From Spirochaetae bacterium HGW-Spirochaetae-2 (GTDB taxonomy: Bacteria; Spirochaetota; Spirochaetia; Sphaerochaetales; Sphaerochaetaceae): a stretch of 64,000 nucleotides of DNA. The stretch covers positions 1-64,000 of the forward strand of contig PGXW01000003.1 in assembly GCA_002839355.1 (NCBI GenBank). Reading direction: 5' to 3'. Below the pieces are notes generated by a model. It was not told the DNA's origin and did not search any database. It saw only the letters and a program-made list of their open reading frames with translations. A program made the position numbers and the translations under genes. Positions 1 to 64,000 of the stretch are shown piece by piece; position 1 is the first letter of the stretch; each line of letters opens with the position of its first letter.

Positions 1-15
1 AGGTGACCGAAGGAA

Positions 16-99
16 CCTTTCATATCTTCGCTTCCTTGTCCTTGCCCTCCGTCCGATCCGCTCCAAGCTCAGCCACAAGTTTATGCTGTTACAGATCAC
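16..99. repeat. Dispersed repeat, copy A (right part)
   Basis: An 84-bp stretch matches 41177-41260 with a single C/T difference and ends in TACAGATCAC, the right terminal inverted repeat seen in copy C. Only the right part of the element is seen here; its left end either lies outside the window or is absent. The copy lies downstream of the small SHOCT operon. Confidence 0.85.
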
Positions 100-170
100 A
101 AGAGAACCGGTTGCAAGTATGCCGATAAAGGACATTCTACACAACCGGTCCATACGTTCGGGACGTACTG

Positions 171-440
171 CTACCGAAGGTCTTTCCTCAACCGGTCAAA
201 CGTATCCTTGTCGATCTCACCATTGGCATATCGACGTTTGACGATTTCCAAGGCTTCGGAATAGGTCGAGCCATTGTGCCCACGTCGGAAAATTCCGATT
301 GCCAACACCACCACCAGCGCGACTCCCAATACCATCATGGCGACCATGAACCATGAACCGTACCAGGACCCGTCCGCAAAACCACACAAACGGTTCGCAT
401 ATCCACCAGGACCACCGAATCCCCAATATAATCCGCGCAT
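171..440 (-). CDS. Small SHOCT-domain membrane protein
   Basis: An 89-residue protein. A Gly/Trp-rich N-terminus (about residues 1-28) is followed by one hydrophobic membrane helix (about 30-50) and a C-terminal SHOCT domain (about 60-88) with the typical A-x-E-I-V-K-x-R-Y-A-x-G-E-I pattern. SHOCT domains are short helical tails often found on small membrane proteins; their molecular role is poorly known. The start is supported by an AAGGAGGA ribosome site. It follows a second SHOCT gene at 454-648 by 13 bp, so the two are probably co-transcribed. Confidence 0.8.
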   Translation of the reverse strand: MRGLYWGFGGPGGYANRLCGFADGSWYGSWFMVAMMVLGVALVVVLAIGIFRRGHNGSTYSEALEIVKRRYANGEIDKDTFDRLRKDLR

Positions 441-453
441 ACCCTATTCCTCC

Positions 454-648
454 TTATACTCTTCGAGCCAATTCTTCTTTCATGCGAAAGAAATCCTCTT
501 GCGAAATATCTCCCTGGGCATATCTACGCTTGAGGATTTCCAATGGATCGTCCCGCATATCGTGTGACGATATGCCATGGTTCCCGCGTTCCGGCCTGAA
601 GATAAGATAGAGAATCGCAACCAATGCGATAATTCCAATGAACATCAT
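454..648 (-). CDS. Small SHOCT-domain membrane protein
   Basis: A 64-residue protein with an N-terminal hydrophobic helix (about residues 2-18), a basic/polar linker and a C-terminal SHOCT domain (L-E-I-L-K-R-R-Y-A-Q-G-D-I). The frame extends upstream to a GTG at 663, but the ATG at 648 is preferred because a GGGAGG ribosome site lies 5 nt before it. It is the first gene of a two-gene unit with its paralogue at 171-440. The leader carries a perfect GC palindrome at 661-676. Confidence 0.75.
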   Translation of the reverse strand: MMFIGIIALVAILYLIFRPERGNHGISSHDMRDDPLEILKRRYAQGDISQEDFFRMKEELARRV

Positions 649-660
649 ACTTGCCTCCCA

Positions 661-676
661 CACCCCCGTGGGGGTG
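661..676. promoter_or_regulatory. GC-tract palindrome in front of the SHOCT genes (possible CsoR-type operator)
   Basis: CACCCCCGTGGGGGTG is a perfect 16-bp palindrome flanked by TATA on one side, only a few bases upstream of the ribosome site of the 454-648 gene. C/G-tract inverted repeats with A/T flanks are the kind of site bound by CsoR/RcnR-family metal or sulfur sensors. No csoR gene is visible in the window, so the assignment is inference; an RNA hairpin in the leader is the alternative. Confidence 0.4.
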
Positions 677-873
677 TATAGAGAGTATTACCAATCTATG
701 ATCATTTGTCCACCCTTCGCCTTGATTCTTTACCCAATCTTCACCGAACCGATTGGAACGAATATGAACAACCATTTTCTTGCAAATTTATACATTTTGT
801 ATGCATTTTTCTGTGTCGTTTTATTGCAAGTTGCGCTATAGTGGTCGTAAAAGTCATTTTATAGGAGCAGAAC

Positions 874-2343
874 ATGTCAGAAACCAACCAAAACGGAGCC
901 ATGGTAAAGTTCTATCGTGGCAACAATATTCCCCTTGAACTCCACAAAGTACGTGTCGTTCAAAAATTGCATCTGAATCCGATCGAAGACAGATTGCGTG
1001 CGTTACGCGAGGCTGGATTCAACAGTTTTCTGCTCAAGACGAAGGACACCTTCCTCGATATGCTTACCGATTCCGGATGCAACGCAATGAGTGATAGGCA
1101 GACGGCGGCGATGATGATTGCCGACGATGCCTATGCTGGAAGCCAGAGCTATGACCGGATGGAAGCCAAGGTTTTGGAATTGTTCGGAAAACAATTCATT
1201 CTCCCCGTCCACCAGGGTCGGGCCGCCGAAAATATCATCAGCCGGGCATTCATACAACCCGGTGACCATATTCCCATGAACTATCATTTCACCACCACAA
1301 AGGCCCATATAGAGCTGAACGGCGGAACAATCCATGAAATCTATACCGATGAAGCCCTGAAAATCAAAAGTGACCATCCGTTCAAAGGAAATATGGATAT
1401 TGAGAAATTGAAAACAGTTATCAATGAATTCGGAGCGGAAGGGATTCCATTCATCCGGTTGGAGGCCTCGACTAACCTGATCGGTGGACAACCGTTTTCC
1501 ATGAAGAATATGCGCCAGGTACGGGAAGTCGCAAACAAGGCTGGGATCATGATTGTCCTGGATGCCTCCCTGATTGGAGAAAACGCATGGTTTATCAAGC
1601 AGCGGGAATCCGAATACCACCACAAGGGCATGGGTGCGATAATCCGAGAGATGTCGGATCTCAGCGACCTAGTCTACTTCTCCGCACGGAAACTTTCCTC
1701 AAGCCGGGGAGGAATCATATGCACGGCAAGGGAGGATCTGTATGACCAGATGCGCGATATGGTCCCCTTGTTCGAAGGATTCTTGACCTATGGAGGCATG
1801 TCTGTTCGGGAAATCGAGGCCATGGCTGTCGGTTTGGAAGAGACTCTGGACAACCACATGATCTGCCAATCGCCTTCATTCATCGACTATTTCGTCAGGA
1901 AGGTCGACGGGTTGGGAATTCCTGTCGTCACTCCTGGAGGTGCATTGGGAGCTCATATCGATGCAGGCTCGTTCCTCTCCCATATACCGCAAACCCAATA
2001 TCCGGCAGGGGCGCTCGTTTCGGCCTTCTACCTTATTTCCGGTATCCGGGGCATGGAACGCGGCACTGTCAGTAGTGTGCGGCTTGACGATGGCAGCGAT
2101 CTCCCCGCAGATATCGAGCTCATGCGGCTGGCCTTTCCCAGAAGGGTATTTACGTTGAGTCAGATCGAATACGCCATCGACAGGCTCTGCTGGCTGTACG
2201 AGAACAGGCAGCTGGTCGGAGGCCTCGAATGGGAAAAGGAACCCAAGGTGCTGCGGTTCTTTGTCGGTAGGCTCAAACCTATCGGTGATTGGCCAGAGCG
2301 GCTCATGGCCAAGTTCCGTTCCGATTTCGGTGAAAGTCTCTAG
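874..2343 (+). CDS. Tyrosine phenol-lyase/tryptophanase-family PLP enzyme
   Basis: A 489-residue fold-type-I PLP enzyme of the beta-eliminating lyase family, which cleaves the side chain of tyrosine or tryptophan to give phenol or indole, pyruvate and ammonia. Visible marks are ADDAYAGS (about residue 83), the H-Q-G-R-A-A-E-N motif (113-120), FTTTKAH (about 139), GGQPFSM (204-210) and the PLP lysine K273 in S-A-R-K. A MERG motif (R396), PRR and VLRFF resemble tyrosine phenol-lyase more than tryptophanase. The segment D-A-S-L-I-G-E-N has Leu where the family normally has Arg (D-A-T-R), and the post-lysine loop is S-S-S-R-G-G, so specificity is uncertain. A good AGGAG site precedes the ATG. It appears to be a single-gene unit. 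Confidence 0.75.
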   Translation: MSETNQNGAMVKFYRGNNIPLELHKVRVVQKLHLNPIEDRLRALREAGFNSFLLKTKDTFLDMLTDSGCNAMSDRQTAAMMIADDAYAGSQSYDRMEAKVLELFGKQFILPVHQGRAAENIISRAFIQPGDHIPMNYHFTTTKAHIELNGGTIHEIYTDEALKIKSDHPFKGNMDIEKLKTVINEFGAEGIPFIRLEASTNLIGGQPFSMKNMRQVREVANKAGIMIVLDASLIGENAWFIKQRESEYHHKGMGAIIREMSDLSDLVYFSARKLSSSRGGIICTAREDLYDQMRDMVPLFEGFLTYGGMSVREIEAMAVGLEETLDNHMICQSPSFIDYFVRKVDGLGIPVVTPGGALGAHIDAGSFLSHIPQTQYPAGALVSAFYLISGIRGMERGTVSSVRLDDGSDLPADIELMRLAFPRRVFTLSQIEYAIDRLCWLYENRQLVGGLEWEKEPKVLRFFVGRLKPIGDWPERLMAKFRSDFGESL

Positions 2344-2402
2344 TTGCTGAAAACAGCTTGAAGTCACAACTAGGCTTGGAGCGAATGAAAGGTATCATTG
2401 GC

Positions 2403-3908
2403 TCACGGCTTCCACTGCAACTCCACTTCGACCGTGTCGCCCACCTGGTTCATGGCGACACTGCCGTTGTGGGCCTCCATGACCTGGCGGACAATTGCCA
2501 GGCCCATGCCAGCACCGGCTTGGGAGCGGGACTCGTCTGCCCTGAACCACGGTTCGAAGACCCGCTCCAGGATTTCTGGGGCGACAAGCCCCTTGTTGGA
2601 GAACACCATGCGTATCTCGTCAGTCTCGTCTGTCCCTCCGATGCTCCAGTGGATTGGAGTATCTGACAGAGAGTATTTGCATGCATTCTTTATGAGTTCC
2701 CTACAGACAAGCAACAACAACCGCCGGTCACCCTGCATAGTGTCCAAGCCGACATCAAGTATCACCCGGTGGTCCGCCAATGTGGAGTTTATCACCTCAT
2801 CGGCGAAATCGAGCACATCGACCATCTCCTTGTGCACGGCAAAGTCGGGAGACTCCATGGAAGCCAGTATCAATACCGCTCCGACCCGACGCTCAAGCTC
2901 CTCATTCTCTCTCCGCATCCTCTGCAGAAGGGGAACATCGAGAGGAACCATATTGTCCAAGGCACTCTCGATTGAGAGTTTCAAGGCTGTAACAGGAGTG
3001 TTGAGGTCATGGGCTATACCTTGCAGCCATTGTTGGCGCATCCGTTCGTGACTAGCCAGTTTATGCTCCATCAGTTCCACCGACTCTGAGATCAGCGCCA
3101 ACTCGTTCATGGTGGAATGGGGTACCGGTTCCTGGTAATTGCCCCCGGCCACAGCCTCCAATACCTTCACGATTTTTCCGGCATGTCGGGAAACGGCAAG
3201 GGCAACCACTTGGGCCCCAACCAACGCGATGATCAACGCGATCGGAATTGTAACCATGAACGCGACCACCATCCTTCTCAGCAACAATGCCGTGATGGTA
3301 TAGTTCAGCGGACTGAAGACCAAGACATCGACAGAGCCGAAAACTTCCGTTTGCGCTGGATTGGAATAGAGCGTGATGGTCCCTACAACATCCTGTTCGC
3401 GGACCGGAGCCGGATACTCGGGCATGACCACAGTACGGACAATAGATTCGTCGTCCGTCTTTATATAGACTTTGGAAATTGTCGGGGAAAAGTACCATGT
3501 CTTCTCAGGCAGGGACATATACGACGGGTCGTTCCTATCTATTTGGAGCTCGGGGATTGCGATGCCCCGTGGAGTCTTGCCAAAAGTCAACACGGTGTTC
3601 CCCTCGGCATCCCGCAGGATCAATCCCGATATCCGGTCGTCGGCGGCCATCTTCAAAACGGGCCCGATCGACTTGAGGTTCCATTCGAGCTCGGACTGGC
3701 TTGCGACCGTAAGCGCTTGTTGGAGACGTTCCTTGTATACTGAAAACACCTCGTTCTCGAACTGTCTGGACTGGATGGTGAACATGACGGCTACGACAAT
3801 GAATTGGACCAACAGGATCACTACCGTTATGGTCATGATCGATGCAAACAGACGGAAAAAGAGACTGCTCAACGGGCTTCTCCCCTTGTTGCGGCCAGCT
3901 GTCCTCAT
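2403..3908 (-). CDS. Sensor histidine kinase (HAMP, HisKA, HATPase)
   Basis: A 501-residue membrane kinase. It has a first membrane helix (about residues 20-45), a periplasmic sensor region (50-200), a second helix (about 215-240), HAMP (about 240-295), phospho-acceptor H300 in the G-I-A-H-D-L-N-T-P H-box, an N-box with E-L-I-K-N-A-C-K, and a G-box G-A-G-M-G-L-A. The frame runs further upstream, but the ATG at 3908 overlaps the TGA of the response regulator by 4 bp (ATGA), so translation is coupled. It is the partner of the regulator at 3905-4615. The signal sensed is not evident; the divergent secreted protein at 4799 is a plausible target. Confidence 0.88.
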   Translation of the reverse strand: MRTAGRNKGRSPLSSLFFRLFASIMTITVVILLVQFIVVAVMFTIQSRQFENEVFSVYKERLQQALTVASQSELEWNLKSIGPVLKMAADDRISGLILRDAEGNTVLTFGKTPRGIAIPELQIDRNDPSYMSLPEKTWYFSPTISKVYIKTDDESIVRTVVMPEYPAPVREQDVVGTITLYSNPAQTEVFGSVDVLVFSPLNYTITALLLRRMVVAFMVTIPIALIIALVGAQVVALAVSRHAGKIVKVLEAVAGGNYQEPVPHSTMNELALISESVELMEHKLASHERMRQQWLQGIAHDLNTPVTALKLSIESALDNMVPLDVPLLQRMRRENEELERRVGAVLILASMESPDFAVHKEMVDVLDFADEVINSTLADHRVILDVGLDTMQGDRRLLLLVCRELIKNACKYSLSDTPIHWSIGGTDETDEIRMVFSNKGLVAPEILERVFEPWFRADESRSQAGAGMGLAIVRQVMEAHNGSVAMNQVGDTVEVELQWKP

Positions 3909-4615
3909 GCTTGGGCTGCCTCGGTGAGAACTCCTGAGAAACGGTAACCGTACCCCCGCACCGTCTCGATCCAATTGGTTCCGTTGGAACCGATCTTCGC
4001 GCGAATGTTCTTGATATGGGTATCGACGATCCGATCATATGATTCGAAGGAGTAGTCGAAGCAAGCTTCAAGTATCTGTGACCGGGAGACCAGATTCCCT
4101 GCGTTTTCGATCAGATGCGATATGATGCGCCACTCTGCGGCGGTGAGATTGATGTCCTGCCCATCCAAGGAAAACCCATGCGACAGCTCGTCGAACAGCA
4201 ATGTCGATTCTTCCAATTTCCATTCGGAGCCATGCTTCTTTGGCAATTCGCGGGCATCCATCCGCCTGAAAATCGCCTCGACGCGCAATACCAGTTCCTT
4301 TGGAGAAAATGGTTTCACAATATAATCGTCACCACCGAGTTCAAAGCCCATGATCCTGTCGCTCTCCTCACCCCTTGCGGTCATGAAAATTACCGGAAAC
4401 GAATATTGCGTTCTCAGGGCTTTGACGAAGGAGAACCCATCGCCGTCCGGCATCATGATATCCTGGATAAGCAAATCCGGAGCTTTTTGCGATATTCCGG
4501 TGGCAGCATCATGTATCTGCGCATACTTGGATACCTTGTATCCCGACAACTCAAGGTATTGGGCAACACTGTCCCGTATGGCATCATGGTCTTCCACTAC
4601 ATATAGATGTTTCAT
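3905..4615 (-). CDS. OmpR-family response regulator
   Basis: A 236-residue protein with a receiver domain (residues 1-120; acidic pocket E-D, phospho-acceptor D52 in Q-D-I-M-M-P, conserved K in V-K-P-F) and a winged-helix DNA-binding domain (about 135-232, ending R-G-Y-G-Y-R-F). An in-frame TTG start at 4630 exists, but the ATG at 4615 (M-K-H-L-Y-V-V-E-D) matches the usual family start. It is followed by its kinase with a 4-bp overlap. Its 5' end faces the secreted protein gene at 4799 across a 183-bp divergent promoter region. Confidence 0.9.
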   Translation of the reverse strand: MKHLYVVEDHDAIRDSVAQYLELSGYKVSKYAQIHDAATGISQKAPDLLIQDIMMPDGDGFSFVKALRTQYSFPVIFMTARGEESDRIMGFELGGDDYIVKPFSPKELVLRVEAIFRRMDARELPKKHGSEWKLEESTLLFDELSHGFSLDGQDINLTAAEWRIISHLIENAGNLVSRSQILEACFDYSFESYDRIVDTHIKNIRAKIGSNGTNWIETVRGYGYRFSGVLTEAAQA

Positions 4616-4798
4616 ACATCCAATATGCAATGCCTTCGCAGAAGTGACAAGTTCAAATCCCTACCCTCCGTAAAAATACACAGAATCTCCATATTCAAAC
4701 CACAGACAGGACATGCCGGGTGTGTAATTTTCACCTGTCGGTTGCGCAAACCAAGACACCAATCGTTACGAAGGCTGCACGGCGGCCGAGGAGTCATC

Positions 4799-5614
4799 AT
4801 GATCAGAAGAACACAATTCGTTACCAGTGCGCTTATACTGCTGCTGGTTGTTGTCACCGGAACCATTTCAGCTTCGGCAATAGGAGAAAGACCATCCTCC
4901 AGTGCCCTATGGGAAAAGGCGGACGATATCGCGGACAGAAGCGAACAGTACCTGCCGGGAATTCGACGTATATCGTATCAAGAAACCGATGGAAAAGGAG
5001 TGGGAGTATATGCCGATCAGGCGGTGGTTCTGATTGAAGGATCCCACCACGATCGATACCTGCAGGTGCGGGAATTCGGCGATACGAAAATTTTCGATTT
5101 GATGTCCCGCTATACCGACGGGCTGGTTCTGACGCCATTCTCTGACAATGTATATGATATGGACTATGCCTATACCGGTGTCACCGAGAAAGTGCTCGAT
5201 ACGACCACGGAAGTCTATACCTTCACCATGGCGTACGACGAATCACTTCCGTATTACGATCCGAATTACCGTGAGAGTGGAACTCTCCTCGGATGGGACG
5301 AGGATGAAGATGATTTCGATGGAACAATCGAGGGAACCATCTGGTTGGACAAGGTGTCGGGTGCTCCGATAAAAATGGTCACCATGCAGTACCTCGAAAA
5401 CAACTCACCCATGGGAAGCCTCACTTTGGAACAAACGGTATACTTCGATTCGAACAGAGCGATCAGTACCCCCGCCAAGATCTCGACGAAAGGTACATTG
5501 ACTGTCCAAGCCGGAAGAAGGGGGCAGATCGCCGTCACCGACTTCACCATTATCGAGGAACAGGATGCCTTCTGGTACAACAGCAAATTCGCACGGGGTG
5601 AGATTGTCAATTGA
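4799..5614 (+). CDS. Secreted protein, possibly LolA-like (outer membrane lipoprotein-sorting type)
   Basis: A 271-residue protein with a clear signal peptide (basic start, hydrophobic core about residues 7-22, A-S-A cleavage site). The mature part is rich in beta-strand patterns and contains a D/E-rich loop (about 165-175) and a W-L-D-K-V-S-G-A-P-I-K segment that resembles LolA/LolB-type half-barrels. I do not recognise it firmly. GAGGAG precedes the ATG at 4799; the longer frame from 4607 overlaps the regulator start and is not used. It is divergent from the two-component pair, so it may be under its control. A hairpin at 5635-5683 probably ends the transcript. Confidence 0.6.
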   Translation: MIRRTQFVTSALILLLVVVTGTISASAIGERPSSSALWEKADDIADRSEQYLPGIRRISYQETDGKGVGVYADQAVVLIEGSHHDRYLQVREFGDTKIFDLMSRYTDGLVLTPFSDNVYDMDYAYTGVTEKVLDTTTEVYTFTMAYDESLPYYDPNYRESGTLLGWDEDEDDFDGTIEGTIWLDKVSGAPIKMVTMQYLENNSPMGSLTLEQTVYFDSNRAISTPAKISTKGTLTVQAGRRGQIAVTDFTIIEEQDAFWYNSKFARGEIVN

Positions 5615-5634
5615 CGCCTTCCCCCGACCAATTG

Positions 5635-5683
5635 AAAAGGAGTTGCAGAAAGGTTGGAATCCAGCTGAAATGCAGCTCCTTTT
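5635..5683 (+). terminator. Long-stem hairpin after the secreted protein gene
   Basis: AAAAGGAGTTGCA and TGCAGCTCCTTTT form a 13-position stem with one mismatch around a 23-nt loop; the descending arm ends in CTCCTTTT. It lies 20 bp after the stop at 5614 and 36 bp before the start of deoD. Confidence 0.5.
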
Positions 5684-5718
5684 CCTGTATGATGGTAGAG
5701 ACCACAAGGGAGGAGAGA

Positions 5719-6435
5719 ATGAAAACACCAACCGTACACAACAGTGCGAAGCATGGAGAAATCGCGGAAACGATCCTGTTGCCGGGCGATCCGTTGCGAG
5801 CCAAATTCATCGCCGAGAATTTTCTTGCCGATGCGCACATGTATACCCAGGTCCGTGGCATATATGGCTATACAGGAAGGTACAAGGGAGTCCGCGTTTC
5901 GGTACAGGGTACCGGCATGGGAGGGCCTTCGATAGGCATCTATGCGTATGAATTGATCAACGCCTATGGTGTGAAGAGGTTGATCCGTATCGGTTCGGCC
6001 GGAGCGATCGGTGACGACCTTGCACTTGGCGACCTTATTGGGGCAACTTCCGCCTGTTACGATACCGATTACAGCAAACAGTATGCACTGCCGGGAACCA
6101 TCTCGCCGGCCGGATCCTTCGATCTGCTGCAACGGGCGAAGCGGATCGCGGATGCCTCCTCGGTCAAGCTCACCATGGGCTCCGTCCTTTCCAGCGACTT
6201 GTTCTACTCCCCCAGTGGCCTCGACGGACTGGCGGCATGGAAACAAGTCGGCGTGCTGGCTGTGGAAATGGAGGCGGCCTCCCTGTACTTGACTGCACAA
6301 GCATCCCGAGCCGAGGCATTGTGCCTGTTGACTATCAGCGATCTTCCCTTCGGAACGGCCGAGATGACCAGCGAACAGCGTGAACGTTCGTTGACCACCA
6401 TGATCACCCTCGGCCTGGAAGTCGCTGTAGCATGA
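5719..6435 (+). CDS. deoD: Purine-nucleoside phosphorylase, DeoD type
   Basis: A 238-residue cytoplasmic hexameric-type phosphorylase that releases purine bases and pentose-1-phosphate from nucleosides. Family marks are LLPGDPLRAKF (about residues 20-30), a GTGMGGPS phosphate loop (about 66-73), R-I-G-S-A-G-A-I (about 88-95), E-M-E-A-A for ribose binding (about 180) and the S-D general-acid motif near 204. The length is normal for DeoD. The start follows an AGGGAGGAG site; the frame's upstream extension is not used. It appears to stand alone; the stop overlaps the dispersed motif at 6430-6451. Confidence 0.93.
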   Translation: MKTPTVHNSAKHGEIAETILLPGDPLRAKFIAENFLADAHMYTQVRGIYGYTGRYKGVRVSVQGTGMGGPSIGIYAYELINAYGVKRLIRIGSAGAIGDDLALGDLIGATSACYDTDYSKQYALPGTISPAGSFDLLQRAKRIADASSVKLTMGSVLSSDLFYSPSGLDGLAAWKQVGVLAVEMEAASLYLTAQASRAEALCLLTISDLPFGTAEMTSEQRERSLTTMITLGLEVAVA

Positions 6436-6451
6436 AAGGTTTCGATACCCC
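6430..6451 (-). repeat. Dispersed intergenic motif (GGGGTATCGAAACCTTTCAT type)
   Basis: Read on the minus strand, this is close to the sequences at 49042-49064 and 38777-38800. The shared core is GGGGTRTYGAWACCTTTCAT followed by GC within a few bases. It overlaps the deoD stop codon. Its function is unknown. Confidence 0.45.
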
Positions 6452-6495
6452 AATTGCCCTATCGTTACCCCTCATGATACAGTCCTGTAGGGGTA

Positions 6496-7119
6496 ATGAT
6501 GGTGACTACACAAAATTCGCATCCGAATGAAACTTCCAGGGCCAAGCTGTTCTGGACCCTTTTCAAGACCACCTTCACGTTGAGCGCATTCACTGTGGGG
6601 GGTGGCTATGTCATTGTACCGCTCATGCGAAAGAGTTTTGTCGACAAGCTGGCTTGGATCGAGGAAAACGAGATGCTGGACCTCATAGCGATTGCCCAAT
6701 CGGCACCCGGTCCAATTGCGGTGAACACCTCCATTCTGGTCGGGTACAAGATAGCGGGAGTTGCCGGAGCCTTGGTCACCCTCTTGGGTACGATCCTACC
6801 ACCATTGATTATCCTGACCCTACTCTCCTTCATCTACAATGCGATCAAAGACAACCGGGTTGTACAAGCCCTGTTCTTCGGTATGAGCATCGGAGTTGCC
6901 GTGGTGATACTCGATGCAGTCGTAACCATGGCGAGGACCGTGCTCAAGACCAGGAAGGCACTTCCTGTCATTATCATGGTATTGGCCTTCATCGCCACCT
7001 ATGTGCTGAAGTTGAATATCATCATCATAATCCTCAGCTGTGCCGCTATCGGAATCCTGTCGATACTGGTAGCTTCACACAACGAGTCGAAAAAATCATT
7101 TACAGGAGATGCCGGATGA
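6496..7119 (+). CDS. Chromate transporter family protein, first half-subunit
   Basis: A 207-residue CHR-family membrane protein: one half of the split (short-chain) chromate-efflux type. Signature segments are F-T-V-G-G-G-Y-V-I-V-P-L (about residues 31-42) and A-Q-S-A-P-G-P-I-A-V-N (about 69-79), followed by about five hydrophobic helices. Short-chain CHR proteins work in pairs; the second half follows with a 4-bp ATGA overlap. The true substrate in most bacteria with these genes is not shown and may be another oxyanion. Confidence 0.88.
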   Translation: MMVTTQNSHPNETSRAKLFWTLFKTTFTLSAFTVGGGYVIVPLMRKSFVDKLAWIEENEMLDLIAIAQSAPGPIAVNTSILVGYKIAGVAGALVTLLGTILPPLIILTLLSFIYNAIKDNRVVQALFFGMSIGVAVVILDAVVTMARTVLKTRKALPVIIMVLAFIATYVLKLNIIIIILSCAAIGILSILVASHNESKKSFTGDAG

Positions 7120-7688
7120 TTCTTTTACAATTGTTCTGGAGCTTTATTCAAATCGGATTGTTCAGCTTCGGTGGGGGATATGCGGCGTTGCCATTGATCC
7201 AGGAACAGGTTGTGAATATCCACGGATGGCTCACCGTCCAGGAATTCGCCGACGTCGTGACAATCTCGCAAATGACCCCCGGGCCGATCGCGTTGAATGC
7301 TGCATCGTTTGTGGGTACGAGAATCTCCGGTATTCCCGGAGCTCTTGTGGCTACGGTGGGGAACGTGTTGCCCTCGTTGCTCATTGTCCTGGTCTTGGCC
7401 TGGTTCTATTTCAAATACAGGAGCCTCCGGGTCATGCAGGGGGTGCTGTATGGCCTCCGTCCGGCGGTGGTCGCCTTGATCGCATCGGCAGGACTGTCGA
7501 TTCTCTTCTTGGCCCTATTCGGGAGCCAAGCATTCCCTTCCTCCACCTCGACTGTATCATGGTTCGCGGTGATCCTGTTCGTGTTGGGATTCATAGTCGT
7601 ACGGATAAAGAAAACAAATCCGATCCTGATTATCCTCTCAGGTGGAATCATAACAGTCATCATGCATGCCGCGGGAATCGCGCTATAG
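7116..7688 (+). CDS. Chromate transporter family protein, second half-subunit
   Basis: A 190-residue CHR-family membrane protein with F-S-F-G-G-G-Y-A-A-L-P-L (about residues 16-27) and S-Q-M-T-P-G-P-I-A-L-N (about 53-63), the same repeat signature as its partner. The ATG overlaps the partner's stop (ATGA) and an AGGAG site lies just upstream, so the two are made together. About six hydrophobic segments are visible. It ends 10 bp from the convergent diguanylate cyclase gene. Confidence 0.88.
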   Translation: MILLQLFWSFIQIGLFSFGGGYAALPLIQEQVVNIHGWLTVQEFADVVTISQMTPGPIALNAASFVGTRISGIPGALVATVGNVLPSLLIVLVLAWFYFKYRSLRVMQGVLYGLRPAVVALIASAGLSILFLALFGSQAFPSSTSTVSWFAVILFVLGFIVVRIKKTNPILIILSGGIITVIMHAAGIAL

Positions 7689-7698
7689 CACCTACCGG

Positions 7699-9225
7699 TC
7701 ACTGTTTGGCCGCAACCACCTTGTTCTTGCCGGTTCGCTTCGCTTCGTACATGGCGTAGTCGGCCCTTCTTATCAAATCCGTTGCACTTTCATTCGGAAG
7801 GTGTTCCGCTACTCCCATACTGATTGTGCAATGGACATTATCCCTATAGGGATTTCCGTCGACAACCTCTCGCAAGGACTCGGCGATCTCGATTGCCTGG
7901 GAAATGCCCATTGACGGAACGAGGACCATCAGCTCGTCACCACCCCACCGTGCAATGGTTCCGATCGATCCAAGGGCACTTTGCAAAATGGAGGCAATGT
8001 GGATAAGGACTTCGTCACCAACCATGTGCCCCAACGAATCGTTCACTTGCTTGAATCCATCCAGGTCGGTGGCAATAATGGAAAATGGCAAGGATGGGCT
8101 GGTATGCCGTTCGATCTCCTCTCCCAAGCACATATTGAATTTGCGTCGATTCACCAGACCGGTCAGACTATCTTTGGTACTCAGCTTCTCAAGATCCATC
8201 GTGCGTTGCTGTACCTTTATCGAGAGTTCCTCCAACATCTGTTGCTGCATCAACTCTTTCGACCTTGTTTGGCGCACCAACCTATGATCGATCAACAATG
8301 CGGCGAACAACACCAGGGAAATGATCGATAAGCTGAGAACCAACGAGCGGTCGAAGGCTGTCATTGCCGAAGGTATATGGATCTGGAGTGCCAAAGTCAT
8401 AGGAAAACTGTTTGTGGTGGCAAGCGAGAGCACCATGTCCTTGATGCGGAAAAACCTGATACCACCCTGAATTGTCGCCAAATTGTCTTCAAGGGCAGAT
8501 ATCTTGTTGTAGAAGGGAATCTCCGAAACATTGTCGGACTGCATGTCGACCGCCGGGAAACCCGATACCGGATTATTCCAAAGGGCGAACAGCGTTCCGC
8601 TGGTGTCGTAGAAAATGGAAGAGACCATGCCTGGAACAGCCGAGACGGAGAGCTGGTCGTAAAACCGTTCCGTTTCAACCACCAACGCCACCACAGCCCG
8701 AACAGAACGGTGCTTGTCCATGAGACTGCGACTGAGCACCATGTGTTTCGCCCCATGATGGGTATAGGGCAACATGGCAAATGGCAGCCCTTGTTCGAAA
8801 TGGGCCCGAAACATGGCTGCACGGGTTTGTTCCAATTCCAAGAAATCGGTATGGTAACTGGAATATATCTTCGATCCGTCGGCGGACATTACACAGACCC
8901 CTTCCAATTCGTCGTGCAACAGCAACTGTTGGCTTACCAACCTGCCGAGCGTGACCCGGTCCGATTGGACATCCAAATCCAAGGATTCCGATTGGAGTTC
9001 CACCATTTGCAGAATCATTTCATACGTATTGAGCTTGCTTGAGATCTTTTCGGCCAACAGGCTCGACTGCAGCAGTATGCGCTGCTCCAATCCTTTGAGT
9101 TCTTTATCCCTCTGCTGTATCAGGATAAACCCGAAAAACAACAGCAACACCAAGAATGCGGTCAACGGCACCAAGTACAACCGTATATAGCGGGAATTCG
9201 TGTTCTTCGAGGTGGACGGCTTCAT
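7699..9225 (-). CDS. Membrane diguanylate cyclase with periplasmic sensor domain
   Basis: A 508-residue protein with a membrane helix at about 15-36, a long periplasmic region (37-293) of Cache/PAS-like character, a second helix (about 295-312), a short coiled linker and a C-terminal GGDEF domain (about 345-508). The active-site signature is R-W-G-G-D-E-L (428-432), a permitted GGDEF variant, and D-L-D-G-F-K is present. No RxxD inhibitory site is visible upstream of it, so product inhibition may be absent. It probably makes cyclic-di-GMP. The start codon overlaps the stop of a TRAP-type binding protein (ATGA), suggesting the binding protein feeds a signal to the sensor domain. Confidence 0.88.
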   Translation of the reverse strand: MKPSTSKNTNSRYIRLYLVPLTAFLVLLLFFGFILIQQRDKELKGLEQRILLQSSLLAEKISSKLNTYEMILQMVELQSESLDLDVQSDRVTLGRLVSQQLLLHDELEGVCVMSADGSKIYSSYHTDFLELEQTRAAMFRAHFEQGLPFAMLPYTHHGAKHMVLSRSLMDKHRSVRAVVALVVETERFYDQLSVSAVPGMVSSIFYDTSGTLFALWNNPVSGFPAVDMQSDNVSEIPFYNKISALEDNLATIQGGIRFFRIKDMVLSLATTNSFPMTLALQIHIPSAMTAFDRSLVLSLSIISLVLFAALLIDHRLVRQTRSKELMQQQMLEELSIKVQQRTMDLEKLSTKDSLTGLVNRRKFNMCLGEEIERHTSPSLPFSIIATDLDGFKQVNDSLGHMVGDEVLIHIASILQSALGSIGTIARWGGDELMVLVPSMGISQAIEIAESLREVVDGNPYRDNVHCTISMGVAEHLPNESATDLIRRADYAMYEAKRTGKNKVVAAKQ

Positions 9226-10271
9226 CTAACGTCGCCGCTTGCCGGCGTGTCGATACCCTTCATGTAATCGGAGAATAATTCGTAGAGGCCGGAGGGAATA
9301 CCGAGTTGCTGGACTATACGTGGTTCTTCGGTAACCAACTTGCCACGGGTCTGCCGTATCTGTTCTGTCCCTGCCAAGGTGATGGCCACTCCGTTGGAGA
9401 CCAAGAGGGATCTGGATACCGCTTGTGCGACGGAAGCTTCCCGTCTCGCCTGGTCGACAATGGATTCCCAACTCTGTAGGACAATCTCCTGGACATCCGA
9501 GGGAAGCCGGTCCCAAAACAATCCTGAGCTTATGGGGACATATTGGGCAAAATACTGACGATCCTCGTACACCGATCGGATTCCGAGTTCCCAGAGTTTC
9601 GCACTCGCAATCGTTTCATAGGAAGTCAGTACGGCATCGACCTTCCCGTTGAGCAGCGAGTTCGGGAGCTCGGGCCAGGCAATGGTAAGCGGGTTGCCTC
9701 CCAAAGCGGCAATGCGCAGTTCATTTCCCCTTCCTCCCGCGACGCGGATTCTCTTGCCCACCATATCCCCCGGCCGCTTGATCGGACGGCTGGTACTGAA
9801 CAGATGCGTATAGCCGAGATCGATCCAACGTCCAAGCACCTTCACATCCATTGTCTTTTCGATGGAATCGACCACCCGTTGTCCTACGCTGCTTTCCATA
9901 AGTCCGTAGGTGACCGAAGCATCGCGTCCATAGAGCGATGGCAACAAAAACAGGCTGACTTCCGGGACATACCGGTCGAACTGCCATGTTCCGGGAACTG
10001 CGATTTCCAACTTCCCTTGGACCAAGGCCCTGAACACATCCGCGTCGCGGAACAATGACGCCGCCGGGAAAAACCGCACCGCATATCTACCTTCGAGCCG
10101 GTCGGATAAGAGGTCGGCGAATCTTTGCACCGATTTGGTTTGGACATGGGATGCCGTATTCTCGACGGAAATCCTGATTACCGGCAAATCTTGCGCTGGC
10201 AAGGTAAGGTTGGTCAACATGAGAAACAATGCTCCCAGGAGGAATTGATATATCTTTGCTTTATGATGCAT
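9222..10271 (-). CDS. Orphan TRAP-type (DctP-like) periplasmic binding protein
   Basis: A 349-residue protein with a signal peptide (hydrophobic residues about 8-25, A-Q-D after it) and the DctP fold: F-P-A-A-S-L-F-R at the first domain, R-P-I-K-R-P-G-D-M-V-G-K-R-I-R-V around the carboxylate-binding arginine, and N-G-K-V-D-A-V-L-T-S. The ATG at 10271 follows AAAGGAA; the upstream extension of the frame is not used. No TRAP permease is adjacent. Instead its stop overlaps the start of a diguanylate cyclase, so a sensing role is more likely than transport. Confidence 0.8.
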   Translation of the reverse strand: MHHKAKIYQFLLGALFLMLTNLTLPAQDLPVIRISVENTASHVQTKSVQRFADLLSDRLEGRYAVRFFPAASLFRDADVFRALVQGKLEIAVPGTWQFDRYVPEVSLFLLPSLYGRDASVTYGLMESSVGQRVVDSIEKTMDVKVLGRWIDLGYTHLFSTSRPIKRPGDMVGKRIRVAGGRGNELRIAALGGNPLTIAWPELPNSLLNGKVDAVLTSYETIASAKLWELGIRSVYEDRQYFAQYVPISSGLFWDRLPSDVQEIVLQSWESIVDQARREASVAQAVSRSLLVSNGVAITLAGTEQIRQTRGKLVTEEPRIVQQLGIPSGLYELFSDYMKGIDTPASGDVR

Positions 10272-10456
10272 TGTGGTTCCTTTTCGTTCATGCCGGTAGA
10301 GTTCGGTAGGTTTCATCTTAGCACTTTTCCTTCAATTTGTGTAGGTCATATATAGGACAACGACCCCTCTGGACCACATGGAATTGGACCCGATGATGAT
10401 TTGTATAATCGGAACAATTCCGATACAATACAGAAAAATTCCGGAAGGTGATACAT

Positions 10457-11551
10457 ATGCAACCGAACGACATTGCCATGGTATACGGAAACGATCCGTC
10501 CGGCATGACCAGAAAGCTACTGGACCATTGTGGTATAGCGGAATCGTTGTCGAAAACCGCATACATCGTGCTCAAACCCAATCTCGTCATCGCAGCCACG
10601 GCCGATGGTGGTGCCACAACACATCCCGAGATCGTCGAAGCGGTCATCCGTTACTTCAAGGACCATGGGTTTGCCAATATTTCCATCGTCGAGAGCGCCT
10701 GGGTGGGGGACAGTACGGCACGGGCCTTCAAGGTCCATGGATACGAGAGGCTTGTAGAGGAGTATGGCATTACCCTCGTCGACGTGAAGAAGGATTCCTA
10801 CACCACTATCGAAGCCCACGGATTTGCCATTGAAATATCGGATACCATTATGGATTCCGATTTCCTCATCAGCTTGCCTGTATTGAAGGGACACTGCCAG
10901 ACAACCATGACCTGTGCTCTCAAGAATATGAAGGGGTGCATATCCGATCGGTCCAAACGTCAATTCCACTCATGGGGGTTGCATGACCCGATCGCAGCCC
11001 TCAATACGGTACGGAAGGCAGACCTGGTGCTGGTCGACAGCTTGAATGGAGACCTCGACTTCGAGGAGGGGGGCAACCCGGTCCAGACGAACCGGATGTT
11101 CGCAGGAAGGGACAGTGTCCTGGTCGATACCTTCGGCGCGAGCCTCATGGGTTTCGAGACTTCCGAGATACCCTATATCGAAATCGCGGAGGAGTTCGGT
11201 GTCGGCAGTACCGATCTGGCTTCAGCGAACATCGTCGAATTGAACAGGGATACCACAGGAGCCCCCTACAGGCCTTCTGGACGGGTGCATGAACTCGAAG
11301 ACTACACCGTAGCATCCTCTGCCTGCAGCGCCTGTTATGGGAACCTCATCCATGCATTGGCACGGTTGGATGAACGGGGCATTTTGTCGGACTTGAACCA
11401 AAAGATCCATATCGGCCAAGATTATAAGGGAAAGACGGGTTGCGGACTTGGAGTTGGAATCTGTACCAACGGTTTTACCCGCTCGGTTCCCGGCTGTCCT
11501 CCCAAAGCCTTGGATATCGTCAAATTTATTGAAAAACACATACAGGATTGA
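10457..11551 (+). CDS. DUF362 protein with C-terminal cysteine cluster
   Basis: A 364-residue cytoplasmic protein matching the DUF362 pattern: L-K-P-N-L-V-I (about residues 41-47), T-T-H-P-E-I-V, L-I-S-L-P-V-L-K-G-H and A-L-K-N-M-K-G. The C-terminus adds C-S-A-C-Y-G and G-C-G-L-G-V-G-I-C with a further P-G-C, five cysteines that could bind a metal or cluster. The molecular role of DUF362 is not settled. The ATG at 10457 follows GGAAGGTGA; an upstream GTG at 10448 is less likely. The next gene starts 2 bp after the stop. Confidence 0.72.
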   Translation: MQPNDIAMVYGNDPSGMTRKLLDHCGIAESLSKTAYIVLKPNLVIAATADGGATTHPEIVEAVIRYFKDHGFANISIVESAWVGDSTARAFKVHGYERLVEEYGITLVDVKKDSYTTIEAHGFAIEISDTIMDSDFLISLPVLKGHCQTTMTCALKNMKGCISDRSKRQFHSWGLHDPIAALNTVRKADLVLVDSLNGDLDFEEGGNPVQTNRMFAGRDSVLVDTFGASLMGFETSEIPYIEIAEEFGVGSTDLASANIVELNRDTTGAPYRPSGRVHELEDYTVASSACSACYGNLIHALARLDERGILSDLNQKIHIGQDYKGKTGCGLGVGICTNGFTRSVPGCPPKALDIVKFIEKHIQD

Positions 11552-11553
11552 AT

Positions 11554-12057
11554 ATGCTAAACTTTTTTACCATTCTGCTGTTTCTGTTCACCATTTTCAT
11601 GGTGTATGCCGTCATCACCTCAAAAAAGAATAGGAAAATGGCGGCTGCCAGGTATCACGAGATCCTATCAGGCCTCAACTCCCGCATGGAGGACGAGGCG
11701 AAAGAGCAGGGATTGGAGATCGCCGAGACACATTTCTCCGTCACCGACGAGAAGGAAGGCTATCTGTTGGGTATCGATATGGCAAACCGGCAGTGCGTCC
11801 TCTGCGGCAAGGAGATTGTGAGGACGTTTCCATTCGATGCCTTGGCGGATTGCCAAGTATTCACCACTGACGATATTGATCCGAATTACTACCAGTCGAT
11901 CGGAGTACGCCTTGAATTCACACAACAGGATCCGATCACATTGGTCCTTGCCACCAAACGGGGCAAACGCAAAGGATTCATCGGTTCGGAATTGCTACGA
12001 AGCGCGCAGGAGTTCCAATTGTTCCTGATTTCGGAAACCGGGAAACAGTCGATCTGA
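11554..12057 (+). CDS. Hypothetical membrane-anchored protein
   Basis: A 167-residue protein with an N-terminal hydrophobic anchor (about residues 2-21) followed by K-K-N-R-K and a soluble cytoplasmic domain with two cysteines spaced C-V-L-C (about 77-80). I recognise no family. It starts 2 bp after the DUF362 stop and is probably co-translated with it. A bidirectional-looking hairpin at 12083-12112 follows. Confidence 0.6.
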   Translation: MLNFFTILLFLFTIFMVYAVITSKKNRKMAAARYHEILSGLNSRMEDEAKEQGLEIAETHFSVTDEKEGYLLGIDMANRQCVLCGKEIVRTFPFDALADCQVFTTDDIDPNYYQSIGVRLEFTQQDPITLVLATKRGKRKGFIGSELLRSAQEFQLFLISETGKQSI

Positions 12058-12082
12058 TCATGTAGGTTCAAAAGGGCATGCT

Positions 12083-12112
12083 GAAAAGGCCACCGGATTC
12101 ACCGATGGCCTC
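12083..12112 (-). terminator. Terminator of the transketolase-LarA operon
   Basis: On the minus strand AGGCCA...TGGCCT with an inner CGG/CCG stem is followed by TTTTC. It lies 31 bp after the stop of the TIM-barrel gene at 12143, and also after the convergent gene ending at 12057. Confidence 0.6.
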
Positions 12113-12142
12113 AATGCGTTGCGACTGGCGACTGTTTGAGTC

Positions 12143-12946
12143 TTACCGGTAATTGGACAAGAACCGGATGGCCCGTTCAGCGGCGGTGTCGGGATCGGGA
12201 TACGGCAATATTTCCACCGAACACCATCCAGGATATCCACTGGCTTTCAAGTGGTTGACCACATCGTCGAAATCGAGGTGCCCGTCCCCTGGCGCATGGC
12301 GGTTCGAATCGGCAAAATGCACATAGGCCACATCATCGACATACTTGGCCAGTGTGGCACCGATCTCGACATCTTCGATATTCATATGGAAAACATCGGG
12401 CATGAGCTTCAGGTTTGGAATTCCCGCCTTGCGAAGCAGCCTGATCCCGTCTTCCACCGAATTGATGTAGTCTATCTCATAGCGGTTCACCGGCTCGAGA
12501 ATCATGGTGACTCCCTTGGGTGCGGCATATGCACACAAATCTCCGGCAAGATCGATGAACAGGGAATCCGCCTCGTCACGAGTCTTGGTACCGATCGGCC
12601 CACGGACCCGTCCGATATTTACCAATTGCCCGTAATCGGCGGCCAAGTCGATGAATTCCTTGAAAATCCGTTTCAATTCAGCACGGCGCTGCGCATCGGT
12701 ATCGGTGAAGGCATATCCCAACGAGGCATACACTTGCCCTGTGGACACACAAGAGACTTGCATGGAATGTCTTTTCAACAAGGCCGACAAATCTTGCCGT
12801 GAAATCTCGTCGGGAGTTTTCAGGGCAAGCTCGATACCATCATATCCCAGTACGGACGCCTTGCGAATAGATTCCGAAAAGCCTCGGAATACGACAAATG
12901 CGGAAGCCAGTGCGTTTTCACCGGCGATAGCCAATGAGAATTTCAT
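12143..12946 (-). CDS. Sugar phosphate isomerase/epimerase-like TIM-barrel protein
   Basis: A 267-residue protein of the AP endonuclease-2/xylose isomerase-like TIM-barrel family, which includes ketose 3-epimerases and hydroxypyruvate isomerases. Metal-binding positions are suggested by L-E-P-V-N-R (E about 151), D-V-F-H-M-N (about 185-190), H-F-A-D-S-N (about 213-218) and S-V-E near the end. GGAGG precedes the ATG. It is the last gene of the operon transketolase-Fe-ADH-LarA, 2 bp after the LarA stop, so it probably isomerises an intermediate of that route. Confidence 0.78.
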   Translation of the reverse strand: MKFSLAIAGENALASAFVVFRGFSESIRKASVLGYDGIELALKTPDEISRQDLSALLKRHSMQVSCVSTGQVYASLGYAFTDTDAQRRAELKRIFKEFIDLAADYGQLVNIGRVRGPIGTKTRDEADSLFIDLAGDLCAYAAPKGVTMILEPVNRYEIDYINSVEDGIRLLRKAGIPNLKLMPDVFHMNIEDVEIGATLAKYVDDVAYVHFADSNRHAPGDGHLDFDDVVNHLKASGYPGWCSVEILPYPDPDTAAERAIRFLSNYR

Positions 12947-12948
12947 GT

Positions 12949-14355
12949 TTATTCCTCCACCACTTCAGGAGTTCCGGCAACTGGGATCACGTAGGGGCCA
13001 TCGGCTATCCAAGCGATATCCAGTTCATCCAATTTCTTGTTGCTCTTGTTCGCAATATGCGCGAGAGCCTGCTCGACAACCGTACGATAGGAAGCCTCGG
13101 AACCGTTCGTATCCGACCCCAAGAATCTCGAACCATCGATACCGGGGAGCCCCGGCCACCAAATGGCATCCATCTGTGGTGAATAGAATATGAGGTGATC
13201 CATTGGGATGCGTTGGAATACCTTTGTCCACATCTGCACTTGCCATTGTTCGGGAATGAATGTCCAGTCGTCACTTTTGATAGTGCGCAGGAAATTCTCC
13301 GGTCCGACGAGTTTCAATAGCGCCAAGGTTGTACGGTAATTGATTCCACCCACCACATTGCCTTGATCGGTCGTGTCGGCGATAATGACCAGGTAGCCGT
13401 TCTCACGCAGGATACCGAGACTACCGACCGCACACTTCGCGCTCTGGTAGTGGTTGATTCCAACAAATCCTGCATGTGTGACGACCACATCTACAGCTGG
13501 TGACTCGACCTTCACGCTTGCGTTGATATGAGCTACCGCCGCCAGGTGTGCGGAAATGAAATTTCCTGTGAAGATGCCGGTGATGTGGAAACTGTGGTCC
13601 AACGTCACATTGACGAGGAAATCGATTCCTGCGATTCCAGCAACCTCCACGGCCTCCTCATGGACCAGATTCCCTTCAAGATTCAAGTCGCGCGAATTCT
13701 CATGGGCCATGAACGGCGCACCATGGAATACGAACGTGCTCTTCTCACCAATCAAACCGGGACAAATAGCCTTGCGGCCACCCGAGGCTCCCGCCATGAA
13801 ATGGCTTTCCACGAGACCGGTGGCAATCTTCAAGTCGGCTTCGACGTACCTGCTGTTGATCTGAATCTCGGTCCCTTTACGGGTATTTCCCAGATAGGTG
13901 AGCATCGAATCGTCGGTACAATCATGGTTGACCACGGCAATCCCCATGTCCAAGACGCGCCGGTCGATCATCTTCTCGATTTCAATCCGGGTCATGGCCC
14001 TATGGGTTCCTGTCGCTATCAACACCAGGATATCGGATACTGCGTATCCTTCCTCCAGCAACACCGTAACCACAGGGAGAAGGATTCCCTCCTCGCCTGT
14101 GTACGGTACTGGTCTCGTGTTGTCGGAAACCACCACCACCGCCGTCGCTTGCCGGCTATTCTCCCTTTTGCATGCCTGCATCCGGTCTCTGGCAATGGTC
14201 CGCAACGATTCGGAATCGATGGGATGGTCCAAGGCATACCGTATGGCTTCGGAAGGATCGGGTACCCGTACGGGTACCTTCATTCCTACCACCTGGGTAT
14301 GGTCAGGCAACTTGATGTCGGCGTATTTGTTTCCAAAAGGGTTGGTGATTTCCAT
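12949..14355 (-). CDS. LarA-family nickel-dependent 2-hydroxyacid racemase/epimerase
   Basis: A 468-residue LarA homologue. The motifs for the nickel-pincer cofactor are all visible: S-D-N-T-R-P (77-82), T-G-T-H-R (H118), E-S-H-F (H185) and G-G-R-K-A (K195, the lysine position that carries the cofactor in Lactiplantibacillus LarA), plus F-H-G-A. Members racemise lactate or epimerise other 2-hydroxy acids, including aldonates. Cofactor-building larB, larC and larE are not in the window. Its setting between an Fe-alcohol dehydrogenase and a TIM-barrel isomerase argues for a sugar-acid substrate rather than lactate. Confidence 0.82.
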   Translation of the reverse strand: MEITNPFGNKYADIKLPDHTQVVGMKVPVRVPDPSEAIRYALDHPIDSESLRTIARDRMQACKRENSRQATAVVVVSDNTRPVPYTGEEGILLPVVTVLLEEGYAVSDILVLIATGTHRAMTRIEIEKMIDRRVLDMGIAVVNHDCTDDSMLTYLGNTRKGTEIQINSRYVEADLKIATGLVESHFMAGASGGRKAICPGLIGEKSTFVFHGAPFMAHENSRDLNLEGNLVHEEAVEVAGIAGIDFLVNVTLDHSFHITGIFTGNFISAHLAAVAHINASVKVESPAVDVVVTHAGFVGINHYQSAKCAVGSLGILRENGYLVIIADTTDQGNVVGGINYRTTLALLKLVGPENFLRTIKSDDWTFIPEQWQVQMWTKVFQRIPMDHLIFYSPQMDAIWWPGLPGIDGSRFLGSDTNGSEASYRTVVEQALAHIANKSNKKLDELDIAWIADGPYVIPVAGTPEVVEE

Positions 14356-14363
14356 TTGCTTAC

Positions 14364-15647
14364 CTATTTCTCTTTGATCAGGGACATGTCACCGGATGCG
14401 GCAGCCCGAAGGATCGGCTCCATATAGCCATCCACATCGGCGGCAGTCATCGGTACCGGCATGTTCTTCAGCTTCATCTCCAGTTGGGGATCCTTCGCTG
14501 CATTCACGGCCCTGGTGATATGCGCTTCGGTAAATCCTTTCAGATCATTCAACTTGGTTGGTGCTCCGATCGATTTTCCGAACGTGATCATGCCTTCGGC
14601 TACTGCCAAGGCAAGTTCACGACCACTGAGTGTATCGAGATCGGCCTTGATGTACCCGTGTCGTGCGAACGCCGCACCAACCACCCTGAGCTGTTCCTGG
14701 ATTGCCTTGCCGTAATAGACGGCATAGTACGGGTTCATGATACCGCAAGCCGTTCCGTGGGCGACAATGTCCACCAGGGAGAAGCTGGTCAAGTGGGCAC
14801 CGCTGGTTCCACCGATCATGATGGCGTATCCGCCAAGATCCGTAGCCAGACCGATCGCCTCGCGTGCGGTGAGGTTCTTTGGATCGTCGACCAACACCTT
14901 GGCATAGGAGGCAACCAAATCGATAGCTGTCGCGGTAATCTCCTTCACCTTGTCGAAAGCCTCACCCTTTGCACCACAGAACACTTCGAATGTGTGGCTG
15001 ATGGCATCCAGTGCACCGTCGATGGTGACACTGAGGGGCATGCTGACCGTAGTGGCATAGTCGAACACCGGTATGGTGGGAACGATAGCCATGTCGACAA
15101 TCAGTTTCTTCTGCCCGATCACAGGATCGGTGATATTTGCGTACTTGGTGAGGTGGGCACCGCTGCTTGCGGAGGTCTCGACAGCAATCACCGGACGTAG
15201 CTTCCTGCCGGTCTTTTCGAGACCCTCCGTCACCACGTTCATTCCGAAATAGTGGTCGATCTCGGGAGTGATCACGCCACCAAGGGAGGCAAGGGCATTC
15301 GCAGCCTTCACGGCGTCGATCGACGAACCACCACCGATGGCAATGACGACATCGGGATTGTGGTGAAGGATATAACTCTCCAAGCGATAGACATCCTCAC
15401 GGGGAGCATTGGGTTTCGCATCGGGAGCAACCACACCACCGGCAAGGGAAACCCCTGCGGCCTTGAGGCTGGCTACAACCTGATCCGCAACCGGTTTCAG
15501 GTATGTGGTGTTCGATACCACCAGGGCATTCTTGCCATATTTGGCAGCGGCTGCACCGACCTGGTCGAGAACATCCAAACCGAAAATGTACGAATCACCC
15601 TTCCACGCTTTCAACAAATCATATGCTTTCTTGATTGAAGCATCCAT
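14364..15647 (-). CDS. Iron-containing (group III) alcohol dehydrogenase
   Basis: A 427-residue cytoplasmic NAD(P)-dependent dehydrogenase. The dinucleotide loop G-G-G-S-S-I-D-A-V-K-A (about residues 103-113) and metal ligands in D-A-I-S-H-T-F-E and H-G-T-A-C-G-I-M-N-P are in place. An AAAGGAG site precedes the ATG. It follows the split transketolase by 17 bp, so it may reduce an aldehyde released or accepted by the transketolase; the substrate cannot be told from sequence. Confidence 0.85.
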   Translation of the reverse strand: MDASIKKAYDLLKAWKGDSYIFGLDVLDQVGAAAAKYGKNALVVSNTTYLKPVADQVVASLKAAGVSLAGGVVAPDAKPNAPREDVYRLESYILHHNPDVVIAIGGGSSIDAVKAANALASLGGVITPEIDHYFGMNVVTEGLEKTGRKLRPVIAVETSASSGAHLTKYANITDPVIGQKKLIVDMAIVPTIPVFDYATTVSMPLSVTIDGALDAISHTFEVFCGAKGEAFDKVKEITATAIDLVASYAKVLVDDPKNLTAREAIGLATDLGGYAIMIGGTSGAHLTSFSLVDIVAHGTACGIMNPYYAVYYGKAIQEQLRVVGAAFARHGYIKADLDTLSGRELALAVAEGMITFGKSIGAPTKLNDLKGFTEAHITRAVNAAKDPQLEMKLKNMPVPMTAADVDGYMEPILRAAASGDMSLIKEK

Positions 15648-15664
15648 ACTAAACTCCTTTACAA

Positions 15665-16594
15665 CTACTTGTTCAACAACTTCATGACCCTGTCGGCGAT
15701 ACTTTCGGCACTCAGTCCGTACGCAGCCAACAATTCGTCATAAGGACCAGTCTCGGTGAAACGGTCTTCAACACCGATCGCATCGAAGGCATAGGTCATT
15801 TTTCTTTTGGCGAGTGCTTCCAGACAGGCGCTTCCGAAGCCGCCTACCACAGTGTGCTCCTCGACAGTAACAAGATTACCGGTTTTTGCGACCGATGCGG
15901 CCAAGCCGTCTCCGTCCAACGGTTTCACGAATGGAATCGAAAGGATCTCGGCATCCACACCCTTTGCGGCCAGCAATACCGCGGCATCGTTCGCCATAGC
16001 GGCAGTGATACCGTTCGCCGCAACCGTCACATCCTTGCCCTCTTTGAGAACAATGACTTTCTTGGAAGCGAAGTTTGCGGGTTCCGGTACACTAGGCATG
16101 GCATTCCGATTGAGCCTGATGTACACGGGGGTATTCTGCTGCAATGCGTATTCAAGTGCGAGTTCGGCCTGTCGGGAATCCGCAGGTACAATCACTTCCA
16201 TATTCGGCATTGCACGCATGATCGCGATATCGGTGATGGACTGGTGGCTTGCGCCATCGAAAGAATCGCTCAAACCGCCATAGGCACCGGCAATAACGAT
16301 CGGCAGGTGGTTGTAACAGAATACATTCCGGATCTGGTCGGTCGATTTCAATGCCAGGAAAATGGCGAAAGCGTTTACCACAGGATGGTACCCTGCGGTT
16401 GCAAGTCCTGCCGCAACACCCACCAGGTTGGCTTCAGCCACTCCGACATTGAAGAAACGGTCCGGAAAAGCTTTCCCGAAAATCGCGGATTTGGTACTCG
16501 AGGATACATCCGCATCCAAGACCACGATCTTATCATTGGTTTTCCCAAGTTCGGCAAGTTTTGCGCCGAAAGCATCTCTCATGGCAACACTCAT
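15665..16594 (-). CDS. Transketolase C-terminal (pyrimidine/C-domain) subunit
   Basis: A 309-residue protein equal to the second half of transketolase, with the pyrimidine-binding domain (E-A-N-L-V-G-V-A-A-G-L-A around residue 54, conserved catalytic-type Glu) and the C-terminal domain. Its ATG overlaps the stop of the N-terminal subunit (ATGA), so the two halves are made in equal amounts. Split transketolases often serve dedicated catabolic routes (for example apulose-4-phosphate or sulfo-sugar routes) rather than the pentose cycle. Confidence 0.9.
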   Translation of the reverse strand: MSVAMRDAFGAKLAELGKTNDKIVVLDADVSSSTKSAIFGKAFPDRFFNVGVAEANLVGVAAGLATAGYHPVVNAFAIFLALKSTDQIRNVFCYNHLPIVIAGAYGGLSDSFDGASHQSITDIAIMRAMPNMEVIVPADSRQAELALEYALQQNTPVYIRLNRNAMPSVPEPANFASKKVIVLKEGKDVTVAANGITAAMANDAAVLLAAKGVDAEILSIPFVKPLDGDGLAASVAKTGNLVTVEEHTVVGGFGSACLEALAKRKMTYAFDAIGVEDRFTETGPYDELLAAYGLSAESIADRVMKLLNK

Positions 16595-17484
16595 AGGGCG
16601 GCCTCCTTCTTCTCGATGTCCGCCAACAATTCGGGGCGTCCTTTTGCATAACTGTCAATATCGATCGGTGCACCATGCCAGGCACTCTTGCCTTCCATGA
16701 ATGAAACACCCTTGCCTTTCACTGTCTGATAAATGACAGCCTTCGGCCATACGTCATCGCTATCCATCCAATCATAGGATTCAAGCAACGACTTCGTATC
16801 GTGCCCATCGTAGAGTTTCGGTGCGACGTTCCACCCGAAAGCCTTGAACTTGTCGGCCAAGGGATTGAGCGGCATGATGTCGTCGGAAGTGCCGTCAAGC
16901 TGGACGCCGTTGTAATCGATCATGTAGACCAGGCGTTCCGGACGATACTTCGCTGCCATCATGGCAGCTTCCCAAGTCTGTCCTTCGTTGAGACAACCTT
17001 CTCCGGAAAGCACGTATGTCCAGTGCTTCTTTCCGGACAGGCGTGCGGCCAAAGCCATTCCCACACCAATCGAAAGACCATGTCCCAAAGCACCGGTCGA
17101 CATGTCGACACCGGGGGTCCTCTTCATGCTGGGGTGTCCCTGCAAGTGGGATCCCAAGGTTCTGAACCCGGGAAGATCCTCAGGGGAGAAGAAGCCCTTG
17201 TAGGCCAGAATGGTATAGAGGTTCATCGATGCATGTCCCTTGGAAAGAATGAACCTGTCCCGATCTTCCCATGCAGGATTGCTCGGATCGACATTCATCC
17301 TATTGAAGTACAGCGATGTAGTTATTTCAGCAGCAGAGGAAGCTCCTCCCCAGTGTCCAGTTCCCCGCGAGTGCAGCACATCGAACATTTCGAGGCGAAA
17401 GCCTGCAGCCAACGCGGCCAATTCCACAGCAGAAAGGGATTGCCCTTTTTTTTCTGCCAGCAAAGACTTCAATGTATCGTCCAA
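16591..17484 (-). CDS. Transketolase N-terminal (thiamine diphosphate-binding) subunit
   Basis: A 297-residue protein equal to the first half of transketolase: G-T-G-H-W-G-G (about residue 40), R-D-R-F-I-L-S-K-G-H-A-S (about 74-85), G-A-L-G-H-G-L-S (about 131-138) and the ThDP loop S-G-E-G-C-L-N-E-G-Q. It begins with TTG at 17484, chosen because an AGGAG site lies 6 nt upstream and the family N-terminus fits; no upstream ATG suits. It leads the operon transketolase-Fe-ADH-LarA-TIM barrel from its own operator-bearing promoter at 17527-17552, separate from the TTT genes upstream. Confidence 0.9.
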   Translation of the reverse strand: MDDTLKSLLAEKKGQSLSAVELAALAAGFRLEMFDVLHSRGTGHWGGASSAAEITTSLYFNRMNVDPSNPAWEDRDRFILSKGHASMNLYTILAYKGFFSPEDLPGFRTLGSHLQGHPSMKRTPGVDMSTGALGHGLSIGVGMALAARLSGKKHWTYVLSGEGCLNEGQTWEAAMMAAKYRPERLVYMIDYNGVQLDGTSDDIMPLNPLADKFKAFGWNVAPKLYDGHDTKSLLESYDWMDSDDVWPKAVIYQTVKGKGVSFMEGKSAWHGAPIDIDSYAKGRPELLADIEKKEAAL

Positions 17485-17526
17485 ATCCGGCTCCTTCCGA
17501 AGGAAATCGATTCCTTCGTATTAAAT

Positions 17527-17552
17527 ATTGTATCTCGTATACAGTACACAAT
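17527..17552 (-). promoter_or_regulatory. Promoter and GntR-type operator of the transketolase operon
   Basis: On the minus strand ATTGTGTACTGTATAC is followed by a TACAAT -10 box; the -35 is weak. The operator agrees with those at 20973-20989, 33172-33192 and 37493-37510. It lies about 45 bp upstream of the TTG start at 17484. Confidence 0.65.
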
Positions 17553-17643
17553 AATGTACCTGCATTATGCGCCAAAATCCCAACTATTGCAACCGACAAA
17601 CCCGGTATATAAGCATAAAGATATGCATCAAATAAGCTTCCGG

Positions 17644-19149
17644 CTACTCATGTTCAGCTGCAACCTTTCGCGACCGGTATTTCCCAATGGCCTTGCTGAT
17701 GATCGGATATGCTAGGAATATGAAGGCGATCGCCAAACAGACCACCGCAATGGGACGTTCGAAGATGGCACTGAATTGTCCATTGGACGATACCAGGCCG
17801 GTCCGAAGGTTCCGTTCGACCAGTGGTCCCAGAATGAAACCGAGGATAACCGGAGCCAAATCGACATTCAATTGCTTGAGTATGTAACCGAAAAGACCGA
17901 AAATCACCAGGATCCACACGTCGAAGATCCTATTGTTCAACGTGAAGACACCGATGACACAAAATACGATCAGCGCGGGGAACAGCAATGACAACTTCAC
18001 ATTGATTATCCGTACGAACAGCTTCATCAACCCCAACATCATGATATACATCACGATATTCGCTATGAAATAGAGCACCATGATGGAACCCGAGATATCC
18101 AGGTTCTGTGTGAACAACAATGGTCCCGGTTGCAGCCCGTGGATCATGAGGCCACCGATCAGTACTGCTGTCACCTGGTCCCCGGGGATACCGAGGGTGA
18201 CCAGTGGAATCAGCGCACCACCATTGACCGCATTGTTCGAGGATTCCGAAGCACAGATACCCTCCGGCGAACCATGCCCGAACTTCTCAGGATGCTTCGA
18301 AACCTTCCGGGCCTGGTTGTAGGCAAGTATGGTGGCGGCATTCTGGCCAATCCCGGGAAGGATCCCTATCAGCGATCCGAATACACTACCTATTCCCAGC
18401 GATTTCCCCGTTCCCTTCAAGTATTTCCAAGGGGGCATGAGGGAAATACGTCCGATGGCCATCTTTTCCTTCACATTGTGCAGATCGATGGTCTGGTCCA
18501 TGATTTCCCTGATCGCGAATAGTCCCATCATGAGAGCGGTCATGGAGATACCTCCGGTGAGCTGCCAGTTGCCGAATGTCATTCGGGAAACGCCGGTGAT
18601 ATTGTCCATACCCACCGCAGCGAGCAACACGCCGATAACGGCACCGATCAAACCTCGTATGATATCGTCACTCACCATGGCGACAACTATAGCCATACCC
18701 ATGACAGCGACCGCAAAATACTCCCATTGACCAAAGATCAACGAGACTTTTGCCAACTGTGGGGCTATGCTGAACAGGACCATGGAGGAGAAGAGTCCTC
18801 CGATCAGCGAGGCGAATACCCCGATGGACAGCGCTTCCCCCGGAAGTTTTTTCGCCATGGGATACCCGTCCCAACAGGTGACGATCGAAGACGGAGTCCC
18901 GGGGATGTTGATAAGCATCGCCGTGATCAATCCCCCGCTTATTCCTCCGACATAGATTCCCAGCAACAACGACAATCCTTGGACAGCGGTCATAGTAAAC
19001 GTGAACGGGATTACCAGGGCTACCCCCAAAGTTGCTGTAAGGCCGGGGATCGATCCGAACACGACACCCATGAAGACTCCCGCCAACATGAGCAACAATG
19101 TGATCGGGTCGGAAAATACTGTTTGAAATCCAATGATGATAGCTTCCAT
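17644..19149 (-). CDS. TTT transporter large membrane subunit (TctA family)
   Basis: A 501-residue inner-membrane protein with about 11-12 helices and the TctA hallmarks G-S-I-P-G-L-T-A-T-L-G (about residues 32-42), N-I-P-G-T-P-S-S-I-V-T-C-W-D-G-Y-P-M and G-I-L-P-G-I-G-Q-N-A-A. It is the ion-coupled translocation subunit for a carboxylic acid delivered by the binding protein at 19355. Gene order is tctB-tctC-tctA. The 205-bp gap to tctC holds a hairpin and a copy of the dispersed repeat. Confidence 0.92.
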   Translation of the reverse strand: MEAIIIGFQTVFSDPITLLLMLAGVFMGVVFGSIPGLTATLGVALVIPFTFTMTAVQGLSLLLGIYVGGISGGLITAMLINIPGTPSSIVTCWDGYPMAKKLPGEALSIGVFASLIGGLFSSMVLFSIAPQLAKVSLIFGQWEYFAVAVMGMAIVVAMVSDDIIRGLIGAVIGVLLAAVGMDNITGVSRMTFGNWQLTGGISMTALMMGLFAIREIMDQTIDLHNVKEKMAIGRISLMPPWKYLKGTGKSLGIGSVFGSLIGILPGIGQNAATILAYNQARKVSKHPEKFGHGSPEGICASESSNNAVNGGALIPLVTLGIPGDQVTAVLIGGLMIHGLQPGPLLFTQNLDISGSIMVLYFIANIVMYIMMLGLMKLFVRIINVKLSLLFPALIVFCVIGVFTLNNRIFDVWILVIFGLFGYILKQLNVDLAPVILGFILGPLVERNLRTGLVSSNGQFSAIFERPIAVVCLAIAFIFLAYPIISKAIGKYRSRKVAAEHE

Positions 19150-19168
19150 TGGTAGTCACCCTCTCCTT

Positions 19169-19255
19169 GTGGTCTGCAACATCCTGATCCTCGCTCTGGC
19201 CACCCGGTACCATGTACTCCAAGCCAAGTCCCAAGGTTCTTCCGATACAGATCAC
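19169..19255. repeat. Dispersed repeat, copy B (short, divergent)
   Basis: An 87-bp element begins GTGGTCTGCA and ends TACAGATCAC. Its left about 30 bp resemble 41101-41130 (about 22 of 30) and its right 39 bp resemble 41222-41260 (about 29 of 39 without gaps), so it looks like the copy C element with the middle missing. It sits between tctC and tctA. Confidence 0.65.
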
Positions 19256-19315
19256 TGGTCATTCAAATTCGTTAGTACCTGTTTGTGAACCAGATACTTG
19301 TATCCATAAGCACCC

Positions 19316-19335
19316 CACAGGGGACTATCCCTGTG
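19316..19335 (-). terminator. Hairpin between tctC and tctA
   Basis: CACAGGG and CCCTGTG make a perfect 7-bp stem with a 6-nt loop, 20 bp after the tctC stop. With no clear U-tract it may be a partial terminator or processing stem that lets the binding protein be made in excess of TctA. Confidence 0.4.
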
Positions 19336-19354
19336 AGGCGCATAAGACGATAGG

Positions 19355-20332
19355 TTATTTGTTTCCGGCTGAAAGCTTTTCGAATACGGGCTTCAACTCT
19401 TCGACCCACTTCGCAACCTTGTCATGACCGGTCTGGCCATCGACAAAATTCGCTTCCAATCCGAGACCGGCGACAGTCTTCACGAATTCAGGATTGTCCA
19501 CGACCTTCTTCATCGCTGCGGCCAAGAAGTCGATCGCTTCCTTCGGAGTTCCCGGAGGAGCGTAATAACCACGTGGCTTGCTGGTGGTGACATCGATACC
19601 CTTCTCGAGTGTGGTCGGCACTTCAGGAAGTGCTTTCGCACGGTAGGAACTGATCACCATAAGGGGAATAGTATCGCCTGAGGCAACCGAAGTCCGGATA
19701 TCGGCACTCGAGTTTGTCTCGACCTGGATGTGGTTACCCATCAAGGCAGTCTTCGAAGCCGCACCACCATCGTAAGGAACGAGTGTGACATATTTTGTCA
19801 AACCGAGAGCTTCGACAACGCGAACAGTGTCGGCGGCATTGACGGTCTGGGAACCAGACATGCCCCACTTGATCTTGCCGGGATTGGCCTTGGCATAGGC
19901 GACAACCTCTTCCAAGCTCTTCCAACCACTCTGCTTGTTGGTCGAGACAACGTTGAAATCGTCGACGACAAAACAAATGGTTTCCAACTCATCCCACAAT
20001 TCGATTTCGGTCTGCCCGCTCATTGAATAGGAAACAACGTCCATAGGGTTGTGGGCCAGGATATTGTAGCCTTTGTTCGGTGCATGGTAGGCCTGCATGG
20101 CTCCGATCATACCTGCGGCTCCATCGATATTGATCGCAACCAGAGGCTGGGGCATTTCAATATACTTCATGATAGCGCGGGTGAGGATATCGGAACCACC
20201 ACCAGGTGCATACGGAATGATAACCTGAACAGGTTCCTTCGGGTACTGGGCAGTGGCAGTTTCAGCCTGGCCAGCTGCGAATACTGGGAGTGCAAGGGCC
20301 ACCAACAGTACGGCGAACAGTAATTTCTTCAT
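19355..20332 (-). CDS. TTT transporter periplasmic binding protein (TctC family)
   Basis: A 325-residue secreted protein with signal peptide about residues 1-19 (cleavage near F-A-A-G). The mature domain shows P-V-Q-V-I-I-P-Y-A-P-G-G-G-S-D-I-L-T-R (about 33-51), the TctC/Bug ligand loop, and G-A-A-G-M-I-G-A (about 72-79). It delivers a carboxylate ligand to TctAB. GGAGG precedes the ATG. It is located between tctB and tctA. Confidence 0.92.
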   Translation of the reverse strand: MKKLLFAVLLVALALPVFAAGQAETATAQYPKEPVQVIIPYAPGGGSDILTRAIMKYIEMPQPLVAINIDGAAGMIGAMQAYHAPNKGYNILAHNPMDVVSYSMSGQTEIELWDELETICFVVDDFNVVSTNKQSGWKSLEEVVAYAKANPGKIKWGMSGSQTVNAADTVRVVEALGLTKYVTLVPYDGGAASKTALMGNHIQVETNSSADIRTSVASGDTIPLMVISSYRAKALPEVPTTLEKGIDVTTSKPRGYYAPPGTPKEAIDFLAAAMKKVVDNPEFVKTVAGLGLEANFVDGQTGHDKVAKWVEELKPVFEKLSAGNK

Positions 20333-20369
20333 GAGAAATCCTCCAAGATGTAATTTTTCATGGCACCGA

Positions 20370-20888
20370 CTAAGGCAGTGTCACTTTCAACAAGATTGAA
20401 AAGACCACATAGATCACCAGCAGCATCACCACGGAAAAGACAACTGCCAACAAGAGCACTTTCTTCCTTTCCGCTTTCGTCAACTTCCGTTCGCCCCGCG
20501 TGATCTCCTTAACGGAGAAGACCGAGACCAGCAGCAACAGGAGTGCCAATGTGGTTATCGTGAAGCCAATGATTGGCAATAAAATTGTATACAATATTAA
20601 AGAAATTGCTGTGATCACAATTTCCTTGTTCCACAGGAACGTAAATCCCGTCACATTGTCAGATTTCTTGAAATTGAACGATTTGACCACGAGCACCACC
20701 GCCAAGACCAAGAGGATACCTGCAAGCAAATCAACATAGGTTCCTGCCTGGGCGAACGGACCACCGGCTCCCGTAGCAACGTCATTTTTAACTATATTCT
20801 TACTAGTCAACAAATAGATTCCCAGTCCTATCGATAAGACACCCAGCACCAGATCATTCATCGATCGCACGATCTTCTTTTCAGCCAT
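20370..20888 (-). CDS. TTT transporter small membrane subunit (TctB family)
   Basis: A 172-residue membrane protein with four hydrophobic helices (about 10-28, 45-65, 85-115 and 145-168) and a charged loop around 120-140, as in TctB. The ATG at 20888 follows GAAGGAGG; the longer frame to 20960 runs back toward the promoter and is rejected. It is the first gene of the tctBCA unit, behind the operator promoter at 20967-20995. A perfect ATTGTATACAAT palindrome lies within it at 20584-20595. Confidence 0.85.
   Translation of the reverse strand: MAEKKIVRSMNDLVLGVLSIGLGIYLLTSKNIVKNDVATGAGGPFAQAGTYVDLLAGILLVLAVVLVVKSFNFKKSDNVTGFTFLWNKEIVITAISLILYTILLPIIGFTITTLALLLLLVSVFSVKEITRGERKLTKAERKKVLLLAVVFSVVMLLVIYVVFSILLKVTLP
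20584..20595. promoter_or_regulatory. Intragenic ATTGTATACAAT palindrome
   Basis: A perfect 12-bp palindrome made of the same half-site as the nearby GntR-type operators, inside tctB about 390 bp from the promoter. It could be an auxiliary operator; coding constraint (L-Y-T-I-L) could also explain it. Confidence 0.3.
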
Positions 20889-20966
20889 CCAAGCCTCCTT
20901 CAACGGCTTTTCCCTCGGAACCAAGGTAACATGCACCTTTGCCGAAAGAACACGCCACACCCGATC

Positions 20967-20995
20967 ATTTTATTATACAGTATACAATATGTCAA
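20967..20995 (-). promoter_or_regulatory. Promoter of tctBCA with GntR-type operator in the spacer
   Basis: On the minus strand TTGACA (20995-20990), a 17-bp spacer and TAAAAT (20972-20967) form a strong sigma-70 promoter. The spacer holds ATTGTATACTGTATAA, so a bound repressor would block polymerase. The leader to the ATG at 20888 is about 70 nt. Confidence 0.75.
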
Positions 20996-21047
20996 AGTAA
21001 AACGCATACCTAAACCGTGCCTAGTACGGTTTTCGATACAATTGGAA

Positions 21048-21755
21048 TTACACTGCAGGAAAAAGCATGGAACTATTTCTCAAGGCTTCCCACGTCCGCT
21101 CCTCGCCATTGGCGATATGTTGCTCCATTGCCGCTCCGGCCGACTTCTCGTCCCTTGCCTTTATGGCATTCAAGATGCACAGGTGTTCCTCGATCGTCCG
21201 TTCCACATACCATTTGGGAAAAACCTGCGCATAGCACCAGGCTCGGATCAACCAACATTGTTCCTCCACCGATTCAAGCATGTTCGCCAAGCGGGGATTG
21301 TCCGCACCCTCGAGGATCTTCGCATGGAAGATCTTATCCACTTTGATCAGTTCCGACTGTTCACTCATATACCGGTGGACATCGTCACGCCGATACATAC
21401 CGAACAGGTAGGTCAAATCGGCTTCTTCCATATGGCGGGCCGCCAATGCCGCGGAGAGCCTTTCGAGCATCCTCCGGATATTGAAGATATCGGCTATTTC
21501 CTTCTCTGTAGGATTGAATACTGAATAACTTTTACCATCATAAACAATAAGACCTTCGGCGACGAGACTTTTCAAGCCCTCTCGCACAGGCGTCATGCTC
21601 ACTTTCAGATCTTGGGCCAACGATTCGACCAATAACCGGCTGCCACGAGGATATTCAAGATTGAATATCCTCAGCTTGATGATACGTGTCACTTCATCGC
21701 ACAAGTACTGTCGCAAGAGAATCGATGACTTCTGAGTTCGCTTGGTCGCTATCAT
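21048..21755 (-). CDS. GntR-family regulator, FCD (FadR) subfamily
   Basis: A 235-residue repressor-type protein with a winged helix-turn-helix (about residues 15-85; recognition segment L-K-V-S-M-T-P-V-R-E-G-L) and an all-helical FCD ligand domain (about 90-225) with D-x3-H (D-K-I-F-H) and later His residues for a metal. It is adjacent to tctBCA and in the same direction, so it probably controls the TTT/transketolase genes. Its recognition helix differs from that of the two paralogues near 38 kb. AGGTAGGGG precedes the ATG. Confidence 0.88.
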   Translation of the reverse strand: MIATKRTQKSSILLRQYLCDEVTRIIKLRIFNLEYPRGSRLLVESLAQDLKVSMTPVREGLKSLVAEGLIVYDGKSYSVFNPTEKEIADIFNIRRMLERLSAALAARHMEEADLTYLFGMYRRDDVHRYMSEQSELIKVDKIFHAKILEGADNPRLANMLESVEEQCWLIRAWCYAQVFPKWYVERTIEEHLCILNAIKARDEKSAGAAMEQHIANGEERTWEALRNSSMLFPAV

Positions 21756-21848
21756 TGTATGTCCCCTACCTCATAAGCACTCTTATTGTTATACCCTGCA
21801 ATCATATGCCATTTCCAAGATATCATTCAAGCGTATATTGTTCTGAAA

Positions 21849-21876
21849 TCCATCGACCGGAAGACCGACCGATGGA
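21849..21876 (-). terminator. Terminator at the end of the TRAP-UxaE operon
   Basis: On the minus strand TCCATCGGTCGG and CCGGTCGATGGA form a 12-pair stem (two G-U pairs) with a 4-nt loop, followed by TTTC, 10 bp after the stop at 21886. Confidence 0.65.
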
Positions 21877-21885
21877 CATGCTTCG

Positions 21886-23649
21886 CTACAGTGAAATCTT
21901 AGGTTCGAACAAATCTCCCGCAACCTCGAGGATCCTCTCCTCCATGACTGCATCCATTTCAGTTTTGAAATCGGATGAGAACGAGTAGAATTTGTCACGG
22001 TGGACAAATTGTCCGAGCTCGTCACGCTCGCCCAATGTCGCGTAGCAGAATTCCTTGAAGAACAGGTGTTTCGACGACGGCTTGTCCATCTCTCCTGCCC
22101 ACTTCACCAGATTCAACGAATGGATTGCGAAAGGAACTCCCATCTGTGCCAATTCCTTGGTGTGTCTGAGGGTGTCTTTCCACCAGAAACGGAAGAATTC
22201 CGGCTCGACCTTTTCCACGACCTCACCTACCAGCGATTGCAGGGATGGAGAAATCTTGAAGTGGATATTACCCCGGGTTGCCCGCTTGAACAATCGTCTG
22301 GTCTCCCGGCTCAAGTCGTCACCCGAGTGGCAATCGAGCATCATATTGTTTTCGGATGCGATCTTGTGGAGAGTCCCTACCCGCTGCTCGAACAGACCAA
22401 GTCCGTCGGCGCCCCGGTAGTCGACGCCCTTCTCGACTCCAAAGTTCGGGGCCAGGTGTGTGATCGGCAAACCACGCCTGCGAATCTCATCGACAAGGAA
22501 CAGCAATTCGGCAGGTGAGGTGATCGTATCGAATGTCTTCACATGGGGCGGATTCTCGTCGATGCTCAATTCCAGGTCGTACGCCTCGCCGTCCTTCAAC
22601 GTGTCGATATATTGGTACAACTTCTCTATCGCATCGAGTGCATGCCAGTATTTTCCGACGAAACGTCCGATCTGGCCCTCATCCAATTGGAGGTATTGTT
22701 TTCCAAGACTCTTCTTCTTCTTGTGGTACCACAGGACATCGGAACGCAAGGCCTGGTTCGGGATACAACTTTCCAAGTACTCCACCGATTGCTTGCTGGA
22801 GAATGTGGTGAGTGAAGCGTAATCGAGAATGTCGGAGACATCCAAGGTATAGAAGGAGTAATAGCGCGCGGCATCGATGAACTTCTTGGTCCGTTCGATA
22901 CCTTCGCTTCCGCGCTTTACCTGCAGGTGGTCGGCGTCAGCTCCATACCGGAGGAATTCAGGGAACTTGATCGCTTCAAGGACACCCTGGGTATACAGGC
23001 CTTCGAACGTGCTACCGGTATGACCTTCCTTGACCGGTCCGAAGCTGAACAGATGGTTCACCCTGGAAGGAGTCCCCGAGACAAGTGTATCGAGCAGATG
23101 GAGTTCGCGGACCGAATTCTGGATGCTGTTCGCGGAGAAGTCGCCTTTGTACATGGCGCTCATGATACCGGGCCAGACGGTTTGCGAGTGTCTGACACCA
23201 ATGCCCAACCGTGGAATCGCGCCCAACGCCTTTGGACCCTTGCGGATATTGATACGGCGGGTATAGGCGTGCAGGTTGCGGGCTGTGGTGGGGTAAATGA
23301 CTACTTTCTTGTTGTCCGGACCGTTTGTGGTGAGGATCGCCTGGTCGAGGATATCCTGTACTTCGGCACCGATCATCACAAATGCCGTCTGCTTGTCGGC
23401 GAATTCGAGCATCCCATAGACCGCACCACCGTGCAGGGACACACTCGATGTATGGCAGGCGATTTCCTGCGCTACCGGATTCGGATCCGTCTGCCTTCCA
23501 TTCGACCGTTGGACGATCTCGTCATAGAACGAAGTCGGAAGCTTCTTGCAAAGCGATGCGATCTTCTCGGTATCCCATGTTCCCGTATCCAATACCGAAG
23601 GGTTGGTAGCCGGGTCGATCTGTAGTTTTCCAAATGAATATGTTGCCAT
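21886..23649 (-). CDS. Tagaturonate epimerase-like protein (UxaE family, tentative)
   Basis: A 587-residue cytoplasmic protein that looks like the UxaE group, which interconverts tagaturonate and fructuronate. Conserved-looking acidic/His clusters are F-S-F-G-P-V-K-E-G-H-T-G-S (about 201-213), G-A-D-A-D-H (236-241), E-L-S-I-D-E (360-365), L-A-P-N-F-G-V-E-K (399-407) and L-D-C-H-S-G-D-D (438-445), likely metal and substrate sites. I assign the family from pattern memory and am not certain. It is the last gene of the TRAP-dehydrogenase operon and follows the transaldolase-like gene by 19 bp. Confidence 0.5.
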   Translation of the reverse strand: MATYSFGKLQIDPATNPSVLDTGTWDTEKIASLCKKLPTSFYDEIVQRSNGRQTDPNPVAQEIACHTSSVSLHGGAVYGMLEFADKQTAFVMIGAEVQDILDQAILTTNGPDNKKVVIYPTTARNLHAYTRRINIRKGPKALGAIPRLGIGVRHSQTVWPGIMSAMYKGDFSANSIQNSVRELHLLDTLVSGTPSRVNHLFSFGPVKEGHTGSTFEGLYTQGVLEAIKFPEFLRYGADADHLQVKRGSEGIERTKKFIDAARYYSFYTLDVSDILDYASLTTFSSKQSVEYLESCIPNQALRSDVLWYHKKKKSLGKQYLQLDEGQIGRFVGKYWHALDAIEKLYQYIDTLKDGEAYDLELSIDENPPHVKTFDTITSPAELLFLVDEIRRRGLPITHLAPNFGVEKGVDYRGADGLGLFEQRVGTLHKIASENNMMLDCHSGDDLSRETRRLFKRATRGNIHFKISPSLQSLVGEVVEKVEPEFFRFWWKDTLRHTKELAQMGVPFAIHSLNLVKWAGEMDKPSSKHLFFKEFCYATLGERDELGQFVHRDKFYSFSSDFKTEMDAVMEERILEVAGDLFEPKISL

Positions 23650-23668
23650 GATTTGTTCCTCTCTTCCT

Positions 23669-25375
23669 TTAGCTCATAAAACCGATCAGTTCCCTGGTGC
23701 TCGCATACGAACCCAAAAACTGGCTCAACGTCTCGGCAATCGGGACCCAAGTGGTTATGACCTCGGGTTCGGAATTCGCCAAGACCAATTGCGATGCTGG
23801 GGCATATGCTTTGGCATCGCCGTCGTAGTACCATGATTGCCTGAATATCTCGCTGTCGGCATTCGCAATCCGAACAGATTCTTCGATTGGCCGCCGTACA
23901 GCATCGCAATCGAAATCCCGGGCTTTCAGATCAAGGGCGTGCCGCACATTGGGGAAAATCGTGATACTGGGGGAGCCCCAGATTTCCATGACATCGGGAA
24001 TCTCAAGTCCATAGATGCGCAATGAGGCGTTCATAATCCGCACACGTTTCGGATCAAGACCCAAACCGCCGGATTCGACACCCGAATAGAGTCCTTCGTA
24101 CAGGTGCCTGGTGACATCGACTCCCACCCACTTAGCGGACTCGACATAATAATCCTTCTTGTCGGGGTGTTCGGCGAGCAACTGGTCGCGTACAGGGAAA
24201 GCCAGGCGGCCGTTCATGATAACGACTGAGTTGACCGCTGCAGTGCTGTCGGCAAATACCTTGCCGAATTCCATAGCCTGGAAGACACCGAACGAGAGGG
24301 TGATGGTCAAGGAAATACCCATCTTGCCGATTGCCTTGGCGGCAAGCAGCGCGGCATTGGTTCCCGGAATCTTGAATGAGATGTTCGGTTCGAACCCACT
24401 CCCAAGCCGTTGTCCCATAACCGCATGCACGAATGAGACTTCATCGACCATCTTCCGGGTATTCCCGTGATGGTTCGGATTTACCTGATAACAGACAAAA
24501 CCCAACGCACCTTCGGAGAACAGGTAGAGGTCCCTGACAAATTGGCAACTGTATTCGACGATCGAATACGTGAGGATCGCCACCTTCTTCTCAGCGTCCG
24601 TCATTTGCCCGGCATCGATTGCCGAAAGGTCGAGGGACGCATACACTGCGGCGACACGCTTCGTCCAAAGGGCGGGATCCAAGTCCCATGCCATTTTGAC
24701 TAGAGGCGGATTGGTTGTTTGGAAGGACGCGCCGCACCAGAGGGCAAACTGGAGGAAAGCTCCAAAATCATTGCCCCAAACCGTTCCCGTATCGATAACC
24801 GAATCAAGTCCCATCGCGTATGCGTAGAGATTCGAGTTGTGGACATCTTTGATCATCATATCGACATAATCGGCCAAAGTCCCCGCGAGGACTTTTTCTT
24901 TCGCAGCGACCGCATCTTCCTTCGATCGGGCTTCGGTCACATAGCGGTCATAGACTTCCTGGGCAAGTACCGCGAGGTAGTCGTCAACTGCAACGGAGCC
25001 GTTCTTCACCCCTGCGACAAGATTCCGATACAGTGCGGCAAGACGGGCAATCTCAGCCTTCGACAACAGGTCTATCAGGCGCCACTTGATCTGGGCGCTG
25101 TCCAAACCTACTGCCATCGACACCGCATATGCCACATATTCGATGTACCGGGTATCGGCGATTTCTTTCCGACCTTGCAGAATATCGGCAACCTGTGCCG
25201 ACACTTCCTTCAGCAGATCGGGTGAGGAAAAATAGAATGCATGGCCTACCGCCCGTGCGACGTTTCCAGACTCGATCAGTCCGATGATTTCTGACACACC
25301 ATATGCTGAAAGCGCTTCACGCTCTTTTCTTATGCCACCCACTACCCGTTCATGTACGTTCAAGCTAGTACTCAT
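23669..25375 (-). CDS. Oversized transaldolase-family protein
   Basis: A 568-residue protein. Residues about 215-480 carry transaldolase features: T-T-N-P-P-L (220-225), the presumed Schiff-base lysine K335 in F-K-I-P-G-T-N, and T-L-S-F-G-V-F-Q-A (about 359-367). Ordinary transaldolases have about 210-340 residues; here an extra helical N-terminal part of about 200 residues and a C-terminal part of about 90 are added. It would cleave or transfer a three-carbon dihydroxyacetone unit. It lies between the UxaE-like and LarA-like genes, implying a dedicated sugar-acid route. Confidence 0.72.
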   Translation of the reverse strand: MSTSLNVHERVVGGIRKEREALSAYGVSEIIGLIESGNVARAVGHAFYFSSPDLLKEVSAQVADILQGRKEIADTRYIEYVAYAVSMAVGLDSAQIKWRLIDLLSKAEIARLAALYRNLVAGVKNGSVAVDDYLAVLAQEVYDRYVTEARSKEDAVAAKEKVLAGTLADYVDMMIKDVHNSNLYAYAMGLDSVIDTGTVWGNDFGAFLQFALWCGASFQTTNPPLVKMAWDLDPALWTKRVAAVYASLDLSAIDAGQMTDAEKKVAILTYSIVEYSCQFVRDLYLFSEGALGFVCYQVNPNHHGNTRKMVDEVSFVHAVMGQRLGSGFEPNISFKIPGTNAALLAAKAIGKMGISLTITLSFGVFQAMEFGKVFADSTAAVNSVVIMNGRLAFPVRDQLLAEHPDKKDYYVESAKWVGVDVTRHLYEGLYSGVESGGLGLDPKRVRIMNASLRIYGLEIPDVMEIWGSPSITIFPNVRHALDLKARDFDCDAVRRPIEESVRIANADSEIFRQSWYYDGDAKAYAPASQLVLANSEPEVITTWVPIAETLSQFLGSYASTRELIGFMS

Positions 25376-25386
25376 TCTCTACTCCC

Positions 25387-26694
25387 CTAGATATTCAAAT
25401 TTCCCTCAAGATCGAATTCGACTTCGCCGAACGGCTCCAACAGTTCAAGACCGGGATTTGCCGCAACTTCGTCTGCCAATGCCTCCGAAACGATAATCGT
25501 CTCGATATGGGAGGTATTCGCTATCCGTACGATCCGAGGATTGTCCTTGTCGATATCGACACACGTGAAGATCGCCGCCTGTATCGCAGTCTTGTCGTTC
25601 TTCATGATCACCGGAATCTTCGCTCCGATGAGGACCGTGCAGGTCAACGCATTCGGGTAGGCGGCATCGAAATCGATCTTATCGAACATCCGCTTCGTTC
25701 CAATCTCCACCATACCCGCTCCCATGGCATTGCCGTGGGTTTCATCACTCAAATCGAGTACCACATACCGCTGTACGACCGGTCCTCCAGAGGCATATGG
25801 AGTACAGTAGGTCGCGGTGATATTCGGATCCATGCCATCGCCACTGTAATTCTTGCCTATCTTGTCGACGACGAGGATATCGATATCCTGAATGCCGATC
25901 GCCGGCATGAGCTTCCGGGCCTTGTCCAATAGCTCGGGCTCCCGGGTTGGGATCGCCTCGCGTGCCACCGCCTCGATAATCGCCGTATCGTCGAACGCAT
26001 TCTCGAGAATCGCCAAACCGAACAGGATCGGGGCATTGTTCAGGATCGTGTTGCCGAATGCCACGACATTATGGGCCATGCGTCCGAATCCCTCTGCATG
26101 ACAAACTTCAGCGCCCTTCTGTTTTCCCAATCCGATCGCCATCATCTTGTACAATCCGCTCTCATACTCTCCGCGGAATGCCGTATGGGGCTTTACCCGG
26201 CCGACGACAATGATACCATCGGATGCGGCGGCGTAGGCATCGATCAACACCGGCTTGTTGTCGGCATTGACACCGATTTGGACGGTTTCCATCGTGGAAC
26301 GTATGGGAGCGCCGACAAATTCCTCGGTGACACCCAGGCCTTCCAACATCTCCTTCTGACCGGCCGCTGTCGCTCCGCCATGGCTACCCATGGCCGGAAT
26401 GACAAACGGTTTCCCGCCCAGACGCTTCACGTTCCTGGCTACTTCACGGATGATAACAGGAATATTCGCGATACCCCTGCTTCCCGCGGTAATCGCGATC
26501 GAGGCATCCTGCTTGATCGTCTTGGCAATCTCGGGTCTGTTGAACTGTTCTTCTATAGCCTTCGGGATATCATCTACCCGCGTGTCATCGAACAACTGCC
26601 TGACCCGAGCCATCCGGGGAATCCGGACAGGATCGAGTATACCTGCTATGACGCCATCACGATCCCAGGAACTGTCCCTAAATGTAGTACTCAT
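25387..26694 (-). CDS. LarA-like (DUF2088) protein, second paralogue
   Basis: A 435-residue protein related to the LarA catalytic domain: G-S-R-G-I-A-N-I-P, P-A-M-G-S-H-G-G-A-T (the T-G-T-H-R counterpart) and V-K-P-H-T...G-L-Y-K-M-M, where His and Lys are spaced about as in LarA. It is a different branch from the paralogue at 12949-14355. It may epimerise an aldonate or other hydroxyacid. The ATG at 26694 follows GGGGAGAAT; an in-frame start at 26718 is less likely. It sits 11 bp upstream of the transaldolase-like gene. Confidence 0.7.
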   Translation of the reverse strand: MSTTFRDSSWDRDGVIAGILDPVRIPRMARVRQLFDDTRVDDIPKAIEEQFNRPEIAKTIKQDASIAITAGSRGIANIPVIIREVARNVKRLGGKPFVIPAMGSHGGATAAGQKEMLEGLGVTEEFVGAPIRSTMETVQIGVNADNKPVLIDAYAAASDGIIVVGRVKPHTAFRGEYESGLYKMMAIGLGKQKGAEVCHAEGFGRMAHNVVAFGNTILNNAPILFGLAILENAFDDTAIIEAVAREAIPTREPELLDKARKLMPAIGIQDIDILVVDKIGKNYSGDGMDPNITATYCTPYASGGPVVQRYVVLDLSDETHGNAMGAGMVEIGTKRMFDKIDFDAAYPNALTCTVLIGAKIPVIMKNDKTAIQAAIFTCVDIDKDNPRIVRIANTSHIETIIVSEALADEVAANPGLELLEPFGEVEFDLEGNLNI

Positions 26695-26718
26695 GGATTT
26701 ATTCTCCCCAACGCACAT

Positions 26719-27453
26719 TCAGCGCATCAATGCTCCACCATTCACATCCACAGTCACGCCAGTCAGATAATCTGCAAGCGTCGAGGACAAGAACAGAATC
26801 ACTTTGGCGACATCCATGGGCTCCGCAAGTCTGCCGAGCATCGTGGTATCGGCCGAATACCGACCTTTCGCCATATTCGTTTCGGTAGGACCAGGGGCCA
26901 CAGCGTTGGCTGTGATTCCATATTTCGCCCCATTGCGGGCATAGGATTTCGTAAGGCCCACTACACCTGCCTTCGATGCGACATATCCGGGAGTAACCTT
27001 CATGCCACCGATCTGACCTCCAAGGGAGGCGATGGAAACGATACGGCCACTGTTCTGGGCCTTCATATATTTGAATACTTCCCTGGTACAGAGATGCACT
27101 CCGGTAAGGTTGATATCGAGGACCTTGTGCCACTCGTCCATCGTCTCCTCGTCCATCGTTTTGAAATACCCGATTCCGGCATTGTTCACCAGGATATCGA
27201 CTTTTCCAAAACGCTCGACGACTGTGTCCACCATGTGTTTGACCGACGCCTCGTCATGGACATCCACACCCACTGCGATGGATTGTGCTCCTGTCGCATT
27301 CAGATCAGCCGATGCTTGGGTTGCCCGTTCTTCCTGGATATCCGCCAACACAACGATCGCACCCTCGGCAGCAAGCAGTTGTGCCGCACAAAAACCAATT
27401 CCATCAGCACCACCGGTGATAATGGCAACCTTTCCCTTCAATTGTAAATCCAT
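26719..27453 (-). CDS. SDR-family oxidoreductase
   Basis: A 244-residue classical short-chain dehydrogenase. T-G-G-A-D-G-I-G (about residues 13-20) binds the cofactor, with D38 after the second strand suggesting NAD preference. N-N-A-G (about 90-93), the catalytic Ser in S-I-A-S, Y-V-A-S-K and a P-G-P-T loop are present. It probably oxidises or reduces a sugar or sugar-acid hydroxyl in the TRAP operon's route. An AGGAG site precedes the ATG. Confidence 0.88.
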   Translation of the reverse strand: MDLQLKGKVAIITGGADGIGFCAAQLLAAEGAIVVLADIQEERATQASADLNATGAQSIAVGVDVHDEASVKHMVDTVVERFGKVDILVNNAGIGYFKTMDEETMDEWHKVLDINLTGVHLCTREVFKYMKAQNSGRIVSIASLGGQIGGMKVTPGYVASKAGVVGLTKSYARNGAKYGITANAVAPGPTETNMAKGRYSADTTMLGRLAEPMDVAKVILFLSSTLADYLTGVTVDVNGGALMR

Positions 27454-27477
27454 GATCCTTTCTCCTATTCAACGCTG

Positions 27478-28311
27478 TCATGCACGTCCTGCATACAGGT
27501 TTTCGTTCATTTCCAACAACTTGATGAGCCCGACACTTCCCCGCAGTTCAGGAATGAAAGAATGTTTAACATTTCCTTCGATTGTCAAAGTTCCGGTAAA
27601 ACCCACCGATTCGAGTGCACGGTAGACCTGCTGGAAATCGACCGCACCCAAACCGGGAAAATAGCGATTGTTTTCGGAAAAGTGGATGGAATTGAACCAT
27701 GATGCATGCTTGATCAAGGGCAAGGCCATATCCACCTCTTCGATATTCATATGGTAGGTATCCGGCAACACAGCTACTGCCTTGCGCGGATACGGCGATA
27801 CCATTTCAACAGTATCCTCAATGAGATTGCAGACGTTCGAGATAAACCTGTTCAATGCTTCGACTACGATAACAACACCTGCGTCCTGGGCAACCGGCAC
27901 CAATTGGGACAACGAGTCGGCAAACAATTGTCTAGCCAGAGTCCTGTCGGCGGTGTCGTTTCCCTGGGCGAATCCCAGGATGAGTCCGGTGAAACCGGCC
28001 TCGGAGCAATAACGGATCACCTTCCTGATGGATGTTATCGACTCCATGCGTACCTTTTCATCGAAGTGTGACAGCGAAGTCTTCTTCCCCGGATACAGTC
28101 CGCCGGTCGCATAATTGGTGCATCGCAATCCAAAGCCTCCCAAGAAGCCCTGGATCCGTGAAGGCTCGACCTCTTCCGGATATGCGATATTCAATTCGAC
28201 GTGGTCGCACCCGGTTTCCCGCAAAGCTTCCATTCTTTCAATAAACTCCGCATCGGATTCATATCCGATGGGGAGTGTCATCTGAATGCCGACCGACTTT
28301 CCTATATGCAT
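27478..28311 (-). CDS. Sugar isomerase/epimerase-like TIM-barrel protein
   Basis: A 277-residue AP endonuclease-2/xylose isomerase-like TIM barrel. Metal-site candidates are V-V-E-A-L-N-R (about residues 155-161), D-T-Y-H-M-N (about 189-194), H-F-S-E-N-N (about 217-222) and T-I-E-G-N. It is related in kind to the protein at 12143 but is not a close copy. AAGGAG precedes the ATG. It lies between two SDR genes in the TRAP operon. Confidence 0.77.
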   Translation of the reverse strand: MHIGKSVGIQMTLPIGYESDAEFIERMEALRETGCDHVELNIAYPEEVEPSRIQGFLGGFGLRCTNYATGGLYPGKKTSLSHFDEKVRMESITSIRKVIRYCSEAGFTGLILGFAQGNDTADRTLARQLFADSLSQLVPVAQDAGVVIVVEALNRFISNVCNLIEDTVEMVSPYPRKAVAVLPDTYHMNIEEVDMALPLIKHASWFNSIHFSENNRYFPGLGAVDFQQVYRALESVGFTGTLTIEGNVKHSFIPELRGSVGLIKLLEMNENLYAGRA

Positions 28312-28340
28312 TGTCTTTAACTCCTTATGCCGATCTACGA

Positions 28341-29093
28341 TCAGTCGCGCAGTGTTCCGCCGTTGACCATCATAGTCTCAGCGGTTACGAATGCTGCTTC
28401 CCTGCTTGCGAGATAACAAACGGCATAGGCGACATCTTCGGGCTTCCCAAGACTCTTTGTGATGCTGTTGTTGATGAACTTCTGGTTCTCCTCGGGACTG
28501 ACGGCACTCGACATGGCGGTCGCGATCCTTCCGGGAGCGATCGCATTGACCGTAATACCATCGGCACCGACCTGTTGGGCAAGATTCCGCACGAATGCGA
28601 GCACAGCTCCCTTGGATGCGGCGTAATGGAGTGCTGCGACAGTTCCACCGTTCTTTCCCGCTTCGCTGGAAATACTGATGATCCTGCCGAATTTCCGGCT
28701 GCGCATACCGGGAAGAATTGCCTTGCAGAAGTAGTACGATGCCTTCACATTGACGGCGAAAACCAGATCCCACTCCTTGCTCTCGATCTCTTCGATCGGC
28801 TTCAACGGGTGGATGCCCGCGTTGTTGACCAAAATGTCGATCTTGCCGAAACCGGATTCAACTTCACCTACAAACTTCTTCACAGCGGACTCGTCGGTGA
28901 TATCGAAGGCACCGGTAATGACTTTTCTTCCGGTAGCTTCACGAATTTCCTTCGCGGTTGCTTCCAGGACATCTTGTTTGACATCACAGATCGCGACATC
29001 GACACCACGTTGGGCAAGCACCATTGCTATGCCCTTGCCCATTCCCTGTGCCGATCCGGTAATAATCGCCGCCATTCCTTTCAAGCTTTCCAT
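28341..29093 (-). CDS. SDR-family oxidoreductase
   Basis: A 250-residue short-chain dehydrogenase with G-S-A-Q-G-M-G (about residues 13-19), D36 (NAD preference likely), N-N-A-G (about 89-92), the catalytic S-I-S-S, Y-A-A-S-K and P-G-R-I-A-T. It is the second SDR of the operon. Such pairs often catalyse opposite redox steps at neighbouring carbons, but the substrate is not visible from sequence. Confidence 0.88.
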   Translation of the reverse strand: MESLKGMAAIITGSAQGMGKGIAMVLAQRGVDVAICDVKQDVLEATAKEIREATGRKVITGAFDITDESAVKKFVGEVESGFGKIDILVNNAGIHPLKPIEEIESKEWDLVFAVNVKASYYFCKAILPGMRSRKFGRIISISSEAGKNGGTVAALHYAASKGAVLAFVRNLAQQVGADGITVNAIAPGRIATAMSSAVSPEENQKFINNSITKSLGKPEDVAYAVCYLASREAAFVTAETMMVNGGTLRD

Positions 29094-29115
29094 TCTTATA
29101 TCCTTATACTATCGA

Positions 29116-30153
29116 TTATTCAGGTTTGAAGAGCACTTTCAGCCCTTCCTTCTTCTCGAACACATCGAAGCCCTTTTCCCACTCGTCCAACGAGAAGGTG
29201 TGGCTTACCAAGTCCTTGAGATTGAGTTTCTTTGCCTCGACAAGTTTGATGGCATTGTTCCAGGCTGTCCATACGGATCCCAGGGAACCTGTCACTTTGA
29301 TCTCCTTGTAACAGATCCTGTCGAAATTCAATTCGAACGGCTTGCCGGCGAGCCCGATCTGAACGAATTGGCCTTGCTTCCGGACAGCTTCGATACCCGT
29401 TGCGGTTGCGCGTCCCGAACCAGAACACTCCAAAACCACGTCTGCGCCACGGCCCATGTGGGTGAGCGATTTCACAATGGCAAGCACGTCTTCCTTGGTG
29501 ACATCGACAATCCTGTCGGCACCGAGTTTTTTCGCGAATGTAAGCCGGTCCGCGTCCACACTGGTTCCCGAGACAATCACGAATGCACCGTGGGCCTTTG
29601 CGACCTGCATGGCAATAAGTCCGACTGCTCCAGGACCGGAGACGAGCACCACATCGCCAGCTTGGATAGTGGCAAGATCCATGACCGCATGTGTCACGCA
29701 AGCCGCCGGCTCGAGAAGTGCAGCTTCCTCAAAAGAGATGGAGTCGGTCAACAGGTGGATGCGATCCTCGGGTACCACGGTATATTTGGCGAACGCGCCG
29801 TTGAACCAATAGCCCAAAGTCCTCCGTTCATCGCAGAGGTTGTACCGGCCTGTCTTGCAATTGTGGCATTTGCCGCAATAGGCATATGCGGTCTCGCTGG
29901 TGACCCGGTCCCCGACCTTGCAGGTCGTGACACCTTCACCGACAGCGGTGACCACACCGGAAAATTCATGTCCCGTCACCACAGGTGGCCGTACGGGAAT
30001 CGCGATATCGCTATGCAAGATATGGATGTCGGATCCGCAGATACCTGCGGCCTTGACTTCGATCTTGACTAGTCCAGGCTGTACTACCGGTTCCGCAATT
30101 TCACGGATTTCCATATTGCCCGGGCCCTTGTCGTACTTTACCAATCCTTTCAT
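29116..30153 (-). CDS. Zinc-dependent sugar/polyol dehydrogenase (MDR family)
   Basis: A 345-residue medium-chain dehydrogenase like sorbitol or threonine dehydrogenase. The catalytic zinc region is C-G-S-D-I-H (about residue 39) with G-H-E (about 63); structural zinc cysteines are C-G-K-C-H-N-C-K-T-G-R-Y-N-L-C. The cofactor loop is G-P-G-A-V-G. It is first after the TRAP permease genes in the operon, so it likely acts on the imported compound. Confidence 0.88.
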   Translation of the reverse strand: MKGLVKYDKGPGNMEIREIAEPVVQPGLVKIEVKAAGICGSDIHILHSDIAIPVRPPVVTGHEFSGVVTAVGEGVTTCKVGDRVTSETAYAYCGKCHNCKTGRYNLCDERRTLGYWFNGAFAKYTVVPEDRIHLLTDSISFEEAALLEPAACVTHAVMDLATIQAGDVVLVSGPGAVGLIAMQVAKAHGAFVIVSGTSVDADRLTFAKKLGADRIVDVTKEDVLAIVKSLTHMGRGADVVLECSGSGRATATGIEAVRKQGQFVQIGLAGKPFELNFDRICYKEIKVTGSLGSVWTAWNNAIKLVEAKKLNLKDLVSHTFSLDEWEKGFDVFEKKEGLKVLFKPE

Positions 30154-30184
30154 CTTTCTATCTCCTATAATTTCTTTACAATGA

Positions 30185-31474
30185 TCAACCGAGAGTCAAC
30201 GTAGGTATCCACAGTACAATTCCGGGAACCAACGTGGTAAGCAACAAGACCGCCAACATCGACACATACAGGGGCAAGGCCGATTTGATCAGCTGTCCCA
30301 TTTCCATCTTCGCGACATTGCAGGTACTGAACAGACAAACCCCGAACGGTGGGGTCACCATACCGATCGCAAGGTTCAACACGAAAACGACCGCGAAATG
30401 GATCGGATGGATACCGACAGCGGCCGCAACCGGGAACAGGATCGGTGCCATGACTATGATCGCTACCCCCGCATCCAGGAACATACCCATGACCAACAGG
30501 AATACGTTGATCATAAGGAATATCGCAAGCTGGTTGTTGGTGATTCCCAACAGGAACCCTGCGACTATCTGCGGAAGACCTTCGAAGGTGAGGATGAATG
30601 TGAAGATCGACGAAGATCCGATGATTGCGACGACCGCGGCAGTCAACCGGGCTGCAGAAATCAGTGACTTGTAGATAACACCCTTCTTCAATGATTTGTA
30701 GAAAAACACCGAGATGAAAATCGTATAGACAACCGCAAGGCCACCCGATTCGGTGGGAGTGACGAATCCGGTCATGATACCCAGCATAATGATTACCGGT
30801 GCACCCAATGCCCATATCCCCACCCGAAAGGAATTCCAGAGGGCACGGAATGAGAATTTCTTCACCGAACCATATTTGTGCTTACGGCAGATAAAATAGT
30901 TCTGGATCATCATTGCCGAAGTCAATAAGACCCCAGGCCCCAAACCACCGATCAGCAACCACGAGACGGACAATTCGGAGACAGCTCCGATAATGACCAT
31001 GAGGATACTGGGAGGAACGATAACCGCAAGGGTTGAGGACAATGCGGTAATTGCAGCCGAATACCCCTTGTCGTACCCGTCGGCCTCCATCTCGGGAATC
31101 AGGATCGTTCCCAAAGCCACCGTATCGGCGACCGAGGAACCCGACATACCTCCGAAAATGAAACTGGCGACAACGTTGGATGCCCCCAGGCCACCTCGTG
31201 CCCAACCGACTCCAGCCTTCGCGAAATCGATGAGTTTCTTGGCCACACCAGTCGATTCCATCAGAACGCCAGAGAGCACGAACAGGGGAATTGCGACAAG
31301 CACGTAGGACTCTGTGCCGGAGAACATGAGCTGGGGAATCGAAATCAGTGGAACCGGATTATGTATGATGATGGTCATGACACTCGCCAGACCGATCGAT
31401 ACGAACACTGGAGTCCCGAGAAGAAGGAGAAACACAGCAAGACCAAACACTGTCAAACTCATTACCGGTATCAT
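30185..31474 (-). CDS. TRAP transporter large permease (DctM family)
   Basis: A 429-residue inner-membrane protein with about 12 helices and the DctM marks G-M-S-G-S-S-V-A-D (about 113-121), P-P-S-I-L-M-V-I and V-T-P-P-F-G-V. It is the sodium-coupled translocation subunit for the binding protein at 32138. Its ATG overlaps the dctQ stop by 4 bp. Confidence 0.93.
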   Translation of the reverse strand: MIPVMSLTVFGLAVFLLLLGTPVFVSIGLASVMTIIIHNPVPLISIPQLMFSGTESYVLVAIPLFVLSGVLMESTGVAKKLIDFAKAGVGWARGGLGASNVVASFIFGGMSGSSVADTVALGTILIPEMEADGYDKGYSAAITALSSTLAVIVPPSILMVIIGAVSELSVSWLLIGGLGPGVLLTSAMMIQNYFICRKHKYGSVKKFSFRALWNSFRVGIWALGAPVIIMLGIMTGFVTPTESGGLAVVYTIFISVFFYKSLKKGVIYKSLISAARLTAAVVAIIGSSSIFTFILTFEGLPQIVAGFLLGITNNQLAIFLMINVFLLVMGMFLDAGVAIIVMAPILFPVAAAVGIHPIHFAVVFVLNLAIGMVTPPFGVCLFSTCNVAKMEMGQLIKSALPLYVSMLAVLLLTTLVPGIVLWIPTLTLG

Positions 31475-32049
31475 TTCGCGTCTCCTTCTTTAATGAATCC
31501 TTCCCGGATCAACTCTTCAATTCCCAGGTCTTCAAGTCCAACAGGAATATCATATATGAATTCGGGGTCCTTATTCCTAAAGACCATCACAATCCTTTCA
31601 ATCAAACGGTAGACGGATATCACTGCCCCGATCACGATGGGAGAACGCATCAACCACACGGGAGCATGCAAGGCCGGTGTGGTCTGGCCCCGTCGTGCGT
31701 AGCTCATCAAGGCCATCAATCCCAAATACCCGAACATGCAGATCATGATTCCGAACAGAACCAGATGGATCACCTTGAGGACCTTCCTGGCTTTCTTCGG
31801 AAACTTTTGATATACACTGCGTATTCCAACGTGGGAATCATCGTGTATGGCAAGGGCAATCCCGATCCAGATGAGGCCACCGAACACATACGTGATCAAC
31901 TCAAGTGTCCAGGGAGCCTTCATACCGGGAATCAGCCGGTTCAGCACCTGCATGAGGGATGAAATCAGAATTATCCCTAAAAACGCTGATGCTATCGCAT
32001 ATTCGGGATTTTTAAGAAAATACTTGAAACCCAATGTTTTTTTTTCCAT
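31471..32049 (-). CDS. TRAP transporter small permease (DctQ family)
   Basis: A 192-residue membrane protein with four hydrophobic helices (about 18-38, 50-68, 92-115 and 130-155) and a hydrophilic C-terminal tail rich in Glu, longer than in many DctQ proteins. It couples to DctM with a 4-bp overlap. A terminator-like hairpin separates it from dctP. Confidence 0.88.
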   Translation of the reverse strand: MEKKTLGFKYFLKNPEYAIASAFLGIILISSLMQVLNRLIPGMKAPWTLELITYVFGGLIWIGIALAIHDDSHVGIRSVYQKFPKKARKVLKVIHLVLFGIMICMFGYLGLMALMSYARRGQTTPALHAPVWLMRSPIVIGAVISVYRLIERIVMVFRNKDPEFIYDIPVGLEDLGIEELIREGFIKEGDAK

Positions 32050-32081
32050 TCCTGCACACCTTTTTTACCAATCATGGCAAA

Positions 32082-32109
32082 AGGATGCCCCGTTTGAACG
32101 GAGCATCCT
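32082..32109 (-). terminator. Intra-operon hairpin between dctP and dctQ
   Basis: AGGATGC...GCATCCT with an inner CCGTT/AACGG stem is followed on the minus strand by TTTTGCC. It lies 29 bp after the dctP stop. Partial termination here would give more binding protein than permease. Confidence 0.55.
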
Positions 32110-32137
32110 GAAAACTTCTTTTCAGATCACGAAACCA

Positions 32138-33160
32138 TTATCTGGTTGCATCGGCGACTCTCACCAACTCATCCCAGGCAGCAGCGCCGATGGTCTTCTT
32201 GATAGCGTCGTATGCAGGACCCATGAGGGCTCTCCAGGGCTCTTTCATCTCGGCAGTGAAATCCGTGAACTGGATTCCAGCCTTTCCCATTGCATCGCGT
32301 GCGATCTTTTCCCGTTCGATCGTGCTCTTCAACACGACTTCGGTGGATGCCGCTGCAACTTCAAGAAGGTCTTTCTGGAATGCGGCCGACAATCCGTCGA
32401 ACCAATCCTTGTTGACCACAACCAAGACACCATCACCCATGTAGTTCCAAACGTTGATGTACTTGCCCTGCTCGTAGGTACGGGTCGAGTACTGTGTGGA
32501 AAGGGCGTTGTCTTCACCGGAAACTGTTCCGAGCTGCATTGCTGTGTAGATTTCGCCTGACGGAAGGGGAACCGGATTCGCCTTCATGGCCTGGAATGTC
32601 GTTACGAACAGATCCATTGCGGGAACCCTGAAACGCATTCCTTCGATATCTTTCGGCACAATGATCGGGCGAACTGAGTTCAACAGCTGGCGGGGAGCCC
32701 GTGGCCAGTAGGAGATGACCTTGAGGTTCTTTGTCTCGAGCTTTGCAAACCAATCATCGACAAACGAGGGCTTCTCAGCCATGAACCGCAACACGTGTTC
32801 CATGTCCTCGAACATGAAGGGTGTGCTCAAGGCAAACAATTCGGGAACAAGGCTGGCGAGGGTAACCTGTGATTCACAAGCCATCTGAATAACATTTTCC
32901 TGGGTTTGTTCAAAGATTGTCGCCCAGTTGTTGTTTGCCAATTGTCCGTTGGGATAGATCTTCGAATCGATCTGGTCGGGGTATCTCTTCATCATCTCGG
33001 CTCGGATGAATTCGAAGCCCACCTGCCAGGTCTCGGTCTGTGGTAAGTTGTGCTGGATATTCATCGAAACCTTCTGTGCCGGTTTCTCTGCCCCACCCTG
33101 TGCAAACACCATAGCACTGGCCATGCACACAATCAGAATCGCTACTAATAAACGTTTCAT
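32138..33160 (-). CDS. TRAP transporter periplasmic binding protein (DctP family)
   Basis: A 340-residue secreted protein with a signal peptide about 1-21 ending F-A-Q-G-G-A-E. The DctP features are I-Y-P-N-G-Q-L (about 62-68), the R-F-R-V-P ligand arginine segment (about 180-184) and P-L-P-S-G-E-I-Y-T-A-M-Q-L-G-T-V-S-G. It is the first gene of a ten-gene operon (dctP-dctQ-dctM, Zn-ADH, SDR, TIM barrel, SDR, LarA-like, transaldolase-like, UxaE-like), driven from the promoter at 33172-33216. Confidence 0.92.
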   Translation of the reverse strand: MKRLLVAILIVCMASAMVFAQGGAEKPAQKVSMNIQHNLPQTETWQVGFEFIRAEMMKRYPDQIDSKIYPNGQLANNNWATIFEQTQENVIQMACESQVTLASLVPELFALSTPFMFEDMEHVLRFMAEKPSFVDDWFAKLETKNLKVISYWPRAPRQLLNSVRPIIVPKDIEGMRFRVPAMDLFVTTFQAMKANPVPLPSGEIYTAMQLGTVSGEDNALSTQYSTRTYEQGKYINVWNYMGDGVLVVVNKDWFDGLSAAFQKDLLEVAAASTEVVLKSTIEREKIARDAMGKAGIQFTDFTAEMKEPWRALMGPAYDAIKKTIGAAAWDELVRVADATR

Positions 33161-33171
33161 ATACGCTCCTT

Positions 33172-33216
33172 TGTATATAGTATACTATATCTTAACATCT
33201 ATTCCCCACCTGTCAA
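33172..33216 (-). promoter_or_regulatory. Promoter and GntR-type operator of the dctP operon
   Basis: On the minus strand an A-tract precedes TTGACA (33216-33211), followed after 16 bp by TAAGAT. The dyad around ATATAGTATACTATAT (33175-33190) overlaps the -10 and start site. The same CACCTGTCAATC context recurs at the second dctP promoter (37511-37522). Confidence 0.65.
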
Positions 33217-33411
33217 TCTTTTTTTTCACTTGTTTGCCATTTTATAGGGAAAGTTTTTTTATTTGTTTATTTATAATTATTTATAGATACTACAGCACGA
33301 TCAAACCCCGCATGGTCCACATGTGTAGAACTGGCCGAAAAGGACAACAATCCACTGCAAAACTGAGCATCATACGGACCAAACCAATGAATTTCCCAAT
33401 GCCACGGATAT

Positions 33412-33434
33412 ATTGTATACAAAGAATATACAAT
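33412..33434. promoter_or_regulatory. Distal operator-like dyad
   Basis: ATTGTATAC and ATATACAAT face each other across 5 bp. The half-sites equal those of the promoter operators. It is about 240 bp upstream of the dctP operator, a distance at which looping is possible. Confidence 0.45.
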
Positions 33435-33480
33435 TTTTTCTTCCTTGGTCGGGGATACGTATCGGGAACAAGGAAAGAAA

Positions 33481-33510
33481 CACTTGCCCCTGCAGTCGCA
33501 GGGGCAAGTG
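33481..33510 (-). terminator. Terminator of the second TRAP operon
   Basis: CACTTGCCCCTGC and GCAGGGGCAAGTG form a perfect 13-bp stem with a 4-nt loop, and the minus strand continues TTTCTTTCC. It lies 19 bp after the dctM stop at 33529. Confidence 0.85.
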
Positions 33511-33528
33511 AATTCGAATCGGTAAAGC

Positions 33529-34809
33529 CTATTGGATACCGAAGAACAGGTTCGGCAAGTAGAGGGAAAGTTGCGGGAAAATGTTCACCAACGCAAGGAC
33601 AAGCAATAGTGGTGGGAGGAAGACCATAACTGTCTTGGCCACCTTTTCGACCGAAACCTCGGCAACCCCGCTCAGAACGAACAGCACTGTCCCGAAGGGA
33701 GGGGTGAGTGTTCCGATTACCAGGTTCAAGATGATGATGATACCGAACTGGACCGGATCCAAACCCAAGGACACGACTATCGGCAACAAGACCGGAACCA
33801 ACAGGTTGATCGAAGCGATCGTTTCCATGAAGAGTCCTACTACCAACAAGAGGACGTTGATCAACAGAATAATCATCCATGGGGACATGTTCGACTGTTG
33901 AACGACGAGCATGAGCTTCTGGGGAATCTGTTCCCGTGCAAGGATATTGGAGAACAATGCTGCCGAAGCGACAATGATCAAAACCTGTACGGAAGTGACC
34001 ATGGATTCCCTTACAGCCTTCATGAAGCTCTTCCGGTCGATATCCTTGTAGAAGAGTCCTAGCAGCAACGCATACAAACAGGCAACTGCCGCAGCTTCTG
34101 TCGGGGTGAAATATCCTGTGAAAATTCCACCAAGGATGATTACCGGAGTCATCAACGAGAGGAAAGCCTTCCTCGATGCGTTGAACTTCTCCATGAAGGT
34201 TGTCCTGGTTCCACGGGGACAGTGCCAACGGTCATGAAGCGCCAATACCATGATTGCGAGAGCGACAGCCATGAGGAATCCAGGAACGACACCGGCCGCG
34301 AACAATCTACCGATCGAGGTCGATGCGATAACACCGTAGACGACCATGGGCATGCTGGGAGGTATGATAGGTCCGATCAAGGACGAGGCGGCGGTGACAC
34401 CAATCGTCATACGGTCATCGTACCCCGCCTCGCGCATAGCTTTGATTTCAATTGACCCGAGGCCACCGGCATCGGCGATAGCGGCACCCGACATTCCTGC
34501 GAATATAACGCTGGCAATGATATTCACATACGCCAATCCACCCTTCACACGCCCCATGCCGATACGGCAGGAATCGAAGATACGGGAGGTAATTCCACCC
34601 GAGTTCATCAAATTGGCGGCGAGTATGAAGAAGGGGACGGCAAGCAGGCTGTAGGTGTTGATTCCCGCAATCATCCTTTGGATAGCAACAAAATTCACAA
34701 ACCCCGGGTTGTTCAATACATACATGAACGAAGGGATTCCCACAGCCACTGCGACAGGAAGTCCAAGAGCAAGCAAAACAAACAGCAACAACGTCATTAC
34801 AATAATCAT
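33529..34809 (-). CDS. TRAP transporter large permease (DctM family), second system
   Basis: A 426-residue membrane protein with about 12 helices; G-M-S-G-A-A-I-A-D (about 108-116), P-P-S-M-P-M-V and L-T-P-P-F-G-T are typical. It partners the dctQ at 34806 (4-bp overlap) and the dctP at 36429. It is the last gene of the operon, followed by a strong terminator. Confidence 0.93.
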   Translation of the reverse strand: MIIVMTLLLFVLLALGLPVAVAVGIPSFMYVLNNPGFVNFVAIQRMIAGINTYSLLAVPFFILAANLMNSGGITSRIFDSCRIGMGRVKGGLAYVNIIASVIFAGMSGAAIADAGGLGSIEIKAMREAGYDDRMTIGVTAASSLIGPIIPPSMPMVVYGVIASTSIGRLFAAGVVPGFLMAVALAIMVLALHDRWHCPRGTRTTFMEKFNASRKAFLSLMTPVIILGGIFTGYFTPTEAAAVACLYALLLGLFYKDIDRKSFMKAVRESMVTSVQVLIIVASAALFSNILAREQIPQKLMLVVQQSNMSPWMIILLINVLLLVVGLFMETIASINLLVPVLLPIVVSLGLDPVQFGIIIILNLVIGTLTPPFGTVLFVLSGVAEVSVEKVAKTVMVFLPPLLLVLALVNIFPQLSLYLPNLFFGIQ

Positions 34810-35291
34810 TGGGCTCCCCCTTCATGTTTTATGATTACGTGGTAGATACTCTGAATTTCCCGGAAAAGATACCCTGCCGCACCGAGTGGAACACAGATGT
34901 ACAGCCAAGTCTGTCGGATCTGCAACCCGGGGGAGCGGAAATTCCAAGATCTGATCGCAAGTTGCAGCCCAAACCATACGAGCATCACCATGAATACGAC
35001 ATTCAGGATCTTCTTGATTACGAACAATGCCAGTTGGGTCTTCTTGCCAACACGAACATTGATAAAATCGAAAAACATTTCGATCTTGATATGGGCATTG
35101 ATCTTACGCAAGAAGCCGATGCCGATGAAACTGATCCAGACATTGAGATACTGGGAGACCTCGACACTCCAGGCGAACGAGATACCGAATATCGATCGCA
35201 TGAATACTTGGAACAGCATTACCGTACAGATGATCAAAAATACTGCGATCGGCACGTACTCTTCAATAAAATCATACAGTCTTTTTATCAT
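34806..35291 (-). CDS. TRAP transporter small permease (DctQ family), second system
   Basis: A 161-residue membrane protein with four helices (about 12-32, 45-62, 88-108 and 128-148). It overlaps the Zn-dehydrogenase stop upstream and the dctM start downstream by 4 bp each, so the dehydrogenase, DctQ and DctM are translationally coupled. Confidence 0.9.
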   Translation of the reverse strand: MIKRLYDFIEEYVPIAVFLIICTVMLFQVFMRSIFGISFAWSVEVSQYLNVWISFIGIGFLRKINAHIKIEMFFDFINVRVGKKTQLALFVIKKILNVVFMVMLVWFGLQLAIRSWNFRSPGLQIRQTWLYICVPLGAAGYLFREIQSIYHVIIKHEGGAQ

Positions 35292-36322
35292 TTCCTCTCC
35301 CCTTCTGGCATATCGACAAGTATCTTCATGACACTTCCACGGTTTTCAGACCAATATCGGAAAGCCTCGGCCAATTCGGAAAAAGCGAACCTATTGGTGA
35401 CCAACAGCTCCTTCAGGGCCGGGTTAGAGCGCAGGTTGTCGCGGGACCCCTCGAAATCGGCTTTCAGTGCGTTCCTCGATCCATAGACACTCAACTCCTT
35501 GCTCACAATCGGCTTTGTGTTGAACGGTATGGTATCCGTATGGTACCCGACAAATACTATAGTCGCGGCGACCGCCGTCCTGCTCAATGCAGACTCGACG
35601 ATCTTTGCGGAACCAACCGCATCGAACACGATATCAAGTCCCATTCCACCGCTGAGCTTGTCGATAGTGGAATCGAATTCGGCATCTTTTATGTCCAAAG
35701 CATAATCGGCTCCGAGGCGGAGCGCAAGGTCAAGTTTGTCCGCCGCCACATCGGCGACAATGACTTTTGCTCCCAACCTCTTCAACTCGATGAGTATTCC
35801 TACACCGATTATTCCAAGTCCATAGAGGAGGACAAGCTTTCCAGCCACCGCAGGAACGCGGTTTGCGGCATGACGTCCGACACTCAACGGTTCGACAAGC
35901 GCTATATCCGAGTAGTCCATTCCATCACAGGGAATGAAGTCGTCATGGTGCACGGTCATAAACGGTCTTGCGGCGCCTGGCCGGGCAACCCCCATGGTCC
36001 GATTGGTCGAACATGTGTTGAACCGCCCACTTCTACATGCGGGACAGACCCCGCATTTGGTATAGGGCATGACCGTACCACGAGATCCGACAGCAATACC
36101 TGACGGAACACCAGGACCGATTTCCACCACTTCACATGCAATCTCATGCCCGGGGATAATGGGGTACTCGACCATAGGGTTATGACCTTGGTATGTCTTC
36201 AAATCACTCCCACACAACCCAAGTACTTTGACGGCGACTACGATTTCCCCATTACGTGGCGAGATATGGTCGATCGTCGTAAAAGCACACTGTTCCTTTT
36301 GTTCGATGGCAAAGGCCTTCAT
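35288..36322 (-). CDS. Zinc-dependent alcohol/sugar dehydrogenase (MDR family), second
   Basis: A 344-residue medium-chain dehydrogenase with catalytic C-G-S-D-L-K (about residue 37), G-H-E (about 60), structural C-G-V-C-P-A-C-R-S-G-R-F-N-T-C and cofactor loop G-L-G-I-I-G. It lies between dctP and dctQ of the second TRAP system, an unusual insertion that ties the enzyme to the imported substrate. GAGGGG precedes the ATG. Confidence 0.87.
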   Translation of the reverse strand: MKAFAIEQKEQCAFTTIDHISPRNGEIVVAVKVLGLCGSDLKTYQGHNPMVEYPIIPGHEIACEVVEIGPGVPSGIAVGSRGTVMPYTKCGVCPACRSGRFNTCSTNRTMGVARPGAARPFMTVHHDDFIPCDGMDYSDIALVEPLSVGRHAANRVPAVAGKLVLLYGLGIIGVGILIELKRLGAKVIVADVAADKLDLALRLGADYALDIKDAEFDSTIDKLSGGMGLDIVFDAVGSAKIVESALSRTAVAATIVFVGYHTDTIPFNTKPIVSKELSVYGSRNALKADFEGSRDNLRSNPALKELLVTNRFAFSELAEAFRYWSENRGSVMKILVDMPEGERK

Positions 36323-36369
36323 AGTTTTCCCCTCTGGTCTATTTCACAAATCTCATGCCCCTACAGCAA

Positions 36370-36406
36370 AGGAACTGTCGCAGATTGGTACTCCACGACA
36401 GTTCCT
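36370..36406 (-). terminator. Intra-operon hairpin between dctP and the dehydrogenase
   Basis: AGGAACTGTCG and CGACAGTTCCT form an 11-bp perfect stem with a 15-nt loop, continuing TTTGC on the minus strand. It occupies the same position after dctP as the hairpin at 32082-32109. Confidence 0.55.
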
Positions 36407-36428
36407 GTTCAGGACATATTCAGGACGA

Positions 36429-37442
36429 TTACTTCAAGTTCTGGATCTTGGTGTGGAAATCCGCACCATATTCAGCAGCCCACCAGTGGCTGAAATCCTT
36501 GGGCATCGATGCGGTAGCCTTGCGGAAAGCTTCGATATCCGGAGTGATGACTTCAACACCGGCCGCGGCGAATTTGGTCTTCAGGTTGTTGTCCTCGGAA
36601 TCCAAGATATTGACAATATGCTGGGCAGCTTCCTCGAAAGCCTTGGCAAGGATATCCTTGTCGGCAGCACTCAACGCACTGTAAATGGCGTCGTTCATAA
36701 CAAAGAAGGTGGCATTTGTCACGTGGCTGGTGAGGATCACATACTTCTGGACCTCGTAGAACTTCTGTGCATTGATAACCGACATCGGGTTTTCCTGACC
36801 ATCCACAACACCCTGCTGGAGTGCCATGTAGACTTCAGAGAAAGCGATAGGGGTCGGATTAGCGCCCATTGCCTTGGCATATGCCATGGTAACGGTCTGT
36901 TCGGGAACGCGGAGTTTGAAGCCAGCCAGGTCCGCGGGGGTGCGAACAAGCTTGCTGGAGGTCATCTGGCGGATACCATAGGTACTCGCACCAACAATAC
37001 GTCCACCGAACTTCTTGCGGAAGCCTTCGAACAAGGATTGTCCAAGGTCACTCTTTGTGAATGCGAGTACGTGGGCGTTGTTGCGGAAGGTGTACGGCAT
37101 TTCAAGTACGTTGAACGGGCTGTACAATGTTCCGACTTGGCCTGCACCGGCAATGCTTGCATCCAACGAACCAAGCAAGACCTGCTCAAGCAGTTCAGGT
37201 TCGGTTCCGAGTTGTCCGGCCGGGAATACGTTGATATTGATTCGGCCGTTCGAGAGTTCCTTCGCAACTTCAGAAGCTTTTACAGCTCCGGCGTGCCAGG
37301 GGTGTGAAGGATCATAGACATGACCCAGTTTGATTTCCAATGTCTTGCCAGCAACTTCTTGGGAACCTTGGGCGAAAACGGATGCAACCATGCCAATGGA
37401 CATGACTGCAATAAGAGCGAGAAGCAATACCTTCTTTTTCAT
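36429..37442 (-). CDS. TRAP transporter periplasmic binding protein (DctP family), second system
   Basis: A 337-residue secreted protein with a signal peptide about 1-25 ending F-A-Q-G-S-Q-E. F-P-A-G-Q-L-G (about 71-77), K-L-R-V-P (ligand arginine, about 178-182) and A-L-Q-Q-G-V-V-D-G-Q-E-N-P mark it as DctP. The ATG at 37442 follows TTGGAGG; the upstream extension runs into the promoter. It leads the operon dctP-Zn-ADH-dctQ-dctM. Confidence 0.92.
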   Translation of the reverse strand: MKKKVLLLALIAVMSIGMVASVFAQGSQEVAGKTLEIKLGHVYDPSHPWHAGAVKASEVAKELSNGRININVFPAGQLGTEPELLEQVLLGSLDASIAGAGQVGTLYSPFNVLEMPYTFRNNAHVLAFTKSDLGQSLFEGFRKKFGGRIVGASTYGIRQMTSSKLVRTPADLAGFKLRVPEQTVTMAYAKAMGANPTPIAFSEVYMALQQGVVDGQENPMSVINAQKFYEVQKYVILTSHVTNATFFVMNDAIYSALSAADKDILAKAFEEAAQHIVNILDSEDNNLKTKFAAAGVEVITPDIEAFRKATASMPKDFSHWWAAEYGADFHTKIQNLK

Positions 37443-37491
37443 AGCGTACCTCCAAAATGTGATCTGCCCCCGTATGGGAGGAGCAGAACTT

Positions 37492-37520
37492 AGTGTATGG
37501 TATACAATTTCACCTGTCAA
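37492..37520 (-). promoter_or_regulatory. Promoter of the second dctP operon with operator in the spacer
   Basis: On the minus strand TTGACA (37520-37515), a 17-bp spacer and TACACT (37497-37492) follow an A-tract. ATTGTATACCATACAC fills the spacer and -10, matching the operators at 20973, 33175 and 17536. Confidence 0.72.
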
Positions 37521-37961
37521 TCTTTTTTTTTCAGTGAGTCTCTCATGATAAAAAGTCCCAAACCGCGAAATTATTTCAAATTTACGTGAAATTTACCTAT
37601 CACAACCTAGTTTTTATTAAAAAATGGAGTTTTCGCACCCCATAAATAATAAATCTTCGAAAGTAATGTGAATAAATCAGTTACTATTCTTGTATACTAA
37701 ATATGGAACTGGAGTGTTTCTACTCATCTGTTTTCCCGAAAGGTGTCCTATATACAATGAAAGTGTTGAGAAACTGATTGCTGCCGGCTACCGAAAGTAT
37801 GGTATAATCCAATCGATGGGAGAGAAGTTGGACGTATACCAACGGTCCTAACCCGGTGATTTCATATCTGGGACCAGTATGCGACTGAAAGATAGGTCGT
37901 CCATCAAGTTCGGAATCTTTCGGACTACAGAGATTGCTATGAAAAATACATGAGGTGTATG
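37521..37961. other. AT-rich divergent intergenic region
   Basis: About 440 bp between the second dctP and the first of two tandem GntR genes. It holds an operator half-site TTGTATAC at 37690-37697, overlapping a possible TATACT -10 box, which may mark autoregulation of the GntR gene. No convincing ORF was found. Confidence 0.5.
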
Positions 37962-38588
37962 ATGCCACAATATATTGTTCAAGATAGCCTTGCGGATAAA
38001 GTATACAATCTTATCAAAAGCCAAATACTGAGCGGCGAGCTGAAAGGGGGAATGGTCATTCCGGAAGAACATCTCGCCCAGCAATTCGGAGTCTCCAGAA
38101 CCCCGATCCGCGAAGCCATCCGCCGATTGGCCGAATATGGACTGGTGGTACTCAAACCGCGAAGTCATGCCATGGTGTATCAATTCACCGAAAAACAGGC
38201 TAGCGACACTGCAAAAGTACGTCTAGCCCTTGAATTGCTGGCCATAGAATTGTTGACACCGGCCATGGTGAACAAGCACATCACCGAATTGTCCAGGCTC
38301 GCCGCCGACTGCCAGTACAATCTGGTGGTAGGCAACCGTGCGGAACTGTTCGTGAAGGACAGCCTGTTCCACTTGGAGTTGGTCAAATGCACAGAAAACG
38401 AAGCGTTGTTCAGTATGTATGAACGGCTTGATTCCAGAATCCAGTTGCTCCGCATCTCAAAGAACTTCTCGGATGAACTGCTGGGGAATATTATCCACCA
38501 GCACCTGTTGATCATACAATCGTTGAAGAACAACGATATGCAGGCCTGCCGTGAACTCATGACGAAACATGTGAACCACCAGATGTAG
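37962..38588 (+). CDS. GntR-family regulator (FCD), tandem copy 1
   Basis: A 208-residue regulator with a winged helix-turn-helix (about residues 8-70; F-G-V-S-R-T-P-I-R-E-A-I-R) and an FCD domain (about 75-205). The start at 37962 is chosen over ATGs at 37950 and 37959 because GAGG lies 6 nt upstream and it aligns gap-free with its paralogue at 38869. It is divergent from the second TRAP operon, whose promoter carries a matching operator. Confidence 0.88.
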   Translation: MPQYIVQDSLADKVYNLIKSQILSGELKGGMVIPEEHLAQQFGVSRTPIREAIRRLAEYGLVVLKPRSHAMVYQFTEKQASDTAKVRLALELLAIELLTPAMVNKHITELSRLAADCQYNLVVGNRAELFVKDSLFHLELVKCTENEALFSMYERLDSRIQLLRISKNFSDELLGNIIHQHLLIIQSLKNNDMQACRELMTKHVNHQM

Positions 38589-38868
38589 ACCCATACATTT
38601 GGGCCCGCAAGGACTTTCCAGTACTCTCCCCTGCAATGATTGGCAAACGAAGCGAGAGGAGAGGGACCATGGAATGCTCCCTCTCCCGAGCGAGTGCAGG
38701 CAACGTAAGGATCCATACCTCGCCCCTTGGGGCGAAAAAGGAGGCTTTGCCTCCTGGGTCCAGGGCTTGCCCTGGGGGGGTATTGATACCTTTCATTTGC
38801 AATTATTTGTGAGAATTGATATCCTATGAAGCGACGTTGCTGGGATTGTGAACCCATAAGAGGTGGAA
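38589..38868. other. Structured intergenic region between tandem GntR genes
   Basis: Four hairpins in a row: GGAGAGGGA/TCCCTCTCC (38658-38686), CGCCCC-TT-GGGGCG (38721-38734), AGGAGGC-TTT-GCCTCCT (38739-38755) and CCAGGGC-TT-GCCCTGG (38760-38775). They are followed by the dispersed motif at 38777-38800. No ORF is credible here. It resembles the remains of a structured repeat element. Confidence 0.6.
38777..38800 (+). repeat. Dispersed intergenic motif
   Basis: GGGGTATTGATACCTTTCAT followed by TTGC; closely similar to 49042-49064 and to the minus strand of 6430-6451. It directly follows a hairpin. Confidence 0.45.
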
Positions 38869-39495
38869 GTGTCCAAGATAATTGTACAAAGCAGTTTGGC
38901 AGACAAGGTATACGACTTGCTCAAGAGGCAAATCCTATCTGGAGAGATCAAGGGTGGAATGACCATACCCGAAGAGCAACTGGCACAGGAATTCGGCGTA
39001 TCCCGTACACCTATCAGGGAAGCTATCCGTAAACTTTCCGAATATGGTCTGGTGGTACTCAAACCACGCACCCATGCCATGGTATACAAAGTCGATGAGA
39101 AAGAGGCCAAGGATATCGCCAAGGTACGGATTGCATTGGAACAACTTGCTGTGGAAACCCTCACCACACGCTCCATTGAAGACCATGTGGATATCCTTTC
39201 GCGGCTCTCGGCCGAATGCCAATATTATCTGGGAATCGGCAACCGCGCCGAGCTGTTCGTACGTGACAGCCTGTTCCACCTCGAACTGGTCAAGTGTACC
39301 GGCAACAAAGCCCTCTATACGTTGTACGAACGTTTGGATTCACGGGTACAACTGCTTCGGATTGCCCAAAACCGTTCCGACAAGGAGTTGGCTGAAAAAA
39401 TTCATCAACATGGATTGCTTGTCCAATACTTGAGGAATGGAGAGAAACAACTTTGTCTTGATCTGATCGCCGCACATATATCCCACCAGTCCTAG
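38869..39495 (+). CDS. GntR-family regulator (FCD), tandem copy 2
   Basis: A 208-residue paralogue of the gene at 37962, aligning end to end without gaps and with well over half the residues identical. The recognition segment F-G-V-S-R-T-P-I-R-E-A-I-R is the same in both, so the two should read the same DNA site, while the FCD ligand domains differ more. It starts with GTG at 38869 (AGAGG 5 nt upstream); an earlier in-frame GTG at 38863 lacks spacing for a ribosome site. Confidence 0.86.
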   Translation: MSKIIVQSSLADKVYDLLKRQILSGEIKGGMTIPEEQLAQEFGVSRTPIREAIRKLSEYGLVVLKPRTHAMVYKVDEKEAKDIAKVRIALEQLAVETLTTRSIEDHVDILSRLSAECQYYLGIGNRAELFVRDSLFHLELVKCTGNKALYTLYERLDSRVQLLRIAQNRSDKELAEKIHQHGLLVQYLRNGEKQLCLDLIAAHISHQS

Positions 39496-39510
39496 CACGA
39501 TCGTATTCTC

Positions 39511-40425
39511 TCAGACGAATCGCCACGCCTGTTTGAGAGTCCTCTTTGCATTCGCCAAAACAAGATCGGGGTCTTCCCCAGGTTGAGGCTTCACTTCGAA
39601 GCTCACCATCGGACGTTCCAGCTTGTTGAGAAATCCGACTTGCAGCAAAATCCGAAGATAATCCGCCAGTTCTTGCGTATCGTTCTCACTGTCGGGATAC
39701 CCGAAACGGGGATGGTTGTCGCCATATCCAGGCATGTCCCTCCCCCGCATGACGGCATTGCCCATATGCACATGGCTCAAGTAGGGAACCACAGGGAGAA
39801 TATTCTGGTCCAACGTCTCGTGCAGCAGTGGAATATGACTGCTGTCTATCTGCACATTGAAATTGGCGTGTCGTCCCGTTACTTCCCGGGCCAAACGGAC
39901 TACACGATCCACAGGACCAATCAATGAGCATTTCTCGATATCGTAATCGAACACCTCGATCTCAACGACCAGGTCTCCCTTATTCGCAGCATAGGAGCAA
40001 AGGTCCTCAACAGATTCCACCAAGGCCGAGAACGATTCCTCGATCGTGTCTTCGGTGTATCGGCCTGCGAGAAAAGCGAAATGGGAAGCCCCGAATTCAT
40101 ATGCCTCGTCAATCCCTTCCTTCAGGGCCTGTACGGCGAGCAACCTACGATCCGTATCAAGGTCGTTGATATTCAATTTTCGTGAAAGTGTGATCCCTTG
40201 TCCGCCAAACGCCACGCCCCCAAGATGGGCAGTGCGGATCATCGAAATCATTTCTTGGCGTACGGAATTGTCGTTCACATGTCCGACTTCGACAACATCG
40301 AAAAACTCATCGCAAAGGATCTTCTTCATGGAGATGAGTTTCTCATGTTCATCAGGACCTGATTGGGGATAGGATACATGATGGATTGTGCCGATCCGCA
40401 GGTATTGTTCAAAGGAATCGATCAT
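39511..40425 (-). CDS. TIM-barrel sugar isomerase/epimerase-like protein
   Basis: A 304-residue protein of the xylose isomerase-like TIM-barrel superfamily. Candidate metal ligands are V-E-I-E-V-F-D (about residues 153-159), Q-I-D-S-S-H (about 191-196), H-V-H-M-G-N (about 217-222) and S-F-E-V-K-P near the end. The ATG at 40425 overlaps the TGA of the Asp/Glu racemase-like gene (ATGA) and has a GGAGG site. The pair may handle a compound imported by one of the neighbouring systems; function is not assigned. Confidence 0.68.
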   Translation of the reverse strand: MIDSFEQYLRIGTIHHVSYPQSGPDEHEKLISMKKILCDEFFDVVEVGHVNDNSVRQEMISMIRTAHLGGVAFGGQGITLSRKLNINDLDTDRRLLAVQALKEGIDEAYEFGASHFAFLAGRYTEDTIEESFSALVESVEDLCSYAANKGDLVVEIEVFDYDIEKCSLIGPVDRVVRLAREVTGRHANFNVQIDSSHIPLLHETLDQNILPVVPYLSHVHMGNAVMRGRDMPGYGDNHPRFGYPDSENDTQELADYLRILLQVGFLNKLERPMVSFEVKPQPGEDPDLVLANAKRTLKQAWRFV

Positions 40426-41084
40426 TGTCCACCTCCAAGCAGGGATACGATTTCCCGCATACACGAGTCGGGACTGGATAAGACCGGGCATCCACAGATA
40501 CGCTTGACGGAATCGGCCATATGGGCCATGGATGCTTGTGCCAGGACCACCACATCCTGGTTCTTGACTTTCAATGCCATCTTGGCAACCAAGTCGTCGT
40601 GGGTTTGCACATCACCCCTCTTCAACGCGACAATCGCCTCTGGACATACATGCGAGGTAATCTCCACCATGATGCCCGCAGCCTTTGCCTCTTCCAGGAT
40701 TTTTCCGGTCGTAGGGGCCACGGTGCTTGTCGCGGTTGCCAATACGGTTACGTTCTTTCCGAATGTCGCAGCTCTCCGACACATCTCGTCGTCTATCGCA
40801 ACCAGAGGAACCGGGATCGACTGACGCAATGCGGTGACAGCCGGAGTCAATGTAGAACAGGTGACGACAATGATATCGGCTCCCGTCAGGACACAATTGT
40901 ACACATCGTTTGCAAGTCGTTGCCGGTTCGTTTCAGAGAATTCGCCTGTTTCCGCGGGATCGGATGCAAGAAAATCATCCAAAACGTTATGTATCTTCAC
41001 TTTTTCGCCCACCATCTTCTGCAAGGCAGGGCCGAAACTACCATACACACTTCCGACTGTGTGGATCAACGCTATCCTTTTCAT
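40422..41084 (-). CDS. Asp/Glu racemase-superfamily protein
   Basis: A 220-residue protein of the aspartate/glutamate/hydantoin racemase superfamily. The two half-site cysteines are C-S-T-L-T-P-A (about residue 77) and C-G-C-P-V (about 198-200), with V-L-A-T-A-T-S-T-V in the middle. The ATG at 41084 follows GGAG; upstream in-frame starts at 41096 and 41114 lack a site. It is coupled to the TIM-barrel gene by a 4-bp overlap. The dispersed repeat copy C abuts its upstream region, so the repeat may supply its promoter. Confidence 0.72.
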   Translation of the reverse strand: MKRIALIHTVGSVYGSFGPALQKMVGEKVKIHNVLDDFLASDPAETGEFSETNRQRLANDVYNCVLTGADIIVVTCSTLTPAVTALRQSIPVPLVAIDDEMCRRAATFGKNVTVLATATSTVAPTTGKILEEAKAAGIMVEITSHVCPEAIVALKRGDVQTHDDLVAKMALKVKNQDVVVLAQASMAHMADSVKRICGCPVLSSPDSCMREIVSLLGGGQ

Positions 41085-41100
41085 ACCAATCTCCATTCTA

Positions 41101-41260
41101 GTGATCTGTACCATCCTAATCTTTGCTTTTCTTGGGCCTATCGAACAGATGGACTTCGTTCGTGTCAGCTCAGATACCTTTCATATCTTCGCTTCCTTGT
41201 CCTTGCCCTCTGTCCGATCCGCTCCAAGCTCAGCCACAAGTTTATGCTGTTACAGATCAC
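41101..41260. repeat. Dispersed repeat, copy C (full-length, with terminal inverted repeats)
   Basis: A 160-bp element bounded by GTGATCTGTA at 41101 and its exact complement TACAGATCAC at 41260; the imperfect similarity of the two ends extends to about 23 bp. The right 84 bp equal copy A (16-99) with one change. It has no coding capacity. It resembles a miniature inverted-repeat element. Confidence 0.75.
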
Positions 41261-41274
41261 TACCCAATAGCATG

Positions 41275-41300
41275 AAAGGGGGAGCTGAGGCTCCCCCTTT
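41275..41300 (-). terminator. Terminator of the pdxA-TTT operon
   Basis: AAAGGGGGAGC and GCTCCCCCTTT form an 11-bp stem with a 4-nt loop, 12 bp after the tctC stop at 41313. Confidence 0.85.
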
Positions 41301-41312
41301 CCACACGAGGCA

Positions 41313-42302
41313 TTATTTTCCCAGGGACTTCAAGTAATCGGCTTCGAATTCAGCCATATATACCTGTGCTTCCATATAGTTGCGGAATTCGGGGACCAAC
41401 TTGTACTTGTTGATGTATTCGTCCTTCCACGCATTGGATTCCGAAACAGCCTGGAAAGCATCGCTCCAGAACGCCGCGGCTTCGGCAGTCATGTTCTTCG
41501 GTCCGACAACTCCACGCCAGACGGGAACTTCGACATCGTCATAGTCACCGACTTCACTCAACGTGGGTGCGCTTGCGAGGTTACCCGTGAACCGTGCCTT
41601 GGAAAGGGCAAGGACCGGAGTCAGTTTTCCTGCGACGACATATTGGTCCGCAGCGGCCGGTTTCGACATGACCAGATCGACGTGTCCACCAAGAATGGAG
41701 GTGATGGCCGCACTGGTGGAGTCGTTGGTGATGAACGCGATCTGATTCTGGTTCACACCAAGCTCGCCGATCATCTTCTCGTATGTGGCGATATCGTCAC
41801 CCTTCGAACCGGCGATTACGACTTGCTTTCCGGCAGCGACCGCGTCAAGAACTGCATTGAAATTCTTATACTTGGAATACTCGCCGATATAGAGCAACTG
41901 CTTGTCCACTGCCATGACGGCAATCGGAGTGAAGTTTGCCAACCGGTTGGCGGTATTCTTGACCATCGGCATGAGATCACCGCTGTTGAAGGTGAGCAGG
42001 GTATGGTTTGCGAGGTTGCCCGCATTCACACGGCTGACCTGCAATCTACCAACTTCACCACCACCGTCAGTCTTGTTTGCTACCAGGAACGTCTGACCTG
42101 CGACCACATCAAGACGGGTCATGATATCACTGATGATACGTGTATAGATATCGCTTCCACCACCGGGACTGGAAGTGACGATCCAGTCGATATCCTTCGA
42201 GGGAGCGAATCCAGTGGATGCCGCCTCGGCACTACCCTGGGCGAACAGCGGCGCGACCAGCGCAACAATCAGAACGATAACAATCAAAGCTAGCTTTTTC
42301 AT
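41313..42302 (-). CDS. TTT transporter periplasmic binding protein (TctC family)
   Basis: A 329-residue secreted protein with signal peptide about 1-21 ending F-A-Q-G-S-A-E. D-W-I-V-T-S-S-P-G-G-G-S-D-I-Y-T-R (about 37-53) is the TctC ligand loop. The ATG at 42302 follows AAAGGAG; the in-frame start at 42326 is rejected. It is the last gene of pdxA-tctB-tctA-tctC, so the substrate probably belongs to the PdxA-like enzyme's pathway. Confidence 0.9.
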   Translation of the reverse strand: MKKLALIVIVLIVALVAPLFAQGSAEAASTGFAPSKDIDWIVTSSPGGGSDIYTRIISDIMTRLDVVAGQTFLVANKTDGGGEVGRLQVSRVNAGNLANHTLLTFNSGDLMPMVKNTANRLANFTPIAVMAVDKQLLYIGEYSKYKNFNAVLDAVAAGKQVVIAGSKGDDIATYEKMIGELGVNQNQIAFITNDSTSAAITSILGGHVDLVMSKPAAADQYVVAGKLTPVLALSKARFTGNLASAPTLSEVGDYDDVEVPVWRGVVGPKNMTAEAAAFWSDAFQAVSESNAWKDEYINKYKLVPEFRNYMEAQVYMAEFEADYLKSLGK

Positions 42303-42368
42303 GTTTTTCTCCTTTTTTAGAGACAAATAATTAGTACGCTGGACAACGTCCTGCGATAAAAACCGAAA

Positions 42369-43883
42369 TTACGAGGCCTTCCTCTTCATGAGTCCAAGCC
42401 GGATCAGCAGTGGACGTACCACGGGGAACACCATGATCGCGATCAGAATGATGATAAACACCAGGGAAATCGGTTTCTGGAAAAAGATGTCTAGACTTCC
42501 CTGCGATATGATGAAAGCCTTGCGCATATTGGATTCCAACAGGGGTGCCAAAACGAAAGCCAACAGTACGGGAGCCGTCTGGTATTCGCATTTGGTCAAC
42601 ACATACCCCATTACTCCCGAAAGGAACATGATCAGGACACCGTACATCGAATTGCTCGTACTATAGGAACCCACGACGCACACCACGGTGATGATTGGGA
42701 TCATCAATTTGGTCGGAACCGACAGAATCTTGATAAGAAAGGGAATGACTCCCCACGCAATCACCAAGGTGACAATGTTCGCCAGGAACAGAGAAGCAAT
42801 CAAACCCCACGCGAAATCGGGCGAATTGGTGAACAAGAGCGGTCCGGGATTCAATCCCCACATCATAAGTCCACCCAAAAGGACCGCTCCGGTACCAGAG
42901 CCGGGAATACCCAGCGCCAACAAGGGTGCGAACGCACCTGCCGCGGCGCCATTGTTCGCCGCTTCGCAGGCGGCGATACCTTCGATGGCACCGGTCCCCA
43001 ACGGTTCCTCATTCTTGAACGACTTCTGGGCGGCATATCCCATGAAGGCGGCTGTGGTAGCGCCTGCACCCGGTAGAACTCCAACAAACGTACCCATGAA
43101 TCCGGATCTGACAGCGGGGAAAAACAGCCGTTTGAAGTCGTGCAATGTGAGCATGCTACCCTTGATTGTCAATTTTTCGATCGAAACCTGTGTCTTCTTG
43201 TTACGTTCCTCCATCAACTTGATGACTTGGGCAAAACCGACCACCCCGATGACGAACGGTGTGAAGGGAATCCCCCCGAGGAGATAGATGCTTCCGAAAT
43301 CATAACGGGGACTTCCCGAAAGGGTATCCATGCCCATACTAGCCAATAGGATACCCAACATGGTGAGCAATAGGCCTTTTGTGGGGTTCTCTCCTACCAG
43401 CCATCCGATAGATGTCATGGCGACAAGCAACAGGGCGGTCATTTCGGCTGGACCGAACTTCAACCCGATGTCAGCAAGGGCCGGCCCCATGAATGTGAGG
43501 ATGATCATACCGATGGTTCCGCCGATGAAGGAGGCCATGTTCGACGTCAACAGCGCCTGACCGGGACGTTTGCGCTGGGTAGCCATGGGGTATCCGTCCA
43601 ACGCCGTCATGACCGCCGGGCTATCACCGGGAATATTGAGCAGGATTGCGCTGAAGGCACCTCCATACATATTCGAATAGTACAAGGCTCCCAACATGAT
43701 GATTGCGGTGGTCGGATTGAACTTGAAGGTCAAAGGCAGCAACAGGGCGACTCCGGCCAACGAACCGATGCCCGGCATGGCGCCGACAATCAGCCCCAGT
43801 ACGGCTCCCAGGATCGTCACTCCGATATTCTGCAGTGTGAATAGGACAGAGAATCCATCTAGCAACAGTTGTAGGTTTTCCAT
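42369..43883 (-). CDS. TTT transporter large membrane subunit (TctA family)
   Basis: A 504-residue membrane protein with about 11-12 helices; G-A-M-P-G-I-G-S-L-A-G (about 33-43), N-I-P-G-D-S-P-A-V-M-T-A-L-D-G-Y-P-M and G-V-L-P-G-A-G-A-T-T-A-A are family marks. It is 9 bp after tctB and is the translocation subunit for the 41313 binding protein. Confidence 0.93.
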   Translation of the reverse strand: MENLQLLLDGFSVLFTLQNIGVTILGAVLGLIVGAMPGIGSLAGVALLLPLTFKFNPTTAIIMLGALYYSNMYGGAFSAILLNIPGDSPAVMTALDGYPMATQRKRPGQALLTSNMASFIGGTIGMIILTFMGPALADIGLKFGPAEMTALLLVAMTSIGWLVGENPTKGLLLTMLGILLASMGMDTLSGSPRYDFGSIYLLGGIPFTPFVIGVVGFAQVIKLMEERNKKTQVSIEKLTIKGSMLTLHDFKRLFFPAVRSGFMGTFVGVLPGAGATTAAFMGYAAQKSFKNEEPLGTGAIEGIAACEAANNGAAAGAFAPLLALGIPGSGTGAVLLGGLMMWGLNPGPLLFTNSPDFAWGLIASLFLANIVTLVIAWGVIPFLIKILSVPTKLMIPIITVVCVVGSYSTSNSMYGVLIMFLSGVMGYVLTKCEYQTAPVLLAFVLAPLLESNMRKAFIISQGSLDIFFQKPISLVFIIILIAIMVFPVVRPLLIRLGLMKRKAS

Positions 43884-43892
43884 GTTCTCCTC

Positions 43893-44366
43893 CTAGTTGG
43901 CGATCAGATTGAGGATCAAACCTTTCGGAAATGGTACCCCAAGCCACAATACGAATGCACCGATCACGATGCCCATGATGATCAGGAAAACAGTTATGGT
44001 GGTTTTCCATGCACACTTCTCAAACCAACGCAACCATACGAGCACATACAGACCCACACTCGGCAATAGCCCGATGATGAAGGTGGTTCCCATGATCACC
44101 ACAACACTCAAAGGAACCAACCAGTTCTCCAATGGCCAGGAAGGAGCCTTTTCCTTGAAGGAGAAGACCAATGCCAGCAGGCTGGCTACCAGAAGCGCGA
44201 AGGAGATGATAACTGGAAAGAATCCCGGTCGAGGTCCTTTCATATCCTCCCAAAACCCATACTTGGCAAACCCCATCCAGATGAATGCGATCGATATGCC
44301 GATCATTGCGATCGGGATATACTGCTTGACGCCGAACTTCCTATCCTTCTGTTCAACCGAACTCAT
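43893..44366 (-). CDS. TTT transporter small membrane subunit (TctB family)
   Basis: A 157-residue membrane protein with four hydrophobic helices (about 14-32, 48-66, 80-108 and 122-145), typical of TctB. The ATG overlaps the pdxA stop by 4 bp, linking transport to the dehydrogenase in translation. Confidence 0.85.
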   Translation of the reverse strand: MSSVEQKDRKFGVKQYIPIAMIGISIAFIWMGFAKYGFWEDMKGPRPGFFPVIISFALLVASLLALVFSFKEKAPSWPLENWLVPLSVVVIMGTTFIIGLLPSVGLYVLVWLRWFEKCAWKTTITVFLIIMGIVIGAFVLWLGVPFPKGLILNLIAN

Positions 44367-45382
44367 ACAGACCCTCCGGATGCCATATGGTTTGCCATAC
44401 GGCTTGTCATCTTCACAGCATTCTCAAATGCACGCGTTCCGGCAATATTCTTGCCGACGATATCATACGCAGTACCATGGGCACAGGTTGCGATCGGTGC
44501 GGGAAGCCCGCCGGCAATCGTAATGCCTTCGTCGAAACCCTTCAGTTTCAATGCAATCTGTCCCTGGTCGTGATACATGGTGACAACTCCATCGAATTCG
44601 CCGCGGAAAGCACGGATAAATAGGATATCCGAGGGATATGGTCCCGTGGCATCGATTCCCTTCGCCCTAGCTGCGGCGATTGCCGGTTCAATGATATCCA
44701 GTTCTTCACGACCACAGAGTCCATGTTCCCCCGCATGGGGATTGAGTGCCGCCAATCCAAGCCGGGGCTTTGCGATTCCCGAATTGCGCAACGAGGAATC
44801 CGCCAAGGTTATGGCACGTGTAATAGTATCCACTGAAAGATTGGAACTTACTTCCTTTATGGGAATATGGCTGGTAGTCCGGGTTGTCCATAGGTCTCCG
44901 AGCACATTGATCTCCCCGAACGGGCCGGTGTGCCCGAATATGTCGGCCAACAGGTGATGCTCGCTCTCGAACTTGCATCCGGCCATCTTCATGGCTTCCT
45001 TATTGAACGGTGCGAAACAGAATCCCTCTATCTTCTTCTCAAGAAAAAGCTCTGCTGCCTTCTCGATCATCGCCAGCACCGCGGCTCCGCTTTTCACACT
45101 GACTTCGCCAAGTTCATAATCGGTTTCGGGGTCCAGGTCAGCCTGGTCCAGGAACGGGATGGCGCCGGAATTCCAATCGGCTTCGGAAATATCTCCGATC
45201 AGCTGGTAGGCCACTTGCTTCCCGACGATGCGCATGCCTTGCTCAAACACCCGCTTGTCCCCGATAACCACCGGTTTGCACAACGTATCGAAAAACCTTG
45301 CGGATGCCAATTTAACAACCAGCTCAGGACCAACCCCTGTACCATCACCCAACAACACGCCAATCACTGGTTTTCGTTCCAT
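44363..45382 (-). CDS. pdxA: PdxA-family 4-phospho-hydroxyacid dehydrogenase
   Basis: A 339-residue NAD-dependent dehydrogenase of the PdxA family: G-D-G-T-G-V-G-P-E (about residues 12-20), the substrate/metal motifs S-E-H-H (about 136-139), A-L-N-P-H-A-G-E (about 202-209), M-Y-H-D-Q-G-Q-I-A-L-K and H-G-T-A-Y-D-I. Many members outside vitamin B6 synthesis are PdxA2 enzymes that oxidise 4-phospho-threonate or -erythronate. Placement at the head of a TTT transporter operon with a sigma-54 promoter favours that catabolic role; no matching DUF1537 kinase is in the window. The ATG at 45382 is used; an upstream TTG at 45403 is also possible. Confidence 0.85.
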   Translation of the reverse strand: MERKPVIGVLLGDGTGVGPELVVKLASARFFDTLCKPVVIGDKRVFEQGMRIVGKQVAYQLIGDISEADWNSGAIPFLDQADLDPETDYELGEVSVKSGAAVLAMIEKAAELFLEKKIEGFCFAPFNKEAMKMAGCKFESEHHLLADIFGHTGPFGEINVLGDLWTTRTTSHIPIKEVSSNLSVDTITRAITLADSSLRNSGIAKPRLGLAALNPHAGEHGLCGREELDIIEPAIAAARAKGIDATGPYPSDILFIRAFRGEFDGVVTMYHDQGQIALKLKGFDEGITIAGGLPAPIATCAHGTAYDIVGKNIAGTRAFENAVKMTSRMANHMASGGSV

Positions 45383-45455
45383 ATTATAGTATTTCTCCAC
45401 CAACTTTCATATTTGACATACTCTGCGAAGTGCAGGGGGCTGTCATATATATCAA

Positions 45456-45471
45456 TGCAGAAACTATGCCA
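45456..45471 (-). promoter_or_regulatory. Sigma-54 promoter of the pdxA-TTT operon
   Basis: On the minus strand TGGCATAGTTTCTGCA gives the -24 GG and -12 GC with exactly 10 bp between them, differing from the consensus by little. It lies about 75 bp upstream of the pdxA ATG and about 130 bp downstream of the activator boxes. Confidence 0.72.
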
Positions 45472-45566
45472 ATTTCCAGTTCTTTGAAAAAATATAGTTT
45501 AAACATTTTCCAGAAAACATTTTAATAGATTTTTAATAATTGTAATGAATACATTTCATGGCTGAA

Positions 45567-45616
45567 TGTTTCAGTATTGTTTCAAACGAAATGAAACGTG
45601 AAACATAATTGAAACA
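45567..45616. promoter_or_regulatory. Upstream activating sequence (five TGTTTCA/TGAAACA boxes)
   Basis: TGTTTCA at 45567 and 45578, then TGAAAC(G/A) at 45592, 45599 and 45610. The two orientations face each other and several boxes are 11 bp (one helical turn) apart. It sits between the sigma-54 activator gene and its presumed target promoter, the normal enhancer position. Confidence 0.75.
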
Positions 45617-45661
45617 CATTGTGCGAAAAATCTTGATACCCACTTTGATGGTATCGGGAAA

Positions 45662-47557
45662 TTACGTTCCCGCCTTCTCTTCACGGAGTCTTCTCCACAA
45701 TGTGGTCCGGCTGATACCAAGGGAGCGTGCGAATGCATCCTTGTCCATGCCGCTTTCGGCAAGCAATCTCGATAGAGGAAACTGTGCTTCCCCTTTCTCC
45801 ATCTTCGGATGCTCAAACAGATTCTGCTGGAGATGTCCCCGATCGTCGAACAAGTAGTAGGATTCCACATCCGCCCGCGTTATGGTTCCCGACTCATTCA
45901 GGATCGCCATACGTTCACTGAAATTCCTCAACTCCCGGATGTTTCCCTGCCAATGGAAGCCTTGCATGATCGATGCGACATCAGGATCGATGGCAGGAAC
46001 TTTTTTTCCCAACTCCTTCGCATATCGGGTGACAAAGTGTCGGAAGATCAAATCGATATCTTCCGGCCGTTGCCGAAGGGGAGGAATTTTGATGTTCAAC
46101 AGATTGATCCTGTAATAGAGATCCTGACGGAACAATCCCTTTTGGACCCGATCGAATATGTTGATGTTGGTTGCGGAAATGATCCTCACGTCGACCGGGA
46201 CCACCATATCCCCGCCTATCCTGCGAATCTCCCGTTCCTGCAACACCCTGAGTATCTTGGCCTGCAACTGCAACGGCATCTCCCCAATCTCATCGAGAAA
46301 AATGGTCCCCTTGTGGGCCAACTCGAACAAACCCATACGGCCACCCTTCACAGCCCCCGAGAAGGAACCTTCGGTATAGCCGAACAATTCGCTTTCCAGC
46401 AGATGTTCGGGGAGTGCAGCGCAGTTGACCGCCACAAATGGTTGGCTGCTCCGTTTCGACGCGTTGTGTATGCTCTGTGCAAACAGTTCCTTACCGGTTC
46501 CGGTTTCACCAACGATGAAAACATTCGAATCGACCTGGCTATAGGTATACGCTGTCGCAATAAGCCGTTTCATGATTGGATTCTCACACAATATATTGCC
46601 GAAATGGTAATGGGCGACCAGGCCCTTATGGCTCAGTTCCTTTCTGATCTTCTGTTCAGTCTCCCTGATAGCCTCGATATTCTTGCAAGTGACCAAGACA
46701 CCCGCACTCTCCGAGTCGACCATGATGGGAGTGTAGGAAACCAATAGCAACTGGTCGTTGATGGTTTCTATCGCCTCCGATTCCACTTGTGTCTCCAAGG
46801 TCGGTTGCCACCGTCCACCGGCAAAGAAGGAATCGACCGAACAACCTTCGAGATTCTCTTGCCAGTCGTGGAGGAACAGCTGCGATGCCTGTGAATTCGC
46901 GGCGATCACCTGTCCAAGCCGATTGACTGCGAACACTGCGTCCTCGGAGGAATTGAGTACCGTTGTGATCAGGTTTGTCCTCGTGCGTTCCCGATTCAAC
47001 GACCGTGCTGCGGACACCGCTTCGTTGATGGCACGGCGCATCGCCTCGTCACCGGTCTTTATATGGACATGGGAAATACCCAACGCCTCGCAACGTCTGC
47101 ACAGGGTAAGCCCCCCGACCATGGTATTGACACCGAGGGCGTGCAGTTCGTCTATCGCCGAATATACATCCTCCTCCCGTTCTGCCTTGCGTACGTGGAT
47201 AGGAATACCAGTCAAATCCTGCAATTGGACCGGATCGCAAATCGAGGTATCGGGAACCACCACCCCCACTCCATCGGATGTGTTGCAGGTGCGGCACTTC
47301 CAAAGCGCGGTAAGCAGGTCGCTACTTGAGATGGAAATCTCCACTATGTGGATGCTGGGATTTTCCCGAGCGATAGCACGACCGGTGATGCCCCGAACCA
47401 CAACAATATCCACATCGGTGAGTTTCACGACGCGGGCACTGGTCCCTACCAGATGCTCCAGCTGGAAGGACAATCCGTGCGGATCGATGGTGCCGACAAA
47501 CGAACGGACCTGATCGTACAGTTCCTCATACGGTACAACGACAAGAATCCTGATCAT
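45662..47557 (-). CDS. Sigma-54-dependent enhancer-binding regulator with PrpR-type sensor domain
   Basis: A 631-residue activator. A PrpR-N sensor domain (about 1-185) is followed by a PAS domain (about 195-300), an AAA+ domain (about 315-555; Walker A G-E-T-G-T-G-K-E 350-357, Walker B G-T-I-F-L-D-E-I 417-424) and a Fis-type helix-turn-helix (about 595-625). The loop that contacts sigma-54, normally GAFTGA, reads G-S-F-S-G-A (397-402). GGAGG precedes the ATG. It probably binds the 45567-45616 boxes and drives pdxA-tctBAC when its ligand is present. Confidence 0.93.
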   Translation of the reverse strand: MIRILVVVPYEELYDQVRSFVGTIDPHGLSFQLEHLVGTSARVVKLTDVDIVVVRGITGRAIARENPSIHIVEISISSSDLLTALWKCRTCNTSDGVGVVVPDTSICDPVQLQDLTGIPIHVRKAEREEDVYSAIDELHALGVNTMVGGLTLCRRCEALGISHVHIKTGDEAMRRAINEAVSAARSLNRERTRTNLITTVLNSSEDAVFAVNRLGQVIAANSQASQLFLHDWQENLEGCSVDSFFAGGRWQPTLETQVESEAIETINDQLLLVSYTPIMVDSESAGVLVTCKNIEAIRETEQKIRKELSHKGLVAHYHFGNILCENPIMKRLIATAYTYSQVDSNVFIVGETGTGKELFAQSIHNASKRSSQPFVAVNCAALPEHLLESELFGYTEGSFSGAVKGGRMGLFELAHKGTIFLDEIGEMPLQLQAKILRVLQEREIRRIGGDMVVPVDVRIISATNINIFDRVQKGLFRQDLYYRINLLNIKIPPLRQRPEDIDLIFRHFVTRYAKELGKKVPAIDPDVASIMQGFHWQGNIRELRNFSERMAILNESGTITRADVESYYLFDDRGHLQQNLFEHPKMEKGEAQFPLSRLLAESGMDKDAFARSLGISRTTLWRRLREEKAGT

Positions 47558-47665
47558 CCGGATACGACCTCCTCAGCGGTTTCGGGGTACACCATATCAT
47601 ATTCTTTTCTGAAACTCCACGATTGTTCTCAATTGATATATCAACATCTTTTCAATCCGATGGCA

Positions 47666-47694
47666 TTGCCATAACTGTAGTATCTTACTAGAAT
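47666..47694 (+). promoter_or_regulatory. Sigma-70 promoter placed at the MFS start codon
   Basis: TTGCCA, a 17-bp spacer and TAGAAT end only 7 bp before the ATG at 47702. Transcription would begin at or next to the start codon, giving a leaderless message; no ribosome site is visible. Confidence 0.5.
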
Positions 47695-47701
47695 TCGCCG
47701 C

Positions 47702-48946
47702 ATGGATCAGCAACCGGTAGGTATCAAGGGGATGCTCGCACTCTACAGAGGGCTTCCCCGTTCAGTCTATGTACTCTTTTTCGCAACGATCATGAATGGA
47801 GTCGGTATTTTCGTGTATCCGTTCCTGGTCCTGTTGCTAACCCAACGTCTCGGCTATAGCGATGCATGGGCCGGGGCATTCATGTCCGTTGCGGCGTTGG
47901 CATACCTTCCAGGCTCCTTTATCGGTGGCAAGCTCGCAGACAAGATCGGACGCAAACGGGTCATGGTCATAGGCCAATTGCTGGCAAGTTCCATGTTCGT
48001 TGTCTGCGGCTTTCTCGGCACCTCGGTCTGGGTCCCATTCTTCATTATTCTCAATTTGTTGTTCGATGGGGCGACAGATCCCGCGCGCAACGCCCTCATG
48101 ACCGATATCACCACATCCGAGAACCGCCAGGTGAGCTTTTCCCTCAACTATCTGGGCCACAACATGGGCTTCGCACTCGGGCCGGTGATCGCCGGGTTCC
48201 TCTTCTACGCCGCACCCGAATGGTTGTTTTTCGGCAACGCAATCGCTGCGACCATTTCGATCATCTTCGTCGGCTTCATGGTACCGGAATCGAAACCCGA
48301 CCAGGCGGCGATCGAGGCGAGTTACCACACGGATTCCCTAGAGAAAGCCCATCCCGGTGGACTGTTCAAAGCCTTGCTTTCGCGGCCACGACTTTTGATC
48401 CTCGCGGTCTGTATAACATTCTTCAGTTTCGCCTACAGCCAATCCCTGTTTGCCCTGCCCCTGTACACGACTTCACTCTACGGAGAAGCCGGAGCGGCCT
48501 TGTATGGTTCCATGATGTCCCTGAACGCGATTGTAGTTGTCTGCAGCAATGCATTCATCGTCATGATACTGAGAAGGTTCCATCCGCTGCGCAATATCGC
48601 TTTGGCGGGAATGTTGTACGCCGTCGGTTTCACCTGTATGGGTCTGGTACAAGCTCCCATCTGGTTGTATCTGTTGACAGTAGTCTTTACCCTCGGCGAA
48701 GTCATCGATGCGACCAATACCCATTATTACATTGCGAACAACACTCCCATCAGCCACAGGGCCAGGTTCAGCGCGATACTCCCGGTGATCATGGGTTTGG
48801 GACATGGCATTGCTCCACTCATAGGCGGTCAAATCAGCACACGGTATGGGCTGGGTCACGTGTGGATAGTCATAGGCATCTCAGCCATGGTGGGTACGGT
48901 GGGCATCATCATCCTCCATGCGACTGAAAAACGATCGGCTGGTTAA
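47702..48946 (+). CDS. Major facilitator superfamily transporter
   Basis: A 414-residue membrane protein with about 12 helices and the MFS loop motif G-G-K-L-A-D-K-I-G-R-K-R (about 76-87), typical of drug/H+ antiporter-like exporters. Substrate is unknown. It is divergent from the sigma-54 regulator. No ribosome site precedes the ATG at 47702; an internal Met at residue 11 (after AAGGGG but without spacing) is the alternative start. Confidence 0.88.
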   Translation: MDQQPVGIKGMLALYRGLPRSVYVLFFATIMNGVGIFVYPFLVLLLTQRLGYSDAWAGAFMSVAALAYLPGSFIGGKLADKIGRKRVMVIGQLLASSMFVVCGFLGTSVWVPFFIILNLLFDGATDPARNALMTDITTSENRQVSFSLNYLGHNMGFALGPVIAGFLFYAAPEWLFFGNAIAATISIIFVGFMVPESKPDQAAIEASYHTDSLEKAHPGGLFKALLSRPRLLILAVCITFFSFAYSQSLFALPLYTTSLYGEAGAALYGSMMSLNAIVVVCSNAFIVMILRRFHPLRNIALAGMLYAVGFTCMGLVQAPIWLYLLTVVFTLGEVIDATNTHYYIANNTPISHRARFSAILPVIMGLGHGIAPLIGGQISTRYGLGHVWIVIGISAMVGTVGIIILHATEKRSAG

Positions 48947-49246
48947 TTCCCTTGCCGAACTGATGCAGAAAACGCAAGGTGCACAACGGCGCTCCTAGGA
49001 GCGTAAAGAAACCAGAACCTACTGGGCGAGGTTCTCGTCTTGGGGTGTCGAAACCTTTCATTGCAGGGATGGAGCCATCTCCACAACGGGTTATTATTTA
49101 TTAAAACCGCTCCATTTTTGTACTATTTCTATAACTATATGACAATTAAATCATTTCAGATAGTTAACCAGTTTAGTTTTTCTCTTTCTCTACCAATTCG
49201 CTTCCTACTACTTTACATAAATTTCAATCGAACGTATTGTTATGAC
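48947..49246. other. Intergenic region with hairpins and the dispersed motif
   Basis: This 300-bp stretch contains the 14-bp palindrome CGCTCCTAGGAGCG (48990-49003), the hairpin AGAACCT/AGGTTCT (49014-49034) and the dispersed motif (49042-49064), then AT-rich DNA leading to the small Xre gene. The first palindrome may act as the MFS terminator. Confidence 0.5.
49042..49064 (+). repeat. Dispersed intergenic motif
   Basis: GGGGTGTCGAAACCTTTCAT followed by TGC; like those at 38777-38800 and 6430-6451 (minus strand). It again follows a hairpin. Confidence 0.45.
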
Positions 49247-49471
49247 ATGGATGTTGGAAAAGCAATAAGGGATTTGAGAGTCAAGGCTGGATACTCACAG
49301 GACAAGCTGGTCGCACAGACCGGTATTTCACGTAGCCAGTTGTACTTCATCGAATCGGGAAGATGCGTTCCAAGAATTGAAACCATGGAGAAGATTGCGT
49401 CTGTACTCAACATGCGCGTCTCAGATATCATCATATATGCTGAGGCGCAGTATCCATCGAAGTCTTCCTGA
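49247..49471 (+). CDS. Small Xre-family helix-turn-helix regulator
   Basis: A 74-residue protein consisting of a single HTH_3 domain: I-R-D-L-R-V-K-A-G-Y-S-Q-D-K-L-V-A-Q-T-G (about 6-25) and S-Q-L-Y-F-I-E-S-G-R-C-V-P (recognition helix, about 30-42), then I-A-S-V-L. The ATG at 49247 is chosen from the domain start; no clear ribosome site is visible. The DNA upstream is AT-rich. Such mini-regulators often belong to mobile or toxin-antitoxin contexts, but no partner gene is adjacent. Confidence 0.7.
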   Translation: MDVGKAIRDLRVKAGYSQDKLVAQTGISRSQLYFIESGRCVPRIETMEKIASVLNMRVSDIIIYAEAQYPSKSS

Positions 49472-49649
49472 AGACAGAGAAGGGACGCAGACACTCTTCC
49501 CAAAGGTTTGGTACTTGGACGTTGGGGCCTCAAGTTGAGGAAGACGTGAGGGTCTGCTGTCGGACGGCAAATGCCATGCAGCAAATCTTCTTGGTATCTG
49601 CCGCGGTAATGGGTATGTCCGCATCGGCACCGCAAGGCATACGAGCAAA

Positions 49650-49680
49650 GGATGTTGCTTCATGGGCAACATCCTTTTCA
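49650..49680 (+). terminator. Rho-independent terminator
   Basis: GGATGTTGC and GCAACATCC form a perfect 9-bp stem with a 7-nt loop followed by TTTTCATTT. It lies about 180 bp after the Xre gene, and the 220-bp gap from 49472 to 49691 shows no other feature. It stands next to the convergent kinase gene end at 49692. Confidence 0.75.
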
Positions 49681-49691
49681 TTTGGCTCGAC

Positions 49692-50615
49692 TCATTTTGC
49701 TAGAGCGAGTCTACAAGCACCATCCAAGGCCGAGCCCTTCGGCTCGATTATCGAGAACAGTGGATAGATCAATCCGAATCGCTCGAGAAACCGATTCCGT
49801 ACGATCATGTCATGGTCGAACACACCGCCGGCTAAGACCAACTCCATTTTTACAGTTGACGGCATCCGTTCGATGACACTACCAATCAGGGCTACCAGTT
49901 CCTCGGCTGCCTCCTGAAGAATCCGCAAAGCCAAGGCGTCACCGTCTTGGGCAAGGGACGTTACAATGGGAGCAATCGAAGCTTCCTGCGCCTTCGAAGA
50001 ACGGTGATGGATGAATTCAACCAAATCCTCGGCACAGGCAAGATCGAACTCTCGGAGAATAGGTTCAAGTAAAGATGTGGGAATATCCCGACCTTCCCTG
50101 CTCCGTAATGAACGGACAATAGCCATGTGTCCGATCCACCATGCGGAACCTTCGTCCCCAAGTCGGTAGCCCCACCCTCCGGCACGGACCAACTGTCCAT
50201 CCGGTGAACGGCCCAAAGCCAGCGATCCTGTTCCGCTTATCAGGCAGAACCCTTCCAAAGAACCAAGACCTCCGCAGAGGAGAATCTCTCCATCGGTACA
50301 TAGCACAACGTGAACGGCATCCCCTAGTATGCTTGTGATCACCATACGGTACCAATCGACTTCCTTCTTGCGACCGAGCCCGGCACTACCGATACACCCT
50401 CCTTGAAGTTCTTCAGGTTCGATTCCGACCATAGTGCAGGCTTGGGATATGATATCCTGTAAATTCCGGGCAACTTGCTCGGGTGTTGCCGAATAGATGT
50501 TGGTGCTCGCGCCCTCTGCATAGGCAACCATATGCAGGCTTTCATCGACCAAAGCAATCCTTGCGCGGGTCCCTCCACCATCGAGTCCGAACCAGAACCG
50601 TTTGCTATCCATCAT
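49692..50615 (-). CDS. BadF/NagK-type amino-sugar kinase, probable MurNAc/GlcNAc kinase
   Basis: A 307-residue ATPase of the BadF/BadG/BcrA family with the phosphate-1 loop G-L-D-G-G-G-T-R-A-R (about residues 10-19), I-S-G-T-G-S-L-A (about 125-132) and A-G-G-V-F-D (about 263-268). Members next to MurQ phosphorylate N-acetylmuramic acid and/or N-acetylglucosamine (as MurK of Clostridium). It overlaps murQ by 4 bp and is the last gene of the ABC-murQ operon, replacing the phosphotransferase step used by Escherichia coli. Confidence 0.82.
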   Translation of the reverse strand: MMDSKRFWFGLDGGGTRARIALVDESLHMVAYAEGASTNIYSATPEQVARNLQDIISQACTMVGIEPEELQGGCIGSAGLGRKKEVDWYRMVITSILGDAVHVVLCTDGEILLCGGLGSLEGFCLISGTGSLALGRSPDGQLVRAGGWGYRLGDEGSAWWIGHMAIVRSLRSREGRDIPTSLLEPILREFDLACAEDLVEFIHHRSSKAQEASIAPIVTSLAQDGDALALRILQEAAEELVALIGSVIERMPSTVKMELVLAGGVFDHDMIVRNRFLERFGLIYPLFSIIEPKGSALDGACRLALAK

Positions 50616-51523
50616 GTTGCCTGCCTCCGGGCATCCAATACTCGATTGATGCTCCCTCCATTGGATTCCAAGAGCAATTGGGCTTCAGCAGCGTCGACGG
50701 CCAACAAGGACATCAATATCGACACCCTGACATTGCCTCCGGAAACAGTATACAACCGTTCCGCCTCCTGTCGATCACAACCGGTTATCTCCATTACCAA
50801 TCGTTTGGCCCGGTCCACCAGTTTGGTGTTCAGTGGCATCAGGTCGACCATCAGATTATTATACACTTTTCCGATACGAATCATGGCTGTCGTCGTAATC
50901 ATGTTTAGAACTAGCTTCTGCGCGGTCCCCGATTTCATACGAGTACTCCCTGTGATAATCTCGGGACCGACAGGAAGGAATATCTTATGATCCGCACAAT
51001 CGAAGACCTTGGATGTTTCATTCGAGGATATCGCTCCAACGCTGGCACCAAGCGATCGCGCATACTGCATTGCCCCAACCACATACGGGGCTTGTCCAGA
51101 GGCTGTGATTCCAACCAGGACATCGATCGAGGAAAATTCCCTTGAACACAATTCGGCTACACCCGCATCAGGATTGTCCTCGGCCCACTCCACCGATCGG
51201 GTCAACGCCGGTGGACCACCCGCTATCAAACCTTGGACCATCGTAGGGGGGACACCGAAAGTCGGAGGACATTCGGAGGCATCCAAGATGCCCAACCTTC
51301 CCGACGTTCCCGCTCCGATGTAAAACAGACGCCCTCCCTTCAGAAACGATTCGACCACATCATCCACCAAAGCGGCTATTGGATCCATCGCCGTTGCAAC
51401 AGCCAATGGCACATTCTGGTCTTCCGAATTGATGATGTGAAGTATCTCAAGGGTAGACTTGGTATCTATCCTGTAGGAAAGTGGGTTTCGCTGTTCGGTC
51501 GAAGGCAATGCATTGTCATTCAT
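50612..51523 (-). CDS. murQ: N-acetylmuramic acid 6-phosphate etherase
   Basis: A 303-residue SIS-domain enzyme that removes the lactyl ether from MurNAc-6-phosphate to give GlcNAc-6-phosphate and lactate. I-G-A-G-T-S-G-R-L-G (about 68-77), D-A-S-E-C-P-P-T-F (about 80-88, catalytic Glu) and W-A-E-D-N-P-D-A-G (about 112-120, second Glu) are in place; length is normal. It is coupled by 4-bp overlaps both to the ABC permease and to the kinase. Confidence 0.95.
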   Translation of the reverse strand: MNDNALPSTEQRNPLSYRIDTKSTLEILHIINSEDQNVPLAVATAMDPIAALVDDVVESFLKGGRLFYIGAGTSGRLGILDASECPPTFGVPPTMVQGLIAGGPPALTRSVEWAEDNPDAGVAELCSREFSSIDVLVGITASGQAPYVVGAMQYARSLGASVGAISSNETSKVFDCADHKIFLPVGPEIITGSTRMKSGTAQKLVLNMITTTAMIRIGKVYNNLMVDLMPLNTKLVDRAKRLVMEITGCDRQEAERLYTVSGGNVRVSILMSLLAVDAAEAQLLLESNGGSINRVLDARRQAT

Positions 51524-52374
51524 TTTACTGCTCCTGCTGTCATTCCTTTGATGAAATACCTGGACATGAATATATACATCAACAACATGGGAAGAATTGC
51601 GATCGATAACCCCGTGAACAGCAGGCTCCAGTTGGTCGCATGTTGGCCAAAGAAGGTACTGAGTCCGACCGGGAGGGTCTTTCTGCTGTTCGATTGCAGG
51701 AAGACCAAGGGAAAAAAGAAATCATTCCATATCGGAACCGCATTGTAGATGGTAACCAGAGCAATCGCCGGAGCGGTCATCGGCATGATAATGCGACGAT
51801 AAATCTGGAAATCATGACATCCGTCAATCCGTGCGGCATACTCCAGCTCCAATGGAATTCCCTTCATGAAACCGGAAAGGATGAAAACTGTCGAAGGCAA
51901 CCCCATCGCAATGAAAATCAGGATTACCGAAATCCTCGAATCAATCAGACCCAGACGTTTCACAATGATAAACAATGGAATGATCGCAGCCTTCAAGGGA
52001 AGCATGATACCACTGAGGAACAGCATATACACGAGTGTATTCGCCTTGTAACGATACCGGGACACTCCATAGGCCCCCATCGATCCGAAGAGCAGGACGA
52101 ATCCCATGGCGACTCCTGTTACCAGGAGGCTGTTTGCGAAATACCTGTCGAAACCCTTCTCCACCCACACCGTATGGAAATTCTTGAACCCGATCGACTG
52201 GGGAAACCCAAAGGGCTTGGTGAGAATTTCCCTATTCGATTTGAATGCGGAAATCACCATATTGAACAGTGGATACAGAATCAACAGGACATAGATTGTC
52301 ATGATTGCCATCATGAGAAATATGAACAGTCTCTTGCCCCACCCTGCACCTCGGAACCGAAGATCGCTGATCAT
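51520..52374 (-). CDS. ABC sugar transporter permease (MalG type)
   Basis: A 284-residue membrane protein with six helices and the EAA loop E-Y-A-A-R-I-D-G-C (about residues 177-185). It is the second permease of a CUT1-type importer and is coupled by 4-bp overlaps to the other permease and to murQ, so MurNAc or muropeptide sugar is the likely cargo. No ATPase gene is in the cluster; a shared MsmX-like ATPase elsewhere is probable. Confidence 0.9.
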   Translation of the reverse strand: MISDLRFRGAGWGKRLFIFLMMAIMTIYVLLILYPLFNMVISAFKSNREILTKPFGFPQSIGFKNFHTVWVEKGFDRYFANSLLVTGVAMGFVLLFGSMGAYGVSRYRYKANTLVYMLFLSGIMLPLKAAIIPLFIIVKRLGLIDSRISVILIFIAMGLPSTVFILSGFMKGIPLELEYAARIDGCHDFQIYRRIIMPMTAPAIALVTIYNAVPIWNDFFFPLVFLQSNSRKTLPVGLSTFFGQHATNWSLLFTGLSIAILPMLLMYIFMSRYFIKGMTAGAVK

Positions 52375-53285
52375 AGCTGCACCTCCCTGCTCCGTGAGAA
52401 CCGAATGGAAATGAGGGAAATCAAGAAGGTGAGGATATAGATGACTACTCCGATAGCACTGCCTATGCCAATTTCCGGGCTACCGGCATCGACCGATCCG
52501 AAAGCAGTCCGGTAGAACAGAGTTCCTATCGTATCCGTGGAGTAGTTCGGTCCTCCATCCAGTCCTGTCATAGTATATATCTGTTCAAAAACATTCAGAC
52601 TCCCGATCACAGTAAGGACAGTGATGATTGTGATGGAGGGGATGATGAGGGGAAATACTATTTTCCAGAAGAGCTTCCATTCTCCAACACCGTCCAGATG
52701 TGCAGCCTCCAGACATTCGGTCGGCACGTTGTCTATCGCGGCGAGAAAAACCAGAGAGGGGAACCCGACCCATCGCCAGATGTTTACCATGATGATTGCC
52801 ATGGTGGCGAAACGTTCTTCCCCAAGCCATGCATGTTGCAGGGACTCGAGACCGATAAGCCCGAGAAAATTGTTCACCAAACCAGAAGGTTTCAGATAAA
52901 GGCCCCAAAGGAACCCGACAGCTATGATCGAGAATAAGACAGGAATGAAGAATATCCGCTTGAACGCCTGGTAGCCGGGAATACTCCTGCTCATAAGATA
53001 ACCGAACAACAATCCGACAGAGTTCTGCAGAATCATAGTGGACAGAAACCAAATGAGGTTGTTTTGCAAGGCATTCAAGAATCGCTGTTGGTAAGGGTAT
53101 TTTGTGAACAACCGGGAAAAATTCTCCAGCCCGACAAATTCGACCGGAAGCAATTGGTTCCATGAGAAGAGACTGTTGTACAGGGACATGAAAAGGGGGA
53201 GCAGAATAAATACGCCGACTATCATCAGGCCGGGAGTTACAAAGAAGATAATCCAAGCTGCTTTCCTCAGCTGTTTGACATCCAT
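52371..53285 (-). CDS. ABC sugar transporter permease (MalF type)
   Basis: A 304-residue membrane protein with six helices and the EAA loop L-E-A-A-H-L-D-G-V (about 199-207). The ATG at 53285 follows GCAGGAGG; the frame upstream to 53348 is not used. It lies 68 bp after the binding protein gene and 4 bp overlaps the next permease. Confidence 0.9.
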   Translation of the reverse strand: MDVKQLRKAAWIIFFVTPGLMIVGVFILLPLFMSLYNSLFSWNQLLPVEFVGLENFSRLFTKYPYQQRFLNALQNNLIWFLSTMILQNSVGLLFGYLMSRSIPGYQAFKRIFFIPVLFSIIAVGFLWGLYLKPSGLVNNFLGLIGLESLQHAWLGEERFATMAIIMVNIWRWVGFPSLVFLAAIDNVPTECLEAAHLDGVGEWKLFWKIVFPLIIPSITIITVLTVIGSLNVFEQIYTMTGLDGGPNYSTDTIGTLFYRTAFGSVDAGSPEIGIGSAIGVVIYILTFLISLISIRFSRSREVQL

Positions 53286-53353
53286 GCGGTCCTCCTGCAT
53301 CCAGGGTGGATTGGTGCCGGCGAATCCGGCACCAATGTGTGATACCAAGCAGG

Positions 53354-54628
53354 TTATTTTTGGAACGGCTTATAATAGGAAGCTATTCCATCCTGCACTT
53401 GCTTCGCTGCTTGGGCCGGAGTCAATGTACCCGCCATGACGCCTTGCGCCGCCGCCTGCCACAACGAGGATCCGGTCGGTTGCTGATACCGGAATCCGAC
53501 AAGGAAAATGAATGGTGTTGCATTCTTTTGCAATTCGAGAACCCTCGCGATGAAAGGATCACTTGAAGCATCCACACCAGGAACCGAGGAGATCATCTTA
53601 AGATCCCGAATCATGGAATTCCCAAAATCCTTACTTGAAAGGAACTTTAGGAACTTGACCGACGCATTCTTCTTCTGTGAGGCGGCATTCATGGCAAAGT
53701 TCATGTCCGCGTACACCGAGACGGGAGCTGGTTTGGATGCGTCCTCCCCTGGAATTGCGAATACATCGTAATAGAGGTCCGGATTCTGGGTATTGAAGTA
53801 GGCCGCCTCGTACGAACCACCGACCAGATGGCCGGCAACTTCATTGAAGAAATTTGCACGCATGTCTTCATAGGAGACTCCCATGAACATGTTGGGCATA
53901 TAGGCAGTGAGGGATTTCATCTTTTCGATCATCTTGATGAATGCGGGATCCTGGAAATTCCTCTTGCCTTCGACAACTGCAGTGAAGAAATCGGTCGCAC
54001 CATAGAAGGCCGGCCCCATTCCACCAAGCATGGTTTCGAGTGTCCAACCATCTTTCGCTCCATTGGCCAAAGGTATATATCCCGCTTTTTTCATAGCCTC
54101 GAAATTGGCAATCAGTTGCGCCCAATTCTTGGGGATGGAGAGTCCGAGTTCCTTGTAGATGGCTTTGTTGTAATACATGAATACCGTCTGGCTGACAGCG
54201 GGGCTGCCATAGATCTTTCCATCGGTCGGCGAAGTCGCCCCAAGAAGTGCCGTCGGACTATAGTTCTTCAATTCCGGTAGCCATTGTTCCAACGGTTCCA
54301 GGTAATGGGAATCTGCAAACGTCGCCAAACCTCCATAGGCGCGACCTTGGAATACGTCGGGTCCCGAACCTCCAGCAAGGGCTGCTGCCAGGATGGTGTT
54401 GTACTCGGTATTCTTATGTGCTGTCTGCACCACCTTGATATCCGGGTTGGCGGCTTCGAAAATCGCAATTTGCCGTGCATAGAAATCGACATCCTCAGGT
54501 CTCCAGGTCCAGAAATGGATTTCTGTCTTTGTCTGGCTACCTGCCGCGGGTGTTTCGGTCGTACCGGCTGCGAACAGCGTTGAAACAGCGACAGTACAGA
54601 CCAACATGAGCAATAGGAACCTTTTCAT
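53354..54628 (-). CDS. ABC sugar-binding protein
   Basis: A 424-residue secreted protein of the extracellular solute-binding family 1, with a signal peptide about 1-20 (L-F-A-A-G-T-T-E) and F-W-T-W-R-P-E (about 39-45), G-G-S-G-P-D-V-F (about 87-94) and Y-Y-N-K-A-I-Y typical of CUT1 binding proteins. There is no lipobox cysteine. It is the first gene of the MurNAc operon, divergent from the RpiR regulator. Confidence 0.9.
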   Translation of the reverse strand: MKRFLLLMLVCTVAVSTLFAAGTTETPAAGSQTKTEIHFWTWRPEDVDFYARQIAIFEAANPDIKVVQTAHKNTEYNTILAAALAGGSGPDVFQGRAYGGLATFADSHYLEPLEQWLPELKNYSPTALLGATSPTDGKIYGSPAVSQTVFMYYNKAIYKELGLSIPKNWAQLIANFEAMKKAGYIPLANGAKDGWTLETMLGGMGPAFYGATDFFTAVVEGKRNFQDPAFIKMIEKMKSLTAYMPNMFMGVSYEDMRANFFNEVAGHLVGGSYEAAYFNTQNPDLYYDVFAIPGEDASKPAPVSVYADMNFAMNAASQKKNASVKFLKFLSSKDFGNSMIRDLKMISSVPGVDASSDPFIARVLELQKNATPFIFLVGFRYQQPTGSSLWQAAAQGVMAGTLTPAQAAKQVQDGIASYYKPFQK

Positions 54629-54669
54629 AACTCCTCCTTGTTTGGAACTATAGATATTCAGATATCCGT

Positions 54670-54698
54670 ATTGTCGCTTCGAGATTTCTATTTGTCAA
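54670..54698 (-). promoter_or_regulatory. Promoter of the MurNAc ABC operon
   Basis: On the minus strand TTGACA (54698-54693), 17 bp and GACAAT (54675-54670), with an A/T-rich stretch upstream. It is about 42 bp before the start of the binding protein gene. Confidence 0.55.
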
Positions 54699-54729
54699 GA
54701 AAAATTAAAAAACTTTTTTACTAGATTAT

Positions 54730-54753
54730 TTTCATTTTTGAAATTTTTTTTCA
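54730..54753. promoter_or_regulatory. Candidate RpiR operator
   Basis: Three boxes TTTCA-N4-TGAAA-N5-TTTCA overlap as inverted repeats in the divergent region between the ABC operon and the RpiR gene. TGAAA/TTTCA dyads are plausible for RpiR-type regulators; the AT-rich setting makes chance similarity possible. Confidence 0.4.
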
Positions 54754-54795
54754 TTTCAGCTATACGAAACGAGAGTCTCGTGGTATCATCGTCTC

Positions 54796-55674
54796 ATGGA
54801 AGGATGTTTGTATCGAATAAAGCAGTTCTCTGTGAATCTATCCCCTTCAGAGCGGAAGATTGCCGACTATTTGGTGACACACCCTGCGCAATCTGTCCAT
54901 ATGGGGGTCTCCGAAATCGCCAGGAACTCGAACAGTAGTCCTGCGGCAGTTGTCAGGCTCGCGAACAGGCTCGGCTATAAGGGGTATACCGAACTCCGTT
55001 TGAGTCTGGCAAAAGAGGTGTTCTCAACAGATTCCGGCAAGGAGACTTCTGTATTTCACGATATCACCGCGACGTCCAATGTTGAGGACATTGTTCGAAT
55101 CATGATCGGTCTTGCTGGAGAAAGTATTACCGGGATCGAATCGGTATTGAACCGGGAGGAATTGGAAACGGCGGTACAGATCATCCATGGTGCGCGGCAT
55201 GTATTGCTTTCGGGAGTGGGAGCGTCGGGTGTCGTCGCGACCGATTTCCAACAAAAGTTGGCCCGACTGGGATTGCTGGCCATCCACACCAGCGATCCCG
55301 ACATGCAGATAGTACAATCGTGTGCCTTGGATGAACATGATGTGGTTATAGCCATTTCCTATTCTGGTGAATCGGAGGCTGTGCTCAGGGTCGCGAAAGA
55401 AGCGAGGAAAAACGGAACCCCCATAATCGCCATAACTCGGGTCGGTGAGAATTCGCTCGGTAAGTTGGCCGATCGAATACTTGCCGTACCCAACAGCGAA
55501 TCCTTGTTCCGACAAGGGGCCACGTTATCCCGCATCAACCAACTGCTGGTGGTGGATATCATATACGCGACAATCCTTTCGAGAATCCAAGAGCAAGCAT
55601 CCGGTATTATCACCCGAACATGGGAAGCGGTTTCACACGTAAGCGGCAAGGATACCTCAAGATCAAAAAATTGA
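54796..55674 (+). CDS. RpiR/MurR-family transcriptional regulator
   Basis: A 292-residue regulator with an N-terminal HTH_6 domain (about 1-77; S-E-I-A-R-N-S-N-S-S-P-A-A-V-V-R-L) and a C-terminal SIS domain (about 115-260; L-S-G-V-G-A-S-G-V-V, I-A-I-S-Y-S-G-E-S). It is divergent from the MurNAc operon and probably senses MurNAc-6-phosphate or a related sugar phosphate. The ribosome site before the ATG is weak. Confidence 0.9.
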   Translation: MEGCLYRIKQFSVNLSPSERKIADYLVTHPAQSVHMGVSEIARNSNSSPAAVVRLANRLGYKGYTELRLSLAKEVFSTDSGKETSVFHDITATSNVEDIVRIMIGLAGESITGIESVLNREELETAVQIIHGARHVLLSGVGASGVVATDFQQKLARLGLLAIHTSDPDMQIVQSCALDEHDVVIAISYSGESEAVLRVAKEARKNGTPIIAITRVGENSLGKLADRILAVPNSESLFRQGATLSRINQLLVVDIIYATILSRIQEQASGIITRTWEAVSHVSGKDTSRSKN

Positions 55675-55705
55675 CCGGAGCAGTTGGGTTTCCCCTACTC
55701 CGGTC
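55673..55705 (+). terminator. Hairpin at the end of the RpiR gene
   Basis: GACCGGAG, overlapping the stop codon, pairs with CTCCGGTC with an inner GGG/CCC; it lacks a U-tract. Confidence 0.35.
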
Positions 55706-55710
55706 CAGTT

Positions 55711-55949
55711 CGATTGCTCCGGGGCTGCGCCCTCTACGCTAAGTCGTTTGGTTAAGTCTCTTCGATCACTCCGCTCGCTCCCGCGATGCTCGTGTCTTCG
55801 AGGCCAATCGATTGCTCCGGGGCTGCGCCCTCTACGCTAATCGATTACCGTTCCGATCACTCCGCTCGCTCCCGCGATGCTCGTGTCTTCGAGGCCAATC
55901 GATTGCTTCGGGGCTGCGCCCTCTACGCTAATCGATTACCTCTTCGATC
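55711..55949. repeat. Tandem repeat overlapping the ilvB 3' end
   Basis: Units begin CGATTGCT(C/T)C at 55711, 55809 and 55900, spaced 98 and 91 bp; the third is partial. Each holds GGGGCTGCGCCCTCTACGCTAA, split here as GGGGCTGCGCC and CTCTACGCTAA, then TCTTCGATCA or a variant, and the first two also CTCCGCTCGCTCCCGC. The third unit runs into the last codons of ilvB, so the units carry copies of the gene tail. There are too few units and no spacers for a CRISPR. Confidence 0.85.
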
Positions 55950-57601
55950 ATCTCATCGATGGAGGCTCCGGGTGCGACCATGGGGTAGACCTTGTTGTCC
56001 AACGGAATCTCACAGTCGATAACCACAGGTCCATCCAATGAAAGCGCAGCGGCGAGCACGACCTTCGGATCATCGTCCGTTCCCAAACGCATACCCTTCA
56101 CACCAAAGGCCTGGGCAAGTGCGACCCAATCGATTTCGGTATCCAACGTCGTCTCGGAATAACGCTCTTCGTAGAACAGCGTCTGCCACTGCCTGACCAT
56201 GCCCAACGTATGGTTGTTCATGATAAGAATCACAACAGGCAAACGATACCGAGCGATCGTCGCCAACTCGTTGCAGTTCATCTTGAACGAACCGTCTCCG
56301 GCGACATTGACCACACGCTTGGTGGGATTGCCAACCTGGGCACCAATCGCAGCACCCGTTCCGTACCCCATGGTTCCCAAGCCTCCGGAAGTCAAGAATC
56401 GCCCCTCGGGGGTATGGTGGTAGAACTGGGCGGCCCACATCTGGTGCTGTCCGACCTCGGTGACCACCACCGAATTGGGTGGCAAGACCGAAGACAGGGC
56501 ACGCAGGATTTCCGCAGGACGCTTGGTCTCACCCGCGATCTGGACCGGATGCTCTACCTTCCATTTGGCTATCTGTTCCATCCACGGTCCATGTACCAGC
56601 GGCTTGTCCAACATGCTGTTCAATTTGGCAAGGACAACCTTCACATCCCCAATCACATGGTGATACGTTGCGATATTCTTGTTGATTTCGGCCGGATCGA
56701 CATCGATGTGTACGACCCTTGCCTTCTTGGCAAAGGCACTGGCCTTGCTGACAACCCGATCACTGAACCGCGCACCGATCACCACCAAGAGATCACAATT
56801 GGTTACAGCGATATTGGACACACGCGTTCCGTGCATCCCGATCATTCCGGTGAACCGTCGATGCATCGTATCGATCGCACCATGGCCCATCAGCGAGACA
56901 CCCATCGGACTGTCGATCTTTTCCAGGAATTCGGCCAACTCTGATTGGGCGTTGGAAAGGATTACTCCTCCACCCACATACAACATCGGCTTGGAGGACT
57001 CCTTGATCAACTTGATCGTCTTCTCCAGGGAACTGGTCTTGACATGCAGGTCGTCGGGAATATACCGCTCGATCTCCACTCTGGTATACTCCGCTTCGGC
57101 AGCGGTGACATCCTTGGGAATATCGATAAGCACCGGACCCGGCCTTCCCTCGCGGGCGATATGGAAAGCCTCCCGTATCGTTGCCGCCAATTTATCGACA
57201 TCCTTTACGATATAGTTGTGTTTGGTGATCGGCATGGTGATACCGCTGATATCGACCTCCTGGAAACTATCCTTGCCCAGCAGTTGGGTAGGAACGTTCC
57301 CGGTGAAAGCAACCATGGGAATCGAATCCATGTATGCTGTAGCCAACCCGGTGACCAGGTTTGTCGCTCCCGGACCACTGGTGGCGAACACCACTCCGAC
57401 TTTTCCCGTCGAACGGGCATAGCCGTCCGCAGCATGCGACGCGCCCTGTTCGTGGCTGGTCAGGATATGGCGAACCGAATCCCGGTTCTTGTACAAAGCA
57501 TCGTAAGTGTTGAGTACAGCACCCCCGGGGAACCCAAAAATGGTATCAACACCCTGTTCCTTGAGGCAAGCGATAATTATCTCAGCTCCATTCAACTTCA
57601 T
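55928..57601 (-). CDS. ilvB: Acetolactate synthase large subunit
   Basis: A 557-residue ThDP enzyme that joins two pyruvates, or pyruvate and 2-oxobutyrate, in valine, leucine and isoleucine synthesis. G-F-P-G-G-A-V-L (about 24-31), catalytic E49 in S-H-E-Q-G-A, F-Q-E-V-D and G-D-G-S-F-K-M-N-C-N-E-L (ThDP loop) are present. It is the last gene of the cim-leu-ilv operon. No regulatory small subunit gene (ilvN/ilvH) or ilvC is adjacent. Confidence 0.94.
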   Translation of the reverse strand: MKLNGAEIIIACLKEQGVDTIFGFPGGAVLNTYDALYKNRDSVRHILTSHEQGASHAADGYARSTGKVGVVFATSGPGATNLVTGLATAYMDSIPMVAFTGNVPTQLLGKDSFQEVDISGITMPITKHNYIVKDVDKLAATIREAFHIAREGRPGPVLIDIPKDVTAAEAEYTRVEIERYIPDDLHVKTSSLEKTIKLIKESSKPMLYVGGGVILSNAQSELAEFLEKIDSPMGVSLMGHGAIDTMHRRFTGMIGMHGTRVSNIAVTNCDLLVVIGARFSDRVVSKASAFAKKARVVHIDVDPAEINKNIATYHHVIGDVKVVLAKLNSMLDKPLVHGPWMEQIAKWKVEHPVQIAGETKRPAEILRALSSVLPPNSVVVTEVGQHQMWAAQFYHHTPEGRFLTSGGLGTMGYGTGAAIGAQVGNPTKRVVNVAGDGSFKMNCNELATIARYRLPVVILIMNNHTLGMVRQWQTLFYEERYSETTLDTEIDWVALAQAFGVKGMRLGTDDDPKVVLAAALSLDGPVVIDCEIPLDNKVYPMVAPGASIDEMIEEVID

Positions 57602-57665
57602 ATGTCAATCTCCCTCAGCCAGATCTCGGTGAACCAGCTGTCATCGGCAAGAACCGAAGTCCCTG

Positions 57666-59336
57666 CTATCTGTCTGCGAACACTGCACCGGTCGCGGCAC
57701 TCGTGACCTGTTTGGCATACCGTGCCAGATATCCTGTGGTTATCGGAGGTTCAGGTGCTTTCCAACCGACTTTTCGGCTTTCCAGTTCCTGTTCGTCGAC
57801 CTTCAAGGTCAATGTCCCCTTGTCTATATCGATCTCGATGATATCCCCTTCCTTCACAAAGGCGATCGGTCCACCTTCGGCGGCTTCGGGGGAGACATGT
57901 CCGATAGAGGCACCACGGGTAGCACCACTGAAACGGCCGTCGGTGATCAACGCGACATCCTTGTCGAGCCCCATACCGGCAATCGCCGAAGTCGGCCCCA
58001 ACATCTCGCGCATCCCGGGACCACCCTTGGGTCCTTCATAGCGGATCACGATCACATCACCCTTCTTGATATGTCCGCGATGGATCGCCAGACTCACTTC
58101 CTCTTCCGACTCGAATACCCGCGCCGGCCCGGAATGCTTGAGCATCTCCGGAGCGACAGCCGAACGTTTCACCACAGCTCCGTTGGGAGCAAGGTTGCCA
58201 CGCAGTACGGCAATACCACCGGTCGCGCTGTACGGTTTGTCGATCGGACGGATGACGTCCTTGTCATAATTCACCGCAGCGGCGATCTGGGCCCCCATGG
58301 TCCTTCCGGATACTGTCAGGACCTCCGAGTGGATCAACTGCTTCTTATGCAGCTCCGACATCACAGCCATCACACCACCGGCACGATACAAGTCTTCGAT
58401 ATGGTACGGTCCGGCAGGGGCCAAATGGCACAAGTTCGGTGTCCGTTTGCTGACTTCGTTCGCCATGAAGATATCGAGGGGTACATGCGCCTCGTGCGCT
58501 ATCGCGGGCAGATGCAACATGCTGTTGGTGCTGCAACCGAGTGCCATATCGACCGCCAGGGCATTCTCGAAAGCCTCGGGAGTCATGATATCGGACGGTT
58601 TGACCTGCTTCTTGTATAATTCCATGACCGCATATCCCGCTTCCTTCGCCAGACGGTCGCGTTCGGCATAGACAGCCGGAATCGTACCGTTGCCGGGAAG
58701 ACCCATTCCCAGGGCCTCTGTCAGGCAATTCATGCTGTTGGCGGTGAACATGCCGGAACAGGAACCACAGGTGGGACACGCCGAGTTCTCGCAAGCCAAC
58801 AGCTCGCTGTCGCTCATCGTTCCCGCGGCATGGGCGCCGACAGCCTCGAATACGCTGGTCAGGTCGATAGCGCTCTTTTGGCCCGGCAGATGCCCGGCCA
58901 ACATGGCCCCACCCGACACAAAGATCGTAGGGATGTTGATCCTGGCCGCCGCCATGAGCATGGCAGGGACGATCTTGTCGCAGTTGGGAACCATGACCAA
59001 TGCATCGAACGGGTGGGCAGTAGCCATGATCTCGATCGAATCGGCGATCAATTCCCTACTGGCCAAGGAATATTTCATTCCCTTGTGGCCCATGGCGATA
59101 CCGTCGCATACACCGATGACAGAAAAATCGATCGGAGTTCCGCCGGCGTTGCGGACACCGGCCTTCACCGCATCCACAATCCTATTCACATGCACATGGC
59201 CCGGTATGATACCATTGGCCGAATTTACGATACCTATCAAGGGTGCCGCGATCTCCCGATCGGTGAGCCCCAAGGCTTTCATCAAGGAACGGTGGGGAGC
59301 ACGGGAGCTCCCGCTCTTCATCTGGTCGCTTCTCAT
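57666..59336 (-). CDS. ilvD: Dihydroxy-acid dehydratase
   Basis: A 556-residue iron-sulfur dehydratase for the third step of valine and isoleucine synthesis. The cluster cysteines lie in N-C-D-K-I (about 118-122) and [12 protein letters not shown] (about 190-201); H-T-G-P-A-R-V-F and G-P-K-G-G-P-G-M appear later. Its ATG overlaps the ilvE stop by 4 bp. Confidence 0.95.
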
Positions 59337-60217
59337 ATCTTCGCTCCATTCTCCGGTTGCAACACATACTCCCGGAATGCCGCCAGCAGCTTCAACGTCA
59401 CTTCACCGGCGACTCCATTTCCAATCTTCTGCCCATCCAACTCGGTCAAGGCGATGATCTCCGCGGCAGTACCTGTCAGGAAGGCTTCATCTGCATTGAT
59501 CAGGTTGAAATGGGTGAACGGCTCCTCCCGCAATTCGACACCCAATTGCTTGCATATCTTGATGACTGACTGACGGGTAATCCCATCCAAGGTGCCCAAC
59601 CAAACAGGAGGAGTGAGGATTACCCCGTTCTTTACCAAGAAGACATTGTCCCCGGTACACTCGGTGACCACACCCTCTTCATTGAGCATCAACGCTTCGT
59701 CCGCACCATAGCGGTGCGCTTCGATCGAAGCCAAAATGTTGTTCAGATAGTTCAGGCTCTTGATCTGCGGATCGAGTATTGCGGCCTTGTTTCTTCTCAG
59801 ATGGCTGGTGATCACCTTCAAGCCCCTGCGATACGCCTCGTCACTGTACAGGGCGACCTGTCCGGCAATGCAAAACAGCCTGGGAGCATGCCCTTCCGGT
59901 TTCGGGTACAAGCCCAAACCATCGGCACCACGGGTACAGACCAACCGGACATATCCATCGACAATATTGTTGCGTCGGCACGTTTCGAGAACGATTTCAG
60001 TGATCTCGTCCAGAGGCAGCGGAAGTTGCAGGTTGATGGCCCGTGCTGCGGATTGGAACCGCTTCATGTGGTCGTCAAGCTTGAATACACGGCCACCATA
60101 CGCACGGATACCTTCAAAAATTCCATCACCGTAGAGCAAGCCATGATCCATTATGGGAATCTTCGCCTCACTCAGTGGAATATACGCCCCTTCAAGATAC
60201 ACTGTCTGTTCACTCAT
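59333..60217 (-). CDS. ilvE: Branched-chain amino acid aminotransferase
   Basis: A 294-residue fold-type-IV PLP enzyme. [17 protein letters not shown] (about 24-40), the PLP lysine in I-K-S-L-N-Y-L-N-N (about 155-163), E-C-T-G-D-N-V-F and L-D-G-I-T-R are typical. It performs the last step to valine, leucine and isoleucine. AAGGAG precedes the ATG. Confidence 0.93.
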
Positions 60218-60259
60218 CGTCTTTACTCCTTGCCAATCGGCTTGCAGCCGCTGTAGCTC

Positions 60260-61324
60260 CTAGATTTGTTGGGCAACCAATGTACCCATTTCCTTTGTCC
60301 CCACCAATCGCATGCCCTTGCTCATTATGTCGGTGGTCCGCCACCGGGCGTCAAGAACCTTTCCGACCGCCGCTTCTATAGCATCCGCTTCCTTGGAGAG
60401 CGAGAATGTGTAGCGAAGCATCATGGCGACCGAAAGGATCGTTGCGATCGGATTGGCCTTGTCCTGTCCCGCGATATCGGGTGCGGAGCCGTGGATAGGC
60501 TCGTACATCCCGAAACTGTCGGCCCTCAGGCTGGCGGATGGCAGCATGCCGATCGACCCGGTGATCATGCTCGCCTCGTCGCTCAAGATATCGCCGAACA
60601 TGTTCTCGGTGACGATCACATCGAACTGCCGTGGGTTCCGCACCAACTGCATGGCCACGTTGTCCACATACATGTGGTTCACCGCTACCTCGGGATAGTC
60701 ATTGGCCATCTTGTCGACCACCGAACGCCAGAGACGGGAAGTCTCCAGGATGTTCGCCTTGTCGACACTGGTCAGTCGTTTGTTGCGTTTCATGGCGATA
60801 TCGAACGCCATACGTACGATCCGCTCGACTTCCGATACGCTATAGGCCATGGTATCGAACGCCCGGTCCTTCGCTTCGTTGCGTCCACGTTCCCCGAAAT
60901 AGATTCCTCCGGTGAGTTCCCGGACAACCATGATATCCAAACCACCTTCGATCAGTTCCTGTTTCAAGGGACAGGCATCGGACAATTGGCTGTACAATAT
61001 CGCAGGCCGCAGGTTGCAGAACAATCCCAAACCACCCCGAAGACCCAACAAGGCCTTCTCAGGCCGCTGCTCGCCACCGAGATGATCCCATTTGGGACCG
61101 CCAACGGCACCCAGCAGGACAGCCTCCGCATCCTGGCATCCCAACATGGTCGATTCGGGAAGAGGATGGCCTACCGTGTCTATGGCAACCCCTCCGGCAA
61201 GATAGAACGAATAATCGAACTTGTGGCCGAATTTCGTACCGACAACACCCATGACCTTCACCGCTTCGGCTACGATATCCGGCCCGATCCCATCACCTGG
61301 AATGAGAGCGATACGCATCTTCAT
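60260..61324 (-). CDS. leuB: 3-isopropylmalate dehydrogenase
   Basis: A 354-residue NAD-dependent beta-decarboxylating dehydrogenase. I-P-G-D-G-I-G-P-D (about 7-15), [10 protein letters not shown] (about 137-146), D-K-A-N-I-L (about 188-193) and [12 protein letters not shown] are diagnostic. In a citramalate route it may also act on 3-methylmalate. It overlaps leuD by 4 bp. Confidence 0.95.
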
Positions 61325-61815
61325 GCCTGCACCCCCTTACGCAGATAATTGATCAACCCGTCTGCGGCGATCATCTCCTGGATAAAGGGAGGGAACGGCT
61401 CGGCGGCCCAACTCTTCCCAGTGGTTTCGTTGGTGATGGTTCCGGTCGAGAACTCGACGCTGACAATATCGCCGCTATCTATTCCCTGCACCGCCTCGGG
61501 ACACTCGAGGATCGGCAAGCCGATGTTGATGGAATTGCGATAGAATATCCGGGCGAAGGAGGCTGCTATCACGCAACTGACACCCGCCGTCTTGATCGCA
61601 AGAGGAGCGTGTTCACGTGAGGAACCGCACCCGAAATTCCGTTCTGCGACAATCAGGTCGCCTTGCTGTACATTCTTCACGAATGTCCCGTCTATATCTT
61701 CCATACAGTGGCTAGCCAATTCCTTGGCATCGCTGGTGTTCAAATATCGTGCGGGAATGATGACATCGGTATCGACGTTGTCCCCGTAGCGGAAGGCTTT
61801 TCCTTTGGCATTCAT
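61321..61815 (-). CDS. leuD: 3-isopropylmalate dehydratase small subunit
   Basis: A 164-residue swivel-domain protein of the short archaeal-type LeuD class: [13 protein letters not shown] (about 12-24) and [11 protein letters not shown] (about 59-69). The ATG at 61815, 1 bp after the leuC stop, has a GAGGAG site; the start at 61830 is rejected. It forms the isomerase with LeuC. Confidence 0.93.
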
Positions 61816-61816
61816 A

Positions 61817-63085
61817 CTAGTTCTCCTCAATGGTTTCGGGATTCGAGATGTACCCGGTCAAGGCTGAAGCTGCGGCGACCGCGGGACTGGCGAGATAGAC
61901 TTCGCTTTCCACATGCCCCATGCGTCCGACAAAATTCCGGTTCGTGGTGGCGACCGCGCGTTCACCTTCGGCCAGGATCCCCATGTGTCCACCGAGACAA
62001 GGACCGCACGTCGGGGTGCTGACCACTGCGCCGGCCTTGACGAAAATCCTCAACAACCCCTCATCCATCGCCTGGAGATATATCTCCTGCGTCGCGGGGA
62101 ATACGATCGTGCGGACCCGTGGATCGACCTTCTTGCCGTCCAAGATTTTGGCAGCCACACGCAAGTCGCTGATACGGCCGTTTGTGCAGGATCCAATCAC
62201 TACCTGGTCGATCTTCACTTCACCGACTTCATCGATCGTCCGGGTATTGTCTGGAAGATGCGGGAACGAAACAGTCGGGCGGAGCTTGGACAAATCGATC
62301 TCGTAGGTATGATCATACTCGGCATCGGCATCCGCCTGGAATACCACGGGCTTGCGCTTGCAATGGTCGGCGAGATATGCCAACGCGACCTCGTCCACAG
62401 GGAAAATCCCATTCTTGGCACCGGCTTCGATAGCCATGTTGCACACGGTGAACCGATCGTCGATAGTCAACGAGGAGACCCCAACACCGGTGAATTCCAT
62501 GGATTTGTAGAGGGCGCCGTCAACACCGATCATGCCGATGATATGGAGGATCAGATCCTTGCCGGAGACCCACGGGGAGAACTTTCCGGTCAAGTTGAAA
62601 CGCAATGCCGAGGGAACCTTGAACCAAGCTTTCCCGGTAGCCATGGCAGCTGCCATATCGGTACTGCCGACACCGGTGGAGAATGCTCCCAAAGCACCAT
62701 ACGTGCAGGTATGGCTGTCCGCCCCGATGATCAGGTCCCCGGCATCCACCAATCCCTGCTCGGGGAGCAATGCATGCTCGATACCCATCTGGCCGATCTC
62801 GAAATAGTTCTCTATCTCCATATCGGACGCGAATTCACGCAGCATCTTGCACTGGTGGGCGGCCTTGATGTCCTTGTTCGGGGTAAAATGGTCCGGAACC
62901 AAAGCTATCTTCGATTTGTCGAAAACCGAATCGATCCCGAATTTGGCAAACTCCTTGATTGCTACCGGGGACGTGATATCGTTTCCCAGTACCAGATCCA
63001 AATCAGCCATTATCAACTGTCCTGGACGGACCTCATCGACTTGTGCGTGGGCTGCCAGAATCTTCTGCGACATGGTCATGCTCAT
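61817..63085 (-). CDS. leuC: 3-isopropylmalate dehydratase large subunit
   Basis: A 422-residue aconitase-family protein of the shorter LeuC class. Cluster cysteines are in G-S-C-T-N-G-R (about 299-305) and T-C-G-P-C-L-G-G (about 359-366). D-S-H-T-C-T-Y-G (about 124-131) is the substrate motif. It can serve both leucine and, with CimA, isoleucine synthesis. Confidence 0.95.
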
Positions 63086-64000
63086 GTATTTTCTCCTTGT
63101 GGATGAGCGGTAGGAGGAACAACCCCCTCCTTCATCAATTTATATTCTATGGAATCGACAAGTGCCATCCAGCTTGCCTCGATTATGTCTGTGGAGACAC
63201 CAACAGTGGACCAAGAGTATTCCCCATCGGTCGTCTCGATCAATACCCGTACCTTTGCAGCCGAGGCTTGTTCCGAATCCAGCACACGAACCTTGAAGTC
63301 GGTCAGGTGGATGGTAGAGAGCAACGGATAGAAATTCTCCAATACCTTCCGCAAAGCCTTGTCCAATGCATGGACGGGACCATCGCCTTGGGCTGCGGTG
63401 ATCGCGGTCTCGCCGTCTACAGCCACTTTCACCACTGCCGTGTGGCTTGTCTCCGCTCCTCCTGTCAAAGGCTTTTCTCCAAGGGTCCTGTAGTGGTCGA
63501 GCTCGAAGTAGGGCTTGTATTTGCCCAGATGTTTTGCGATCACCAACTCGAAGGAACTCTCCGCACCCTCGAACTGGTATCCGTTCATCTCCATCTGCTT
63601 GAGTGTATCGATGATCTGAATCGTCTCGGGAGCTTCCTTGCCCAATTGCGGCGCATACCGGTTGATACGTTTGAGGATGCTCGCCCTTCCGGCCACTTCG
63701 CTCATCAACAACCGGCGTTCGTTTCCGACCGATTCGGGGTCGATATGTTCGAAGGAACGGGGATTCTTTCCGATTCCATCGATATGCATACCACCCTTGT
63801 GGGTGAACGCACTTCGACCGATATAGGGAGTCCCGTGGGGAATCGACACGTTCGCTATCTCCGCGACCGAATGCGAGACCAAGGTCAGGTGCGACAAGGC
63901 ATCATCCGAGATGACCTCGAATCCCATCTTGAGCTGGAGTGTGGGGATAATAGTTGCCAAGCATGCGTTTCCACACCGCTCGCCGAATCCCACCAACGTC
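63082..64000 (-). CDS. cimA: Citramalate synthase, C-terminal part (cut by the window end)
   Basis: About 306 C-terminal residues of a 2-isopropylmalate synthase-family enzyme are visible; the frame continues past 64000. G-F-G-E-R-C-G-N-A and I-P-T-L-Q-L-K-M-G are typical of CimA rather than LeuA (which has E-R-A-G-N). [10 protein letters not shown] supplies the metal His region, and a LeuA-type regulatory domain (about the last 120 residues) is present. CimA condenses pyruvate and acetyl-CoA, giving a threonine-independent isoleucine route. It overlaps leuC by 4 bp. Confidence 0.85.

Follow-up and report, generated by a model that had tools for sequence, protein, structure and literature searches.

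Related pathways and composition of the island

The described systems closest to the locus analysed here are the sulfo-TK/sulfo-TAL pathways (the bifurcated Faecalicatena route, PMC11659671; reviewed in PMC9594981), in which a split transketolase (TK) and/or a transaldolase (TAL) cleaves an acidic keto-hexose that carries no phosphate, with glyceraldehyde-3-phosphate as the acceptor and no sugar kinase. The classical hexuronate pathway and the Thermotoga UxaE/IolO hexuronate-inositol network resemble the locus in their keto-uronate epimerases (UxaE and IolO relatives). AptAB is the split transketolase of apiose/apionate catabolism, where it acts on a catabolic keto-sugar, and these routes require an apulose kinase or 3-oxo-isoapionate enzymes. 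PdxA2, a D-threonate-4-phosphate dehydrogenase that works with a DUF1537 kinase, and TphB, which acts on an unphosphorylated dicarboxylate, have the fold and metal site of a PdxA-like protein of the locus. Finally, NPN-dependent isomerase group 22 of the LarA superfamily and GntE share family membership, catalytic residues and aldonate-type gene contexts with one of its LarA proteins. Searches of 5.39 million open papers yielded nothing that unites transaldolase, tartronate semialdehyde and uronate, and nothing evidently relevant on aldarates with transketolase.

The window is a 64,000-nucleotide stretch of contig PGXW01000003.1 of Spirochaetae bacterium HGW-Spirochaetae-2. It contains an island (Table 1) that appears to encode an undescribed type of sugar-acid catabolism, in which the acid is remodelled by epimerases and then cleaved by TK and a transaldolase without prior phosphorylation. 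By analogy, this route would be a carboxylate counterpart of the sulfo-TK/TAL pathways. The minus-strand genes code for a split TK and an extended transaldolase (TALx), a divergent member of the UxaE family, LarA proteins and IolO-like isomerases (two of each), SDRs and alcohol dehydrogenases. Pfam and NCBIfam searches matched each of the parts named in an earlier note on this DNA, including TctABC, DctP/DctM and a GntR regulator; the dehydrogenases are two SDRs, two zinc ADHs and one Fe-ADH. The same searches matched no kinase family in the island, which bears out the claim that it has no sugar kinase. The limits that the earlier note gave for the island, 16591 and 33160, are too narrow. A section which that note missed, with GntR2, a second TTT transporter, a PdxA-like enzyme and the gene for a PrpR-type regulator, extends the system to 47557, so that it spans ~10448-47557.

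Table 1. Features of the island and its operators (positions in the window; percentages refer to relatives in other spirochaete genomes)
Feature	Position	Strand	Evidence
DUF362 protein	10448..11551	+	Pfam; 59-62% beside GntR2-TK in L104, L105, L107; conserved core neighbour
IolO1, keto-acid epimerase-like TIM barrel	12143..12946	-	IolO model 236.8 bits, below cut-off 300; conserved with TK
LarA1	12949..14355	-	Lar_N 165 bits; paired with FeADH in relatives
FeADH	14364..15647	-	Pfam; neighbours in relatives
TKC, transketolase C-terminal half	15665..16594	-	Pfam; Tyr at TktA His461 (residue check)
TKN, transketolase N-terminal half	16591..17484	-	Pfam; ThDP-site and His residues conserved
Two overlapping operators, TK promoter	17528..17551		palindrome matches
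TctB, TctC, TctA, TTT transporter 1	17644..20960	-	Pfam; 35-67% orthologues beside TK in G209:C33
Operator, TTT1 promoter	20971..20987		palindrome matches
GntR-FCD regulator	21048..21755	-	Pfam; 41-42% homologues in G377 locus
UxaE2, predicted divergent tagaturonate/fructuronate epimerase	21886..23649	-	Pfam UxaE, 587-aa ORF, 101.7 bits vs 27.1
TALx, transaldolase with ~190-aa N-terminal extension	23669..25375	-	TAL_FSA domain 49 bits vs cut-off 27
LarA22, NPN-dependent isomerase group 22	25387..26718	-	NF052515 535.5 bits, above cut-off 400
SDR2	26719..27453	-	Pfam
IolO2, keto-aldonate epimerase-like TIM barrel	27478..28311	-	IolO model 141 bits, below cut-off 300; 37% homologue in G330 operon
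SDR1	28341..29093	-	Pfam; 68-76% in TK loci of G209:C33, G377, G330
ADH2, threonine-dehydrogenase/IolM-like zinc dehydrogenase	29116..30153	-	NCBIfam tdh/IolM below cut-off; beside TK in G209 (66%), G330 (62%)
DctP2, DctQ2, DctM2, second TRAP	30185..33160	-	DctP: Pfam; conserved with TK, FeADH, LarA22 in G209, G377
Operator, TRAP2 promoter	33171..33187		palindrome matches
DctQ1 and DctM1, TRAP permease subunits	33529..35291	-	DctM: Pfam; DctQ: position; G375 homologues 49% and 70%
ADH1, zinc medium-chain dehydrogenase	35288..36322	-	Pfam; 52% homologue in G375 UxaE2 operon
DctP1, TRAP solute-binding protein	36429..37520	-	Pfam DctP 267 bits; 61% homologue beside UxaE2 in G375
Operator, TRAP1 promoter	37491..37507		palindrome matches
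GntR2	38863..39495	+	orthologues 46-57%
AP_endonuc_2 TIM barrel	39511..40491	-	Pfam; 44-46% in L104, L105, L107
TctC2, TctA2, TctB2, TTT transporter 2	41313..44366	-	35-81% orthologues beside PdxA and TK
PdxA-like oxidative decarboxylase (putative)	44363..45403	-	NCBIfam PdxA family; phosphate ligands lost
PrpR-type sigma-54 regulator	45662..47557	-	NCBIfam; 47-57% orthologues upstream of PdxA

Unlike in the sulfo-TK/TAL pathways, the acid would be a carboxylate, and UxaE-, IolO- and LarA-type epimerases, PdxA and an Fe-ADH are added. TALx has 568 residues, whereas SF-TAL is an FSA-type protein of ~220 residues. An SF-TAL-type transaldolase and sulfolactaldehyde enzymes were not found in the island, where no sulfonate family reached its cut-off, nor were the apulose kinase or 3-oxo-isoapionate enzymes of apiose/apionate catabolism found there. 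Sulfosugar and apiose routes were thus rejected for lack of their diagnostic families. Relative to the classical (Ashwell) hexuronate pathway, the island has TK and TAL in place of the dehydratase, KDG kinase and aldolase; Pfam and NCBIfam searches of the island detected no aldonate dehydratase, KDG kinase or KDPG aldolase.

Gene neighbourhoods in other spirochaetes

Our genome search covered spirochaetes, and the distribution outside Spirochaetota is known from plasmids only. A core consisting of PrpR-PdxA-TTT, GntR2 and TK-FeADH-LarA1-IolO1 is conserved across spirochaete genera. Some TK loci lack LarA1, and TK-FeADH-LarA1-IolO1-PdxA-TTT stands alone in several genera. Such modularity would be expected if the island comprised separate pathways sharing just a repressor, with the PdxA-TTT-TK-FeADH-LarA1-IolO1 core dedicated to one acid, and with LarA22, UxaE2, the SDRs and the ADHs forming an ordinary hexonate/uronate module whose product, fructuronate or mannonate, would enter a classical dehydratase/KDG route encoded at another site in the genome. 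Many genomes indeed have the core without LarA22, TALx or UxaE2, LarA22 relatives on plasmids adjoin altronate dehydratase-family genes, and a second, ordinary UxaE match is present at C1 of the same genome. However, the modules recombine with each other. One operon of G330 unites TK with ADH2, TALx, LarA, UxaE2, IolO2 and SDRs (FeADH was not found in it), and G209 and G377 combine TK with FeADH, ADH2, LarA22 and TRAP2. In G375, UxaE2 is found with TRAP1, ADH1, ADH2 and a tagaturonate reductase. To our knowledge, none of these recombined sets corresponds to a known pathway. The earlier note had named a split into separate known pathways as a refutation; the set is modular, but its modules associate with each other. 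These cross-linked neighbourhoods, found in several spirochaete families, support a one-system model, and we consider separate pathways unlikely.

A shared operator and its likely repressor

Each of the four units has a 17-bp palindrome, approximately TTGTATAC-N-GTATACAA, at its promoter (Table 1), as expected from the earlier proposal of a common operator. With at most one mismatch, TTGTATACAA occurs five times in the window vs 0.99 expected, and 0 of 100 shuffles gave as many, a count that covers the 64-kb window and is partly circular, as the matrix was derived from the four units' own sites. In six other genomes of the same family, operator sites (scores 18-22; ~0 expected) are confined to the TK/GntR2 promoter, so the operator is shared with relatives; in other families it was not found. 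GntR2 orthologues are encoded divergently from TKN in seven loci, and the operator lies between the two genes in six of them. GntR2 is therefore likely the cognate repressor. The other candidate, the GntR encoded at 21048, is less likely, because it is the GntR2 orthologues that flank the operator in relatives.

Candidate cleavage enzymes and the PdxA-like protein

Residue alignment indicated that TK keeps TktA positions H26, H66, H100, H261, E411 and H473, corresponding to the ThDP motif and catalytic His residues. Tyr takes the place of the phosphate-binding His461 in each of the eight island-type TKs but in none of the four comparison TKs. TK can still bind phosphate, since it retains R520 as well as the position aligned with R358. 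In the literature, mutation of TktA H461 together with R358 and R520 increased activity on 5-keto-gluconate, and an engineered E. coli TK converted 5-keto-D-gluconate to tartaric semialdehyde. The latter reaction lends some weight to a C4 route, in which TK would cut 5-keto-hexonates into xylulose-5-phosphate and a C4 tetruronate, FeADH would reduce the latter to a tetronate, LarA1 would epimerize this product, and the process would be completed by a DUF1537 kinase/PdxA2 route encoded outside the island. A cluster at C60 does code for a DUF1537 kinase, an Fe-ADH and a PdxA2-like protein, but it is not part of the island, and the neighbours of FeADH elsewhere (see below) suggest a C3 rather than a C4 semialdehyde, which makes this route quite improbable.

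The PdxA-like protein conserves the metal-binding His166, His211 and His266. It differs from PdxA2 in that no kinase adjoins it and in that H136, T137, N283 and R292, which we take to be the four substrate/phosphate ligands of PdxA/PdxA2, are replaced in six of six spirochaete proteins. One relative has a DhaK-family kinase downstream, which we counted with the PdxA evidence for the one-regulon model below. Together, the residue signatures of PdxA and TK point to unphosphorylated donors.

TALx has intact transaldolase motifs (Schiff-base K335, TTNP 220-223, ASLR for the ASxR motif and GR389-390). It falls short of the curated transaldolase equivalog cut-off (best model, 40.9 bits vs 367), matches BmSF-TAL only at E 0.0056 and yields AF2 models of low confidence. 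In single-protein scans, none was found on plasmids and one near-identical MAG was found among genome contigs. TALx thus seemed unique, which was overturned when a UxaE2 profile search revealed the G330 operon with its 573-residue homologue. We propose that TALx cleaves 5-keto-hexonates.

Predicted epimerases, dehydrogenases and a proposed glycerate branch

The catalytic (retro-aldol) motifs of UxaE2, GAD-DH, SIDE, KG-DY and HSG-D, align with those of Cohnella UxaE, and its homologue in G375 adjoins the tagaturonate reductase, a context that fits its prediction as a tagaturonate/fructuronate epimerase. For ADH2, we propose oxidation of aldonates at C5. By their scores, IolO1 and IolO2 are relatives of IolO (5-keto-L-gluconate epimerase) rather than its equivalogs. 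IolO1 gives a match to the hydroxypyruvate isomerase model as well (94.7 bits), and transketolase uses hydroxypyruvate as a donor. The core might therefore serve tartrate/tartronate-type acids, with PdxA converting tartrate to hydroxypyruvate as the TK donor and IolO1 acting as hydroxypyruvate isomerase. We regard this as very unlikely: IolO1 fits IolO far better (236.8 bits), and ADH2, UxaE2, TALx and LarA22 would be left without a role despite their linkage to TK.

The columns of His108, His174 and the NPN-binding Lys184 are conserved in both LarA proteins of the window. We propose that LarA22, whose group has no assigned substrate in the literature searched, is an aldonate C2-epimerase, and that LarA1 is a glycerate (or tetronate) C2-epimerase; LAR enzymes are reported to racemize glycerate. 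Neither LarB nor LarC (NPN biosynthesis) was found in the genome, which counts against the LarA roles in the model.

FeADH is present in 20 of 393 spirochaete genomes. Elsewhere, its neighbours are genes for glyoxylate carboligase-like, galactarate dehydratase-like and DapA-type proteins, CdaR and LAR-type LarA. As it adjoins enzymes that make tartronate semialdehyde, we propose that FeADH is a tartronate-semialdehyde reductase. A search for a DUF4147 glycerate kinase was negative; the genome codes instead for a GK-I glycerate kinase, outside the island.

Proposed pathway and its significance

Whereas the gene families, their linkage in different genera, the operator and the residue signatures are direct observations, we infer the following substrates, directions and products for the island enzymes. 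The TRAP and TTT systems would import aldonates, ketouronates and aldarates. Every stereocentre of a hexonate or keto-hexonate would be served, C2 by LarA22, C3 by UxaE2, C4 by IolO and C5 by SDR/ADH pairs, which would also interconvert aldonates and keto acids. PdxA would oxidatively decarboxylate an unphosphorylated acid imported by TTT2; on chemical logic alone, the simplest case would be conversion of a hexarate to a 4-keto-pentonate. TK would handle C5 acids, transferring a C2 unit from 4-keto-pentonates to glyceraldehyde-3-phosphate to yield xylulose-5-phosphate and tartronate semialdehyde. TALx would handle C6 acids, transferring a C3 unit from 5-keto-hexonates, e.g. fructuronate, to the same acceptor to yield fructose-6-phosphate and tartronate semialdehyde. 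FeADH would then reduce tartronate semialdehyde to glycerate, LarA1 would racemize it and the glycerate kinase encoded elsewhere in the genome would complete the route.

We give an even chance to this model of one regulon for several sugar acids, with C-C cleavage in place of a sugar kinase. It upholds in part the earlier interpretation, an undescribed route for an acidic sugar with unphosphorylated or externally phosphorylated intermediates. The residue changes in PdxA and TK, the recombining modules and the shared operator agree with unphosphorylated intermediates and a common system, but external phosphorylation is unneeded if glyceraldehyde-3-phosphate is the acceptor. More tentatively, the island may represent a general phosphorylation-free funnel, in which an epimerase for each stereocentre would make many aldonates, ketouronates and aldarates competent for TK or TAL, two cleavage enzymes differing in their preferred chain length would converge on tartronate semialdehyde and phosphate would enter only via glyceraldehyde-3-phosphate. 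On this view, PdxA would act on unphosphorylated aldarates, a new activity, and TALx would stand for a new transaldolase subfamily with an extension.

If correct, bacterial catabolism would gain a sugar-acid pathway that applies a sulfoglycolysis-like logic to carboxylates. Roles would follow for LarA group 22, the FeADH subfamily, a PdxA group using unphosphorylated substrates, the 570-residue transaldolases and UxaE2, and the pathway would account for gene clusters in several spirochaete families.

Gene content and extent of the island

An earlier note had proposed a kinase-free catabolic island at 16591-33160. Family searches found the enzymes it listed where it had placed them, in four units transcribed from high to low coordinates, and none of the genes scanned in these units matches a kinase family, in agreement with the claimed absence of a sugar kinase. 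The window corresponds to contig C30 of a spirochaete genome of 3.6 Mb (99.8% complete). A contig (L013) of the MAG HGW-Spirochaetae-4, the nearest named record, has an identical gene order at 95-99% identity.

Features of the window. TKN/TKC, N- and C-terminal halves of the split transketolase (TK); TALx, 568-aa transaldolase-like protein; UxaE2, divergent UxaE; DctPQM, TRAP systems; Tct, TTT systems; FeADH, Fe alcohol dehydrogenase; ADH1/ADH2, zinc alcohol dehydrogenases; IolO1/IolO2, IolO-like TIM barrels
Feature	Position	Genes
Unit 1	37520-33529	DctP1, ADH1, DctQ1, DctM1
Unit 2	33160-21048	DctP2, DctQ2, DctM2, ADH2, SDR1, IolO2, SDR2, LarA22, TALx, UxaE2, GntR
TTT unit	20960-17644	TctB, TctC, TctA
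TK unit	17484-12143	TKN, TKC, FeADH, LarA1, IolO1
Flanking orthologues	10448-11551	
Flanking orthologues	38863-47557	
GntR2	38863-39495	
Tryptophanase/tyrosine phenol-lyase family gene	874-2343	

The island is real, but it reaches beyond the proposed boundaries on both sides. PrpR-PdxA-TctB2-TctA2-TctC2 genes flank the TK module in relatives, joined in some by a DUF362 and an AP_endonuc_2 gene, and all of these have flanking orthologues in the window. The window looks like an older core that has expanded, its parts separated by the TRAP, LarA22, TALx and UxaE2 genes. The tryptophanase/tyrosine phenol-lyase family gene, which scores 579 bits against its subfamily model, is apparently unrelated to the island.

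Linkage of modules across spirochaete families

That the genes fall into independent, known pathways is not supported, since neighbourhoods in other spirochaetes recombine the modules, although the core is able to stand alone. G209:C22, from another family, harbours a contiguous ADH2-TKN-TKC-FeADH-DctP2-DctQ2-DctM2-LarA22 cluster (46-71% identity), and G209:C33 has SDR1-TctABC-FeADH-TK plus PrpR-PdxA-TTT2. In a third family (G377), DctQ2-DctM2-ADH2-LarA22-LarA is followed by GntR, DctP2, SDR1, GntR and TKN-TKC-FeADH, while G330 (fourth family) has a single operon, TKN-TKC-ADH2-GntR-TALx(573 aa)-LarA-UxaE2-SDR-unknown-IolO2-SDR1. G375 (fifth family) carries DctP1-SDR-UxaE2-tagaturonate reductase-ADH1-DctQ1-DctM1-ADH2-transketolase, and in G039 an ordinary-length TAL lies immediately upstream of a UxaE2 homologue. 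Sampling beyond Spirochaetota covered plasmids only. The TAL and UxaE2 genes of G039 precede genes for a sulfopropanediol/hydroxyproline dehydratase-type glycyl radical enzyme and its activase (L051:9430-15488, G039:C55), with scores under all equivalog cut-offs.

A common operator

As previously claimed, one operator is common to the four transporter-linked units, with a 17-bp palindrome at each promoter. The window contains five copies of TTGTATACAA with at most one mismatch, where 0.99 would be expected (none of 100 shuffles gave five); the operator matrix was derived from the window's own promoter sites, and high window scores thus arise partly by construction. Conservation of the operator in relatives, an independent test, holds for six same-family genomes (L104, L105, L107, L109, L110 and L113), with eight sites scoring 18-22 against ~0 expected, but not for L115 or members of other families, which lack it. 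In these six loci no site lies outside the TKN/GntR2 promoter; two of the eight are no more than 25 bases from the longest TKN start. Because GntR2 orthologues (46-57% identity) are divergent from TKN in these operator-bearing relatives, GntR2 is the likelier repressor.

A proposed unphosphorylated acid and common C3 product

In an alignment of the PdxA-like protein with five spirochaete orthologues, the three metal-binding histidines are kept, and PdxA positions H136, T137, N283 and R292, its substrate/phosphate ligands, are replaced. The position of TktA His461 is Tyr in 8/8 island-type transketolases checked and His in E. coli TktA, a Collinsella split TK, a Shinella split TK and a G209 paralogue. 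The triple change R358I/H461S/R520Q gives E. coli TktA higher activity on 5-keto-gluconate (PMC12016104).

PdxA may oxidise and decarboxylate a hexarate, which would yield a 4-keto-pentonate. Transketolase acting on the latter and transaldolase acting on a 5-keto-hexonate would both leave tartronate semialdehyde, a C3 aldehyde; glyceraldehyde-3-P as acceptor would be a possible entry of phosphate, as in sulfo-TK/TAL. Structure prediction for TALx yielded poor models.

The Sinorhizobium meliloti pSymB locus of a PdxA relative (L129:8087-15988; GntR-PdxA-TctCBA-isomerase-DhaK, the kinase downstream of PdxA) has a similar front end, but with a dihydroxyacetone kinase-family protein where the island has TK. 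Elsewhere in the source genome, L136:8065-14628 (G000:C60) encodes a PrpR-type regulator, a DUF1537 kinase, an Fe-ADH, a PdxA2-like and a DapA-type protein; unlike the island, it is probably an ordinary phosphorylated four-carbon-acid route.

FeADH forms a distinct subfamily (~42-76% identity outside the genus) present in 20 of 393 spirochaete genomes. Apart from TK, its neighbours include a glyoxylate carboligase-like enzyme and a LAR-group LarA in L116, a galactarate dehydratase-like protein, two DapA-type proteins and a TTT in L112, and a CdaR-type sugar-diacid regulator in L106; another CdaR-type gene adjoins the G209:C22 TK cluster. Tartronate semialdehyde is a product of both glyoxylate carboligase and the galactarate route. 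Since its neighbours are of types that make this compound, the simplest reading of FeADH is a putative tartronate-semialdehyde reductase, with a putative glycerate racemase as its LarA partner; LAR-group enzymes racemise glycerate (PMC11770544). A GK-I glycerate kinase gene is found elsewhere in the genome.

Epimerases and transporter ligands

UxaE2 retains the catalytic motifs of UxaE, which interconverts tagaturonate and fructuronate via a retro-aldol step (PMC11194214), and adjoins tagaturonate reductase in G375. IolO1 and IolO2 are IolO relatives scoring under the equivalog cut-off. Thermotoga IolO epimerises 5-keto-L-gluconate and tagaturonate.

LarA proteins catalyse C2 epimerisation of hydroxy acids, including gluconate (PMC7583248). 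LarA22, of NPN isomerase group 22, is a putative aldonate C2-epimerase; this fits the gene contexts of its relatives, which adjoin glucuronate isomerase and SDR genes in Paenibacillus and altronate dehydratase-family genes in Loktanella, Sporomusa and Sulfitobacter. Together with C5-acting SDR/ADH enzymes, this set would reach all stereocentres of a keto-hexonate.

LarA-family proteins are numerous in the genome (six Lar_N and five group-22 matches, partly overlapping), which has no recognisable larB or larC gene; LarC was also not found in G224, of the same genus, with two group-22 genes. The NPN cofactor would be either acquired from outside or supplied by another maturation route. One group-22 paralogue (L046:4738-12111, G000:C86) has a TRAP system with a Gfo/Idh-like gene on one side and NagB-like and amidohydrolase-like proteins on the other; these neighbours suggest an amino-sugar acid role.

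Among its solved relatives, DctP2 is closest to 4x8r and 4n8y, which are glucuronate- and galacturonate-bound; this offers at most a lead to a ligand of this kind.

Nature of the system

The island is real and conserved, and is apparently an undescribed kinase-free system for sugar-acid catabolism. It shares its logic with the sulfo-TK/TAL pathways and would represent their carboxylate counterpart with a different enzyme set.
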